58,296 bases of DNA from Chrysochromulina tobinii (taxonomy: Eukaryota; Haptophyta; Prymnesiales; Chrysochromulinaceae): positions 1 to 58,296 of the forward strand of contig JWZX01003314.1 in the NCBI GenBank assembly GCA_001275005.1, given 5' to 3'. Positions 1 to 58,296 of the stretch are shown piece after piece. The translations under genes and the position numbers were made by a program. Each line of letters starts with the position of its first letter. Positions within the stretch are counted from its first letter, which is position 1. The notes under the pieces were generated by a model that saw only the letters and a list, made by a program, of their open reading frames with translations, was not told the origin of the DNA and did no database searches.

Positions 1-1
1 G

Positions 2-3000
2 GCGGCAGCGGCGGAGGCGGAGGCGGAGGCGGAGGCCAATGCCAAGCCCGTCGGCATCGGGCGGCCGATGGATGCGATTGAGAGCCTCGACCCACCCAAA
101 TATAGGACGTCTGTGGAGCGAATGGTCGATGGGAACCGCCCGCTGATTGTACGTCTCCGTTGCGGCCTCGACTCCGAGCAGACGGGCATGATCGCGCCGG
201 GCGGCAAGCTGCATGTGCTAGAGACGCGCCTCGCGGCCGACGGCTCCCTCCGAGCCTTGGTACTCGTCGACGCGACCCAGGCGACCGTCGTGATGTCGCC
301 GCGCGAGCGAAGCGGCCATGCTCCATACGACGCTCCGCCCTCGCCGCGCTCGCCACGGCGCGCGCGTGTGCGCCCGACGGTGCCGCCGGACTCGTGGGTC
401 GCCGAGGGTAAGTGGGATGAGGTCGAGACTTTCGACCCCCTCTCTCCATTCTCGTCCGACTCGTCGCCGCACGCCCTGAGCAGCTTCAGTCCGGTTGGGA
501 CCCCTTACGGCACCTCACGGACGCACCGAGCGTCCGTCGAGCTCTTCGCCCGTGATTTCGGTCCGCCGGTGGCGCCCTCCTCCCTCCGCGGGCATGACGG
601 GCACCACGCCTTTCGACGGACGCGAGAGCTCTCGGAGCCCAAACCGCCTCCAGTTAGCGTCGTGCCGGGCGCGAGGACGCGCAGCCCCTCGCCCGCCCTT
701 CAGACGGGCGCCGTGTCGGGCGAGCCGTTGGACGAATTAACAGCGGCAGTCGAGTCGTTCACAGCGGACGTGCTCAGCCTCACGCACGGCTGGGTGACCG
801 CCGCGCGTAACGGGCACGAGCTGCTGGCGCGCATTCACCAGGGTATCGACGCGGGCGCGCGCCGCCATTCGATGGAGCTCTGGGAGCGTCGCAAGGCCGC
901 GGACCGTCTCCTCTCTAAGGTAGTGCAGCATATCGCGTCCGAGGACCGCGGCACGGACGACGCCGGGTCCAAGAAGCTGAAGCTGCACACGGCGGACATG
1001 GCTGAGCGGCGCGCCGGCCCGTCCCTCGCTCACGAGCTCACCAGCATGGCTGAGGATCCAGACGGCATTGGCTTCGCATTCGGTGGCGCGGATCCGGGCG
1101 TGTTGCACGCCCATGGGCAGGTGAGCAGCGTCCTCTGATGACCTCTGAGTGTCCTCCCGATGACCTCTGATTATCCCTTCGGACCGGTATTGCATGCCCA
1201 TGGGCAGGTGGTCAAATTCCATACTGTCCGTTACTCGATAGGGCTCGCCGGCCGTTACTGGCTGCACGTTGGCCTGCGCCAGCAGGAGACCCGGCTGCTC
1301 GGCTCGCCTTTTTTGCTCGAAGTGTCGCCTGGCGCAGCCCACGCGCGCTCGTCCCCCTTGCCGGCGGACGCACTCCCTCTCACTGGGCTGGTGCGTCCTC
1401 TGAAAGGAGGAGAGGTGAGTTGTGAACTGCTCGTGACGCTCCGCGATCGTATGGGGAATCGGTGTACGAGCGGTGGCGCGGCGCTGACTGTGAACACCGT
1501 GATCAACGTCGCGGGCGAGGAGAAGAAGAAGCTCAAGGAGAACGAAGCGGCCGCCGTCACCAACGTCGTCAGCAAATGCGTCGACAACAAAGACGGGAGC
1601 TACCGGCTTGGCTGGACCTCCCAGGTGGCGGGCGTGTACTCGGTGTCGATCACCATCGACAACGTTCACCTGGTCGGCTCTCCGGTGATGATGACCTTGC
1701 AGGCGGGCCCGCCCGAGATTGACCAGATTCAAGTGTCCGGCGACGGCACCCAGCAGGCGCAGGCGGGTAAGCCTGCCCTCGTCGTGCTCAAATGCAAGGA
1801 CTTTTTCGGCAACGTCGCCTCGACGAGTGGCTCTGCGATCTTCTTTGGGCTCCGACTGCTGATCCGCGACCCCAAGGAATCCAAGGTGATTGCCACTGAT
1901 GGCCACTGATGACCACTGATTGCCACTGATCGTCCATGATTGCCACTGACTGCCACTGATGACCACTGATGACCACTGATTGCCCCACCCGAATCGAAGG
2001 ATGCGTGGAAGGACACGTTCCACACTTTCACCTCGATGGCCTTCGAGACGACGGTCGTCGAGGACCAGTACCAGATCTGGTACAACGCGCAGCAGGCTGG
2101 CGATTTCGCGCTGCATCTGTGGACCGACTCGGTGGCGGGCGGCAAACGCAAGCTCCTCCCCGGCTCGCCGTTCAACGTGCGTGTCACAGGCGATAAGGCG
2201 TCCGCCTCCGGCTCCTTTATTCGCGGCATTGAGGCGTACAGTTACGGCCCTGCCGAGGCGTCCGACCTCCTCGCGGTCGCGTCGGTGGCGCGGAAGCGTC
2301 ACGGCAGCACCGAGATCCCCGAGATGCAAGTCAAGGCTTCGGTCGTGGCGGGCGATAAGCTTCAACTCTTCCCACAGCTGCGCGATGAGTTCGGGAACGC
2401 ATCGTTCGCGTCCGACCAGTCGCCGTTCGTCGCCTTCGTCGAGCACCTCACGGGCGCCGAGTCGGGCACCCGAAACGACGTGCCGCTCAAGCAGCTGCGC
2501 GATCTGGGCAAGTATGAGGTGACACAGGAGCTGACGAAATGCGGGCTGCACCGGCTGAGCATCCTTCTCGACGGGCAGCATGTGGGTCAAGTTCCGGACA
2601 AGTTGCCACCAGGGATGGTAGGCTCCCCAGTCTACATCCTCGTGAGCCCCGCGGCGCCGGTGGCGAACAAGTCGATCCTCAAGCCGCCAGAGGAGCCGCC
2701 CACTCAGCACTCGACATGCACGCTCACTCTCGAAACGTTTGACAAGTTTGGCAACCGCATGAACAAGGGCGGCGCGACGATCGCGGCGCGCACGGTGGGC
2801 ACCGGCTGCTCGCCCATCACCGTCGTAGATGGCAAGGACGGAACGTACTCCCTCTCGTTCTCGTGCTCGATCGTGGGCGAGTGCAAGGTGGTCGTGCGCC
2901 TAGATAACGTCGAGATGCCGTCGCTGACCGTCGGGTTCGTCAAAGGCGAGGACCTTGAGAAGGATTTCGAGAAGGAGAAGGAGCCGGAGAAGGGGAAGCC

Positions 3001-3043
3001 TGGCGCGCGCGGGGCCAAGAAGAAGGAGATATCAGATATCTGA
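2..3043 (+). CDS. Filamin-repeat protein, 5' partial
   Basis: The frame is open from base 2, so the N-terminus lies outside the window; the first visible ATG is at 68. Exons are 2-1120, 1208-1885 and 2000-3043 (all phase 0), giving about 946 visible residues. An Ala/Glu start and a Pro/Ser-rich stretch lead to a predicted helical segment (bases 740-960). Then come about five Ig-like filamin/ABP280 repeats, recognised by the recurring pattern D..GN....GG, DG.Y...(W/F), G.Y.l.V.l and GSP(F/V). The C-terminus is a Lys/Glu-rich tail. Filamin repeats are usually protein-interaction or actin-linked scaffolds; no actin-binding CH pair is visible, though it could lie upstream. Both introns sit in short exon duplications. 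The repeat assignment is firm; cellular role unknown. Confidence 0.85.
1121..1207 (+). other. Intron 1 of filamin gene (family A, in a duplication)
   Basis: 87 nt, GTGAGC...GGGCAG, phase 0. The exon end, including CCCATGGGCAG|GTG, recurs at the intron's 3' end as CCCATGGGCAG|GTG, within about 25 bp of duplication carrying a few mismatches. Both copies encode LHAHGQ. The AG|GT in the first copy gives the donor and the one in the second gives the acceptor. The body holds GATGACCTCTGA units. Confidence 0.85.
1886..1999 (+). other. Intron 2 of filamin gene (family A tandem repeat)
   Basis: 114 nt, phase 0. The body is almost entirely ~10-bp units TGATTGCCAC / TGATGACCAC. GAATCCAAGG at the donor and GAATCGAAGG at the acceptor form a short duplication, each with AAG at the splice boundary. 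Retention would add a stop (TGA) a few codons in. Confidence 0.85.
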
Positions 3044-3505
3044 ACAAGGAGAAGTAGATATCCGATTCCTCGGATTCATCAGAGATGCAAAGCGAAGACG
3101 TCAGATTCATCAGAGATGCATATCGAGCAGAGGTGCTCCACTCATCCCATGGCGCATGCATGAGGCATGTATGTGCGCGTGATGGTCGACGGTGTCAACG
3201 TGTTCAAACTCGGAATGTGGCTGCTGGCTCGCGATGCAAGCGGGAGTGCAATTGTGCAGGGTCCAGGGAGTAGCAGCTAGCACAGTCGGAGTATCATAGT
3301 TGGCAAGGCTGGCCGCTACAAGCAAGGCAACGAGCGCTAGCGGGAGGTTTTTGTAGCTTGTACAGGTCCGTGTGTGTGTGTGAAAAGTACAGGCTGCAGG
3401 AATCCGTGGGCCGAGGGCCCCGCGCCATCTCACAGCCACGCAGGGGCGTCGTTTTGAGCGGATTCGCCAAACCTCACGCGGTCCGAGAGTGCGTGAATCG
3501 GCCAA
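3044..3505. other. Intergenic spacer
   Basis: No convincing gene. Just after the filamin stop there is a small direct repeat, ATTCATCAGAGATGCA twice (about 3073-3121), next to GATATC-rich sequence. The rest probably holds the filamin 3' end and the promoter of the next gene, but no promoter motif is recognisable. Confidence 0.5.
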
Positions 3506-3898
3506 ATGGACATGATGCAGGCCGACAAGAGCGCGCCACCGGCGAAAATCGCTGTGGCGCTCCTCTTGATCGTGACCATCGTCGGCGCCATTGTCTTCTC
3601 GCTCAGCACACTCACGGACGAGATCGAGGAGCATTACCACATCTTCCACCCGCAGGCCAAGAAGGTTGACGACCACGGCAAGTCGGGGTCCAACCTCATC
3701 TTTCTCATCGCGCTCTACCCGATCTTGAGCGTAATTGGCCTCCTGCTCGTCATCCCGCTGTTTATGTACATAACGGACCACTCTCCCTTTCAGAGGCTTA
3801 ATCTTCTGAACCCGTTCCACTTTGCCAAGCTGCTCAAGATGGTCTACACTGCGTGGAGCCAGGCTGAAAACGGCAAGATGAAGAGCAAGGATATGTAA
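3506..3898 (+). CDS. Small two-helix membrane protein, unknown
   Basis: 130 aa in one exon, starting at ATG 3506 (MDMMQADK). Two hydrophobic segments are clear, about residues 15-33 and 63-89, separated by an acidic/His-containing loop; the tail is basic (GKMKSKDM). There is no cleavable-looking signal peptide; both helices look like transmembrane spans. I do not recognise the family. It lies head-on with the ZIP-like gene's 3' end, and nothing in the context reveals a role. The hydrophobic pattern and uninterrupted frame make it likely real. Confidence 0.6.
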   Translation: MDMMQADKSAPPAKIAVALLLIVTIVGAIVFSLSTLTDEIEEHYHIFHPQAKKVDDHGKSGSNLIFLIALYPILSVIGLLLVIPLFMYITDHSPFQRLNLLNPFHFAKLLKMVYTAWSQAENGKMKSKDM

Positions 3899-4631
3899 AT
3901 TAGGTCGTACTTTAGGTTGCGTGCCAGTAGCTTCTTCCGGGAGCCGGATTGCAACGCCTGTAAATGATAACTTGCTGCCAAATAAGCAGAAATGTGGCGC
4001 GGTCCTGTCGCACAATCGACAACGTTGGGGTCAATGCACATCCGTCATCCCATATGTGTCGTGTGTGATCCGATCGGCTGATCGCGCCCCCCGGGGGCCG
4101 CGCGCAGTGCGTCGGGCCGGGCGGTGAAGCCGGGCTGCGCCCGACAGGTCGCAATATTGGTCGCAATATTCTTGTTCCGCGGCCATGCGACGAGCGTCCC
4201 GCCCGCGCCGACCGCTGCGAGCGGGCCCGTAGCGTACGTGTGTACGAGAGGTGGATACGCGCCGGCATGGCATGGGCGTGGCGCGGTACGCGCCCGTGCG
4301 GCCCTGCAGTTGTACAACGATCAACGTGGATTAAGCGTGCCGGATGACGACCGGAGCACATGCCGGAGCAGCGCCTTCGTGGAAAAGTCACTGAAGTCAG
4401 AGGTCAATCTTGAACACTTCGCAGGTGGAGCTCCGCTATACGACCACCTGAATCCATGCCTGAATCCAAATCCTATCGGCGCGCGACACCTGTGCCTCCA
4501 CCCTCCACTGGCACTGCCTCCAGCGCTTGTCGACCCCGCGACCCTCCGCACACCGTACACGCCGGACATGGTATAACTCCGCTAAGCGTGAAACGGACCG
4601 CAGCGTAGAGCACTCATGTTACCTACCCCTT
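3899..4631. other. Intergenic spacer between convergent genes
   Basis: The 3' ends of the small membrane gene and the ZIP-like gene face each other here. A 150-codon frame at 4124-4576 shows no domain or convincing composition and I do not accept it. No RNA gene or clear repeat seen. Confidence 0.45.
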
Positions 4632-7600
4632 TTAATCGGAGCTCAGCTCGCTACCGATGGCCTTCGTCAACAGCGCAGCTAGAAAGCCGAAGAGACAAGC
4701 GACGCCGATCATGCTGCCGCCGTGCTCGAAGGCCTCGGGGAGAACAGTGGAGGCGATCATCGTGAGCATGGCACCGCCGCACATGCCCTCAATGCCCGCG
4801 ATCGTCATCTTGATGCCGTCGCTCCGCCCCTCGGGTCCCACGGGAGGGAAGGCCAGAGCTCCGAGCCCTGCTCCGATGCCAGTGCCGATGAAGATGGCGG
4901 TCCACATGAGCATGATGACGCGAGACTTCATGCCGTAAGAGGACATAATGGCGGATGAGGACATGGCCTCGGGCAGGTTGGCGAGGAAGACGCCGACGAC
5001 GAAGGTGATGAGCGAGGGCATGTCGCCCGCGTTAGCGAGGATCCCAAGCACGAAGGACTCTGGGATGCCGTCCAGTCCGATGCCGAGCCAGATCATGATC
5101 GCCGCATTCTGTGGGGGGGATATGGGAGGGGCAGGGGGCAGGGGGTAGGGAGAGATGGGGGAGATGGGGGAGATGGGGGATAGGGGAGATGGGAGGGGCA
5201 GGGGGTAGGGCATGGTGCACGCCCCCCGTGCACATCCATATTGGGCGTCTGGCGGTAGCGGAGGAGAGGCGCTGTGTAACAGACAGAAGCTCTGGGCAGA
5301 CCAGAGGATAGCGGAGGAGAGGTGCGGGGCAGCTGTGTAGTAGCACTCTGACGCGCCTCACCTTGCCGTTGCCGCCGTTGCCGTGAGCATCTTCAACGTG
5401 CTCGTGCAACTGCTCCTCGAGATTCTCGCGAGATCGCAACCCTTGCGTCTCGTCGCTATGCAGCTGGAGATCGTCGAGGAGGTTGGCGATGTGCCTGTAC
5501 AACTTCTGCGTCTCAGTCGGCGGCAAGTCGGCGCCCGTGGCGAAGGGCATGAACTGGCCCAAGATGCGCGCCTGCTTGGATGTTTGGATGGCTCCGCGCG
5601 CCATCAGCTTGATCCATCCCGCGTCGCTACGTGGCGCCTCGACTTCGGGCTCGGCCTTCCAGCCATAATCGGCGAGAGAGGGATAGCCGTGCAGGCACTG
5701 CTTCAAGCGCGGTTTGGTGCATCGCAACGAGAGGCCCCGCATCTCGCCGCCGGAATCGAGGTCCTGCACACGGCTTTCGGCGAACCTCAGCGACCTGTTG
5801 ATCGTCGACGCCCTCCGACTGCGCGCCGGGTTGGGCACAGGCTTCTGTTCGCGAAGGGCGCCAGCGACGCCGGCCAGAGAAGACGAGGAATCTTGGCGCA
5901 ACCCCAAATCGACTTGCGCCGCCAGATCCTTCGGCTTGGCCTGGGACTCTTGCCTAATATGGGTCTCTTGAGCCTTCTCTTGCCTAATATGGGTCTCTTG
6001 AGCCTTCTCTTGCCTAATATGGGTCTCTTGAGCCTTCTCTTGCGCGCGCCCGAGGGTGTTGTCTTCAAAGAACCGAAGGCGCTTTGGCTGGGCCGTGGGC
6101 GGCGGCTCTCCCGAAGCCCCCCGAAGCTCCCCCGAAGCCCCCGAAGCCCCCGAAGCCCGTTCCCGCTGTGCGCGGCGTTTCGCGCCGCCGGGCGCGTCGT
6201 CACCTTCGCCGCTGCGCCGGCACACGCTGCCCCGGGACGCCATAGAGAGCCGTTGGAGCTTCTTTGAGCTCCTCATAAAGCTCAAGCCGCGAGTGAGGCC
6301 GTGATGGAGCGAGAAGCGTGCAAAGGAAGGGGATATGGGCTTGTCTCCCCCCTCAGGCGAGCCTCCCTGTGGCCCCTGAGCCTCGGGAGGCACTTGTGGC
6401 GCGAGCAGCCGTCGAAGCAGGTCTGGGGGCCAGCCGGACGGAGGCGGCGGCACATTGCCGTTCGGGGCGGGCGGACCATTGAGGGGCGAGGCGAAGGGGG
6501 GTGGCGAGACGAAGGGGGGGAACCACGCCAATCGCACCTGATCCGAAGCGGCCGGATCAGGCGAGGTGGACGCCCGATACAACGCGACCGCCTCCTTGAG
6601 TGGCTGATGCTTGGCGGTGAGCCGATCGAGGTCGGCGCGGGCGATCGTCAGGATCGTCGAGGGCACGCGCACGACCGCCTCCACGCGCAGCTCCTGCCCG
6701 TAGATATAGTGATGCAGCCCTAGGATGTCGTTGGCGCGAAAGGCACTACTAGTCGTCGCATTGAGCTTCAGGTCGACGATGCCGAGCAGAATGAGCACCA
6801 TCGGGCTCTTGTCGTCGATCGCCTCGAAGAGAACGTCGCCCTTGCTCACCTCCGAGTCCTGCATGCACCCCGCGAGCTCGGCGAGCACTGCCGGCGGAAG
6901 ATCCCTAAAGACGCGAGTGTCGCGCAACCGGGCGGTACCCATCTCTCTCATGTGGCGACGCACCTGATGAGGGAGGCAATCAGAGGTCATCATCAGAGGT
7001 CAATGGGAAGGGCGGTACCCATCTCTCTCATGTGGCGACGCACACGCGGATGTTGAGAGACCCACTGATGCAGCGATCTCGATTCGATCTGGAGCACCTT
7101 CGTGTTCGGGCTGCTCGTGGTCACTTCACACGCGGCGGCGATCCCGCTCAGCAGCCCCACATCGCCGAAGATCCGGTCCTTCGACAAGTAAAAGTCCTCC
7201 CTGGGCCTCGTGTCGGCGGCGGTGGCTGACGGGTCGGTGTCCTCGTCTTGGTACATTGTGACCCGAACGGAGCCGCGCAGCACAAAGAAGATGACCGCGT
7301 GGTGGTCGTTCACGCCGTCGTGCTGGTCGGCGTACGAGAACACCACGCTCCCCGTCTTACGGTACACCTTGCGGCGCATCTGATGCGTCAGCTTCTTCAG
7401 ATCGCTTGTCGGCAGGTGGTGGAACATCGGCACGATCTTGAGCCGGTCGATCAACGCCACCTTCGTGCGGTTGATCGCGCTCATCATGCCGTGCTTGAGC
7501 GTCGACCGCTTGCGCATGAAGGCGCCCTGATCGTTCAGCACCTTGTTGAGTGCGCTGAAGAACACCCCACCGAACACCGCCGCAGCAATCGCAATCAGCG

Positions 7601-7874
7601 TGCCGCCGATTCCATCCTCTTCCTGATGGTGCATGATGGCGCCGAACAGCTCGATGGTCAGCGCCTCGATGAGCGCGCCCCCACCAAAGGCCATCATTCC
7701 AGAAGTTACCATGGGGCCGGGCTTCGCGACGATGCCGATCGCAGCACCGATTATAAGCGAGAGCGCCGAAACCAAGCCCCAGCCGCACGCGACGCCCATG
7801 TTGAATACCGTGTCAATTTCCAACGCAGTGTAGTTGGCGTATCCAGAGCCCGAGCCCGAGCCTGAGGCCACCAT
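4632..7874 (-). CDS. ZIP-like metal transporter with two CNB-like domains in the TM3-TM4 loop
   Basis: Exons 7874-7044, 6963-5362 and 5108-4632 (all phase 0) give 969 aa from ATG 7874. Residues about 20-105 form three membrane helices of ZIP type. A cytosolic region follows, with CNB-like domain 1 (about 120-275; FGDVGLL in the phosphate-cassette position) and CNB-like domain 2 (about 285-400). A long disordered linker has three EKAQETHIRQ repeats. The final exon carries the C-terminal helices. The usual HN.PEG and HE.PHE metal motifs are replaced by LDGIPES and ANLPEAM, as I recall from a divergent ZIP-like subgroup. Both CNB domains lack the usual FGE...RTA residues, so ligand binding is doubtful. 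A role in metal transport controlled from the cytosolic loop is inference. Confidence 0.8.
5109..5361 (-). other. Intron 2 of ZIP-like gene, pyrimidine-rich
   Basis: 253 nt, GTGAGG...CCCCACAG, phase 0. It has no flanking duplication. The 3' half is a C/T minisatellite (CCCCATCTC and similar), so the opposite strand is G-run rich (5111-5215) and could fold as G-quadruplex. A CTCTCCTCCGCTA motif occurs twice near the donor. It joins the linker to NAAIMIWLG at the start of the fourth membrane segment. Confidence 0.8.
5945..6038 (-). repeat. In-frame 30-bp tandem repeat, three copies
   Basis: A 30-bp unit containing TTGCCTAATATGGGTCTC (plus strand) is repeated three times with no visible change, encoding EKAQETHIRQ in the linker of the ZIP-like protein. 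The copies look freshly duplicated. Confidence 0.9.
6964..7043 (-). other. Intron 1 of ZIP-like gene (family A, perfect duplication)
   Basis: 80 nt, GTGCGT...CTCATCAG. The first 34 nt of the intron are a perfect copy of the first 34 nt of the next exon (starting GTGCGTCGCCACATGAG). The remainder is the family A body with TGATGACCTCTGATTGCC, ending CTCATCAG. The perfect duplication suggests a very recent gain. It falls at the end of CNB-like domain 1. Confidence 0.9.
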
Positions 7875-8704
7875 CGCACGCGCCGCGCCTCCCGTGCACA
7901 GTGTGGGTCAGTGGGCCCGCCACAATTCCTCAAAACAGGGGGAGTTGAATCGAAACTTGTTTTGGCGAATTGAAAGTTACATGCCCCCGATCTTTCGCTT
8001 GCTTGCTTGCTTGCTATCGCCATAGGATATAGCCTCCGTAGAATATAGATAGCGTGAAGGTGTGCTGCGGCTACCGCGCACCAACATAAACCAATTAGAG
8101 GGAGTGCCCGGGTGCGGCGGCGTGGCAATGCGGCGTGGAGTGTGGGCGCGCGTCGGGGCTGGTGTGCGCTGTGGGTCGGTTTGCGGCGTTTCAGGCGACG
8201 GCCGGACGGCGGGACCAGGAGATGTGTGTGATATGTGGCTTGTCGCTTGTGGGGGAACATGTGGGGGAAGGAAAAGGCACAAGTCGGGGTCCCGTCACCT
8301 CTGCTCCTCTCGCTTTATTGTAGATATTGGCCGCGTCGCGTTTTGAATGTCGCGGGCCGCGTCGCCGCGAGGCGAGGCGTGATGGCCTGAGACACGTGAG
8401 GCTACGTGAGGCTCGCGATACATCGGTTCTGGCGGTCCGTTAGGCCCCGTTTGTAGCGCCCCCCGTCCCGTCTGGTCTGCTCCCGGGACACAACGCGCCG
8501 CCCCGAGGTCGGGTGCTCTCCCGCACGGCAGCTATGGACACGCACAGCACAGTCTGACTGCAGAGTTCCGCCACGTGCCCCCACCACGGCTGACAGGCCT
8601 GACATCGCACATGAGCTGCACGCACGAAAGCTGATGATGAGCGTCCGAATTGACGAATCGCTGATGATGAGCGTCCGAATTGACGAATCGCTCGCGTGCG
8701 CTCC
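7875..8704. other. Intergenic spacer with a short tandem duplication
   Basis: It holds the upstream region of the ZIP-like gene and the 3' flank of the next minus-strand gene. A 30-bp unit with TGATGAGCGTCCGAATTGAC is present twice head-to-tail at about 8631-8691, and a small TTGC run at about 8000. No RNA gene or promoter motif recognised. Confidence 0.5.
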
Positions 8705-9946
8705 TCACGGGCGTCCGAATCCCGGCGCCCAGACGACCTCGCCATTCCGGCGGGGCACCTCCGGCATCGGTAGCGTGGGTGCGTGGGTTTCATCGATGGC
8801 GAGGCGGCGCAGCGATGGGGCACTCTGCGTGTGAGCGAGGGGCTCCCCATCTCTCGAGTCGAAGCCGGAGCGACCGGCTTCGAGACGCTCCTCATCATCC
8901 ACAGAGTCCATGTGCGGATCCCACGAGCTCACCCCCGGCAGCCGGGCGTAGCCGCGCCCGTACATGAGCGATGGAGCCACTCGATCGCTCCAGCGGGCGG
9001 GGGCATAGCAACGGAGAGGTGTGAGCATAGTCGACGTGGAGGTGACTTCCCCGGCCGCCCTCGCATTGGCCAGGCGCGTCCGCTGCAGCCGCTGCTCCTC
9101 GCGTCTCGATGCGAGCGAGCGCACGGAGCCACGGGACACGTCGGCACGCAGAGGGCGCAGCCGCCCCGGGGAGGACGACGAGGGTGAGCCCGGGGGCGAG
9201 ACTGGGTTGAGGAGTCTCCGATCGTTATTCGAGGGGGAGGGGGAGCGTGAGAGCCTCGTGGGGCTCTGGGAGCGGGAGGGGGGCGTGTTGAGGCGGAGCG
9301 CCTCGAGCTGCTGATGGCGCACGGGCGTACGAACCTGGCTGTCCAACGCATGCAGCCGCGCCGCCGCGGCGTGTGTTGCCATCATGCGTCCCCCGGAATG
9401 CGTCGTGATCGGCCGATACTGATCCGGACTGGGCGTGATGCGATGGCGCACCTCCCGCGGGACGCGCGGCTCGGCCACGCAGATGGGCGCGAACGCCGCC
9501 GACTTGTTGAGCTCGGCGCCGTTGAGATCATGCATGTTCCATTCAGACCCGTTCGGCCGGAGCAGCGGGGTGTAGTCATGGGGAGCCGGGTAAGGCTTAT
9601 GGCGGATCTCCGAGGGCACGCGCGGCTCGGGTCCGATGCGGATCGGCGCGAACGCAGCCGACTTGTTGAGCTTGGGGCCGAACAAGTCGATCATGTTCCA
9701 CTGGGTGCCATTCGGCTGGAGCAGCGGCTCGTAGTGGTGAGGCGCCGGATACGACTTGTGCCGGATCTCGACTGGCACGCGCGGCTCGGCGGTCCGGATC
9801 GGTGCGAACGCAGCGGATCGGTTGTAATACGCCCCACCGAGCATGTCCCGGCGACGCGGCGGCGAAGGCGAGGCCGGCGCGTGGAGCGCGCGCGGCGCGG
9901 CGGCGGAGAAACACCGAGTGTGCGCGTTACCTGGGAGATGGAACAA
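8705..9946 (-). CDS. PG-rich repeat protein, possibly ciliary
   Basis: Up to 413 aa in one exon. ATG 9946 gives the longest form; an ATG just before the repeats (at MLGGAYYN) is equally plausible. Three ~52-residue repeats share SAAFAPI, EPRVP.EIRHK and YPAP..Y.PL with NG..WN.. between them. They resemble sperm-tail PG-rich (SHIPPO-like) repeats, which coat axonemal microtubules, though the match is loose. The second half is Ser/Pro/Arg-rich and disordered, with an Arg-rich helix (REEQRLQRTRLANAR). A QSAPSL motif near the end also occurs near the N-terminus of the WD40 protein at 16666. No membrane segment. Ciliary function is inference. Confidence 0.65.
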   Translation of the reverse strand: MFHLPGNAHTRCFSAAAPRALHAPASPSPPRRRDMLGGAYYNRSAAFAPIRTAEPRVPVEIRHKSYPAPHHYEPLLQPNGTQWNMIDLFGPKLNKSAAFAPIRIGPEPRVPSEIRHKPYPAPHDYTPLLRPNGSEWNMHDLNGAELNKSAAFAPICVAEPRVPREVRHRITPSPDQYRPITTHSGGRMMATHAAAARLHALDSQVRTPVRHQQLEALRLNTPPSRSQSPTRLSRSPSPSNNDRRLLNPVSPPGSPSSSSPGRLRPLRADVSRGSVRSLASRREEQRLQRTRLANARAAGEVTSTSTMLTPLRCYAPARWSDRVAPSLMYGRGYARLPGVSSWDPHMDSVDDEERLEAGRSGFDSRDGEPLAHTQSAPSLRRLAIDETHAPTLPMPEVPRRNGEVVWAPGFGRP

Positions 9947-11022
9947 CTTTTACCGCAAGTTTGCCATACTTGTAAAACGTGTCCTGGTCCCCACAGGCGC
10001 CGCGGGACTCTGGTGCGAACCTCGCCTGTGCTGTTTCTGCTCAACTCCGCCGACTCGACTAATTTGATCGTCCTCCCGAAATCATCCAATGAATTCTTTC
10101 CCTTCAATATAGGTTCCATCTTGGGATCCCAAGTACATGTATCTTGGGTGTCCCTACATGTAAGCCCCAAGTATCTTTCTAGAAGCTAAATTTCACATAT
10201 CCGCCGCCGCGATCACTAATTGGGGTCCTGGAGGCTGGTCGCGCTATCCCCGCAAGTATCTTGACTGTGCACTGTCGCTAATTTTACTGATCCGCCGCAT
10301 CGTTCACTAATCGTGAGCCTGGAGGCGGGTCGCGCTATGCTACACTCTCCGCCGACCACGACTAATTTGATCGTCCTCCGCCGGCCACGACTAATTTGAT
10401 CGTCTTCCCAAATTCATCCACTTCGTGGGTGGCGCCGCTGTACCTGAACACCAATTTCGTTTCTCTAGCCTCTGTGCAAGTCACGCTATGTTCCGGGGGA
10501 AATTGCACGCCATTCCCAATCGAAACTCTTCTCCTGTTTCTTTTCGCTCCCGAATTTGCCTGACCCAACGCGCTCGAATAACGCAGCCATCCACATGCGC
10601 CTCGATGAGCTCCGTTGCTGCGGCTGCCGACGCTCCCAGCGAGGAGTTCGCAGCGCTCGCCGATTACGCTGTCGACCAGATCATGTAACGTTCCAAACAA
10701 GAGCACCGCCGCCCGCCGGTCGTGTCGATCGCGGCGGTGAAATTCCTGGCGCTGAAATGCATGCTGTCACGTACCAGTCAAGTTTCTCGTCTCCCGTGAT
10801 CTCCCGTGTCCTTTTTTTGTGTGTGTGGTCCATTTCTCTCCCTCATTTCTATCCGGAACAAGCTTTGGTTCAGGTCTCCGGTGTTCGCGCGTTGGAGACG
10901 CGGATGGCCGACGTGGCGCTCCGGACCGCGGATGCGTCGGAGCTCGCAACGTACCTGTCTCACGTGTACCGCCAGCCTATACCCACCGACCATGTCGCCA
11001 TGAGAAATGCCAGCACCAGCAC
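9947..11022. other. Intergenic region with dispersed short repeats
   Basis: Lower-GC sequence. CGACTAATTTGATCGTC occurs three times (about 10055, 10359 and 10387). Two longer blocks share CTGGAGGC.GGTCGCGCTAT (about 10228 and 10319). A 14-bp palindrome CTTGGGATCCCAAG lies near 10121. A short frame at 10605-10688 (MSSVAAAADAP...) might be a first exon of the gene that follows, but I cannot place its splice sites. Confidence 0.5.
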
Positions 11023-11973
11023 ATGCAGTGGCTCTGGAACTTTGCGCCACTGCCTCTGAAAAAACTGTGCGTACACAGGAGGGAGACAAATGTCACCGTA
11101 TTGTGCGCAGCACATGCCAGACTGCCCGCGAAAGCTGTCGGAATTTCGATGATGAGTCCAAACCTAGGGCTTATTCGACTCGAAAAGTTCGGCGTCGCCT
11201 TACCGCAGTGCATTCGTGGTGCTGGCAGCGTTGCGACGCTGGCGTTGTTGCCCATGGGCACGCCTGGGGCACGCTGGGATGCTCCGGTGGTTCGCGCCGG
11301 CGAAGAAGCGTTCGTGGAGGTCATTCGCATCGACTATGCGGCTTATGTGCGGGGCAATGACTTTTTCGCTACTAGGGCTCAGCGGGAGGGCAGAGGTAAA
11401 TCGGTGACCGCCATGGACAAGGAGGGTGGTCCGAATGGCTGCTGGTTCTTGACTCAACGTGGCAGTGGTGTTTTCGTGCGTGCTGGGCGCGTGTTGCGCG
11501 TCGCCGACCGCTCCGAGCTCGTCGAGCGCCTAAACATCAGCCTCGTGCATCGCGGCAAGCGCCATGGCCGCGACGACCTCAAATTCATCAATAGGCTCGA
11601 GGACTTCATGCCACTCTGCCCGCATGTGCGCTCGCACGGCTTCGACACTCTGATCTTCGACAATCATGGGGGCTTTGGGGCCAATGGAGCGCTTGAGCTG
11701 GTCAGCTGCCAAAGAACGTGCATCGATCACAAGCTCAATAGTTCGTGCGTCCCTGAACTGCGCACTGGCTGGGGCGCGTCGCTGCCTTGCTCGTGCAACG
11801 GCTCGCTGCCAGTCGTCAACTGCGCGCTTACTGGTGTGGACCAGGTGGGCCCATGGCCAGCTATTCGGCATCACTACGCGGGCGGGTTTCAAGCTCCCCT
11901 AAATGTTGGCAGGTGGATCCCGCGCTGGCCGGTTATGCCCACGGTCAGGCTGCCGATGTGCAAACATGGGTGA
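11023..11973 (+). CDS. Unknown Cys-containing protein
   Basis: The frame from ATG 11023 (MQWLWNFAPL) gives 316 aa to TGA 11971-11973. It looks globular rather than low-complexity, and codon use is less GC-rich than in neighbours. The central part contains RRL-type and SHGFDTLIFDNHGGFG stretches. The C-terminal third has a Cys cluster (SCQRTC, SSC, PCSCNG, VVNC) like a lumenal or secreted domain. No family is recognised, and a Golgi or secreted enzyme is only a guess. The true start is uncertain: the frame continues upstream without ATG and a 5' exon may exist. Splicing inside it cannot be excluded. Confidence 0.45.
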   Translation: MQWLWNFAPLPLKKLCVHRRETNVTVLCAAHARLPAKAVGISMMSPNLGLIRLEKFGVALPQCIRGAGSVATLALLPMGTPGARWDAPVVRAGEEAFVEVIRIDYAAYVRGNDFFATRAQREGRGKSVTAMDKEGGPNGCWFLTQRGSGVFVRAGRVLRVADRSELVERLNISLVHRGKRHGRDDLKFINRLEDFMPLCPHVRSHGFDTLIFDNHGGFGANGALELVSCQRTCIDHKLNSSCVPELRTGWGASLPCSCNGSLPVVNCALTGVDQVGPWPAIRHHYAGGFQAPLNVGRWIPRWPVMPTVRLPMCKHG

Positions 11974-13021
11974 AGACTGGCTAGAGTGGTTGAATAGTAA
12001 GATTCCCCGCGTCTATAACCGTCTTGCGTCTACTCGAGTACACAAATAAGCTGGCTCTCCCTGCATGCCCTGAAGGACAGACGGCCACCCCAGGTCAACA
12101 CAAGTACCTCGAGTACTCGCTATTGACTCGCTCTTATCGCTCTCCAGGGAAGCAGGTAGCGCTCTGAAGGACGCTCTAGTGGGCTTGTACGTCAATATGT
12201 TGCTCGAGTGAGATCGTCGCTCTCCCAGCGCAAAAGGTGATCCCTGCCGCTCGGTGGGGCAGCCACGGAAGGAGTGATAGTTTTAATATTTAACGAACAT
12301 GACGTGCCCCCAACCCCCACGGGCGCACACGGGCACACGGATCACACAGACGCTGAGTATCTTTACTGTCGCTTCCCGTTTGACAGGCAAGGCTCCGGAC
12401 ACCGTGTTTATCTTTGTGCACTTTTACCAAATGATCGAGCGCTCAGCACGACGCAAATCGGCGATGACGTTCTCTCTCCTGGGAGCTCTTCGAGTCTTCA
12501 TCGACCTGAAGCGCGACATCTCGGCTCGCTACCGTTTATACCGTATCGCTAAGTTCGCTACCATGCCCACAACTCTCCCGCGCAAACTCCCGCCGCGAGC
12601 ATACATGTATGTTAGGGACCTGACTGTGGTGTAACTGTTGTGTAACTGTGGTGTGCACCGTGTGCTCTCGTTCTGTGGTGTAAGTGTGTGGTGTAACTGC
12701 GGTGTGTCGCGCACGAACGCCCGGCCGAGAGATAAAAGCTGCTTCCCCCCTCCCCACCTCCCCCAACATCCACAGCGAGGGATCGGAACCGAAAACGACC
12801 GCACAAAACTTCACCATGTCCTCACTCGGATCATGATCTTCTTGAGTACACTCCATGGGTGCATGTGAATGTGATGCGGCGCTGGCCGTTGCCGCCCCGA
12901 AGGGAATCGGCAATCGGGGTCTTCTTCAAGCATGCATGCTCCAAAATTCCAGCCCAGCCCAGCATGCAGCCCAGCCACGTCGCCACATCAGCCTTTCGCC
13001 AGTCCAACATATTTGAGACGG
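11974..13021. other. Intergenic spacer
   Basis: No supported gene. The frame at 12299-12634 has no domain features. Imperfect TGTGGTGTAACTG units cluster at about 12620-12705. The right end flanks the 3' end of the kinase gene. Confidence 0.45.
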
Positions 13022-15579
13022 TTACCAGTCCATCCAGACGGCATCCCACTTGTTCGTGTCGTACCCCGGGTCATGCACGATGGGCTCGCCTCGCCAATCG
13101 ATGGGCCCAAAATTGGCATCGTCGTCCGAGCCTGTCAGCTTGGGCACAAAGGGCGGCGGCATCGCGCCGCTCAGCAGGCCGTCAAAGTCAAAGCCATGGA
13201 ACCAAATATGCGCCTTGACATCTGCGGCATCCTCGGGCGACGAGCCGAGCCGAATCGGCTCCGTGGGAAGACGGTTGGCGCTCCCATGGTTGGCACTCGG
13301 GAGGGCGCTCCCTTTGTAGTTGGCGATCGGGAGAGATGGTCGGAGCAGGGCTGCCACAAAGTCTCGCACGCATGCCGAGGGAGGCGTGTGCGGCCCCACG
13401 GGGGCCTTGGAGTTGGGCGTGCGCCGCGGCTCCTTGGGCCACGTGCATGCTCCGCGCTTGATGGCGGCGAAGAGGCTGCGGTCGCTGCCGTCGGCGCTGT
13501 TGAACGGCAGCTCGCCGTTGAGCATCTCGAACACGAGGACTCCGAGGGCCCACCAGTCGGCCGCCTTGGTCGCCCCTTCGGCCCGTAACACCTCAGGTGC
13601 GAGGTACTGCGGTGTGCCGACCACCGTCATGGAGTGCTCGGTGCGCATTGCCAGCCCTAGGTCGCACACCTTGAGGTAGCCCCGCACGTCGAGGAGCAGG
13701 TTTTCAGGCTTAAGGTCTCGGTAGATGAAGCCCGCATGGTGCAGGTGGCCGAGCGCGAGCATCACTGCGCCCGCGTAGTACTTCACGGCGGGCTCCGGGA
13801 TCATTTCGAGCTCCTCGATGAGCGCGAAGATCTCCCCGCCGATGGCAAGCTCCATCGCGAAGTAGAGGTGCTGCGCGTCTGAAAACGTGCCGTACAGCCG
13901 CACGATGCATGGATGGGCTGCGCACGAGAGGGCCTCCTTCTCGGCGAGCACCTGGTGTACCTTGTTCTTCTTGACGACGACCGACTTGAGGATGCACTTG
14001 AGCGCCATCAGCTGCCGGCGAGGGCGGGGGTGCAAGGCACAGGTAATGTACAGGAGTCCAACGTCAAAGGGATCGTGTGAGGGAGGGTGTGTGCGTGCGC
14101 AGCGCAGTCGGAAGGGGGGCGGTCCACATATTTTACCGTGCCCGTCTCCTTGTGGCGGCACATGAAGACGTTGGCAAAGGCACCCGACCCGAGGAACTTC
14201 ACTGGCTCAAGGTCATTCGGCTGCGTCGGTGCCTTGGAGGCGCTGCTGGCGGCACCCGTGACCGTGGCAGTGAGATTGGGCGCCGCCTCCTGCACATCCT
14301 CCACGTTCTCGGCGGCCTTGAGCTCGAGCGACGAGTTGCATAGCGTGACGGAGGCCCAGCTCGGGCCGTATGGCAACGGGGGCCGCATAACAGCGACGGG
14401 CGACGGCTCGGGCACCTGCTGAGGGGTTGGATTCGAGGACGGGGAGGGCAGGTACGAGGCGGTCTCGGTCGCCTTGTAGCTTGGCCGACCGGTGATGGGC
14501 GCGCCTTGGCACGAGCGCGGCCTCGGCGGCAGCGGTGCCTCGGGGCGCGATGACTTCCGACGCAGCGCGGCCCGATGAGCCTGGATCTCCTTGAGGTCTT
14601 CAAAGGGGAGGCAGGCGACGGGAGAGCCTGCGATGACGGCGATGGCGCACACCCAGGCCCACAGATACGATGCGATCCCGTACGCCTGGCGCACCTTGTC
14701 GTAGCTCACGCTCGTGAGGTGCACCTCGAGAGGCGCGAGCTGCGCAGCGCTGATCGAGTCGACCTCGAGGGTACGCAGCGCGTGGCTCGCGGCGATCGGA
14801 TCGAGGGCAGCCCATCTGGGAGGATGCAATGCCGCCTCGGCCGCGGGCACGCGGCTGGCCGGCGGCTCAAGGGCTGCGTTGTTCTGGCGGATGAGGGTGG
14901 GCTCGAGCAGGACGAGCGCCCCTTTGATCACGTGCGCGAGCAGCTCGGGCGGCTCCTTGATCTGGAGGATTAACTGAAGCGATTGCGGATTGAGCGCCTC
15001 GACCGATCGAGTGATGACATGGTACGCGGACACAACGCGGCTCATTTCGGCTTCCATGGCGATTTGGTCGATGAGCAGATCGCTCAGCGCCACATGGCAG
15101 ATGCGCAGCCCGAGGGCGGCCGACGTACGCACTGCACGAAGCGCCGCACTGTCTTCCAGACCATCCTCCTCCCCCTCGAGCGGCTTGGCAGTGGGCGCGA
15201 GAGCTGGCTCAGGTTTGGGCGGCTCATCGATGCAGAGCGGCTTGACAACGGACCCGCTCGGCATGCCGCCCACAATCGAATCCCTTCGAAGAGGATTGTG
15301 CGACGGAGGGGCGCTTGAAGCGCTCGGGATGCCGGCCACGGTCGAACCCCTTCGCACAATATTGTGCGCCGCGGGCGCGAGGTTCGAGGCGAAGCCCGCC
15401 GCCATTGGTGACTCGTCCGCGCTGGCGATCGACATCCTGCGAGGTCGTACCGACATGCGGAGTGCGTTGGTCTTTGCGGCCAACTGCGGGCGAGCGCGAG
15501 CGAGCGCAAGCGAGCGCGTGTGAGCGGCATCCGTTGCAAACATGACGACTTCGAATAGAGAGGCGCGGGCGAGAGGCAT
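13022..15579 (-). CDS. AGC-family protein kinase (PKA/PKG-like)
   Basis: Exons 15579-14137 and 14011-13022 give 810 aa. The N-terminal ~445 residues hold a disordered Ser/Pro region with four R-R-x-S sites (RRMSI, RRGST, RRDSI, RRKSS) and a helical region of unknown type. The kinase domain follows: glycine loop FLGSGAFANVF, VAIK-type lysine in MALK, YRDLKPENLLLD, DLGLA in place of DFG, GTPQYLAPEVL, and an AGC tail (DVKAHIWFHGFDFD, PPFVPKLTGSDDDANF) as in PKA/PKG. All catalytic residues are present, so it is probably active. No cyclic-nucleotide-binding domain is in the chain, so it would need a separate regulator if PKA-like. The single intron lies just after the glycine loop. Confidence 0.88.
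14012..14136 (-). other. Intron of kinase gene, ordinary type
   Basis: 125 nt, GTAAAA...GCCGGCAG, phase 0. It has no flanking duplication and no family A or B motif, so it looks like an older intron. It separates the glycine loop from the catalytic lysine strand. Confidence 0.85.
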
Positions 15580-15595
15580 GGGCGATGGGCTCGCG

Positions 15596-16594
15596 CTAAG
15601 ATAGCGCTAAGACATTGGGACGAGGGATTACGCAGCAGCGTACCGCGGCGCCCATCTCGGTTGCGGTCACCACTTGCTGCGTTGGCAACGGCGGCGTACT
15701 AGAGGGCGAGGGCGTCGAGGAGTTCTTGGAGGCCGAGCTCTCGAGGAGGCGAGCAGCGACAGCGGCAGACTCGAGGGCCGCCAACTTTGGCAGGCGAAAG
15801 TCGACGGCTGCCGGGTCGACTGCTGCCAGATCAACGGCCGATCTTTCAGGCTTGGACAACGAGAGAGAAGATAGCTTTGGCGAGGTGTACACTTGCTCGG
15901 GCATGGCGGTGCTTCCGAGTAGCTCGGCGAGGGACGGCCAACCATGGACATTGGCGCCATCCTCGGGTTTAGCGACGAGATTGAGCGACGGAGACGTGGC
16001 AGTTGATGCGGTTGCTTCAGAGCCAGAACCACTGGTCTTCGAGCTGTCGGTTGGGAAAAGCTTTCCCTTGGACGACACGCGCATCGACGGTTGTTGAATC
16101 CCCGCCGGCGTGGCACTCTCCTCATCAGCCCACGGAGACGACTTTGGCGTGGCACCCGTGTTTCTCACTGCCATTCTTGCATACGGTGTGCGCGACGGCT
16201 CCGTCGGTCTCGGGGAGTGGGGTGGTGTGCTGGAGACTGGCGAGTATTTGACCCCGACGCGCAAAGAGTTGTTGCGAGCGAGAGACGGCAGCAGGGAGCC
16301 CGCTGAGGATTTGAGCGCGGCTGCCTCGAGGATCGCGACGGTCGTCAGCCTTGGCGTTTCTAAGGCCGAGCGCTCGCGTGCCGTCGCCACGTTGGAGCTC
16401 GCGGCCTCGGCATGAGTCTCGGTCAGCATGATCATGATGCAATGCGCGCAACGAATGGCAAACTTTGTGCGCCGCGCGTGCGGACGAAGCCGGTCTCGCG
16501 CGGCGTCCATGTTTGGAATTCCTCGCACCTCGTGGCGCGCTATGTGCTGATTCACGTCGGCGCAAGAAATGACGCCCATCACGGCGCTCTTCAC
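15596..16594 (-). CDS. Hypothetical disordered protein or upstream exon of the kinase gene
   Basis: A 332-codon frame ends 17 bp before the kinase ATG on the same strand. It is Ser/Pro/Ala-rich, with SP/TP sites (SPRPTEPSRTP, SPSSTPPLP) and recurring AVDPAAVD-type segments. No fold or family is visible. It may be a separate gene or a 5' exon of the kinase transcript; I could not find a convincing splice. Its start region shares only 71 bp with the divergent WD40 gene. Moderate chance of being coding at all. Confidence 0.35.
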   Translation of the reverse strand: MKSAVMGVISCADVNQHIARHEVRGIPNMDAARDRLRPHARRTKFAIRCAHCIMIMLTETHAEAASSNVATARERSALETPRLTTVAILEAAALKSSAGSLLPSLARNNSLRVGVKYSPVSSTPPHSPRPTEPSRTPYARMAVRNTGATPKSSPWADEESATPAGIQQPSMRVSSKGKLFPTDSSKTSGSGSEATASTATSPSLNLVAKPEDGANVHGWPSLAELLGSTAMPEQVYTSPKLSSLSLSKPERSAVDLAAVDPAAVDFRLPKLAALESAAVAARLLESSASKNSSTPSPSSTPPLPTQQVVTATEMGAAVRCCVIPRPNVLALS

Positions 16595-16665
16595 AGAAGG
16601 AGCCCTACCAACGTCCGTGGTCCAGTCCGTGTAGGTAGGAGAGCGGGTTCAGCTCAAGGTCAGGC
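16595..16665. promoter_or_regulatory. Compact divergent intergenic region
   Basis: Only 71 bp separate the start of the minus-strand frame from ATG 16666 of the WD40 gene. If both are genes this must contain a bidirectional promoter. No TATA-like or other motif is recognised; the inference is from spacing alone. Confidence 0.3.
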
Positions 16666-19600
16666 ATGGTGCCAGGCCGCTATGAGAGCCTGGGTTGGGC
16701 CACAGGCCAGAGCAAGGCGTGGCAGGCTCATGCTTCACAGCAGGAGCTCGCGCAAAAGTTGGACGACGACCCAGCGCCACGACGTACACTCGCACGCCCG
16801 CAATCTGCGCCGTCACTTCGCAACGCGCCGACGCTGGGTGAGTCCGCCACACCGGAGCGACCGGCGAATCAGCGCACTGAAGTTCAGCGCCCAGGGACGG
16901 CCAATGCAGCCACGCGCAGAGCTACGCAGCTCAGTCGGGCTCCGAGCGCGCAGCAGCTCGACCCACCTCCGCCTCCGCCGGAGCAGCAAAGGCCAGCACC
17001 ATCTCTGCCGAGCAGTGCGTCGACGGTGATGAGGCCGCAACTATTGGCGGTTGCAGGGCCCGCATCGGCCCCGGCACTCCTGGCCGCCGAGGCGGCCGTT
17101 GCGGCCGTCTCCTCCGCGCAGTCGAGCAAGCCCAAGCACCGACCACCACTCTTCCATCGGCCCGCGCCGCTGCCCAGCTACAATCCTCGCGGTGATCCAT
17201 TCATCCGGCCCGGGCAGCGGCTGTCCGCGGCGTCGTCGGCGGCCATGCATCCGCTCGCTGACCACCTGCGCCCGCCGGGCGCCAGCTCCGCCGAGCCACC
17301 GCCTCCGAGGAGCATTCAGAGCACCCGGCCTTTTTTCCGGGCTGCCGACGACGGCCGTGGCGGAGGCGGCATTAAGGTGAATGTGCGTGAGATGCTGATG
17401 CTGCGCAAGCAGGCGGATGCGGGGCGCTCGCGCCCGCCCGCGCACATCACCAACCCTCCACCGCGCCGACCCAAGGACAAGCTGCCCGGTACGAAGCGTG
17501 CCCAAATGGAGGTTTTGTCGGCGAGTCTGGACTACAAGGAGGTCATCGCCCGCGCCACGCGGGAGAGTCATCGCGGGAGTCGGTTCGTGCTGATTGAGAA
17601 CAATCCGCTCATTGAGGCTGCGTCGCTGCCGACGAACTTTCCACGAACTTTCCACGAACTTTCCACGAACTTTCCACGCACCCCAGCTCGCATGGAAGTC
17701 GATGGCTGTGAGGGAGCGGTCGGCGACGAGGTCGACGAGGAGGCGGAGGCGGAGGCGGATTGGGTCGCGACGCGAACAAAGTACGCGCCGCCAACGAAGT
17801 GGGCCGCTGCGCTCGACGACTACTACGACGAGCAGCACTCCACTTTGGGCCAACGCTCGGCTCCTCCCTCGGATCTGCTTGAGCGCTTTTCGTGCGCGTC
17901 AGCTGCCAACGCCGCCGACGAGGGGTGCGGCACGACGGACGCATTCCGCAGCACGGACGATGCCGCGGCCGAGGCAGCTGAGCGTGTTGACCTCAGTGGA
18001 CTGCCCTCCTTTACCTTTGGCGAGCTGCGGATGCTTCGGCGCTGCTTTGGGCACTCTCGCGAGGGAGCCGCTGACTACGGTGGCGTTGCGAGTGCGGCCG
18101 CGGTACGTGAGGCACTCCGGCGGGTCTGGCCGCAGCTCAGCGCCAGGCAGCTGGCGTCTCTCGTCGACCAGATGGCTGGCAGCATGCCTGGGGGGGGATC
18201 AGATGGAGGGCGCGAGACGGATTTGGTTGGGGAAGGTGTGCCTGAGGCGAGCCTGACGTATCGATGCGTGCTCGACTTTCTCGCGCGCCATTGCCAAAAG
18301 CTCGCGATCGCAATCGATGAGCGCACCGCACCACTCTGCAACACGTTCGCTGAGCCGCCCGACACGGCGCCACCCGCCTGGTACACGTTGCATGCGGCGC
18401 CGCTCAGCCAGATCCTCGAGCTGCCCGCCACAGCGCGCTGCAACCGGCACAAGTTGCTCACGCACTCGTCTGACGGCGTCATCGGGCTGTGGAGTTCATC
18501 CTCGCTCCGACCGAGTACCACCTTCAGCGTGCGCCGCCACGGGCAGCTCGACGGGGTCGGGATGTGGAATGCGAACGAGGACATGCTCAACGTTGCGCGC
18601 CGTCCGCTGTGCGCCGCGTACGTGGCGCAGCACGAGCTGGCTGTGCTCGGCTGCGTCGATCGTCATCTGTACCTGTATGACTGCGAGCACATTGACGGAA
18701 CTGGTGAGCGCTGTGCGCATCGAGTGTGAGTGCATGCTGATTGCATCTCTGAGCACATGCTGAGTGCCCCCTTCATCAGGTGAGCTCAGTGCACATCGAG
18801 TGGGTCATTGGCCGCTTCCCGCTCTGTGCGTGCCTACGTGCTTGACAGCCTTTCTGGATGGCAAAGGGCACGGCAAGCTGGCGATTGGCGACAAGGAGGG
18901 CGCCGTGACGATCTGGGACTCGGAGGCGCTCGTGGCCGGCGCCAAGGGTCTCGCGCGTGGCAAGCGCCCAGCTGGGGGTACAGATGGGGCATGCGTCTTC
19001 CGTCTCCCCAAGGCCCATGCCGATTGGGTCACTCAGCTCACGTACACGACCTCGTTATTCTCGGGTGCCCTGCTGAGCTCGGCGATGGACGGCGTGATCC
19101 AGTGCATCGACCTTGGCGCGGGGGCGGTCGGACGCTCGCTTCGAGGGCATACGAAGGGTGTCTATACCATCGCCATGTGCGAGGCCTTTGGAGGCGGCAA
19201 GCTGGTCTCAGGCGGCCTTGAGCGTGATCTGTATGTGTGGTCGCTCAACACTCCCAAGCCGCTCGCAGTGCTGCCGGGCCACCGGGCGCCCATCAGGCAG
19301 CTGGCCTCCGACGACGACTTCCAGCAGGTGATCTCCCTTGATTCGCTCGGAGCGATGCGTGTGTGGGACTTGCGCATGATGCGCTGCGTGCAGTCGCTCA
19401 ACGCGCCGCCGGCCGAAGGCGAGAATGAGCCGCCGCCACCCATATTAGGCAACGGGCTCGCGGAGGGTGACGTGGGCGCACCCTCGCACAACTCGCTGCG
19501 CACAGCCGTTTCGGCGATCTGGTATGACCGGGGCCGGCGCAGGCTCATCGGCGGCCATCAGCACCTGACCGCGTGGCACTCGCACATGCCCCCCTCCGAC

Positions 19601-22600
19601 CTCTCCCCGCCGAGCTCCCCTCGCGCGCGACGGAGTCAGTCCTCCTTGTTGGAGCCGCCGGTCCAAGTACGGCTGTCGCAGGCGAATGAGGCGGCCATCG
19701 AAGAGGCCGAGGCGGCGCTCAAGGCGGCCAAGGCGGCGGCAGCCCGGCCGAGAGCCACCACAGCGAATTTCCCCACACGGACCCTGGGCCGTGAGGCGGA
19801 GGCGGCGGCAGCGACGACCAAGGCACCGCCCACCAAGGCGCCGCCCACCAAGCCGCCGTCCTCCTCACCGGACGACGAGGACGGCGACGGCGACGAGGAG
19901 AGCGGTGCCGTAATGGGCGGTGCCGAGGATCAGCCCGCGGCGGCGCCGTCCCTGCCCTCTCCGCGCACCCTTGCCCAGATCCGCCTGGCAACGACCGGTA
20001 CGCCTCTCACACAGCTCGTGTACTGATGACCTCTGATGACCTCTGATGGCCTCTGATGGCCTCTGATGACCTCGGATGACCTCGGATGACCTCGGATGAC
20101 CTCGGATGACCTCGGATGACCTCGGATGACCTCGGATGACCTCGGATGACCTCTGATGACCATCCTCATCAGGCACGCCTCTCACTCGGCTCGTGTACGC
20201 GCACGCGTATGGCTTGGTGGCTGTGGGCGACGCGGCTGGGGTGCTGAGCGTCTGGGCGGTCGCGACGGGGCAGCTGGTGCGCTGCGTGCGCGATGCCCAC
20301 GGCGGCGCTCCGATCACCTCGCTGAGTACCGACGCGCCCGGCCGAAGACTCATTTCCGGTGCGCACGACGGCTCGGTGTGCACGTGGACCCTGGCAACGG
20401 GCTGTGAACTCAGCTGCCGCCTCGCGCCGCACGACGTGGGCGACGGCCTGGGCACCGAATTGACGACGCTGATCCACCTGAGCGTGGCGCGAGGTGCGAT
20501 CTCGTACGTGCTCGGGAGCGGTTGGGGGCGGCGCGTCGTCTTGTGGAGGGATGAGGTGGCGCCGCAGGGCGTCTGCGCCGAGCCGGGCGGCGGGCCCGAG
20601 TGCGTGTGGGCCTCCCCCCCCTCCCACACGGATGACGTCCTGTGCATGGCACACCACGCGCCTTCGACGCTCGCGACGGCGCCTTCGACCCTGGCTACCG
20701 GTACAGCGGATGGCGTTGTGGCCTTATGGGAGCTCGATACGAATGCATTGAGTCAGCATGGTGGCATGGGCCGACCCGTCCAGGCCCTCGACAAAGGAGG
20801 CACCGCCTCGTTGAATGCGATGCGAGTCAAGCGCACGTTACGTGTGCCTCCGGCGGCCTCGGTGCCGGGCGCCTCCTTCGCCGCCGCCGTCTGCTCGTCG
20901 CCGCCGATAGCCTTAAACGCGGATCTCGTCGATGCCAGTGCTGTGGAGTGCGTCTGCTGGCTGCCCTCGATCGCGCCGCCGCTCGTGCCGCTCGTCGCCG
21001 CGACAACCGACGGCCGGCTGCTCGTGTGGGGAGCCGTGACGCGCCTCCAACCCGGCCAGCCCGCCATCATCGACCTGCACGAGTCCTTGGGCCATTGCGA
21101 TGAGGACGCGCTTGTCGCTCTCGTGACCGATGAGCTCAACACGATTCTCGTGAGCGCCGACGGCGGCGGCACCATTAAGGTGTGGAGTCTGACGAAGCTC
21201 GCCGCCCACCTCGAGCGCAGCTACCAGTGCTCCGTCCTGCGGGCCGGGGGCACTCCTCCAAGCCCAGCCAAGGGCGGCGGCTCGCATGCCGAGGCCACCG
21301 GCTCCACGCTCCCGATGGCCTCCCTCGGGGAAGCGCTCGCCTTCTGGCGCGTGCGAGATGGCGGGCTGGTCGCGATGGAGCTCGTGCCCTCCAGATCGCA
21401 ATCTGGATCTCCCCTCGTGCCCTCCAGATCGCAATCTGGATCTCCCCTCGGGCCCTCCAGATCGCAATCTGGATCTCCCCTCGGGCCCTCCAGATCGCAA
21501 TCTGGATCTCCCCTCATCCTCACTGGCGCGGCCGACGGCACCACCTGCTTGTTCACGCTCAGCGGCGCGCTCGTGGGCACATTTGGCGCCAATGCGATCG
21601 GGTGGCGGCTGGACGATCCCAACACGTATGCATGCCGCACCGCCCAGTCGCCGAGGCCGTTTTGGCAGCGGCGCCAGAAGCACCTCGAAGACGCGAAGCT
21701 GTCCAAGCGCGCGCAGCGCCTGTGGGGATCCGCCAGGGTGCTCGCGCCACCCCTGTGGGGATCCGCCAGGGTGCTCGCGCCACCCCTGTGGGGATCCGCC
21801 AGGGTGCTCGCGCCACCCCTGTGGGGATCCGCCAGGGTGCTCGCGCCACCCCTGTGGGGATCCGCCAGGGTGCTCGCGCCACCCCCGGCGTCGGACGAAG
21901 ACGTGATGGCGTCCGCCACGGCGCTGGCCGTCGCGACGGCGCTCGAGGCGGCGGACGCGCCCACGACGACGCGAGCTGCAGGGCTCCATCACAACTCCAC
22001 CGCGCGCGCGGCGGCGGCGGCAGCGGCGCGCGCGGCCGCGCTTGTGGCGGTGGCGGCGCCGGCGGCGGTCTCAGAGGCGGCAGCGCCAGCGGCGGCGGCA
22101 GCGACAGCGGCGACAGCGGCGGCAGTGCAGCGCGCTTCGAGCGTCGCCTCGAGCGTCGCCAACCCTTCACCGCCCCCCTTCCGCTCCGGCGTGCGTTTCG
22201 TCAAGGGGCCGAGTGCCGCCGGTGGCGTACCCACCCGTCGTGCCGACCTGAGCTCCACTTGGGAGAATACTCTGCATGCGCAGTCGGCGCTCAGCGGCGG
22301 CGACCTGGCGGCGGCGCAGGCGGCGGCGGCGCAGGCGGCGGCGGCTGCGCATCGTCAGCACGTGCTGCGCGCCAAGGGCTTCGAAGTCCAACGGCCGCCG
22401 CAATCAACGAATGAGATTCACAGCTTCCTTAAAGGGAAGTCCGGTGCCCAGCTCGGCGCGTCGTATGAGGGGGGCGTGGGCCCGACGGTGGGTGCATCGT
22501 ACACGGCCGCCCGCCCACCCGTCCCTCAGCTGCATGCAAGTGCTCACCACGGCGCCTCCTCCCTCTCCCCACAGGTGGGTGCATCGTACACGGCCGCCCG

Positions 22601-23039
22601 CCCACCGCCGCTCGATCCAAATCGGGTCGCCGATGCCTCGATCTCCCTCGAGCGAGATTTAGAGAGGGTGCTCCATTCCACAGCAGTCGTCGGCGGTTAC
22701 CATTCCGGCCCGGCCATGCGCCGCACCCGATATGGCGGCCGGCCGGCGGCGCGCGGCGAGACCCCAAGCATCGGGCCATGGCGGCAGGTGCTCACCAAGC
22801 AATGGGAGGCACCGCCCGACAACCCGCGACCCGCGAGCGTCGGCGAGCTTCGTCAGGCCGTCGCGAGCGCCGTACCGGTGCCCGAGTACGCGAGTTGGGC
22901 CTTCGGCTCGACTGGGCGCTCCAAATATGGCGTGGGCATCGCGGCAGAGAGCGAGCCGCAGAGGAGGCCAAAGGACGTCGCCTGGGGTCTCGCGGTCTCG
23001 AACACACACGAAGGTCTCGTCGCCGCCTCGGATTCGTGA
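16666..23039 (+). CDS. EF-hand-like / WD40 repeat protein, probable ciliary protein
   Basis: Exons 16666-18703, 18780-19997, 20173-22487 and 22575-23039 give a continuous 2,011-aa frame. The N-terminal 430 residues are disordered (QSAPSL motif, Pro/Arg-rich). Residues about 445-545 look like degenerate EF-hands. About twelve WD40-type blades then run to near residue 1,550, with endings such as GVIGLWS, GAVTIWD, RDLYVWS, GAMRVWD, GVLSVWA, GVVALWE and GTIKVWS. A C-terminal region is Ala-rich with in-frame tandem repeats and a final globular-looking tail. EF-hand plus long WD40 arrays recalls WDR49/WDR64/EFCAB8 (CFAP337-type) ciliary proteins; that assignment is inference. Three introns are duplication-flanked. 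Confidence 0.82.
17637..17685 (+). repeat. In-frame 11-bp tandem repeat
   Basis: Four head-to-tail copies of ACGAACTTTCC in the disordered N-terminal part of the WD40 protein, giving a frame-cycling TNFPRTFHEL-like peptide. The unit is not a multiple of 3, so the run keeps frame only as a whole. Confidence 0.85.
18704..18779 (+). other. Intron 1 of WD40 gene (family A)
   Basis: 76 nt, GTGAGC...CTTCATCAG, phase 1. The intron starts GTGAGCGCTGTGCGCATCGA and the next exon starts GTGAGCTCAGTGCACATCGA, a ~23-bp duplication with three differences. The body has a TGATTGCATCTCTGA unit. Confidence 0.9.
19998..20172 (+). other. Intron 2 of WD40 gene (family A minisatellite)
   Basis: 175 nt, phase 1. 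The body is a run of more than ten 10-bp units (GATGACCTCT then GATGACCTCG), ending CTCATCAG. The intron start GTACGCCTCTCACACAGCTC matches the next exon start GCACGCCTCTCACTCGGCTC. The exon copy begins GC, so the donor GT exists only in the intronic copy. Confidence 0.9.
21384..21515 (+). repeat. In-frame 33-bp tandem repeat, four copies
   Basis: Encodes (V/G)PSRSQSGSPL four times inside the WD40 protein. The unit contains CCAGATCGCAATCTGG, a near-palindrome whose 15-mer AGATCGCAATCTGGA also occurs in the EF-hand gene at about 46600. Confidence 0.95.
21720..21884 (+). repeat. In-frame 33-bp tandem repeat, five copies
   Basis: Encodes LWGSARVLAPP five times with no visible nucleotide change between copies, which suggests recent expansion. 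An Ala-rich stretch (about 22010-22130) follows. Confidence 0.95.
22488..22574 (+). other. Intron 3 of WD40 gene (family B, frame-neutral)
   Basis: 87 nt, GTGGGT...CCCCACAG, phase 0. The first 32 nt are a perfect copy of the next exon's first 32 nt (starting GTGGGTGCATCGTACACG). The family B core GCATGCAAGTGCTCACCAC follows. Length is 3n with no stop, so retention would add 29 residues in frame. Unspliced coding is therefore also possible. Confidence 0.75.
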
Positions 23040-24220
23040 TCATTTACCTTCCTGCGAGAAACGAGATTGTCCGCACACGACAGGCGCGCGTTATTGCGCG
23101 TACACTCAACGCACTGTGATCCCACGCAGCTGTTCCTGCGCTGTGTAGCATTTTTCTGCGTCGATTCCAGTTCTTTGCAGTTTCCAGAAGCGCGTTTGCC
23201 GCGTGTTAGTAGCCGCTACGCGCTAGAGTTACGGATAATTCGGATTCAAAATCACACGCTCCACGGGGAGGCGGGAGCCCGACACGGTCTCTGCCGCCGC
23301 ACCGCGCACACCGTCGTTCTCGTTGGTGATGGTTAGGTGATGGTGACCATGCATGGTGTAACCCAACAAGCGACCGGACATACAACATACATGATAGATG
23401 ATACAACATACCGGCGGTACAAACCGGGCCGGTACGGCATTAGTACGGCAGACCGGGCAGAGAGAGATCTCACACTGACTCACGAATGCACATGTTACCG
23501 AGCCACTCGTTGCACTCTCAGACACACAGATAATGGCGTGGTTCGTCAAAGGGTGCACTGGTGGGTGCCCGCCTCGATGCCCTTACCGTACGAAAACGTA
23601 CGATGCCCAGCCCTTCGACCCCGCGCACGGACCGGCGCACGACCCCGCCCGCAGCGAGGCGCACGCAGGCGTCAGCTGCGTACTACTTGCTGAGGCGACT
23701 GACGTGGCGACCCATGCTGCGTCCACGTTTGCGGCGAGGGCTTTCGCCAGATTGGTGTCGTTGTCACAATCTTTTCGGAGCGCGGCGGCCGTGGCGAAAG
23801 TAGCAAGTTGTACGCCTGGTTATACGAGACCAATGGCGACTGGCGCTCGACGAAAGCTTCGGGCATGACGGCCCCTGCGATCGTGAGCGGCTTTGGGCCG
23901 ACCCGGCGCGGCGAATGCATGATATCCCCGCGCCATTCCGCCTGTTGGCACGCGCACACGCACAGACACGACGACGGGTGAGCGGGGGGGCGGTATTGGG
24001 TGACGGGTGGGGCCTTTATTGGGGCGTGAGCTCGTTGCGAGCTGGGGGGGCTCCACAGTGTCTAGAACTCTCAAGTGCTCTGGACCAGCACGGACCTGAA
24101 GACGGGGCGACTGCATGGTGCTTGGCTTGGGCATCCTGGACGGCTGAGGAGAGGCACGGCCCGTGGTGGCACGGTCTGTTGGCGTTTCCATGACGGGTTT
24201 GGGAAATCTGTTACACGAGA
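23040..24220. other. Intergenic spacer
   Basis: About 1.2 kb of lower-GC sequence with several short frames lacking domains or good composition. No RNA gene or repeat family recognised. The right end should contain the promoter of the acetyltransferase gene. Confidence 0.45.
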
Positions 24221-25213
24221 ATGTGTCGTTACACATCAACATGCAAATTTGGGCAACACAACACCGATCACTACGACGCAGCTTTCTACAAGATCAGAAC
24301 GGGAGGCAGCCTGAACTTTTCTGAAATTCACGAAACCAAAACACGAGCACGAGGATGGTTGGCTCCGTGTGAACTCTGTCGACCAGGTCGTCTCTTGGTG
24401 CGCTGTGTGGAAGAAGATCAAACCCTCGGCAGCCTCACTCCGTGTGCGACGTCCGACGGCAAGATCATTGTGCTCCAGTGGCGTAAGCACCACGAGGAAA
24501 TCGCTCGACTAGTCGGGGCCGCCTTTGCGGGCACGGAGAAGACAGCGCCAGAGAGGCCATGCAGTTGGTGCGTGGGACCAAAGTTTGCCACCATTGGTGA
24601 CCCGGCTCGTGATCGCATGGTGTCATTTTGCATGACACTTCACCTGTCCGTGAAAGGACCGAAGAGCACTATACTTTCGGTTCGCGACGGGAACTGCATT
24701 GCTGCAGTTGCCATCGTTCAGAAGCTAAAGCGTGTGCCACCCCCAAAAACCTTCATGGACGGCGTGCGGATCTTTGGCACGGTTGCCTCGCTCCTCGCAA
24801 GGCGGCGCATGCCTCGTGGCGCAACTGCACTTCAGAAGCGCGGCGACATCATCGACCAAGAGTTCCACAAGCTGCACACAGCTGCATGCGTTGGGCCACA
24901 CATCTACTTGGCCATCATCGCGACCGCTCCAGCACAACAGGGCAAGGGGTACGGTGGAGCGCTCCTGCGCGCCATCAATCGCGTGGCCGACTCGGAAGGG
25001 CTGCCCGCCTACCTCGAGACTGGCGAGAATAACCGCAGCCTCTACGAGCATTTTGGTTATGAGGTCGTGGGGCGAACGCAGCTCGACGGCGGCCATCGCA
25101 GCGATGAGGAGGGTGAGTGGCCGCCCTGCCCGTTGCTCGGGATGGTGCGACAGCCTGTGAAGTCAGCATCAGCAAGCTCTTTGGTCGAGACGACTTCCGA
25201 AGGAAATGCTTAA
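24221..25213 (+). CDS. GNAT-family N-acetyltransferase
   Basis: 330 aa in one exon from ATG 24221. The N-terminal ~100 residues contain CELC and CSWC pairs of unknown meaning. The C-terminal half is a GNAT fold: a strand with LAIIATAPAQQGKGYGGALL (acetyl-CoA pyrophosphate loop, Q-x-x-G-x-G), helix AINRVADSEGLPAYLET and the NN.SLYEHFGYEVVG motif. It would transfer acetyl from acetyl-CoA to an unknown amine. No transit peptide is obvious. Codon use is less GC-rich than in the large genes nearby. Confidence 0.85.
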   Translation: MCRYTSTCKFGQHNTDHYDAAFYKIRTGGSLNFSEIHETKTRARGWLAPCELCRPGRLLVRCVEEDQTLGSLTPCATSDGKIIVLQWRKHHEEIARLVGAAFAGTEKTAPERPCSWCVGPKFATIGDPARDRMVSFCMTLHLSVKGPKSTILSVRDGNCIAAVAIVQKLKRVPPPKTFMDGVRIFGTVASLLARRRMPRGATALQKRGDIIDQEFHKLHTAACVGPHIYLAIIATAPAQQGKGYGGALLRAINRVADSEGLPAYLETGENNRSLYEHFGYEVVGRTQLDGGHRSDEEGEWPPCPLLGMVRQPVKSASASSLVETTSEGNA

Positions 25214-25797
25214 CACAAGCCTAGGCGAATCGAATGCGGCCCGCTCGGCCGCTTAGACGGATCGAATGCTCGGCCGGACCAGGCACTTGCCCGTTGGATG
25301 GTTCTCACCGAGCTCCACCGTCACGTGTTAGTGTGTGCCCCCTGAGTGTGGCCCTTGCCCCTTTGTGGCCCCTGGAGCGTGGCACCGCGCCCCGATTGCC
25401 TAATCGGGCGCGAACTTAGAATCGCGATCACTTCCCGCAAGCGCGTGTTTTTCCAGGCGTGAGTCGGGGGTTGTTTGTCTAGAACACCCTTTGCGCACTC
25501 CGCGCGCGACGTCTAAGGTTACTCACCACTACTCAAGTAGTCACTCTTTCCCGCGGACGACACCTAGTACCTAATCGGTAACGAACCGGAGTGCGGAGAA
25601 AAACGGACGGGCAACGGACGAGTGAAGCGAGACTTTGCGATAGCCGCGACTGAGCATCGGTATAGGCGTATACGTGTACGAGTACAGCACTCAGCGTGAG
25701 CGAGCCAGGTGGTCAGACCCATACATGTACTAGTACAGCACTCAGCGCGAGCGGAGCCAGGCGGCCCATTCGCAACCGCCCACGCCTCGATAGTGCG
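25214..25797. other. Intergenic spacer with a local duplication
   Basis: Holds the 3' ends of two convergent genes. A direct repeat with AGTACAGCACTCAGCG occurs at about 25682 and 25733, each copy continuing GAGCG..AGCCAGG. No gene seen. Confidence 0.45.
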
Positions 25798-26820
25798 TTA
25801 GTCCGCGTGAGCCCTCTCGGCCACGTGGCCCGCGCGTGCTTCGAGCGCCGGGTCCGCCCACGCCGGCAGCCGATCGGCCGCAGGGCCGTCCGCGGCGTGG
25901 CCAGCAGCAGCCGACACGTCCTTCGCCTCCCACCCACTCTCGTACTCGCGGTACGAGCCCATGATCCGATCCCAAAACATCACGTACTGCGCATAGTTGG
26001 TGGTGGGCTTGCGGTGGTGCGTCTCGTGGCTGCGGACTGAGTAGTCGATGCCGAGGAAGGTCACACGCACGTCGTACCCCGTGTGGTTGAAGCACGCGCC
26101 CAGCGCCTTGAAGCCGAAATGCGCGCCGACTGCGGCCACGTGCAAGCCAGCTGTGAAGGCGACGATGTGAACAGCCATCCAGTGGAGAGTGAGGGCGGAG
26201 ATCTGCTCGACAGGGTGTTCGTTGGCGGCGTCGATGTACCCGCGCGCCGGGTACGTGTTCCGATGATGATGCTAGTGCACGTACTTGTAGATCGACTGGA
26301 GGTGCATGAAGCGATGCAGCGGCGCATAGAGCATGTCGTCGACCACGAGGAGGAGCCAAAAGGCGAGCGGGCCGTTGAGGAGGCCAAGGAGCTCGGGCGC
26401 ACGCACGATGAACGGCGCGTGCCACAGCAGGTGCCCGATCTGCTGCGCGAACACGTACTCGATCGTCGAGTTGATCAGCAGGTAAGTGACGTCCATGGCG
26501 TTGATCTGGTGCTGGTAGACGGGCTTCGGGCCGACGCGCGAGGGCAGCGGCGGGAGCCTCGGCGCGAGGAACCACACGACGCCGTCGACAAAGCCTAGCA
26601 GCGCCACACGCACCGCGGCGTAGCCCGACAGCCACACGAGCAGGCTCACCTCCCACGGGTTGAGCAGCGCCGCGAGCGACATCTGTGAGCGCCGCATCAG
26701 CGCGGCGGCGATGACGACGACGAGGGCAGACGCTGGATTGAAGACGATCGTCCGCATGACCTCGTGCAAGCTCTGCAGCAGCGGAGGCTGCTTGAGCTTC
26801 TCCATGCCACCCGGGGGCAA
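25798..26820 (-). pseudogene. Fatty-acid hydroxylase / sterol desaturase-like, interrupted by one TAG
   Basis: One 341-codon frame from ATG 26820 to the stop at 25798, broken by a single in-frame TAG at 26274-26272. It is a membrane di-iron protein of the fatty acid hydroxylase superfamily: several membrane helices, His boxes HRFMH, H-stop-HHH and HETHH, plus the family-typical YPARGYIDAANEHP and NYAQYVMFWDRIMGSY. The stop sits inside the second His box, where relatives usually have Lys or similar, so a single-base change would explain it. Downstream sequence is intact, favouring a very recent lesion, an allele or a sequencing error. An ORF ending at the TAG would lack two metal-ligand boxes and be inactive. 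Confidence 0.8.
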
Positions 26821-26944
26821 GCCGAAAGCTCAAAAGCGGATCGCCGCAAAGGGCTTCTTTCTCGCACTTTTCTCTTTTGAAGTAAGACCGGAAAAATGAG
26901 ACATGTGACACCATTATCGTACTCATTGATTAACCTGAACCTGA

Positions 26945-29900
26945 CACCTGACTTTTCGTGCTGACTTTTGTTTTCCCTATCGCATTCTTATCTCTCCTCT
27001 TGAAGTGTGGATTGATGAACTCGCTGCCTCGGCCGACGGCTCTGCGTCAGCGCGCTGGACCCTCCTGTCTGCCCTCGAATCTGCGGTGGAAGCGCACCTC
27101 ACCACTGCACGTGCTGCGGTGCGGCTGCAAGTGGCGCGACCATCGCATCCCGACCAGCGATGTGCCTACGGCATGTACCTCGTACAGATGCGTCTTCAGG
27201 AGGGCGTGCCCACTCCTTATGGACCGTGGTTACACGACTCGGCGCAACCGGGTTATGTTCTCATGCACGGCGTGCTGGATGATCTCATAAGCTGTCTTCG
27301 CTCTGCTCTCGCTTCTAAACCCAATGCTCCTGGCACGCAGTTCTACTGGCGAATAAAGATTGGTACTTTTGCGACCGTTACCAGTCCCTTCACCGCTGCG
27401 GAGGACCCGGACGCTGCCATGCGACTACCGCTGGCCGGCGCAGCCCTCACCGACGCATCGGCCCCATCATCGCATGCCGTCGTGCCTCATCACCCTTCAT
27501 TCGAAGCGGCTTTGATTCGTGGTGTTTCATGCGACAGTCCCTCGCCCTCTGCTGATGAGACTGGTCATACATCTTCCTTCGACGCTGCTCTCGCGCACAG
27601 CCATGCAGACGCAGTCCCTGCTACTCCTTGCACACCCGATCGGAACGGCCCCGCACACGCTGTCTCCGCGTGGGACGATGAGGAAGCGCTCCTTCTTGCC
27701 ATTGCGGCCGAGTGCTCTTCACCGCCCTCAAATGCTAGGGCTTCCTTGCCTTCTGCCGCGCTCCCGCGCGATGATGACGACCCGTCCGATGTGCGACCGC
27801 CCTTCCACATCTGCGCGACAGATCCTTCTCTCGCTCTACCCGCCGCCTCGAGTTCTGTGACTCTCGCGCCGCGCGACCCCGCTTCAGTCTCCTCCACACC
27901 CGCTCGCACCGTTCACACTGCCAACCTGGTCGCGGGCTTGATGCCACCGGTGATACCGCCTCCACCTCGACCGGAGACGCTCCTCGTTTGGAATGCGGCA
28001 GGCTGGTGGAGCGGCGACAGGGAGGGCGGCACTGATGAGCAACAAGCTACCGCCGCCGCGCGCTACGATGTGCTCGATCCTCTCTTGCGAGGCCACGACG
28101 CACCGACGTACATCGTACTCAACGAGATTAGTGGCTCCTTACACGACTCTACACATTCGCGCGGCCTTCGTGCGTGGCTCAGTGCTGCGGGATACGGTCA
28201 TTATTTCTATCCTGGCGGGTCGTCCACACGACGGCGCTCTGATGGCACGTCGAGCGCGACCGGCGGTCTTCTTTTGGCGTGGCTCCTGCGCGAGACGAGT
28301 GCCTGCGGCTCGCCACACTTCGACTCCAAAGCCATGACGATTGCTCTCGACTTTCGGCATCGACAGTGTTCCATCGACGCACCCCCTATGCGCCTCATCG
28401 CCGCCTACGGCTCCCATCAACGCAATGGTAAGAAGCACGCGCTACAGACCATTGCTCGTCATGTCCTGCATACGCGCGGGTGCATCGCCGCTGGCGATCT
28501 CAACGTTGTTCCTGGTCCTCAGTGGAAGTGCCGCGCTCGACGGACAACCGACGATGACGACGCATTCGCAGCCCTCACCGGCGGTGGTGAGCTCCCTGAT
28601 GCGGGTACCTCCATGGTCAGCATTGTTGACCTCGGTCTTCAACATGCTCACGGACAGTTCACACGCGCACATTGGACGGAACGCCTCGCAGACGGCTCTC
28701 CCAAGGGCACGGCCACGCTCGACCACGTGCTCACTGCGGGCAGTGAGCGCGGCAGCTGGCGACGACGCGCGGCGTGGTTTGCCTTCGACACCAATCACAG
28801 GCTGGTTTCGGACCACATGCTTATTGTTGTCGAGCGCGCTCCACGCTGTGCTCCTACTGATGATCATGGCGTTCATAGACCGCCGCGCTTTCTCGTCGAG
28901 CGCTGGACCGAAAAACAACGCGCTGCTTTCCTCACCTCCTTCGAAGAGGGCCTGCTACAACTTCAGGCGAATCAATGGCGTGCTCGACCAGAGGATGCGC
29001 GCCAATCTCTAGCCACTGGTGCCGCGGCTATCGTTCAACTCGTTGCCCTTCTCAACGCTGCTGCCCTTTCTGCAGAGAGCGTCGTACAGGGCGATTCGCA
29101 AGGAGACCGCCTTCGCCGCGTGCACGGTGGCGGAGGCGGCATCAAAGGCGTTAAGGCGCAACTCAAGAGGCAGCAAGGAATTCTTCGCGTTGTGCGGACT
29201 GCGCGACTTGCTGTTGAACACGCAGCCTCTGCGCTTGCGGCGCTGCGTTCCGATGCTCTTGCCCACTGTCGGCTACGCGCCGAGCTTCGTCTCCAACATG
29301 CCCTTGCTTCGGAGCGCGCGCTGTACACGCCTACTTCGTCCACGTACTTTGCTCGCCACGACCGCAATCTTCATCTCGCTATCACACGGCCCTATCGCGG
29401 CCCACCGGCGCAAACCACCGCTTCACGTACCTTTGCTGTGGTCTCGCGACTTCAACGTGACATCTCGTACTACAGTCAACAACTACGCAAGCTCGAGAGG
29501 CGGGCTGATCGACCGATCTGGCAAGGCATTCAAGATGCGATGGCGGGCGGCGGTCGAGATGCCATAGTCGCCGCGATGCGCCGACCGACACAGCACGATG
29601 GATCTCACGGTGGCATCCAGGGGCTCTTTCGGGGAGACCTACCCAAGGTCGTACACAACGGTGTGCAGGTCCCAGGCGAGTGGATCAGCGAACCCGCGGC
29701 CGTACGCGCCGAGGCTGGCGCCATTTATCGGAGCATCGATGACGCCAACTATGGCGCTGGCACTGTTGAGCCACGTGTCCTCGGCTTCCACGCTGCTATG
29801 TGTCAGCCTCAATGGCCCGAGCTCCTCGGCCGAGACGGCGAGACGTGGACACTTCCAACCGAGTGTGATTACGACGCCTTCTGCGCTCTACTCCAGCGGA

Positions 29901-32900
29901 TGCACTCAAAGAAGGCCACCTCTCTAGATCGTATTTCCAAGGAAATGCTCGAGCTCCTTCCGGAAAATCTACGTCGCCCTTTCTACGTCGCGGCCATGCA
30001 GGTCGCCACCCCCGATGCTAACGGCGCTCGACACAAACCGGCGTACTGGGCGCGAGTCCCGGTCAAGCTGCTTAACAAGAAAGTTCCATCGCCGTGCGTC
30101 GCAAAGAAACGTGATATCGGCCTCCCGTCACAGTTGCTCAAGCTGCAGGCAGGTCTCTATATGCCTGCGTACGCATCCATCATGGGCCGATTCCCAGGCA
30201 ATTTCGGGTGGACACCGGGCGTTGCAGCACGCGGGGCTGCTTTGTGTGGCAGCTTCGTCCTCGACCAGGCCCACCTCCTCTCCCATCTGCTTATCGTCAT
30301 ATACGCCGACATCCAACGATTCTTCCCCTCAATGGACCGCGGCTTCGTTCTCCTCTCTGAACAGTGGCGCGGGCTACCGCGCGACGTGCGCGACGCGACC
30401 CTGGCTTTGTACCACGACGCGTGTTTCTTATACGAGACGGAGCATGGACTCGCAGAGGGGGTTGCCCTTCCTACACGAGGCCGCGGCGGCGCGGATCTTG
30501 AATTTACAACCGTCCAGTCCAGATGCGGCTACTTTCAAGGGTGCCTTCTATCCACAGAAAAGGCCAAAATCTTTATGGCCAGCCTCAGCGAGGCGATCGA
30601 CACGGTGGTGGGCGGTGGGGGCGTTCGTCTGTGGAACGGCACTCTCAGTGGCGGTCGACGCTACCCTAGCGTGCTGTGCGCCGACGACCTGTTGGGCTGT
30701 GTCACGAGCTGGACCGCCGGAGCCGTCTTCTTTCGGCTTCTGGATGAGTGGGCTGACGTTTCTGCAAGTCACTTTGGCATTTCGGACGATGCGTCTAAAA
30801 CGACTTACTCTGCTGTCACCATCGATGGCTCGGGTGTTCCGCACGAAGCTCCCGCGCCACCCGAATTTCTCGCCGCAGCGGTTATTGGAGGGCGCACTAT
30901 CCCGCGCCTTGCGTACGACGCCACCTATGGACACATCGGCGATCCTCGCAAGCTTCAAGGAGACCAAAGCCCTGCTCGCAGCAAAATGACTGGCCTCTGT
31001 ATGGCGTGGCTTAAGCGCATCGAACAGATGTGCCGATGCAGCCCTCGTGAATTTGAGCGTGTTACTGGCGTTGGCCTCGCCGCCGTCATCGATGCGTACG
31101 CGCCGTTTGGGCCGCTCACATTCGCAGCGTCTGAGGCACTGGAGAGGGTCAGGCGCTCCATTTACAAACGGCGTTTCCGAGGGACAGTCTCTGCGGCCTG
31201 TGCTGATCGATACTTACCAGACGTGTGGCATGCGGCTCCACAATACGGCCTTCTCACCTCCGGGCTGCCGGAAGCTCGGCGTGTGGGCGATGGCTGGATA
31301 CATTGCGCCTCCCTCAATGCCGCCAGCGTTCACGCGGCCATCTCGTCTGCCCTTTCCGACGGCATCGACAGCCAACTTCGGTTCTGTGCCCGTGCCCTTT
31401 TGTCGCTCACGTGCTTTCTGTGGGGCAGCTTTGGTAAGCACCCAGCTGCGTGGTCGTGGGTGCATCTTGAGCACCTTCTTGCCAACCCGGATCCTGCGAT
31501 GGGATCGTCACCGGTGGGCCGCGTCTTTGCTACCGAGGTGTACATGAAGAACGTCGCCATGGTTCGCCGCCTTGCCGCTCTCTCTGATGAGGCCCTCGCA
31601 CCTGCGCTCAATTTCACCATGGAGCACACTCCACCGCCGGGCGACCCGTTCGACTACTCCGCTCCTATCTACGCGTCCTTATCTACCGACGACTTACGTC
31701 TCTTCGAGGGCGACCTCATCTCCGAAGCCACGTGTCTCCAGCTTGGACGGCGCCGTCGGCCAGTGTGGCTCCTCCTGTCTGCCGGCATCGTTGTACGATC
31801 ACACACGTGCCGCGATGATGGATCCGACTTCATGACGTTCGATGAAGCTGCGAAGGTCGTGCCTGCATTTGCGCGGCGCACGGACTCCGCGCTCTTTGCG
31901 TCGAGACGCGCCTGGGACCAGCTCATCGCAGACCTTCGTGACCTTGACATCGACACCGTACCGCGAGAGGCTGTCATTGACGCGCAATCTGTCTGGCGAG
32001 GCACCGCAATTCTCATGCCAGGGGCTCCAGACGGCGCAGCCGCCACGGGACCACGCGAGGACCTCGATGCTCTGGTGCACCGCTTGTCCACCGGAGACGT
32101 TGCGGCGGCTCAGGAGTGGACCGATGCCTATCGCACATGGGCAGCGGCACCTCCACCCCCTCGCACGGAGCGCCCCCTGCCGTCGCCCACGACCGACGAG
32201 TTATGTGGGCCACATACTCGATACCGAGTACCGAGCCGCGAGGGGGTCATCGACACCATCACCCGAGGCAAACCTGCCCCTGCTTGCTCTGCTGAGGACG
32301 CGGCTGAGCTCGCGCGGCTCCGCGCTCAGCAATGGCGTATCGCACCTGACGGACGCTCTATCACTTGCGCACTTGGCACCCCCATACAGCGAGCCTCCGT
32401 CATCGTACAGCTGTACGCGGCTGCGCTCCCCATTGCACTCACCGCCTTTGACGCCGCGCAAGCTGCCAAGGTCGCGCGGCGCCAAAAGGTAAACGAGAGG
32501 CGCAATCTCGCAGGACTTGACCCGCTACCTCCTGACACCCCGACTGCAGAGGAGCGCTCCTGGATGGGTGGCCCTGGGTTCTGCGTCCAGCTCGCTAATC
32601 TGACGCTAGACGAGATGCTCGACGACGAACAGCAACAGGGGTTTGCGTACACCGCCGCCGTCGCGGGTGATGGCTCGTGGGACCCTCGCTCGAAGCGCGT
32701 CTCCCGCGCCGCGCTTCTACATGATGGCAGGCGCCTCGGAGGCGCTCTCGCCACGGACGACCTGGTTGGAGGCACTCGCGACAACTATGATGCGGAGCTC
32801 GCGCATCGCGTCGACGCACTTGCGGTCCTCGAAGGACGGCGAGTACTCTACGTCTTCGATTCCACCTCCCCCATCCTAGCCGGAGAGCACTTTCGCCGCT

Positions 32901-35040
32901 TGAGTCTTCCAGCTCGATCTCGCATGCTGTGCAACGACTGGCTCGCGTGGGCCATGGCGCACGAACAGCGGCTCGAATCGATCACATATTGGTGGTCGCA
33001 CTCCCACTGTGGGCATCTACCCGAGGCGGCGGTGGACGCGATTGCCAAGTCGTTCCTTCCCCGCGACCCCTCCCCGCTTCCCCGGCCCTGTGAACCCCCT
33101 CGCCTTCGATCTATTCGCCACTACGCCAAGGGATCGGAGCGCGACCTCATGCTGCACGTGCACAATCTGCATGTTGTGCGCACACAATACACTGCGCCTA
33201 CCTCGATGTACGCGCAAACAGGTCACATCGAGCTCCTTCGGCTCGCTCAGCTCAACGATCAGCAGCGCTCTATGGTCATGGCCATTCGCGATGACCGAGC
33301 TCGACTCCTCGGCAGCCGCGTCTTCCGAAACACTGGTCCGTTCTCTCTGGGCGCGATACTGGACCGACGCGGATGTCCCTGCGGCAAGGGCCGTCAGACG
33401 GTTGCGCATGTCCTGTGGGAATGCGAACTCGCTAGTGTTACCTCCCGGCGCACCTCCCTTCTCATTCCTGCGTGTGCCACTCTTGGCGCTGCACTCGACC
33501 TTTGCGAGCCCGTCACACGCGACCACGCTGTATCTTCCATCGTGCGCCGCGCTCTCGAACGCGGACGTCATCCAGAGGCGTACAGCACCATCATCGGCGT
33601 CACGCCCACGCGTGTCACAAGCGAGGAGGCGCGATCTTCTGCGCTTGCGCATGTTCTCGGTATTGTTCGAGAACCCACGGACTGGTTTCGCCCTACGGTA
33701 CGGCTCGCTCGTCCGCTCCTCCGCGCCTCCCTGGCGCTCATTGCTGCTGCGATACAGGCCTCGGCACCTACGCTTCGAGCCGCCGTTGTTGCCAGTCGCC
33801 GCCAAACTGCCCTTCACCGCGCTTTACAGCATCTCCGATACCATACGTGGACGCATCTCAAGCCGGCGGGCGAGCCATGTCGATGCTGCGCTGGAGGTGT
33901 TCATGTACTTCGGTCGAGACGACCGATCGATGGGGTGCGCGCGAGACGTGCAATCGAGCAACGTGAAGGGGTGCGCGCGAACGGCCCACCCCAGCTTGCG
34001 AGTCTTCATGCCTTTGTGCTTCGCACTGAACGTGAGGCGCAACAGGAAAGCCTGGCCGCGTATACGGCCTCCTTCCAACTTCTCCAGGATACTGTTCCGC
34101 TCGACGAGTTGGTCGCCACCGCCCTCGCGCACGTCGATACTACCGGTTCTTACGCCGATGCACTCGAAACAAGCAACCTCCCTTCTGCACAGGCCCGCGC
34201 GGATGCGGATCGCGCTCTCGCCGCTCATCGCGCTGCTGTGATCGAGGCGGCCAACGCGATGCGTCTCTCGACCGTCGCAGAGGCGCACTTTCGCGACCGC
34301 CATACGCGAGCTCACCTTATTTCCATCTTCTCGAGCTGGGCAGCGCAGACTGTGTCTGGACTCATCCGCGAAGGGCAGCGGGCTGCGGTCAAGGCGCACA
34401 TGGCCCTCCAGGCGGCAGCTGCCTCGCTTAGAGCTGCGCCGATACCTCGTCTCACACCTGAGGAGCGACGGGCGCTCACCGTCAGGCGCAAACGGCGCCT
34501 TCGGGAGGACGCTGCGACGGCCACCGCCATACAGTGTGCCCAACGGGAACGCGCTCACCTGCTGGCGATGCGTCGCCTTGCCGCTTGTCCTGGGGCAGCC
34601 GACACGGTGGAGCGCGCTCGACTTGCTGCCCGGGCACGTCGCGCTACTGTTGTAGGACTCGACGATCAGGTACGTGACTTGCGCCGCGCTGCTAGCATGG
34701 CCAACCACGACACCCTGCGTGTAGCGCACGAGGAGGCTCAACGAGAGGTACAGGAGTTTACCGAGCGCTCAAGGGCTGCTGCGCGCGCGTGGCGTGCGTC
34801 TGCGCTAGCGCGGAGGAGGAGCACACGGGCGGAGTATGAGGGACGGGGGCAGCTGCTGCTTACGGGCGTTACGCCCCCGCGGCGCTCGCGAGTACGAGCT
34901 GCTGCAGCTGAGGCCGCCGCCAATAGCGGCCCTATTGGTACTACTGGTATACATTCGGGGGAAGCGGGGCACCTATTTGGCACAGATGCTAGATCGGCGC
35001 TCTCTCTTCCCCCAAGCTTCGCCGATTAACGGCCTGTGTT
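26945..35040 (+). mobile_element. LINE-type non-LTR retrotransposon with one giant ORF
   Basis: The frame is open from 26945 to 35029 with no stop or frameshift. It encodes APE-like endonuclease, reverse transcriptase, RNase H and a CCHC-like zinc motif, the order expected of a RNase-H-bearing LINE. Boundaries are approximate: I found no target-site duplication, poly-A tail or 3' repeat. Base composition is visibly less GC-rich than in host genes. It sits between two divergent host genes (ATG 26820 minus, ATG 35192 plus). Confidence 0.88.
27173..35029 (+). CDS. LINE polyprotein: APE endonuclease, reverse transcriptase, RNase H
   Basis: The first in-frame ATG is 27173; the frame extends upstream to 26945 without ATG, so a 5'-truncated copy or non-ATG start is possible. 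Numbered from the GTG at 27005: endonuclease about 325-610 (WNAAGW, VLNEIS, IAAGDLN, LDHVL, SDHMLIVVE); reverse transcriptase about 1000-1260 (YADIQRFFPS motif A, GYFQGCLLS motif B, LCADDLL motif C with both Asp); RNase H about 1880-2010 (GDGSW, DAELAHRVDAL, VFDSTS, HSHCGHLPEAAVD); Cys/His motif CPCGK...AHVLWEC at about 2123. A long basic helical C-terminus follows. All catalytic residues appear present. The clade is not assigned. Confidence 0.88.
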   Translation: MYLVQMRLQEGVPTPYGPWLHDSAQPGYVLMHGVLDDLISCLRSALASKPNAPGTQFYWRIKIGTFATVTSPFTAAEDPDAAMRLPLAGAALTDASAPSSHAVVPHHPSFEAALIRGVSCDSPSPSADETGHTSSFDAALAHSHADAVPATPCTPDRNGPAHAVSAWDDEEALLLAIAAECSSPPSNARASLPSAALPRDDDDPSDVRPPFHICATDPSLALPAASSSVTLAPRDPASVSSTPARTVHTANLVAGLMPPVIPPPPRPETLLVWNAAGWWSGDREGGTDEQQATAAARYDVLDPLLRGHDAPTYIVLNEISGSLHDSTHSRGLRAWLSAAGYGHYFYPGGSSTRRRSDGTSSATGGLLLAWLLRETSACGSPHFDSKAMTIALDFRHRQCSIDAPPMRLIAAYGSHQRNGKKHALQTIARHVLHTRGCIAAGDLNVVPGPQWKCRARRTTDDDDAFAALTGGGELPDAGTSMVSIVDLGLQHAHGQFTRAHWTERLADGSPKGTATLDHVLTAGSERGSWRRRAAWFAFDTNHRLVSDHMLIVVERAPRCAPTDDHGVHRPPRFLVERWTEKQRAAFLTSFEEGLLQLQANQWRARPEDARQSLATGAAAIVQLVALLNAAALSAESVVQGDSQGDRLRRVHGGGGGIKGVKAQLKRQQGILRVVRTARLAVEHAASALAALRSDALAHCRLRAELRLQHALASERALYTPTSSTYFARHDRNLHLAITRPYRGPPAQTTASRTFAVVSRLQRDISYYSQQLRKLERRADRPIWQGIQDAMAGGGRDAIVAAMRRPTQHDGSHGGIQGLFRGDLPKVVHNGVQVPGEWISEPAAVRAEAGAIYRSIDDANYGAGTVEPRVLGFHAAMCQPQWPELLGRDGETWTLPTECDYDAFCALLQRMHSKKATSLDRISKEMLELLPENLRRPFYVAAMQVATPDANGARHKPAYWARVPVKLLNKKVPSPCVAKKRDIGLPSQLLKLQAGLYMPAYASIMGRFPGNFGWTPGVAARGAALCGSFVLDQAHLLSHLLIVIYADIQRFFPSMDRGFVLLSEQWRGLPRDVRDATLALYHDACFLYETEHGLAEGVALPTRGRGGADLEFTTVQSRCGYFQGCLLSTEKAKIFMASLSEAIDTVVGGGGVRLWNGTLSGGRRYPSVLCADDLLGCVTSWTAGAVFFRLLDEWADVSASHFGISDDASKTTYSAVTIDGSGVPHEAPAPPEFLAAAVIGGRTIPRLAYDATYGHIGDPRKLQGDQSPARSKMTGLCMAWLKRIEQMCRCSPREFERVTGVGLAAVIDAYAPFGPLTFAASEALERVRRSIYKRRFRGTVSAACADRYLPDVWHAAPQYGLLTSGLPEARRVGDGWIHCASLNAASVHAAISSALSDGIDSQLRFCARALLSLTCFLWGSFGKHPAAWSWVHLEHLLANPDPAMGSSPVGRVFATEVYMKNVAMVRRLAALSDEALAPALNFTMEHTPPPGDPFDYSAPIYASLSTDDLRLFEGDLISEATCLQLGRRRRPVWLLLSAGIVVRSHTCRDDGSDFMTFDEAAKVVPAFARRTDSALFASRRAWDQLIADLRDLDIDTVPREAVIDAQSVWRGTAILMPGAPDGAAATGPREDLDALVHRLSTGDVAAAQEWTDAYRTWAAAPPPPRTERPLPSPTTDELCGPHTRYRVPSREGVIDTITRGKPAPACSAEDAAELARLRAQQWRIAPDGRSITCALGTPIQRASVIVQLYAAALPIALTAFDAAQAAKVARRQKVNERRNLAGLDPLPPDTPTAEERSWMGGPGFCVQLANLTLDEMLDDEQQQGFAYTAAVAGDGSWDPRSKRVSRAALLHDGRRLGGALATDDLVGGTRDNYDAELAHRVDALAVLEGRRVLYVFDSTSPILAGEHFRRLSLPARSRMLCNDWLAWAMAHEQRLESITYWWSHSHCGHLPEAAVDAIAKSFLPRDPSPLPRPCEPPRLRSIRHYAKGSERDLMLHVHNLHVVRTQYTAPTSMYAQTGHIELLRLAQLNDQQRSMVMAIRDDRARLLGSRVFRNTGPFSLGAILDRRGCPCGKGRQTVAHVLWECELASVTSRRTSLLIPACATLGAALDLCEPVTRDHAVSSIVRRALERGRHPEAYSTIIGVTPTRVTSEEARSSALAHVLGIVREPTDWFRPTVRLARPLLRASLALIAAAIQASAPTLRAAVVASRRQTALHRALQHLRYHTWTHLKPAGEPCRCCAGGVHVLRSRRPIDGVRARRAIEQREGVRANGPPQLASLHAFVLRTEREAQQESLAAYTASFQLLQDTVPLDELVATALAHVDTTGSYADALETSNLPSAQARADADRALAAHRAAVIEAANAMRLSTVAEAHFRDRHTRAHLISIFSSWAAQTVSGLIREGQRAAVKAHMALQAAAASLRAAPIPRLTPEERRALTVRRKRRLREDAATATAIQCAQRERAHLLAMRRLAACPGAADTVERARLAARARRATVVGLDDQVRDLRRAASMANHDTLRVAHEEAQREVQEFTERSRAAARAWRASALARRRSTRAEYEGRGQLLLTGVTPPRRSRVRAAAAEAAANSGPIGTTGIHSGEAGHLFGTDARSALSLPPSFAD

Positions 35041-35191
35041 AATACGGGTGTTGTGTTAGCACGGGCTGTGTCGGCCACACCTCCGTCCATTGCGACAGTG
35101 GCCCTCGTGCTTGGGGGTCCGGAGAGTGTGCGCGCGTTGTGTTGAACAGCAGCAGCCCTATCGCTGCAATTGCGGCGCGCTTCGCACGCAC
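35041..35191. other. Short spacer between LINE and channel gene
   Basis: About 150 bp separates the LINE stop region from the channel ATG at 35192. It must hold whatever 5' leader and promoter the channel gene has unless transcription begins within the LINE. No motif recognised. Confidence 0.4.
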
Positions 35192-38100
35192 ATGGCGAGC
35201 TCCCAATCGTCAGCCGTAGCTCGCCAGAACACGGGCGGTCGCCGGCGGCCGCACCTGACCGACGCGGTGCTGGACGACGCACCTGATTCATCTCAACTGG
35301 AGGAGCTCAAAGCTCAGAATGAAGCAGCGCTCAATTGGAGAGAATCCTTGATCCACTTGGGCAGCGGCGTCTTGAGCATGTTGCACGGCTTCCTGCTTCC
35401 ATTCCGCGCGTGTTTCACGTCGACCACCTGGGGCGAGTATGCGGACCGGCCGGCGTTGCAGTATCCCGAGCTTGCTAACTACTGCGTCTCTCTCTACCTC
35501 GTGGACGTCGCTTTCCTCGCACTCCGCATAACTCCGCTGGTGCGCGAGCATGTTCGACGCCGCGCCGCCCGCTCCCAGGGGCAGCTGCGTTCACCGACAG
35601 AGCTCGTCGAGCACCGGACGATCGGGGCGGCAAGGCAGGCCGAGGCCGAGGCTGGCGACGACGAGGAGGGCACCCCGTTCTGGCGCTCCTTCCGCCTCTG
35701 CCTCGCCATCCTCGAGATCCTCCGCCGGCTGTTGGCGTGGTCGCCCATCGACCTGGTCTTCCTGCTCAGCAACGCGTCGCTGCGCACCTGGACCAATGTG
35801 TCGCTTCTGCGCGTGCTGCGCCTCTGCCACCCGCGAGGCAATCCGGTTCGCGCCACTTACTGGTTTCTACGCTTCCAGGCAGGCTTCAATGTGGGCTGGG
35901 CGCGAATCTCGTCGTACTTCCCCATGTACATCTTGCTGCTGCATCTGATGGCGTGCGGATGGCAGGCGGCGGGCACCTGGGCCGACGAAGGGCCCGGCTG
36001 GCAGGACATCGACATGGTCGCGTTGGGCAGCTCGTGGTCGCCGGCAACGTGTAGCAGTCGCGGTGCTGAGCTCGCACCGCCTCCGTCGGGTGCGCCGCCG
36101 CCGGATGTGTGGTGCCCGTCACAACGCGATCGCGCCCGCCACAGCGCGCCGAATGTGTGGTGCCCGTCACAACGCCCAGCACCGCGCCCGCCACAGCGCC
36201 CACCACAGCGCGATCGCGTGCTGTGTCTGCTCACCTCGCGCGCGCCACCGCGCTCACCACAGCGCGCGCTCGAGTCTCTCGGTGGCCGTTAGACCCTTGA
36301 TTGCCACTGATGACCTGCCTTGCATGCAAGTGCTCACCACAGCGCGCGCTCGAGTCTCTCGGTGGCCGTTAGACCCTTGGATCCTCTATGCTCGCTCGTT
36401 CTATTGGTCGAGTGTCACGGTGACCACCGTCGGCTTCGGTGACATAGTACCCACCAAGATGGAAGAGTTGATCTTCTACATCTTCTCCACGCTGGTGGCC
36501 GTGGCTACGGCGACCACTTCGATCGGGCTGCTCATCCCGACGCTCATGCGTTCAGACGTGCTTAAGGAAACGTGGCTCGCGCGTGTCGAGCGTGCTGACG
36601 CCGTCATCAAGAGGCGCAAGATCCCCCCGGAGCTCGCGAGGCGCATCCAGGAGTACCTGCAGTACCAGTGGCTCTTCCTGCGCGGTGCCGACGAGAGCAC
36701 CTTCTTTGAGGGGCTGCCCGCATCCCTCCGCTCCGAGGTACGCTTCGCTCTCAATCACAAGCTGCTCCGCTCTATCCCCTCTTTTAAGAGCTTGGATGCG
36801 GACACGATCGCGGCCCTCGCCGGGCTGCTCTACCCCGTGATCTACACGACGGACGAGCATTTGCTCAAGTGCTCGAGAGGCAATGATCGTGATGGCACCC
36901 TCACGATCGTCCCGCAGACGTGCTCGACCGCGTGGCTGCTCGTCCGAGGCAGGGTGCTCGAGTTTGGCATGATCGAGGAATTGGAAGACGTCTCCGTCAA
37001 GGGATCTATACGCCAACGCCCAAAGGCGCAGCGGAACTCGAGCGATAATTTAGACTCCGCTGCGAGTACTCCTGCGTCCGCTGCGAGTCCTCCTGCGATG
37101 GCTGAACTTTCGTCAAAGCGCAGCCCGTTGGCCGGGAATTCTTTAAAGGAGAATTCGCTCAAGCGCTGGCGGTTCGTTCGTCAAGCGGTCAAACGCCTGC
37201 GTCAGATCCACACATACGAGGAGGGCGACTGCATCCTACCTTCCGCTGCGACGAGAGAGGTGGAAGCCCGCACCGACTTCCGAGCGGCGACCTTCGTGGA
37301 GGTCCATGCCTTGCACTGTAACGACGTGGTGCAGCTGCTTGCGGCGCGCGAAGCTGCTGCTGCTTCGTCACAATCGCCCCTCGTCTCGCCCAACACACTC
37401 GACGCAGCACCCCTCGTCGCTCCCATCACACTCGAAGGTGCTGCTTCGTCGCACGCGCCCCTCGCCTCGCCCATCGTGCTGGACGCAGCGCCGACCCGGG
37501 CGAACGGGGCTAAGCCAGCGTCCCGGGTCGTTCGGTGGTCTGTGGGTGCCGGCGGCGATGTGGGTGACGTGAGCGAGCCACCGCCCTCCCCCCCAGCCAC
37601 ACCGCCCGAGTCGGAGCCCCTTTCTACGGAGCCTCCTACCTCCCCCCCAGACGAGGATCTCGATCTCGATCTCGATCTCGATCTCGTTCGCTCCAGGCCT
37701 TCAATGCTCGACCGGAGTGTTCATGGCGTCATGGCCGTCGGCGCGGCGACCTTACACGGCGTCGAGCATGCCGTCGAGCATGCCGTCGAGCAGTCAGTTC
37801 ACGGCGTCATGTCGACCATTCACGGCGTCGAGCGTGCTGTCGAGCAGTCAGTGCATTCGGCAACCGGATTCTTCTTTGGTCGTTCAGGCGAACGCGTCGT
37901 CATGGGCGTGCAGGCGTCCAAGGGGATCATGAGCCAGGCGCCGGCGGTGGACAACCGGCCGTCGCACGATGTGGTGCTGCCATTCCTTTGGCTCACGCTG
38001 CGCTTGCTCACCGCCGGCTACCTCGCCCTCGTGCTCCCTCTCCGCTGCGCCTTTGAGGGACGCGCCGGCCTCAACCCATGGTGGCTGGTCGCCGACGTCG

Positions 38101-41100
38101 TGACGGACCTCGTCCTATGGCTGCAGCTGTGGAGCCAGCACAACCACGCGCGTGTCGCCGCGCTCCATCTCAACTGGCTCATGCCCCCAGGGAAGCTCCA
38201 GCGCGAGGAATTGAGACGGAGCGACAGTTCCAGGCCTACCTTATTTGGAATCGCCGTCGACGTCCTGTGTTGCCTTCCATGGGAGTGGGGTGGGTACGCT
38301 TGGAACCCTTCGCCGTCGGGGACGCCGTTCCTCATGCTGCCGCGGCTGGTGCGCCTGCGCTGCACGGGCAGTTGGACGGACGAGATCTTCGACTACATGC
38401 ACCAGAGCTGCCCGCTGCTCTCTCCGTCCTTGCGCATCCGTCGCATGATCTCCCTGATCTTCGCGTGGCTCATCAGCTTGCATTGGGGCGGGTGCATCAT
38501 GCTGTGGCTTGGCCTCGTCCGGAGCGACAATGCATTTGCTGGCGCGTCTGACTTCGGGACGGGCGGCTCGTGGCTCACATGGGACGCGATGTACCTGCGC
38601 GAGCTCGCGCGAGATGACGAGATCGCATCTCCCGATGACGAGATGAGCCCCTTCCACGCGTACGTGCGCTCGGTCTACTGGTTTATCGTCGCGGTGAGCA
38701 CGATTGGCTTCGGTGACATCGTGCCAAGGACCATCGCCGAGACTTGGGCTATGGGTATCTTGATCGCTCCCGGCGCCATGCTGTACCCGGCGATCATCTC
38801 GGCGATCATGTTGCTACTCTTCGATGCGATCACCGCACGTACCGTGCTTGCCACGACTGTGCGCGACTTTGTGCACCGCAACCGCCTCGCCGAGCCGCTG
38901 CGCTCTCAAATCACCCTAGTCACCGAGCTCGGCGAGCGCTTTCGCGCGGAGAGCAAGCTCCTCCGCTCGCTACCGCCCTCGCTCCATGTGCTCATCTCGG
39001 CGCATCTATACCTTGGCATGGTCCGCGCGCACTGATGGCTGTTGTTTTGCGAATGAGTGCCTCTGATTGCATCTGTACCTTGGCATGGTCCACGCGCACT
39101 CGCTCTCGTGATGATGGCCGTGATGATGGCGGTGTCGTGATGATGGCGGTCATCATCTCGCTCTCGTGATGATGGCCGTGATGATGGCGGAGATGATTGC
39201 CGTGAGGAGCCTCTGAGTACCAGTGAGTGCCTCATCAGGTCCGCTCGGTCTCGTGCTTCCGCGAATGTACCGAGGCGTTTCTGCTCGAGGTATGCGCGCT
39301 GCTGCACACCGAGCTCGTCGTCCCCAACTCATTCATCGCTCAGACTGGTGACGTGACGACCGGCATTCTCATCCTGACGAAAGGCGAGGCGCACCGACGG
39401 CTCAAGCTCCGCAACAGCGCACCGGACGCCGCCGCCGCATCGCTGTCAGCGCAGCACAGCACACCATCCGCCGCCGAACCGAAAGGAGCGCGGGAAGGCG
39501 CAGCCACTAGCGGCTCCGTCTCGTCCTTTGATCTCGCCGATCTCGCGCTTTCGTCGGCCCAGCTCGACAGAACTGATCACTCCATCGACAGATCCACACA
39601 GCTCGACAGCAGACCCAGCCCACCCATGCCGGCTCTCCCTGCAGGGATGGATCTGTTCCAGCAGGGTGGCCTGGGGGTTGGGGGCGGGGGGGTGGCGGGC
39701 TCGCCTTGGCCTTACCGGGCCCTTTCCTGGACGGCTCTCCTGGAGGCTCCTTGGCGGGTCGCTTCTCGCTTGAGAAGCTCGCCCGCCTCGAGAGCGTACT
39801 CTACGGCGACCGCTCGTCCTACTCGCCCGGAGGCACAGCTCGGCAGCCGACCCCCTCTTTACAGCAGACCCTCTTCACAGCTCGGAAGATACCCTCTTCA
39901 CAGCAGACCCTCTTCATTGCTCGGCAGCAGATCCCCGCGGTCGCTCCTGCGCGGACGTCCATCTTCTCGCTGCGTCCGGGCGCCAAGCTGACAGACATGG
40001 AGGCGGACAGAGTGTCCAAACTCACAGGCATGGAGGCGGACAGAGTGTCCAAACTCACAGGCATGGAGGCGGACAGAGTGTCCGAGGTGTCCAGCAGCGA
40101 GGGTCGGGCGACTCCCACCGTCGACGGCTCACCGAGTGTTAGCTCGACTGCCCCGAGCTTCAGTTCGAACATGCTTCGAAGGGCGCCCGACCCTCTACAT
40201 CGACGGGAGGCCGAACCGGCTTTACCGCGAGCCGCCATGCCCGATGTGATGGTGGATGCGATCGCGAATACGATCCTGATCGAGAAGGTCGATGAAGGCG
40301 GCAACATCGGCGCGGAAGAGTTCGTGTTGGGCATCACGCATCGGTACGACATCCTCGCCGTCCAAATGTGCGAATGCATGCAGCTCCGCCGCAAGCCCTT
40401 TAACGAGCTTCTGAGCCGCTTCGCCGAGCTCGGCCCGACGATCCGAGCGAATGCATCGGACGCCATTCGAGCGAGCTCCGAGCGTGACGAGGCGGCCGTG
40501 CGCAACTTCATCAAGTCGCCTTCATCAAGTCATCAAGTCATCAAGTCATCAAGTCATCAAGTGCGCAACTTCATCAAGTCACCTAAGGTCCTGAAGCAGC
40601 TCGGCGTCGGGAGCGGGGACCTCGGTGTGAATGGCCCCAATTCCCTTCGCATTTCGTTACCAGGACCGGCACCGGTGCGGCCGGGGCATCGCCGTAGCGG
40701 CAGCGCCGGCAGCGCCGGCACTGCGCTGGCATCGCTGCAGCGGCATCGCCGGCATTTGTCCGACGGCTGCACCTCTGTAGGTGCGCCTGAGACTGGTGCG
40801 GATGGGCGTGCTCTCGAAGACGCCGCTGGTACAGGCGGCCAAGGTGCGGATGGGCGTGCTCGCGAAGATGCCGCCTCCATCGCGGTCGCCGAAGTCCGCG
40901 ACCAAGAAGAGGCTATGGCGGCGCGCGACCGTGGGCGCCGCCTGCATCCATGTCACCGGACCCTCGTTTTCGCTGTCCAGAGGCTTGGCTCCTCGCATGC
41001 CTGGTCGCTTCTGCTGTTCATACTGCTCCTCTACCGGATGTGCGGCGACACGTTCCGGGCGAGCCTGCACGAGCACTTTGCTCTGCCGATCGAATGGTCA

Positions 41101-44100
41101 GAAGCGCTCCAACTGACGCCTGCCTTGTACCGCGACCGCCTTGAGGCCAACGAGGCCTGGGGCTACCAGCCTTGGCCCCTCTATCCACAGCCCACTGGCG
41201 TTCCCACAGCCCAAAGCCCATCGGGCATCCAGGTTTGCGACCCTAGGGGCCCCGGCGCACAGCAGTACTACGACTCGGTCGGGCTCTGCGTCTTCGACTT
41301 TTTCGTCGACGTGGCCATCGGCATCGACCTGCTCGTGGCACAGCTGCATACAGTGGGCGGGAGCGCCGCCAGCACGGCGAGGGCGGCTGACGCGCCCACG
41401 ACGGCGCGGCGCACGGCACGCCACATGCTCTTCTTCTCTTTGCTCTTCCTGGTCGCGGTGCTTGTCCTCGACATACTCTCCATCGCGGTTGCCGGCGTGC
41501 GCAGCGGCGGAGGCGCGGTATCGGACGCGGCGGCGCAGACGGCGAGCATCGTCTGGGCCGTACGGCTGCCGCTGCTCGTCCTCTTGCCACGTCACCTGTA
41601 CAGCCTAGAGGCGTGGCTACTCGAGCGCTCGCCGTCCACCGACATTCAGCACGTGCGCCTCGGCCGAATGCTTCTCGCCATCTTCGTGACCTCGCACCTT
41701 GCAGGCTGTATCTGGGCGATCATCGGCTTGCGAGATTTCCAGGCGACCTTCGTGTCCAATACGAGCGAGCACGCGTGGTCTGCGTACTCGTGGTGGGCGG
41801 GCGATGTTCTCATCATCGAGGGCGTGGCCACGTGTCAGTCGCTTGCGGTACTGGCGTGGCTGCGCGGCGTTTATATCGCATTCGGCACGCTCCTGATCAT
41901 CCCGATTGGCGACGTCGCGCCCACCACGATGAACGAGACGTACATCATGCTCTTCTTCATCCTCGTCCTGGCCACAGTGGTCGCAGCAGTCGAGGGCACG
42001 GTCGTCAACGTGATCGCGGCAATTGGCAAGGATGAGCACATGGAAGAGTGTGTGCTGGCCAACACGAAGAAGGTCATGATGAGCCATGCTGTCCCGCCGG
42101 TGCTCCAGGACCGCGTCATTCGTTACCTAATCGGGTCGGCCTACCGAGGCGTCGGCAAGAATCGCGCCGTGTTGAGCAAGCTGCCGCCGCAGCTCCAGCT
42201 GGAGACGTCGAAGGCGATCCGCCTTGAGTTGCTTCTCAAGACGAAGCTGGCTGAGCTTCTGCCGCGGGCCGTCCTCGGGTACATCACCAAGGAGATGAGC
42301 GATGTTTTCATCACGCCCGGCGAGCTACTCATGATCGAGGGCGACACAGGCACGTACGACATGTACGTCGTCGTCGAGGGCGTCTTCGAGATCGTCACGA
42401 CCGGCGGCCGCCTCAAAGTGCTCCAGACCCCCGTTCAGCGCCGCAAGAAAGCCGAAGCCCTCCTTGGCGAGAAGATGAGCTTCACCGAGCAGCAGATCGA
42501 ACACATCAAGTCGCAGGTTGTCGCCACTGTAAGCAGCGGCGCGGTGCTCGGCGAAGTTTCCTTCTTTCTGCAAGGCACCGCGCGCAATGCCTCGGTGCGC
42601 GCGGTGACGCGGGCGCACGTCATCCAACTGACGCGCCGGCAGCTCGACGCGGCGTGCGCGCTCTTCGGGCTGCATCGCGACGCGGCGTTCCTCGCGAAGC
42701 TCGAGTCGCTGGTGCGCACGATGGGCGTGAACCAGCGACTGATGAACGAGCGCATCGTGCGTGAAGCCATGGCGGAGGAGGCCTCGCTCCCCGGCACGAG
42801 CGACACGGATCGCTCCAGAAATGTCGGTCGAGGTCACGACACGGCGGTAGGGCTGGCGGCCTTGCCAAACACGAGCCATGCGCCCTCGACACCGCTCCAC
42901 ACGGCGCCCCGCTCCTTACCTGTTCGAATGTTGGCTGAGCCTCTGCGTTGGCTGAGCCTCGCCATCCCGAGGCGTGAGCGGCGGCCGCCCAGCACGGCGC
43001 CCAGCGCGGCGCCCAGCGCGGCGCCCAGCTTGCAGGTCGTGAGCGTCAGTGCCGAGGACGTCGAGAGCTCAGCTGTGACGCTCAGCAGTGACGCTGGGGT
43101 CGAGTTGCCTAATATGGTCAGTGTCGCTGGAGTCGAGCGCATTCCACAGCCGGCAGCGGAGCCCTTCGCTCAGACGGTAGCGAAGCCCTCTGCTCGGCCG
43201 CCAGCGGTTGAGGCGCCCGCCTCGCGACAGTCGTCAAGGCGCCCGAGTCAGGAGCGAGCCCTCCCCTCTGCCCGGCGGCCGGCGACTCCCCGGAGGCACG
43301 TCTATCCACCCTCGACGCTGCCGCGGATGCTGTGGGAATGGCTGATGACCGTGATCTCCTTCTATCTCGCGATCTCGATCCCGTTCATCATCGCCGCATT
43401 CGGTCCACGGAGCCCGGTGAGCGTCGACAGCGCGTGGGCCATTCTCGCGACGCAATGGGCCTGCGACGCGATCCTGCTGTGCGACTCGGTGCTGCGTGCC
43501 AACTGCTTCCCCTTCCTCCCTCGCGGGCGCGAGGTGTTCATGAAGTCCGAGCTCACCCACTCGGCGATGCGCGCGCACTACGTGCAGGCCAAGCTGCGCC
43601 TGGACGTGCTCGCCACACTGCCATATGAAGCCTTGGCGCCGATCGGGTTTGCGACGACGGGTGATACGAAGACGATCCTGCTCGCCGTTGCACTCCTGCG
43701 CCTGCCGCGCTTGCTGCGCTGCTCGCGCTGCCTCGAGCACTTCCGCGTGGCCTTTGGTTGGCTCCCCCCTCAGCTTTGTCTCTCGAAGGCTCAATCACGG
43801 ATGCTGCTGGTGTGGAGCCTCTGGCTCTACGTCGTGCATGCCTTCACCTGCTTTTTCCTCTTCGATGCGTACACGCTCCCCCTCTCCGCCCTCGGGCGCA
43901 ATTGGATGACCGAGGACCTCGCCTGGAAGCGTGCGGACTGGGCGCACGAGACCATTGGGCACTCATACGCGCGCGCGGCGCACTTTGTCCTCTCGCACAT
44001 GGCGACCCCCGGGCTCGGCGACGTGCGGCCGCAGAACGCGTGGGAGACAGGCTTCATCATGGTCCTCGTACTTGTCACAACTGCTCTCTATTCTTGCGTC

Positions 44101-45141
44101 ATCGGCTTAATCTCCTCGTATGCACGCCTCGGCGATGTCGAGGAGGAGCTGCTTATGACGCAGACCGACTACCTGCAGCACTACATGAGAAATCACCCGC
44201 TGCCGCACAGGCTGGCCAAGCGCATCACCTCCTACTATCGGCTGCTCTCGTCCAACCCCCGCGTCTCGCACGCGCACCTCCTCCAGGAGCTCCCGATCTT
44301 TCTGCGCCGCGACCTCGGCCTATGGATGCACCGCGACCACCTGCTCAACGTGCCCGCGCTCGCCAACCTCTCCTTCTTCCCTCTCGTCGAGCTCTGCGTC
44401 GCGCTCCAACCCGAACTCTTCCTCGAGGGCGACAACGTCATCACCAAGGGCGCACCCGCCACCAAGCTCTACCTGGTCGATGTGGGCAAGCTCCTGGTGC
44501 ACAACGGGAGCGAGCCTGCCGCCCGTGCCCGGTACAGCGAGACCGAGACCGATCTGTCCACGAGCCCGCCGCCGACCCCGACGGCCCGGCGGCGGTCCCT
44601 CTTGTTCAAGGACGCTCCCGACGTGCATTCGGCGGTGCTGGGGACTGTGGGGGTTGTGGGGACTATGGAGACTGCGGGGGAAGTGGGGGTTGTGGGGGCG
44701 GTGGGGACGGTGGGGACGTTGGGGACAGTGGTGACTGCGGAGACTGTGGAGGTTGGCACGGCCGATCTCTGGACGAGCGATCCATCGAGAGATGGCGTCT
44801 CGTCGGGAGATCTCTCGGGAGATGGCAAGGTGGGCGATGGCGAGGTAGACACCATCTCGTCGAGGCGGCACTCGATCTCGAGGGTCGCAACCGACGCGGC
44901 CCTCGAGCAGCTGCGGTCAGTCAGCCGCGGCTTCGTCGTCGGTCGCAAGGAGGCCGTCAACTATGTGGGGGTAGAGATGATTGCCTTCAATGGGTCGCAA
45001 TCGCCCGTGCTGTATGAAAGGTTCGTTGAGGCGGCGACGCACTGCCATCTGTTTGGGCTCAGCCTTGGTGCATGGAAGGGTCTATGCACCAAGTTTGCCG
45101 ACGAGCTCGGCCCAATCAGCCGAGGGGAGGCAGGCTTCTGA
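35192..45141 (+). CDS. Four-repeat cyclic-nucleotide-type K+ channel (CNGK-like)
   Basis: ATG 35192; exons 35192-36050, about 36343-39020, then 39239-45141 (with a probable frameshift at a G run near 39685). About 3,150 aa contain four homologous units, each S1-S6, C-linker and CNB-like domain. Pore motifs: repeat 1 TTVGFGDIVPT (~313), repeat 2 STIGFGDIVPR (~1073), repeat 3 IIPIGDVAPT (~2068), repeat 4 TPGLGDVRPQ (~2770). S4 segments carry spaced Arg. Only the third CNB domain has a near-canonical cassette (GEVSFF...ARNASVRA); the others are EAG-like or interrupted by long Ser/Pro inserts. The layout matches the single-chain CNGK (tetra-KCNG) channels known from sea urchin sperm. A K+-conducting, cGMP-gated plasma or ciliary membrane channel is inference. 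Confidence 0.82.
36051..36342 (+). other. Intron 1 of channel gene, nested repeats (A+B)
   Basis: Donor GTAGCA at 36051 is chosen for frame. The acceptor is CACCACAG at 36342, or GCCGTTAG at 36372 in the same phase. Near the 3' end a ~48-bp block (CTCACCACAGCGCGCGCTCG onward) occurs twice, separated by family A then family B sequence. Earlier in the intron a TGTGGTGCCCGTCACAACGC block occurs twice. It lies just before the repeat-1 pore helix. Confidence 0.65.
39021..39238 (+). other. Intron 2 of channel gene (family A, internal duplication)
   Basis: 218 nt, GTCCGC...CTCATCAG, phase 0. A 32-bp segment spanning the exon end and donor (39002-39033, containing TACCTTGGCATGGTCC) recurs at 39069-39100 with two differences. 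The body has GTGATGATGGCCGTGATGAT repeats. It splits repeat 2's CNB-like domain. Confidence 0.8.
39991..40085 (+). repeat. In-frame 33-bp tandem repeat, three copies
   Basis: Encodes LT(D/G)MEADRVSK three times inside a long insert of the repeat-2 CNB-like domain of the channel. The copies are almost identical. Confidence 0.9.
40498..40583 (+). repeat. Exonic duplication resembling a young introner
   Basis: GTGCGCAACTTCATCAAGTC occurs at 40498 and 40561, separated by TCATCAAG units. The 63-nt unit is in frame and stop-free. The first copy begins with GT and the insert has CATCAAG units, but there is no AG immediately before the second GTGCGC (AA instead), so clean splicing is not predicted. 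Confidence 0.8.
44637..44751 (+). repeat. In-frame GTGGGGACT-type minisatellite
   Basis: Repeats of about 9 bp such as GTGGGGACT and GTGGGGGTT encode a Val/Gly/Thr-rich insert in the repeat-4 CNB-like domain. The G-runs could form a quadruplex on the sense strand. Confidence 0.85.
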
Positions 45142-45999
45142 GCTGGAGAGGCAAACTTCTACGTGGCGTCTTGCGTTTCACGGGCGATCAAGGCGGTTGA
45201 GTAGACGGTGTACATGCGGTGCAGCGGGCTCACGGGTTGTGAGGTAGGGCAAGCAGTCTCACCTTTTCTTGAGCAGCCGTGCGGAGCGCGATGAGCGCTG
45301 TGGTGGGCGCGATCTGCCGTTGGGAAGAAATCGATTCGGATGTGGGACTTCTGAGTGGCTCGAGGATTTCGAAATAAGAGCGCATCTGGCCTTGACTGCG
45401 TGAATTTCCCGTCCAGGAGCAAATTTTATACGTATCCCGCTTGTTGGGATGAACTTGTTGAGATGAGTGTGCAGCGCGGCGTGAAGGCGGCGAGGAACCC
45501 ATTTGCCTATTGGGTCTCCGCTCGTCCCGCTTTCAGGGTCGGGTTCGGGTTCTAAGGCAACCATCGTGGCACGTGGGTTCGGTTAGGGTTCGCGGACCGA
45601 GTGGCAGTGGACCCAAGCTCCGTGGCGTCACAAAAATGACAATAACCCCCTCATAATGACATGCCGGTACGGTACTGTGCTCCTAAGAGACCCGGCTCAC
45701 CGCGCGGGAACGACCGCAGCACCCATGGCGGTCTAGGATCATGGCAGCACACCACTGGGGGGGGACACCGGTCGCATCTCGCATGTTCTCGCATGCTGCT
45801 CAAAGACGCATGATGCTCGCTACTCTGGCACTGGCTCCAGCGCCGGCTCCGGCTTCGGCTGAGGCCTCGGCACTGGGCATACCTCCGGCTCACTGATGTA
45901 CACCGTGGGCGGCTCCTGTGCACCATGCTGGCCCTTGCTGGCCGCCCGTCTCAAACTGAGCTCTGTCGACGCAACCGCGGGATGCCCGTCTGTAGCGGG
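45142..45999. other. Intergenic spacer between convergent genes
   Basis: Contains the 3' flanks of the channel gene and the EF-hand gene. No convincing gene, RNA or promoter motif. Composition is less GC-rich than the flanking genes. Confidence 0.45.
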
Positions 46000-46138
46000 G
46001 GCCGCGTTCGAAGCGGCAGGCAGGGCAGGTAGAGCGGCAGGTAGGGCAGGTAGAGCAGGTGGTAGGGCAGGTGGTAGGGCAGGTAGGGCTGGTGGTAGGG
46101 CAGGTAGAGCAGGTGGTAGGGCCGCGTTCTAAGCGGGG
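46000..46138. repeat. Minisatellite flanked by a duplication at a gene end
   Basis: About 100 bp of GGTAGGGCAGGTAGAGCAG-type units lies between GGGCCGCGTTCGAAGCGG and GGGCCGCGTTCTAAGCGG. The second flank contains the stop codon (TAG, minus strand) of the EF-hand gene. Confidence 0.85.
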
Positions 46139-49100
46139 ATCGGCAACATGTGCGCGCCACCGTCGCCGCGCTGTCGCAGAGTGATGTTCACCGCATAGTT
46201 AGCGTCTGGAAGGCGTGTGACAACGGCGTGGAATGGGGCCGCCTCCGCCTCCGCCTCCGCCTGCGCCTGCGCCTCCACCTCGCCAAAGGTAGCCTCGAAG
46301 AGGGCAGCCGCCAAGAGCTTCTCCGCCAGCGCCTCCACCTCCGCCTGCGCCTCCACCTCCGCCTCCGCCAGCGCCAGCGCCTGCGCCTCCGCCTCCGCCT
46401 CCAACTTGCCAAAGGTGATCTCGTAGAGGGTATCAGCCAAGAGCTCCTCCGCCGCGTTCGCTTGCAAATCGGGCTCTGCTGCGACCTCGGGCTGTGCTTC
46501 CACCTCGGCCTGTGCCTCCGTCTCGGGCTCTGCTGCCACCTTGGCCTGTGTCTCCGCCTCCGTCTGTGTTTTCGCCTCGGCTTCCAGATTGCGATCTGCC
46601 GCCTCTGCTTCCAGATTGCGATCTGCCGCCTCGGCTTCCAGATCGCGATCTGCCGCCTCGGCCGCCGCGGATTCGAAAGGCGAGGTGTCGCGAGCACGCC
46701 CGATTGCGCTCGCAACAGCGTTCACAACAGCGCTCAGATCGTCGCGAGCACCGGCGAGCGTGTGAATAGGCACGCCATGCGAGGCGAGCCACGGTCCGAG
46801 CTTTGCATCGGCACCACGGCTCGCATCTCCGGCTTGGACAGCGAGCAGCAGCGGCCCCGCTGCAGCGTGCAGCTTGTGCAGCTGGGAGCCCAAGCGCGGG
46901 AAGTTGGAGAGGATCACCGGCGGGGGGGACATTCGAATCGCATGCAGCAAGGCGGGAAGTAGCTGTGGGAAGCTCGGCAGCCCTCCCTCGCTGTCCAGCG
47001 TGATCAGCTCGGCACGACGCGTGATCAGCTCGGCGAGCGTGCTACCGACGGCGGCGTCGGCAGCCTCCTCCTCCCCATCAGCACCTTCCCCATCGGCCAG
47101 TGCCTCCGCCATCTCTGCCGCCACGCCAGCGAGGGTCTCGACATCGATCAACGTGCCTCCACAGCTGGTCGCTAACCGTCGACTCGTCTCTGCATGTTCA
47201 GACCCATAGACAAGGACGGTCGGCGAGGAGCACGGCGGCGGCGGCGGCGGCGGCGCGGGCGCGTCGCCGTTGCCGAGCCCGTCCCCGACAATCCGAACCG
47301 AGTAGTTGTCATCAGGTCCGAGGGTGATGACGGCCTGGAAGGGGGAGGGGGAGGGCGCCATCCGAACCGAATAGTTGTCATCAGGTCCGAGGGTGATGAC
47401 GGCCTGGAAGGGGGAGGGGGAGGGCGCCGTCTCGGGCGGCTCAACGTCCGACGCGTTAGCAGCCGTTGGCTCGACAGGCGCCGTCTCGGGCGCCGCCTCA
47501 CCGGTCGGCTCGACGGGCGCCGTCTCGGGCACCGCCTCACCGGTCGGCAGAGGGGTCTCCCGAAAGGCGATGCCCGCGGCACGCATGGCTTCCAACACGG
47601 CGCTCACCTCCGCCTCCGACGCCGTCGGTGCCCTGTGAACGTGAATGCCGCAGGCCTCGAGATTGCGATTCAAGCCCTCGTCCGTCGCGTCGCTGAGATC
47701 GCCAGCGAGCACCACCAGCGCCAACGGCCCCCCGATCGCCTGCTGCATCTTCGTGACGTGGCCGACCATCCGGGGATAGCCGTTGAGAACAAAGGGGGGC
47801 TCTCGCACCTTGATCGCCTGCAGCAGCACGGGCAGCACGTGCTTGAACTGGAGTAGGGCGCCGCCTGCCTGCATCGCAAGCAGCGCCGCGCCCTCAACGG
47901 TCGGAATCTCCGCCGCGAGATCGCAGAGCGCGGCCAGATCGAGCAGAGTGCCGCCACAGCGCGCTGCCACCGCCGGGCAGAGCGATGCATGCAACTGGCC
48001 AAAGAGAAGCACCACGGGCGCGGCGCCGTGATGGGCGCCGTGATGGGCGCCGTGATGGGCGGGCGCCGCGAACGCGACGGGCGCCGTGTCGGGCGCTCGT
48101 GTGTGCTCCAACGGCGCTCGCGACGGCGCTCGCGACGGCGCGGCTGTGTCGGCCGAGGCAGTGCCGGCCGTCTCAGGCAACTCAGCGACAGGGAGGATGC
48201 GAAGGAGATACTGCCGGCTGCCGTCGGCATCGTCCACCGGCCCGATGCGGGCCCGATATGGGAGAGGAGAGGGGAGGACGGTCCCTGTGGGGAGGACGGT
48301 CCTTTTGGACGTCGGGGAGGCGGCAGCTGGGGAGGCGGCAGCTGGGGTCGAAGCGCTCGTCGCGGCAGCCGTCTGCGCCTGCGCCTGCGCCTTCGCCGCC
48401 GCGTCCGCCGCCGCGCGCGCGGCTTCAGCTGCTGCTTTCGCGGCCGCCTTCGCGGCCGCCTTTGCGGCCGCCTTCGCCTCTGCCTTTGCCTCCGCGCGCG
48501 CAAGCTCGGCGGCGGCCTGCGCCTCGGCCGCATTCGCCGCCGCGTCCGCCGCCTCGAGCGCTAGCGCGAGCGCGTCCGCGATGATGGCGCGGGTGGCCGC
48601 CTCATCCGCCTCCGCCGCCAGCATCTTCTCGAGCTCACGAGCCTCAGTGGCGGCCGCCCGATGGTGTTCCACATCCACCTGGCCGCCTCTCCACATGGCC
48701 GCCTCGGCCTCGGCCGCCGCCTCCTCCGCCATCTCCGCGCGGTCACTCGCCTGCCTGTGCTGCGCCTCCTTCGCGTCCGCGAGCAGCTTGAGCTCTACGG
48801 CGCGCGCGCGCGCGGCCTCGCCTCGGGGAGTGGGCGGCTGGTCGCCCAAGATGGCAGAGGAGCTGGCATCGGGGTCTGGTGGGAGGACGGCCTGGGAGGG
48901 GGAGGGGGAGGGCGCCGTCTCGGGCGGCTCGTCGTCGGCGGCGCCGGCGCTCGGGCTCGCCATATTAGGCAACTCGGTACTCTCCAAAATAGGCAGCTGC
49001 ACGAGCCGAATCGAGCCGTTGACGAATTCGTCCCAGGTGAGATCTCCCGAGCCATCGGCGTCGATCTTGGAGAACATCTTGCCAATCCCTTTGAGGTCCT

Positions 49101-51947
49101 TCCCTCCAAAGTATTTGGCCATCACCTGCTGGTTCTTATGGACCGCTGAGCCCCACTCCTTGCCGCTGACCTTGCCGTCGCCGTTCTTGTCCAAACGATC
49201 CCACAGGGCCTTGAGCTCGGCCGCCCCTTGTTGGCTCTCGAGGGCCTGAGCGAGCCGCACGCTCCAGTCCATTTGCTGCAGCGCCGTCTCAAACTCGCCC
49301 CACGTGAGGTCGCCCGAGCCGTCCGCGTCGAGCTTCTTGAACATCTGGCCCACCTCGCCGATGGTGAGCCCGCCGAAGAAACGCCCCATCAGCTTCCAGT
49401 GCTGCCCGATAGCCTTGCCCCACTCCTTGGACGAGACGACGCCGCTCCCGTCGGTGTCGATTGAGTGGAACAACCTCCGCAGCTCCGCCTTCCCCTCCTC
49501 GCTCTCAAAGGCGTCGATGAACGCCTTCATCGGCGCGGCGAGAGAGCCCGCCGCCGCCGTACCCAGCGCCGTCGTCGGCGCTGCGGGCGAGCCTTGCGGT
49601 TCGCTCCCAGTCTCAGGAACGTCGGGCGGCGGCTGCAGAGGGGGCGGCGCGAGTGTGCCCGACTCGGCGCTCGGCACGTCCATATGAGGGCTGCCCTCAT
49701 CGCCCTCCTCCGCCCACACCGAGTTGGGAAGCGCCGTCTCGAGCGGCGGTTTCGCGTCCCCCGCTGCGCGAGCGTCGTCCTGAGCGTCCTCTGCGCGTCG
49801 TCGCGGGCTCCCCGGCGGCGCCACCTTGGGCGGTTCCACTCCCGGAGGACGGCGCATCTGGAGGATCCGCTCGAGCTCGGTCACCTGTGGGGAGAGGGGG
49901 GCAATGACGCCGTGGTGAGCACGTGCATGCTCGGGGCGCATCTGGAGGATCCGCTCGAGCTCGGTCACCTGCTGCACCAGCAGCTCGGGGGTAAGCGAGC
50001 CGCGGCTGCCGAGGGTGCGGCCCGCGCCCACCACGGCGCCCACTCCTCCGCCGGCGCGTCGGCCGTTGCCCGCCCAAGAGGTCACACCGAGCTTCGCCTG
50101 CGCGAGCTCGATGAGTTTGGCCGCCTCGTCGAATCGTAACGTCGACACGTCAAAGTTCGCGAGCGAGCCGCCGCCCGCGGGCGCCGTGAGCTCCAGCAAG
50201 ATACGCAGCACGCGCGTCGCTGTGGAGGCGTCCACCGTCGACGCGTCGGGCGAGGGCGTCGTCTTGGGCAGCCCGGCGCGAGGGAAGCTCGCGCCGTCTT
50301 GGGCGTCGCCCATCGCGCCGTCTTGGGCGTCGCCCACCCCGAGCGAGCTGCTCGAGAGCGCGGCGCTCAGCACGGCGCTGCCGGATCCGCACCCATTTGA
50401 CGAAACGCCGCGCGGGTCACCCGACGGGCCGCTCGCGTCGTTCTGGGCGCCGAGCTGCCGGGCGGCCTGCAGTGCAGGCGCGGCGCGGCGCGTGCCCTCC
50501 CCTCGGCGGCCCCCCTCCCCCCGAGGGCCCGCCAGCTTCGGCGCCGGCTTCGGGGCGCGCAACCCACCGCGCGCCATGGGCGACGCGGGTCGGGTGCCCA
50601 CAAGAGGACGTGTGAACACCTCAAGAGGACGTGTGAACACCCCGCTGGCGGCATACCCAGCGGGCGCCGTGGTGGGCGCCGTGTGCGGCGCCTCGGCTGC
50701 GCCGCCGGCGCTCGCCGTGGTGCGACCAAAGATGGCATTCGGGGGCTCTACGTAGCCTGAGACGAAGCCGGCTGGGGTCGTTCGGTGCGGCAGGGCGTGC
50801 TGCGTGCGGAAGGGCGCGAAGGCGCCGGTCGGCGGCGGCTGCTGTCCCGCGTCTCGGGGCGGCGAGGAGCCTGTCAGATGCCCGGTCAAGTGCGCCGTCG
50901 AGTGCTCGCGTGGGGAAGCTTCGGGAAAGTAGAACTCGAAGCCCCCAACCGTTGGCGGCGTGAGGCGCGCTGGGGCCGTGCGCCAGAGCACACCGACGGG
51001 CTGCTGGGACTCCTTCACATCCTGCTGCTGCTGGCGCACCTGTGGGGAGAGCAGGGCGCCGTGGTGAGCACATGCATGCTGGGACTCCTTCGCATCCTGC
51101 TGCTGCTGGCGAACCTGCTGCTGGCGCTGAAGCTCGTGGCGGTGCGCCCGCGCCACCTGCGCGCAAGTAGGACGCATGCATTCAGGCAGGGGCTCTTTGC
51201 AAGCAATCACCTCTGCCTCCGTCGGCAACCTCATCTCCCACGGCGCATGCAATCAGAAGGCAGGGGCTCTTTGCATGCAATCACCTCTGCCTCCGTCGGC
51301 AACATCTCCCACGGCGTAGGCGTGATGGCCGTCTGGCGGTCATCCCACGCGGGCTTGGCCCTGGGGCGCGGCAGCACGGGCGCCTTGCGCGGCCGTGGCA
51401 CCTCCGTCAGCGTCGCGTGCTCCGACAGCCTCACGCCCCCGACCGCCGCCGTCCGTGCGCTGCTAGCACCGAGCCGCTGGCTCGCCGCCGCCGCCTCGCG
51501 TACAGGGCTGTCAGCGCTCGCCGGATCCACGGGCCCCGAGGCGGCAGAACGCGGGCGCATCGCGCCGTTCTCGCTCGCCAGGAGCGAGCCCTCGGTCCGC
51601 GTGCTCGAGCCGCGCGGGGCGCTGTACTTGTAGCGCAGCGCGTCGGCGCTCGCCGACGTGTGTGCGAGCAGGTCGCCGAGGAGTGCCGCCGCCTCCGCGT
51701 CAGGCATCAGCTCCCCGTCCAGGAGCCGCGAAAGCGCCAAGTCCGCGCCACGTGCAGTATGGCGAACGGACTCGGCCGTCTGGAAAACTGATGCGAGCAG
51801 ATCGTCCTCGCGTTTGCGCGACTCGTCTGAGTGGCGTCGCTGCCGCTGCTGCTGGAGCGCCGCCTCCGTCTCGGCGAGCTTGGCCTTGAGCGCCGCCTGC
51901 CTCTGCTCGAGGACGGTGATTTCCTTTCCTGGCACGGCGTTCCTCAT
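46129..51947 (-). CDS. EF-hand protein with two degenerate adenylate-kinase-like domains
   Basis: Exons 51947-51285, 51210-51115, 51039-49969 and 49884-46129 (all phase 0) give 1,861 aa. The start is a coiled-coil-like helix (VLEQRQAALKAKLAETEA), then a disordered region. Four EF-hands at about 750-900 (DTDGSGVVSSKE, DADGSGDLTWGE, DKNGDGKVSGKE, DADGSGDLTWDE) have complete Ca2+ loops. A long Ala/Glu/Lys helix follows. Two adenylate-kinase-like domains sit at about 1231-1380 and 1500-1670: NGYPRM and SNFPRL stand where kinases have DGFPR, but the P-loop is lost (LLFGQLHAS, LVYGSEHAE), so catalysis is unlikely. A short strand motif (A.I....D.NY.V.I) precedes each domain and ends the protein. A calcium-responsive scaffold, possibly ciliary, is inference. 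Confidence 0.78.
46588..46670 (-). repeat. In-frame 27-bp tandem repeat, three copies
   Basis: Encodes ADR(D/N)LEAEA three times after the second kinase-like domain. Two copies contain AGATCGCAATCTGGA, the same 15-mer as the WD40-gene repeat at 21384. It leads into a Glu/Ala-rich helix. Confidence 0.9.
49885..49968 (-). other. Intron 3 of EF-hand gene (family B, frame-neutral)
   Basis: 84 nt, GTGACC...CTCCCCACAG, phase 0. The first 34 nt are a perfect copy of the next exon start (GTGACCGAGCTCGAGCGG...), then GCATGCACGTGCTCACCAC. No stop, 3n long; retention adds 28 residues including HARAHHG...LSPQ. Confidence 0.75.
50617..50645 (-). repeat. Short exonic tandem duplication
   Basis: CCTCAAGAGGACGTGTGAACA occurs about twice head-to-tail in exon 3 of the EF-hand gene, encoding VFTRPLEVFTRPL. 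It is in frame and adds seven residues. Confidence 0.8.
51040..51114 (-). other. Intron 2 of EF-hand gene (family B, frame-neutral)
   Basis: 75 nt, GTTCGC...CTCCCCACAG, phase 0. The first ~38 nt duplicate the next exon start with two differences, then GCATGCATGTGCTCACCAC. No stop, 3n long; retention adds 25 residues including HACAHHGALLSPQ. Confidence 0.75.
51211..51284 (-). other. Intron 1 of EF-hand gene (AG|GT tandem duplication)
   Basis: 74 nt, GTGATT...GGCAGAG, phase 0. A ~54-bp segment spanning GCCGACGGAGGCAGAG|GTG is repeated; the first copy gives the donor, the second the acceptor. Only about 20 nt separates the copies, including TTCTGATTGCATGCGCC, a family A-like trace. Confidence 0.9.
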
Positions 51948-52864
51948 TCCAGAGCCAACGACCGGCCTAGCGCTGTCGTGAGCGGTTCACAGCGGCACAC
52001 TCCGCACGCATGCACAACTGCATAAGCCCGAGTTGAACGGCATGGACGGCACCATTTCCAGTTACGATGCCGACACGCGCTACACGATCTCTTGGGCTTT
52101 CGATTTTACCTCCATGTGCGAGCGAGCAGCGAGGTGCATGTGTGGGGCAGTCTGCCCTAGTACTGCCCAAGGCCCAATAAAACGATGGTGAATAACGAGG
52201 TGAAGACCATGGGCGCGAAACGCAAGCGCGGACGCGCCGGCCAGAGGGTAACACATGTGAATGGCTTTCATCCCCACATCTCGCCACACTACTACATCGC
52301 GATATACCGCTCTGAATTGAAATGTAAATTTAATGTTGTACATTGTAATCACGAAAAAACAACGTATTACGTAAAACGTCTCTCTCTCTGTCTTGTCTCC
52401 AATTGAGCCCTGCAATTTCCCTATTCAATTTGAGTCTGAGTCACTCTCGGTACACCTACGGTTCAGCGTACACCTACGGTTCTACGGTACACCCACACCC
52501 ACGGTTCTACTCCACCCAGCACAGCACGGCTTACCCACGGCTACGCCTTGCACTTTCCACTTACGTTGCACACTTGTACTACATGTAAGTGCTGTGTCAA
52601 GTGTGCACTGTGCATGCACATGCAGCGCCTGTTGCGCCTCGGCCTGTACAAGCCTCACCCCTCGGCCTTTTATAGCCTTGCGACCATGCGACCCTCGGCC
52701 CGCCGATCCGCAGACCCCCCTTCACACATCTCCCCTTCACACTTCTGTGCACTGTGCTCGTCATCTTGTTAAAGTTATGCTCAGACGGCGTTGGGGTCCT
52801 CCGTCCTCTTCCGTGGGGTCTGGTTACCCTTGGGTGATTACTAATTGCGTGGACACTCATGTGT
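51948..52864. other. Intergenic spacer
   Basis: Upstream flank of the EF-hand gene and 3' flank of the next minus-strand gene. TACACCTACGGTTC-like units cluster at about 52455-52510. Lower GC than genes; no supported gene. Confidence 0.45.
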
Positions 52865-53992
52865 TTAGGCGGCGTTGGGGTCTTCTTCGTCCTCCGCTGT
52901 TCCCCCCGCCACATTCTTGCCCACAAGGCCCGCCGTGTACGCCTCCTTGAGAGCCTTGTCGAGAATCGAGAGCAGCTTCAGATCGTTCTCCTTCTGTTTG
53001 TCGTCGGCCTGTTTTTTCAGAACTTGGCGAAGCGGCCATTTTTTATCAAGCGTCGTATTGATCTTGTACACCTCATAGAGGCTCTGGAATAAAATGAAGG
53101 CCGCAAGGAACCCTGCGGCGACTCCGATCACAAATGCCGCCTCCGAAAAGAAAGGGGATGAAATCCGGATGGTCATGACGGACACGATTCCGAAGAAGGC
53201 AAACCCCATTCCAGTACAGAATAGAAGGTGAAGGAAAAGGAACGGAACCCGAAGGTTGGAGACGAGGACATCGACTTCCTTGTCGACCTTGAGATCCGTT
53301 TGCGTGCCAGAGCACACAATGTAAAGGAACGTCGTGTACAAGACGGTGATCAGCAGGAGCATGGAGCCGCCGCCATTGCCGATGATGAAGGCCAGCTCCA
53401 GATTCCATGCACTGAAAAGGCCGCACCTGATGGTCTGTGAGCAGCATTCCTTGTCAGTTCCTTCGATGCTCATAAAAGGATCCCCTCCATCTTTCGTCCA
53501 CTCACGGTACACGTCGGTGCAGTAGAACTGCGCGCCCCGTGTCCATCTCTGCTTGCTCAAATATCCAACTCCGCCGAGTTTCGTCTGGCTCGTCACCTGG
53601 ATGGTCGAGTTGCAGGATGCTTTCGCGAACTCTTGGCATTCGTCACTCGTCATCCAGACCCCGACGTAATTAATCCAGGCGTCCGAGCCGATCGCAGCGT
53701 AATTTGCAAACGTCATGGTCAGGATAAGCGCAGCGGCCAGGCCGTAGTTCACGCAGACGCTTTTCATGGCCTGCAAGTTGCCCGCTAGATCCATCACGCT
53801 TGCCGATACCTTTTCGGTAAGCTCTGCTAAATTGCTCTTTTGCTTGGTCAACTTTTTCTTCTCCCGTGCCTCCGCCTCCGCCGGGACCGCCGCCGCTCCA
53901 GGCGTCGAATTCGACGAGAACCGCGTCGACCCCTTTACCGGGCTTGACAAGTTCTGCTTCTCCTGTGGTTTGACATACATGGTCTCCTGCAA
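52865..53992 (-). CDS. Four-helix membrane protein, unknown
   Basis: 375 aa in one exon from ATG 53992. The N-terminus is soluble and charged. Four hydrophobic helices lie at about 80-105, 190-225, 245-275 and 280-310. A Cys-containing loop of about 90 residues separates helices 1 and 2 (SDECQEF..ASC, FYCTDVY, KECCSQTIRC), fitting an extracytosolic disulfide-bonded domain. The C-terminus is a charged, probably cytosolic helix ending acidic (AEDEEDPNAA). The layout is tetraspan-like, but the CCG tetraspanin signature is absent. Family unknown; membrane location is well supported. Confidence 0.75.
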   Translation of the reverse strand: MQETMYVKPQEKQNLSSPVKGSTRFSSNSTPGAAAVPAEAEAREKKKLTKQKSNLAELTEKVSASVMDLAGNLQAMKSVCVNYGLAAALILTMTFANYAAIGSDAWINYVGVWMTSDECQEFAKASCNSTIQVTSQTKLGGVGYLSKQRWTRGAQFYCTDVYREWTKDGGDPFMSIEGTDKECCSQTIRCGLFSAWNLELAFIIGNGGGSMLLLITVLYTTFLYIVCSGTQTDLKVDKEVDVLVSNLRVPFLFLHLLFCTGMGFAFFGIVSVMTIRISSPFFSEAAFVIGVAAGFLAAFILFQSLYEVYKINTTLDKKWPLRQVLKKQADDKQKENDLKLLSILDKALKEAYTAGLVGKNVAGGTAEDEEDPNAA

Positions 53993-54414
53993 CTATGCAA
54001 GTGAGGGCGTAGTGAGGGTGAGTGAGCACCCGGTCGTCAATCCTCGGGTCTTCTCATATTTTCGGGGCCGCCGAAAAGAAGTTCCTGTTGGAAGTTCTGT
54101 AGAAAGTTCTACGCCGAACTGAGGCACGGATGCATGCATGCATGAACCCCGGTCTATTCCTCGCGCGCTTCCTTCGTCCATTGGTTCCACGTCATTTTGA
54201 ACTTCTTGCGAAAGGGTCAGTTGAATCGACTTCTTGCGTCACTTCACACTTCTCGTGTGATCGCCACGAGCTCGAGCACCGGCTGCCTTGTGTGGCCAGC
54301 GGCCCGACTCCGCAGCTCGTCTGCGGTGGACGTCTGCGGTGTGGCTGTCGGCCTGGCAGGTGACTTTGCGACCGGGTACTCGTCAAGAGCCGCATCCTCG
54401 AGCCGAACAAGCCG
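53993..54414. other. Divergent spacer
   Basis: About 420 bp between divergently arranged genes, so likely two promoters or one shared. A CCTGGCAG|GT acceptor-like site at about 54359 could mark an upstream exon of the next gene, but the downstream frame has a TGA right after it. Confidence 0.4.
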
Positions 54415-56639
54415 ATGTGCAGCCTCGGCGGTGCAGCCTTGGAGCTTCGTACGGCCAGTGCAGGCACGTGTCACGCGACTGGGGCTGACGGCATCCGTGT
54501 ATGCTTTGAAGAGACCTCCCGTGATCCGGGTGGTGGCTATGCCGGCGTGCAGGGCGGTCTCGTGGGACGTGTGGAACTGCAGCCGCTACTGCACGCTCAT
54601 CGCAACACGACGACCGGCGCCGACGACTTGTGGTGGCTTCTCCGCGTGAGTGGCCCGCATCCGCAGACAGTCCTGTTTGATGGCACGCGGGGCGGCGATT
54701 GGGTCGCCCGCTTTCGGATGTGCAGCCCGGGCGTGTACACGCTCTACGTTCGCGAGGTGCTCCGAGCGCCGTGGGCGCAGTGGCGCGACGACCGTTGGGA
54801 GGAGAGGCCCGGTACGCCTCCGTGCGCGCACGGCAACTGGACTGCTGGGGTCCGATTGCGCCGGTACGCCTTTCGCTATCGTCCTGCTGCCTCTGGAGCG
54901 CTTGGTCAATTGCTTCGTCGCCCTGCCTCTTGCAGCTCCGGGCTATGGGCATGGTCCCGCAGCGCGATTGAAGAGGCGTGCGACCCGTCAACCGGTGAGC
55001 CGTCCGGCCGTGCGCGGGGTGAGCGAGCCCGAGCGCTGTCCCGAGCGCTGACCCTGTTGGAGGAGGTTCAACCGGTCCCTTATCCAGAGCATGGCCTCTT
55101 TGGAAACGCAAACGTGAGCGGCGCGCTCGCCTACGTGGAACGCGAGCGAAGCAGCGACGGTACGCTCCCATATTTGGAAGGAGGGACGCTCCCTAATTTA
55201 GAAGGCGACGTGCTTCCAAATACGGCTAGCCAGAGGAGCCAAAACTGCAGCAGGAGCAAAAACTGCAGCAGGAGCAGGGCGGGCACCGCTTGCCGGAGGG
55301 GTAACGACACGCTCATTTGCCTCATGGGGGACAGCCAGATGCGCACACTGGCGGATGGGTTGCTCTCGTCGAGTGCTATGTTAGGCAACAGCTGTGCCGA
55401 GCTCGAGGCCGCAGCCGACATGACGACCTCGATGTCGGCCGAAGGGTCTCTCGAGGCCGTAGGGTCTCGCCGCGCCGCCGCCGCCGCCGCCGCCGCCTGT
55501 ACCGGCCTACGTCAGTGGCGACGACTCTGCCCGAAGGGCACCTCCTCGCAGCCGCCCGGGCGTCCGAAGCTCAAACAGATGCCCTGCCCGAAGAATGCCC
55601 CTTCTTCCGCCGTCTGTCAACGAAGCCTCTGTGACGGCGTCCGCCTGCACTATCTGCGCGTCAACTACGGGGATGAGCTCATCAGCCCGTTTCCCCACAA
55701 GCGAGCGACACAGAGCCTCGCGGAGCATGCCGCGCAGCACTGTACGGCGATCGTGCTCAACACGGGCCAGTGGTGAGTGCTCTCGACGGCGCCCTAATGA
55801 CGGAGTGCCTTTTGATTGCACCGCCAAGTGCCTCCTCTGAGGACCCTCTTCCCCCTATCAAGGTGGACTCCTTCGAACTGATCGCCCTCTGAGGGGCCTC
55901 TGATGGCCTCTGATTGCGTCCCTCATCAGGTGGGCCTCGTGGAAGCGGGCGTCTGCGCTACTGATTGCCCTGGATGAGCCTTGATTGCCCCTCTCATCAG
56001 GTGGGCCTCGTGGAAACCGTCGAAGCCCGAAGGGGCGCAGGAGCCGGCGCCACCGGGCAGGTATGCGCGCACCCATCGCGAGCGCTACCTCTCGCTGATG
56101 AGCCTCTGATGAGCCTCTGATGAGCCTCTGATTGCGTCCCTCATCAGGTACGCGCGCACCCTTCGTGAGCGCTACCTCTCGGTGCTACAGGACGCTGCAC
56201 GCCGCTACGGCACCCACCTGGCCTTTGCCGCCACGAACCCCTATCCCCTCAATGTGGGAGGGCCCCAGTACGCGTCGAGGCGCTCGAAGCCATATGATAT
56301 GGCCGCATGCAACCCAACCGCACGTGAGCGGCGCTACCCGCACGTGCTGCGCGAGTATAATCGGCTTGCTCGGCAGGCGTGCGCCGCGCTGCGCATCCCA
56401 TATCTCGACATGTGGGAGATTGCGCTGCCCATGTTCGACATCAGTGGGGACGGCGCTCACTACGCTGCGGACGCGACGCCGGTCGGACGAGCGCAGGTAC
56501 GTTGATTGCATGCTGATGGCCTGCCTTGCATGCAAGTGCTCACCACGGCGCGACGCCGGTCGGACGAGCGCAGGCGGTGCGGCTCTTGCACTGGCTCTCG
56601 TCGCTCCCTTGCATGCAAGTGCTCACCACGGCGCCCTAG
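54415..56639 (+). CDS. NXPE / PC-esterase-like SGNH protein
   Basis: Exons 54415-55772, 56001-56060, 56148-56496 and 56574-56639 give 610 aa. An N-terminal Ig-like beta domain (about 10-170) is followed by an SGNH-type catalytic region: LICLMGDSQMR (GDS serine, about 304), VLNTGQW, then DMWEIALPMFDISGDGAHY with the Asp-x-x-His pair. This order matches NXPE and related PC-esterase proteins of the secretory pathway, which modify or bind glycans. No signal peptide is visible at this ATG, so a 5' exon may be missing. Three introns are duplication-flanked. The last 11 residues and the stop come from a family B element. Substrate unknown. Confidence 0.75.
55773..56000 (+). other. Intron 1 of PC-esterase-like gene (three stacked GT...AG units)
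   Basis: 228 nt, GTGAGT...CTCATCAG, phase 2. It contains internal AG|GT junctions at 55862/55863 and 55929/55930, so it reads as three head-to-tail GT...AG units. GTGGGCCTCGTGGAA begins both the third unit and the next exon; GTGGACTCCTTCGAA begins the second. Confidence 0.85.
56061..56147 (+). other. Intron 2 of PC-esterase-like gene (family A)
   Basis: 87 nt, GTATGC...CTCATCAG, phase 2. The first 34 nt match the next exon start (GTACGCGCGCACCCTTCG...) with three differences. The body is TGATGAGCCTC units. It splits an Arg codon from YARTLRERYL. Confidence 0.9.
56497..56573 (+). other. Intron 3 of PC-esterase-like gene (A+B composite)
   Basis: 77 nt, GTACGT...GAGCGCAG, phase 0. Here the duplication is of the upstream exon end: 24 bp ending GGTCGGACGAGCGCAG is copied at the intron's 3' end and supplies the acceptor. 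The body is TTGATTGC...TGATGGCCTG followed by CCTTGCATGCAAGTGCTC. Confidence 0.85.
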
Positions 56640-56745
56640 GCGGTGCGGCTCTTGCACTGGCTCGCGTCGCTCCCTTGCATGCGAGTGCTCACCACGGCGC
56701 TCTTGATCAGCGTCCCTTGCATGCACGTGCTCACCACGGCGCCCT
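56605..56745 (+). repeat. Family B element array at a gene 3' end
   Basis: Three B elements at about 56608, 56676 and 56716 (CCTTGCATGCAAGTGCTC and variants), with two copies of GCGGTGCGGCTCTTGCACTG between elements (the exon start and 56640). GCACTGGCTCTCGTC recurs again at about 56758, which may be the original exon continuation. Confidence 0.85.
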
Positions 56746-57429
56746 CGGATCGTTCCCTTGCACTGGCTCTCGTCTCTCCCACTGCGAGGCTGCTGAGTGC
56801 TGGCGAGGGTTCATGGTGAGAGACGGTGAGAAGTGCCAGAGCGTCTTCCGTCTACGGGTCGAGAGAGAAAACAGCCCCAGCCCGCCCCGTAAGCGGACCG
56901 GTAACCGAAACCGTGCACGCTGAGACCTGTGAATAAACCTACGTGAGTTGCGGTGCGGCCGCTTTGCCTCCCGCGAAAGTAACCGAGTTTTTTGTGGATG
57001 CCGATTGCCGTCGTACACGGTTGATGCACACGGATACGAAGTATCCGTTATTCGCGCGCCGTACGTGGGGTACGCGGGCGCGCGGCCCGTACTACGGTAC
57101 TAGTATTGTAGTATTCGATTCGCGCCCCACACGGACACGCGCGCGGTGAGCCGTGAGCCGATCGTGTGACCCCGGCGAGCACTATCAACGAAGCCCGCGA
57201 TCCCGGCGGATCTACACACGCGTCAGAGCACATTGTCGGAGAGACTGCAGACCACCAACAGACCATCGGACTCGCAGACCACCGGACTCGCAAACCCACA
57301 AACATGGAACGACATGGAACGACCACGCCCTAGTGCGGTACCCGCCATGATGCGCGGGAAATGTGAGTGAATGTGAATGTGTGTCAGTGTGTGCTGCTCA
57401 CGTGGGTGCTGTTCACATGCACGTGCTGC
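56746..57429. other. Intergenic spacer between convergent genes
   Basis: No supported gene. A TACTAC...GTAGTA inverted repeat lies at about 57092-57117. The rest is mixed GC sequence and probably 3' untranslated sequence. Confidence 0.4.
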
Positions 57430-58278
57430 TCACCATATGAATATTCCATGTGTGATTCCGCGCGCCTTGCACGCCTCCTTCAGCGCAGTCGAATCGCCGT
57501 CGTTGTCAGTAAAGTCGAATTTCTTGAGCGCCGGCGCCGCGCCCTCGCGGATCGCCGCCGCCAGCGCCGCAATCCCGCGCGTGCCGATTTCGTTAGCGCT
57601 CAAGTCGAGCGTCTCGACGCGCCGCAGGAGCGGCAGCACCTTGGCGAACGCCTCCGCGTCCGCGTCCGTCCACTCGAGGCCGCTAAACTTGAGATCCCGC
57701 GCCTCGCCGAGCGCGGCGCAGATCGCGTCGGCGTACAGCCGCGCCACCACCTCGCAGTCGGAGCCGTTGGCGAAGACCTTGCGCGACAGCTCGGCCGCAA
57801 ACTCGCGAGGGTGCATCGGAGGCGCGCGGTACCCGTGGGTGATGCCGCGCGGCACCGCGGGGTCGGCGAGGCGTCGAAAGGAACACGCTGACCCCCTCTT
57901 GACAAAGCCGCTCACGGCGCGCTCAAACGACGGCCACCCCTTGCCTCGGAGCCAGCCCTCGGGGAAGAAGGGCGCGGCCTCGGCCGACCGCGGCCAGCCC
58001 GGGGGCAGCTCGCTCAGGATGACCGTCGTCGTCAGCCGGTGGGCGTACCACGTGTTCACGGTCTTCAGCGCGGTTTTAAAGGCGGCTTGCTCGGGCTTCG
58101 TCCGCTGCCCGTCGGCGTCCTTTTGGTGTATGCTGCCCCAGCTGCGCGCATCGTGGGACGACACACACACGCGAACCCGATCAGTGCGCGTAAGCGCGCC
58201 GAGGTTGCACAACGCCGGGCCAATCAGGCGCGCCGTCGCGGCAGAGGCGCAAGGGGGGGCTGCGGCGGCGTCGAGTGG
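57430..58278 (-). CDS. LRR protein with algal N-terminal domain, 5' partial
   Basis: The frame is open from 58278; just upstream is an in-frame TAG that also reads as an AG acceptor, and there is no suitable ATG. The first exon or exons probably lie beyond the right edge. The N-terminal part (ARLIGPALCNLGALT, LTTTVILSELPPGW, RGKGWPSFERAVSGF) resembles an uncharacterised domain I associate with algal LRR proteins. The C-terminal part has leucine-rich repeats of RNI type (DLKFSGLEWTDADAEAF, TLDLSANEIGTRGIAAL). Likely protein interaction; function unknown. Confidence 0.65.
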   Translation of the reverse strand, partial: PLDAAAAPPCASAATARLIGPALCNLGALTRTDRVRVCVSSHDARSWGSIHQKDADGQRTKPEQAAFKTALKTVNTWYAHRLTTTVILSELPPGWPRSAEAAPFFPEGWLRGKGWPSFERAVSGFVKRGSACSFRRLADPAVPRGITHGYRAPPMHPREFAAELSRKVFANGSDCEVVARLYADAICAALGEARDLKFSGLEWTDADAEAFAKVLPLLRRVETLDLSANEIGTRGIAALAAAIREGAAPALKKFDFTDNDGDSTALKEACKARGITHGIFIW

Positions 58279-58296
58279 CTACTTTCGGGGGGGGAG

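Follow-up and report, generated by a model that had tools for sequence, protein, structure and literature searches.

Repeated elements between long exon duplications point to intron gain by candidate "half-introners" in Chrysochromulina tobinii

Introns in the genome of the haptophyte Chrysochromulina tobinii are, judging from their sequence, probably made by "half-introners", i.e., elements that would bring the 3' half of an intron and recruit the duplicated target as its 5' half. Most often, the duplication provides the donor and the element provides the acceptor: a duplicated exon start (donor GT and spacer) is followed, at times after some filler, by a repeated element composed of a branch-point-like block, a pyrimidine tract and a terminal AG (CAG). 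This is introner-type intron gain, with longer duplications and a "half-intron" element.

The window, i.e., the whole stretch of 58,296 nt that was analysed, contains the 13 introns in five genes that were examined for duplications (filamin, 2; ZIP, 2; WD40, 3; EF-hand, 3; PC-esterase, 3). The test asked for an ungapped match that is displaced by exactly one intron length and abuts the intron boundary. An in-register exon duplication scoring at least 15 (range 15-43) was found at 10 of the 13 introns. Among 7,000 random GT..AG pairs of matched length from the same window, 33 scored at least 15 and 37 at least 12, and part of these high-scoring pairs are probably real introns or tandem repeats. 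The exon duplications at window introns, first noticed in a sequence-only reading, are confirmed, but the figure of 14 out of 16 introns given there was not reproduced, its kinase intron lying outside the 13. With respect to gene names, the ZIP gene reaches 33.6 bits against a Pfam cut-off of 35.1, and the spliced PC-esterase piece is not recognised by Pfam, so that the latter name derives solely from the sequence-only reading.

As that reading had described, the 5' part of the intron copies the next exon in seven cases. WD40 intron 1 (18704..18779, forward strand, 76 nt, 1 mod 3) holds an A-like element, and its duplication (18703-18726 / 18779-18802) is identical at 21 of 24 positions. WD40 intron 2 (19998..20172, forward, 175 nt, 1 mod 3) contains an A element with 10-nt tandem repeats between copies matching at 22 of 24 positions (20000-20023 / 20175-20198). 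In WD40 intron 3 (22488..22574, forward, 87 nt), a B element plus filler (22520-22573) lies between two perfect copies (22487-22519 / 22574-22606, 33/33). ZIP intron 1 (6964..7043, reverse strand, 80 nt) carries an A element, and 7010-7043 within the intron repeats 6930-6963 of the exon without a difference (34/34). The B elements of EF-hand introns 2 (51040..51114, reverse, 75 nt) and 3 (49885..49968, reverse, 84 nt) are accompanied by duplications of 39/41 (51077-51117 / 51002-51042) and 37/37 (49935-49971 / 49851-49887), respectively. In PC-esterase intron 2 (56061..56147, forward, 87 nt), the copies flanking an A element agree at 34 of 37 positions (56058-56094 / 56145-56181).

The reverse layout, where the 3' part of the intron copies the preceding exon, likewise stood up in two introns. 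Filamin intron 1 (1121..1207, forward, 87 nt) takes its AG from a copy of the exon end (1103-1123 / 1190-1210, 20/21), and PC-esterase intron 3 (56497..56573, forward, 77 nt, with a B core) combines a donor from the element with an AG from a perfect 26/26 copy. Two further introns named in that reading fall short of a score of 15: filamin intron 2 shows a weak one (9/10 identical), and PC-esterase intron 1 (55773-56000), taken whole, scores 4, yet a separate A unit nested at its 3' end (55911..56015, forward) has a 31/34 duplication at offset 71 that includes an element end. ZIP intron 2 (5109..5361, reverse, 253 nt), which had been described as free of duplication, indeed scores 3 and provides an internal contrast as an ordinary intron.

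EF-hand intron 1 (51211..51284, reverse, 74 nt) is built differently: both splice sites lie within the copies of a ~59-nt duplication (51258-51316 / 51184-51245; 45/46 in the window test), with ~12 nt between them. It is the closest fit to a plain tandem duplication of an AGGT-containing exon without any mobile element, an accepted route of intron gain (excerpt of PMC3443670). This route may hold for EF-hand intron 1. As a general explanation it is highly improbable: the copies at A and B introns are not adjacent, and the repeated element between them, common to hundreds of sites, counts against it for these introns as a class.

The elements of families A and B are repeated throughout the genome, and the two families behave alike. 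The branch-point-like block of B is GCATGCAAGTGCTCACCACGGCG, and that of A consists of CTGAT-rich tandem units. The B core occurs at 953 + 1038 = 1,991 genome places (up to 2 mismatches), the B core followed by CCCCACAG at 245 + 248 places and the A motif at 259 + 246 = 505 places, while the reversed controls yielded 0/0 throughout. Among B sites, strong mutual similarity begins 8 bases upstream of the GTGCTCACC core, and the sequence further upstream is largely site-specific; the conserved block comprises ~24 nt plus the pyrimidine tail. The element of WD40 intron 1 matches 33 other genome places, 19 of which begin exactly 1 base past the first duplication copy and 4 of which begin 10-26 nt ahead of the duplication end; the same comparison found no second copy of the WD40 exons. 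Similarity between sites thus mostly starts where the duplication stops. No obvious terminal inverted repeats were seen by eye in the A and B elements. In collections that may omit records very near the genome of the window, the B core was found in one viral contig and in none of the genome_contigs records, and the A motif in no viral contig. By their coordinates, contigs C101 and C235 differ by 71 nt in the length that separates the element sites they share. The same genome has 58 matches to the light-harvesting family PF00504, pointing to a photosynthetic alga.

The association between element and duplication was assessed at 62 isolated B sites and 19 isolated A sites, which were selected by the element alone and blind to duplication. 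An ungapped duplication above the control maximum (11; 310 mismatched pairs) is present at 47 of the 62 B sites, and when gaps and a free start are allowed, 41 lie above the highest score (14.5) among 1,240 controls. At A sites, 11 of 19 exceed 190 controls, leaving 15 B and 8 A sites without a duplication above control. The genome scan for flanking duplications proposed earlier was therefore positive on these samples of element sites. In the gapped test, 33 of these 41 B sites have a duplication whose first base is the exon base directly behind the AG; among the 35 B sites with an ungapped match starting 0-3 nt before that base, the first bases of the duplication are GT in 32, GC in 2 and GA in 1. 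Since CCCCACAG is part of the B search pattern, the precision at the 3' side is partly due to construction. Copy identity at the 47 B sites, which include one redundant pair (L044/L061), ranges from 81% to 100% with 16 perfect cases, in agreement with the earlier proposal of several ages. An element-blind scan of 258 kb gave a weak enrichment, with 14 duplications having GT-AG at the 5' edge, while two control dinucleotide pairs yielded 6 and 3.

The B introns measure 80.3 nt (sd 7.3), of which the target-site duplication (TSD; mean 27.8 nt, range 13-41) accounts for about one third on average, and the element between the copies has a mean of 42 nt. The 5' side is ragged. The filler ranges from 0 to 43 nt, and its length trades off against that of the duplication (Spearman -0.75). 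Judging from this trade-off, the duplicated stretch seems to double as the needed spacer. Of 19 fillers with at least 10 nt, the forward local match beat all 50 shuffles in L071, L063 and L066 alone; the L071 filler is a shifted piece of its own duplication (24/24), and that of L082 scores 11 on the reverse strand compared to a shuffle maximum of 10.

Variable TSDs, the filler and the fact that no motif was seen at the TSD 3' edge of B sites would also fit the repair of staggered double-strand breaks, where offset nicks generate overhangs of tens of nucleotides, fill-in duplicates the target, and filler is trapped during end joining along with DNA or cDNA of the element. In mouse cells, paired nicks with 43-nt 3' overhangs led to tandem duplications (excerpt of PMC8355091), and staggered breaks have been invoked for Daphnia neointrons, albeit with repeats of 4-12 bp (excerpt of PMC4202315). 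However, the same element families were inserted hundreds of times, which calls for a mobile source rather than random filler. We regard break repair as a tenable route, somewhat less than evenly probable.

Retroposition would leave a related signature. Here, element RNA (perhaps an excised intron ending in CAG) would be copied into nicked DNA by a LINE acting in trans through target-primed reverse transcription, yielding variable TSDs and ragged 5' ends such as those at B sites. The constant 3' end that accompanies a ragged 5' end in LINEs and SINEs is, at B sites, partly set by the search pattern. The window harbours an intact-looking LINE-type ORF of 2,694 residues with RT-like motifs recognised by eye and an endonuclease match (PF03372) at 21.1 bits, under the cut-off of 24.5, and the genome has 26 matches to RVT_1, but Pfam called no reverse transcriptase in this ORF. 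The 3' part of the LINE shares its end base with 30 of 45 other matched places and shows variable 5' truncation (40 of 221 candidates scored), and the LINE terminates in CAG repeats. Yet, by eye, LINE duplications span ~7-11 nt in 5 of 24 copies, far below those of the introns; none of the 24 exceeds the control maximum of 38, which is inflated by the LINE's own repeats. Furthermore, no shared 3' tail was seen past the CAG. Retroposition by a LINE is accordingly rather unlikely, and the resident LINE was rejected as the mobiliser, its visible duplications being too short.

Whether the half-introner insertions are removed as introns was judged from frame, length and homologs. Upon removal of its three introns, the WD40 gene contains 2,020 open codons. 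WD40 introns 1 and 2, ZIP intron 1 and EF-hand intron 1 contain stop codons in every frame, and none of their lengths is a multiple of 3; the same holds for the lengths of 28 of the 47 B introns. The remaining 19 B sites are multiples of 3, each open in some frame. The three typical B introns of the window (WD40 intron 3, EF-hand introns 2 and 3) are also multiples of 3 and open in some frame; in the EF-hand gene, the unspliced frame stays open across introns 2 and 3. An open-frame test with 150 + 150 nt around the 47 B sites does not discriminate (spliced, 29/47 open; shifted controls, 49/94; unspliced, 24/47).

Three proteins of metagenomic relatives, assumed to be mechanical ORFs and compared as protein, bear on the WD40 gene. 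At the intron 2 site, P0011 reads straight through and encodes the joined product, and at the intron 3 site P0031 and P0032 are likewise uninterrupted; at one uninterrupted site, the relative is 99% identical over the aligned part. The relatives without WD40 intron 3 show an insertion, not its splicing. Together with the duplicated flanks of sites chosen by element sequence and the start of inter-site similarity mostly at the duplication end, the absence of these two insertions from relatives supports the earlier view of a target duplication plus an element.

By themselves, WD40 intron 3 and EF-hand introns 2 and 3 could be translated insertions. In-frame minisatellites are present in the same genes, and some B cores (e.g., L103) resemble unspliced in-frame insertions. 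The notion that the sites generally are not introns, but rather translated insertions, coding minisatellites or assembly artefacts, is nevertheless improbable in view of the stops and lengths of the four window introns named above, the 28 B sites outside the triplet rhythm, the joined product at WD40 intron 2 and the empty reversed-motif controls. We infer that the element introns are spliced, least firmly so for the three typical B introns of the window.

In the half-introner scheme, an element bringing the 3' intron half alone would insert into an exon, and the insertion would duplicate ~13-41 nt of the target, leaving one copy on each side; duplication and element would stem from one single event. 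If the duplicated stretch starts at GT, the upstream copy would become the 5' half of the intron (donor and spacer ahead of the branch point), the downstream copy would stay as exon, and splicing would thus bring back the message as it was before the insertion. A stretch that ends in AG would permit the reverse layout. The copy would supply the missing front half, and new introns could therefore arise without protein change. The conserved block presumably acts as the branch point, and spacer length may be under selection.

Known systems are compared here as they appear in excerpts of the respective papers. Introners of Micromonas, Aureococcus, dinoflagellates and others (Gozashti et al. 2022, PMC9860276) also consist of repeats that generate introns across many genes and have intron-free sites in relatives, as found here at the protein level for two WD40 sites. 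In contrast, TSDs are 3-9 bp in earlier families cited there, while those described here are variable and 13-41 nt long, and the conserved B block is confined to ~24 nt plus a pyrimidine tail. The introner elements of Amoebophrya (PMC7789003) share direct repeats across exon/intron borders and many copies, but there the direct repeats are 3-5 nt long, inverted repeats of 8-20 nt occur and most splice sites are non-canonical, as opposed to long direct repeats and mostly GT-AG here. In Daphnia neointrons (PMC4202315), one end of the intron likewise carries a copy of the exon sequence that borders the opposite end; these repeats are shorter, and the excerpt describes no single repeated insert family. 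The sequence-only reading had described known target-site duplications as shorter, in agreement with these reports. Intron gain by tandem genomic duplication (PMC3443670) likewise draws splice sites from a duplicated exon stretch, yet here a repeated element separates the copies. A survey of direct repeats near splice sites (PMC11782384) also reports repeats at the borders of many introns, but these are 4-30 bp long (mean 11.4) and mostly diverged, whereas the B duplications average 27.8 nt and are perfect in 16 of 47 cases. Among the papers listed for long target-site duplications, introns and transposons, no title or abstract opening dealt with intron gain.

The introner census demands that similarity set in, at either end of the intron, no more than 5 exonic or 10 intronic bases away (excerpt of PMC9860276). 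This rule serves detection and does not define introners biologically; at their 5' end the introns described here fall outside it. The half-intron element should therefore be missed by the main census filter. More broadly, a ~24-nt branch-point module may represent a class of mobile elements that multiplies in an algal genome, duplicates ~15-40 nt of target and uses the duplicated exon as half of a new intron. With a duplicated half that changes from site to site, half-introners would evade end-to-end similarity searches, and may underlie a hidden share of eukaryotic intron gain; we put this forward tentatively, at slightly below even probability.

The origin of spliceosomal introns is a long-standing question, and intron birth seems to be caught here recently enough to read its mechanism, given that about a third of the 47 B duplications are perfect and that one site is uninterrupted in a protein nearly identical over the aligned part. 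The spliceosome needs a donor, a spacer, a branch point and an acceptor, and an insertion need supply only half of these. The model predicts that surviving insertions have a duplication with a GT start or an AG end and enough room before the branch point. These predictions and the blind spot indicated in the published introner census render both the mechanism and its prevalence directly testable.

Duplications of exon sequence enclose most of the introns tested in the window. Thirteen introns from five genes were compared with themselves and their flanks, shifted by exactly one intron length, and 10 of them carry a duplication of 21-46 nt with a score of at least 15, compared with 33 of 7,000 random GT..AG pairs. 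The sequence-only reading, which had placed most introns inside such duplications, is thus confirmed in its main point. Its count of 14 out of 16 is not reproduced: filamin intron 2, where the in-register duplication is weak, and PC-esterase intron 1, which taken as a whole intron has no in-register exon duplication, fail in register, and the kinase intron and the remaining introns lie outside the set. ZIP intron 2 had been described as free of a duplication, and the in-register test likewise finds none. The names filamin, EF-hand and PC-esterase are taken over from that first reading; the spliced PC-esterase piece has no Pfam match, the ZIP piece scores slightly below the Pfam cut-off, and the WD40 piece has a WD40 match above it. 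In an ion-channel gene (36252-36379), a perfect 48-nt duplication surrounds a fragment of the repeated element termed family B, yielding two identical candidate acceptors, CACCACAG. A 30-nt unit at 8630-8692, outside the ORFs studied, stands in direct tandem (33 nt matched) with no element between the copies.

Between the duplication copies sits repeated sequence. Family B consists of GCATGCAAGTGCTCACCACGGCG, a variable, mostly pyrimidine-rich spacer of 4-23 nt and then CCCCACAG, while family A comprises CTGAT-rich units ending in CTGATTGCSTCCCTCATCAG. Both CTCAC (B) and CTGAT (A) fit the usual branch-point consensus. The genome assembly searched totals 53.15 Mb over 2,253 contigs, one of which is the window (C2155; GC 54-72% in 2-kb steps), and its source is probably a photosynthetic alga, given 58 matching places for the light-harvesting family PF00504. 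The B core (up to 2 mismatches) occurs at 953+1038 places, the core plus tail at 245+248 and the A motif at 259+246; the reversed-pattern control gave 0 each time. The portion of WD40 intron 1 that follows copy 1 has matches at 33 further places, of which 19 start exactly at its first base (18727) and 4 up to 26 nt earlier, and a search of the WD40 exons found no second copy. The duplication thus does not belong to the element.

To sample B sites beyond the window, 60 stretches were fetched from the start of the B-core-plus-tail list, omitting five places (four in tandem pairs). Adding the window and another 20 stretches chosen regardless of elements gave 71 sites, 62 of which were tested, being isolated and having enough flank. 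At 47 of these 62 B sites the duplication exceeds the maximum of 310 mismatched-pair controls; in a gapped, free-start test 41 of the 62 score higher than every one of 1,240 controls, with 33 of the 41 duplications beginning at the first exon base. Family A behaves alike, with 30 sites, 19 of them isolated and 11 of the 19 above 190 controls. The 47 B duplications, which include a pair from near-identical-looking contigs (L044/L061), measure 27.8 nt (sd 7.5, range 13-41); in 35 of them the match starts no more than 3 nt from the boundary, and GT is the opening dinucleotide in 32 of these. Some copies are perfect (16 of 47) and others slightly diverged (minimum identity 81%), as had been noticed in the window. 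The filler averages 10.3 nt, the intron 80.3 nt (sd 7.3), and duplication and filler lengths trade off (Spearman -0.75). A minimum donor-to-branch-point distance would produce such a trade-off, and since the data fit it, the long duplications may partly be a survivor effect.

Removal of 18704-18779, 19998-20172 and 22488-22574 from the WD40 gene leaves 2,020 uninterrupted residues. WD40 introns 1 and 2 contain stops in all three frames and have lengths of 1 mod 3; ZIP intron 1 (80 nt) and EF-hand intron 1 (74 nt) are likewise interrupted by stops in every frame, and neither length is a multiple of 3. The typical B introns of the window, WD40 intron 3 (87 nt) and EF-hand introns 2 (75 nt) and 3 (84 nt), all have lengths divisible by 3 and lack stops in one or more frames; without splicing, the EF-hand ORF (46129-51252) continues through introns 2 and 3. 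Judged by frame alone, these three could be translated rather than spliced. Among the B sites with a duplication, 19 of 47 have lengths divisible by 3, all 19 open in some frame, and the 28 of 47 with other lengths are the main frame-type evidence for B-element splicing. The WD40 gene also contains in-frame 33-nt minisatellites (21719-21885 and 21381-21515), and the unit LWGSARVLAPP occurs five times in it and once each in the metagenomic relatives P0031 and P0032.

Sites free of the insertion are seen in such protein relatives. P0011 (ENA; 82% identity over 81% of the query) aligns contiguously with WD40 residues 704-1498, with no insertion at the intron 2 site. At the intron 3 site, P0031 (ENA) and P0032 (JGI; 99% over 55% of the query, its start an internal valine as judged from protein sequence only) read straight through as GGVGPTVGASYTAARPPP, the residues of the spliced WD40 product. 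We take all three as probable mechanical ORFs because the end of P0011 appears to be out of frame and the first residues of P0031 are non-homologous; were they spliced gene models, the argument from uninterrupted sites would fall. P0012 (98%), by contrast, runs at its end into intron 1's duplicated copy, where it terminates, which implies that this intron is present in that strain. Between IK and VWSL of the WD40 protein, P0011 loses frame, and this is also where P0031 begins, with CAPPQ; it looks as though the relative carried an intron here that is absent from the window gene.

A further 20 stretches contain B cores without the exact CCCCACAG tail. Some of these are candidate introns whose tails are altered, some are tandem units, and some look like insertions that keep the reading frame, as in stretch L103, where a 23-nt duplication flanks 25 nt of B core (offset 48). 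Not all insertions, then, seem to be introns, which suggests an order in which the element inserts first and selection by splicing follows. Tandem arrays of whole units of duplication plus element, with unit lengths of 45-82 nt and as many as four copies, occur in L039, L042, L103 and the window (56572-56745). Two contigs of the same genome, C101 and C235, have three element sites in common, at which they look near-identical, and differ by 71 nt in length between two of these sites, possibly through presence or absence of one introner. On an IMG/VR contig (L151), a B core plus acceptor lies at the very end (4496-4517); its ORFs are phage-like by eye only, and the contig is perhaps chimeric, or else a virus carrying an introner.

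The window also harbours a LINE-type element on the + strand (26945-35026, 3' end near 35156) with an intact-looking ORF of 2,694 residues, which has an endonuclease match and, by eye, RT-like and RNase-H-like motifs. Its 3' part matches 45 other places, 30 ending at the same base; relatives occur in metagenomes. This element suggests that target-primed machinery is present in the genome, but the duplications visible at its copies are short.

Known target-site duplications are shorter, as the sequence-only reading had stated: excerpts of the published reports give 3-9 bp for earlier introner families (PMC9860276), 3-5 nt for direct repeats (PMC7789003) and 4-12 bp for repeats (PMC4202315), versus 13-41 nt here. 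Similar excerpts give repeats of 4-30 bp, mean 11.4 (PMC11782384), and describe tandem duplication (PMC3443670), staggered breaks (PMC8355091) and a similarity filter demanding a match near both intron boundaries (PMC9860276); those of PMC12730881 and PMC12768974 mention introners without a word on long duplications. The literature searched, in excerpts of main texts, yielded no published case of an introner with duplications this long. The phenomenon is real and, with splicing as we infer it from the sequence, of introner type; what sets it apart are half-intron elements (a branch-point-like block plus acceptor) with long target duplications.
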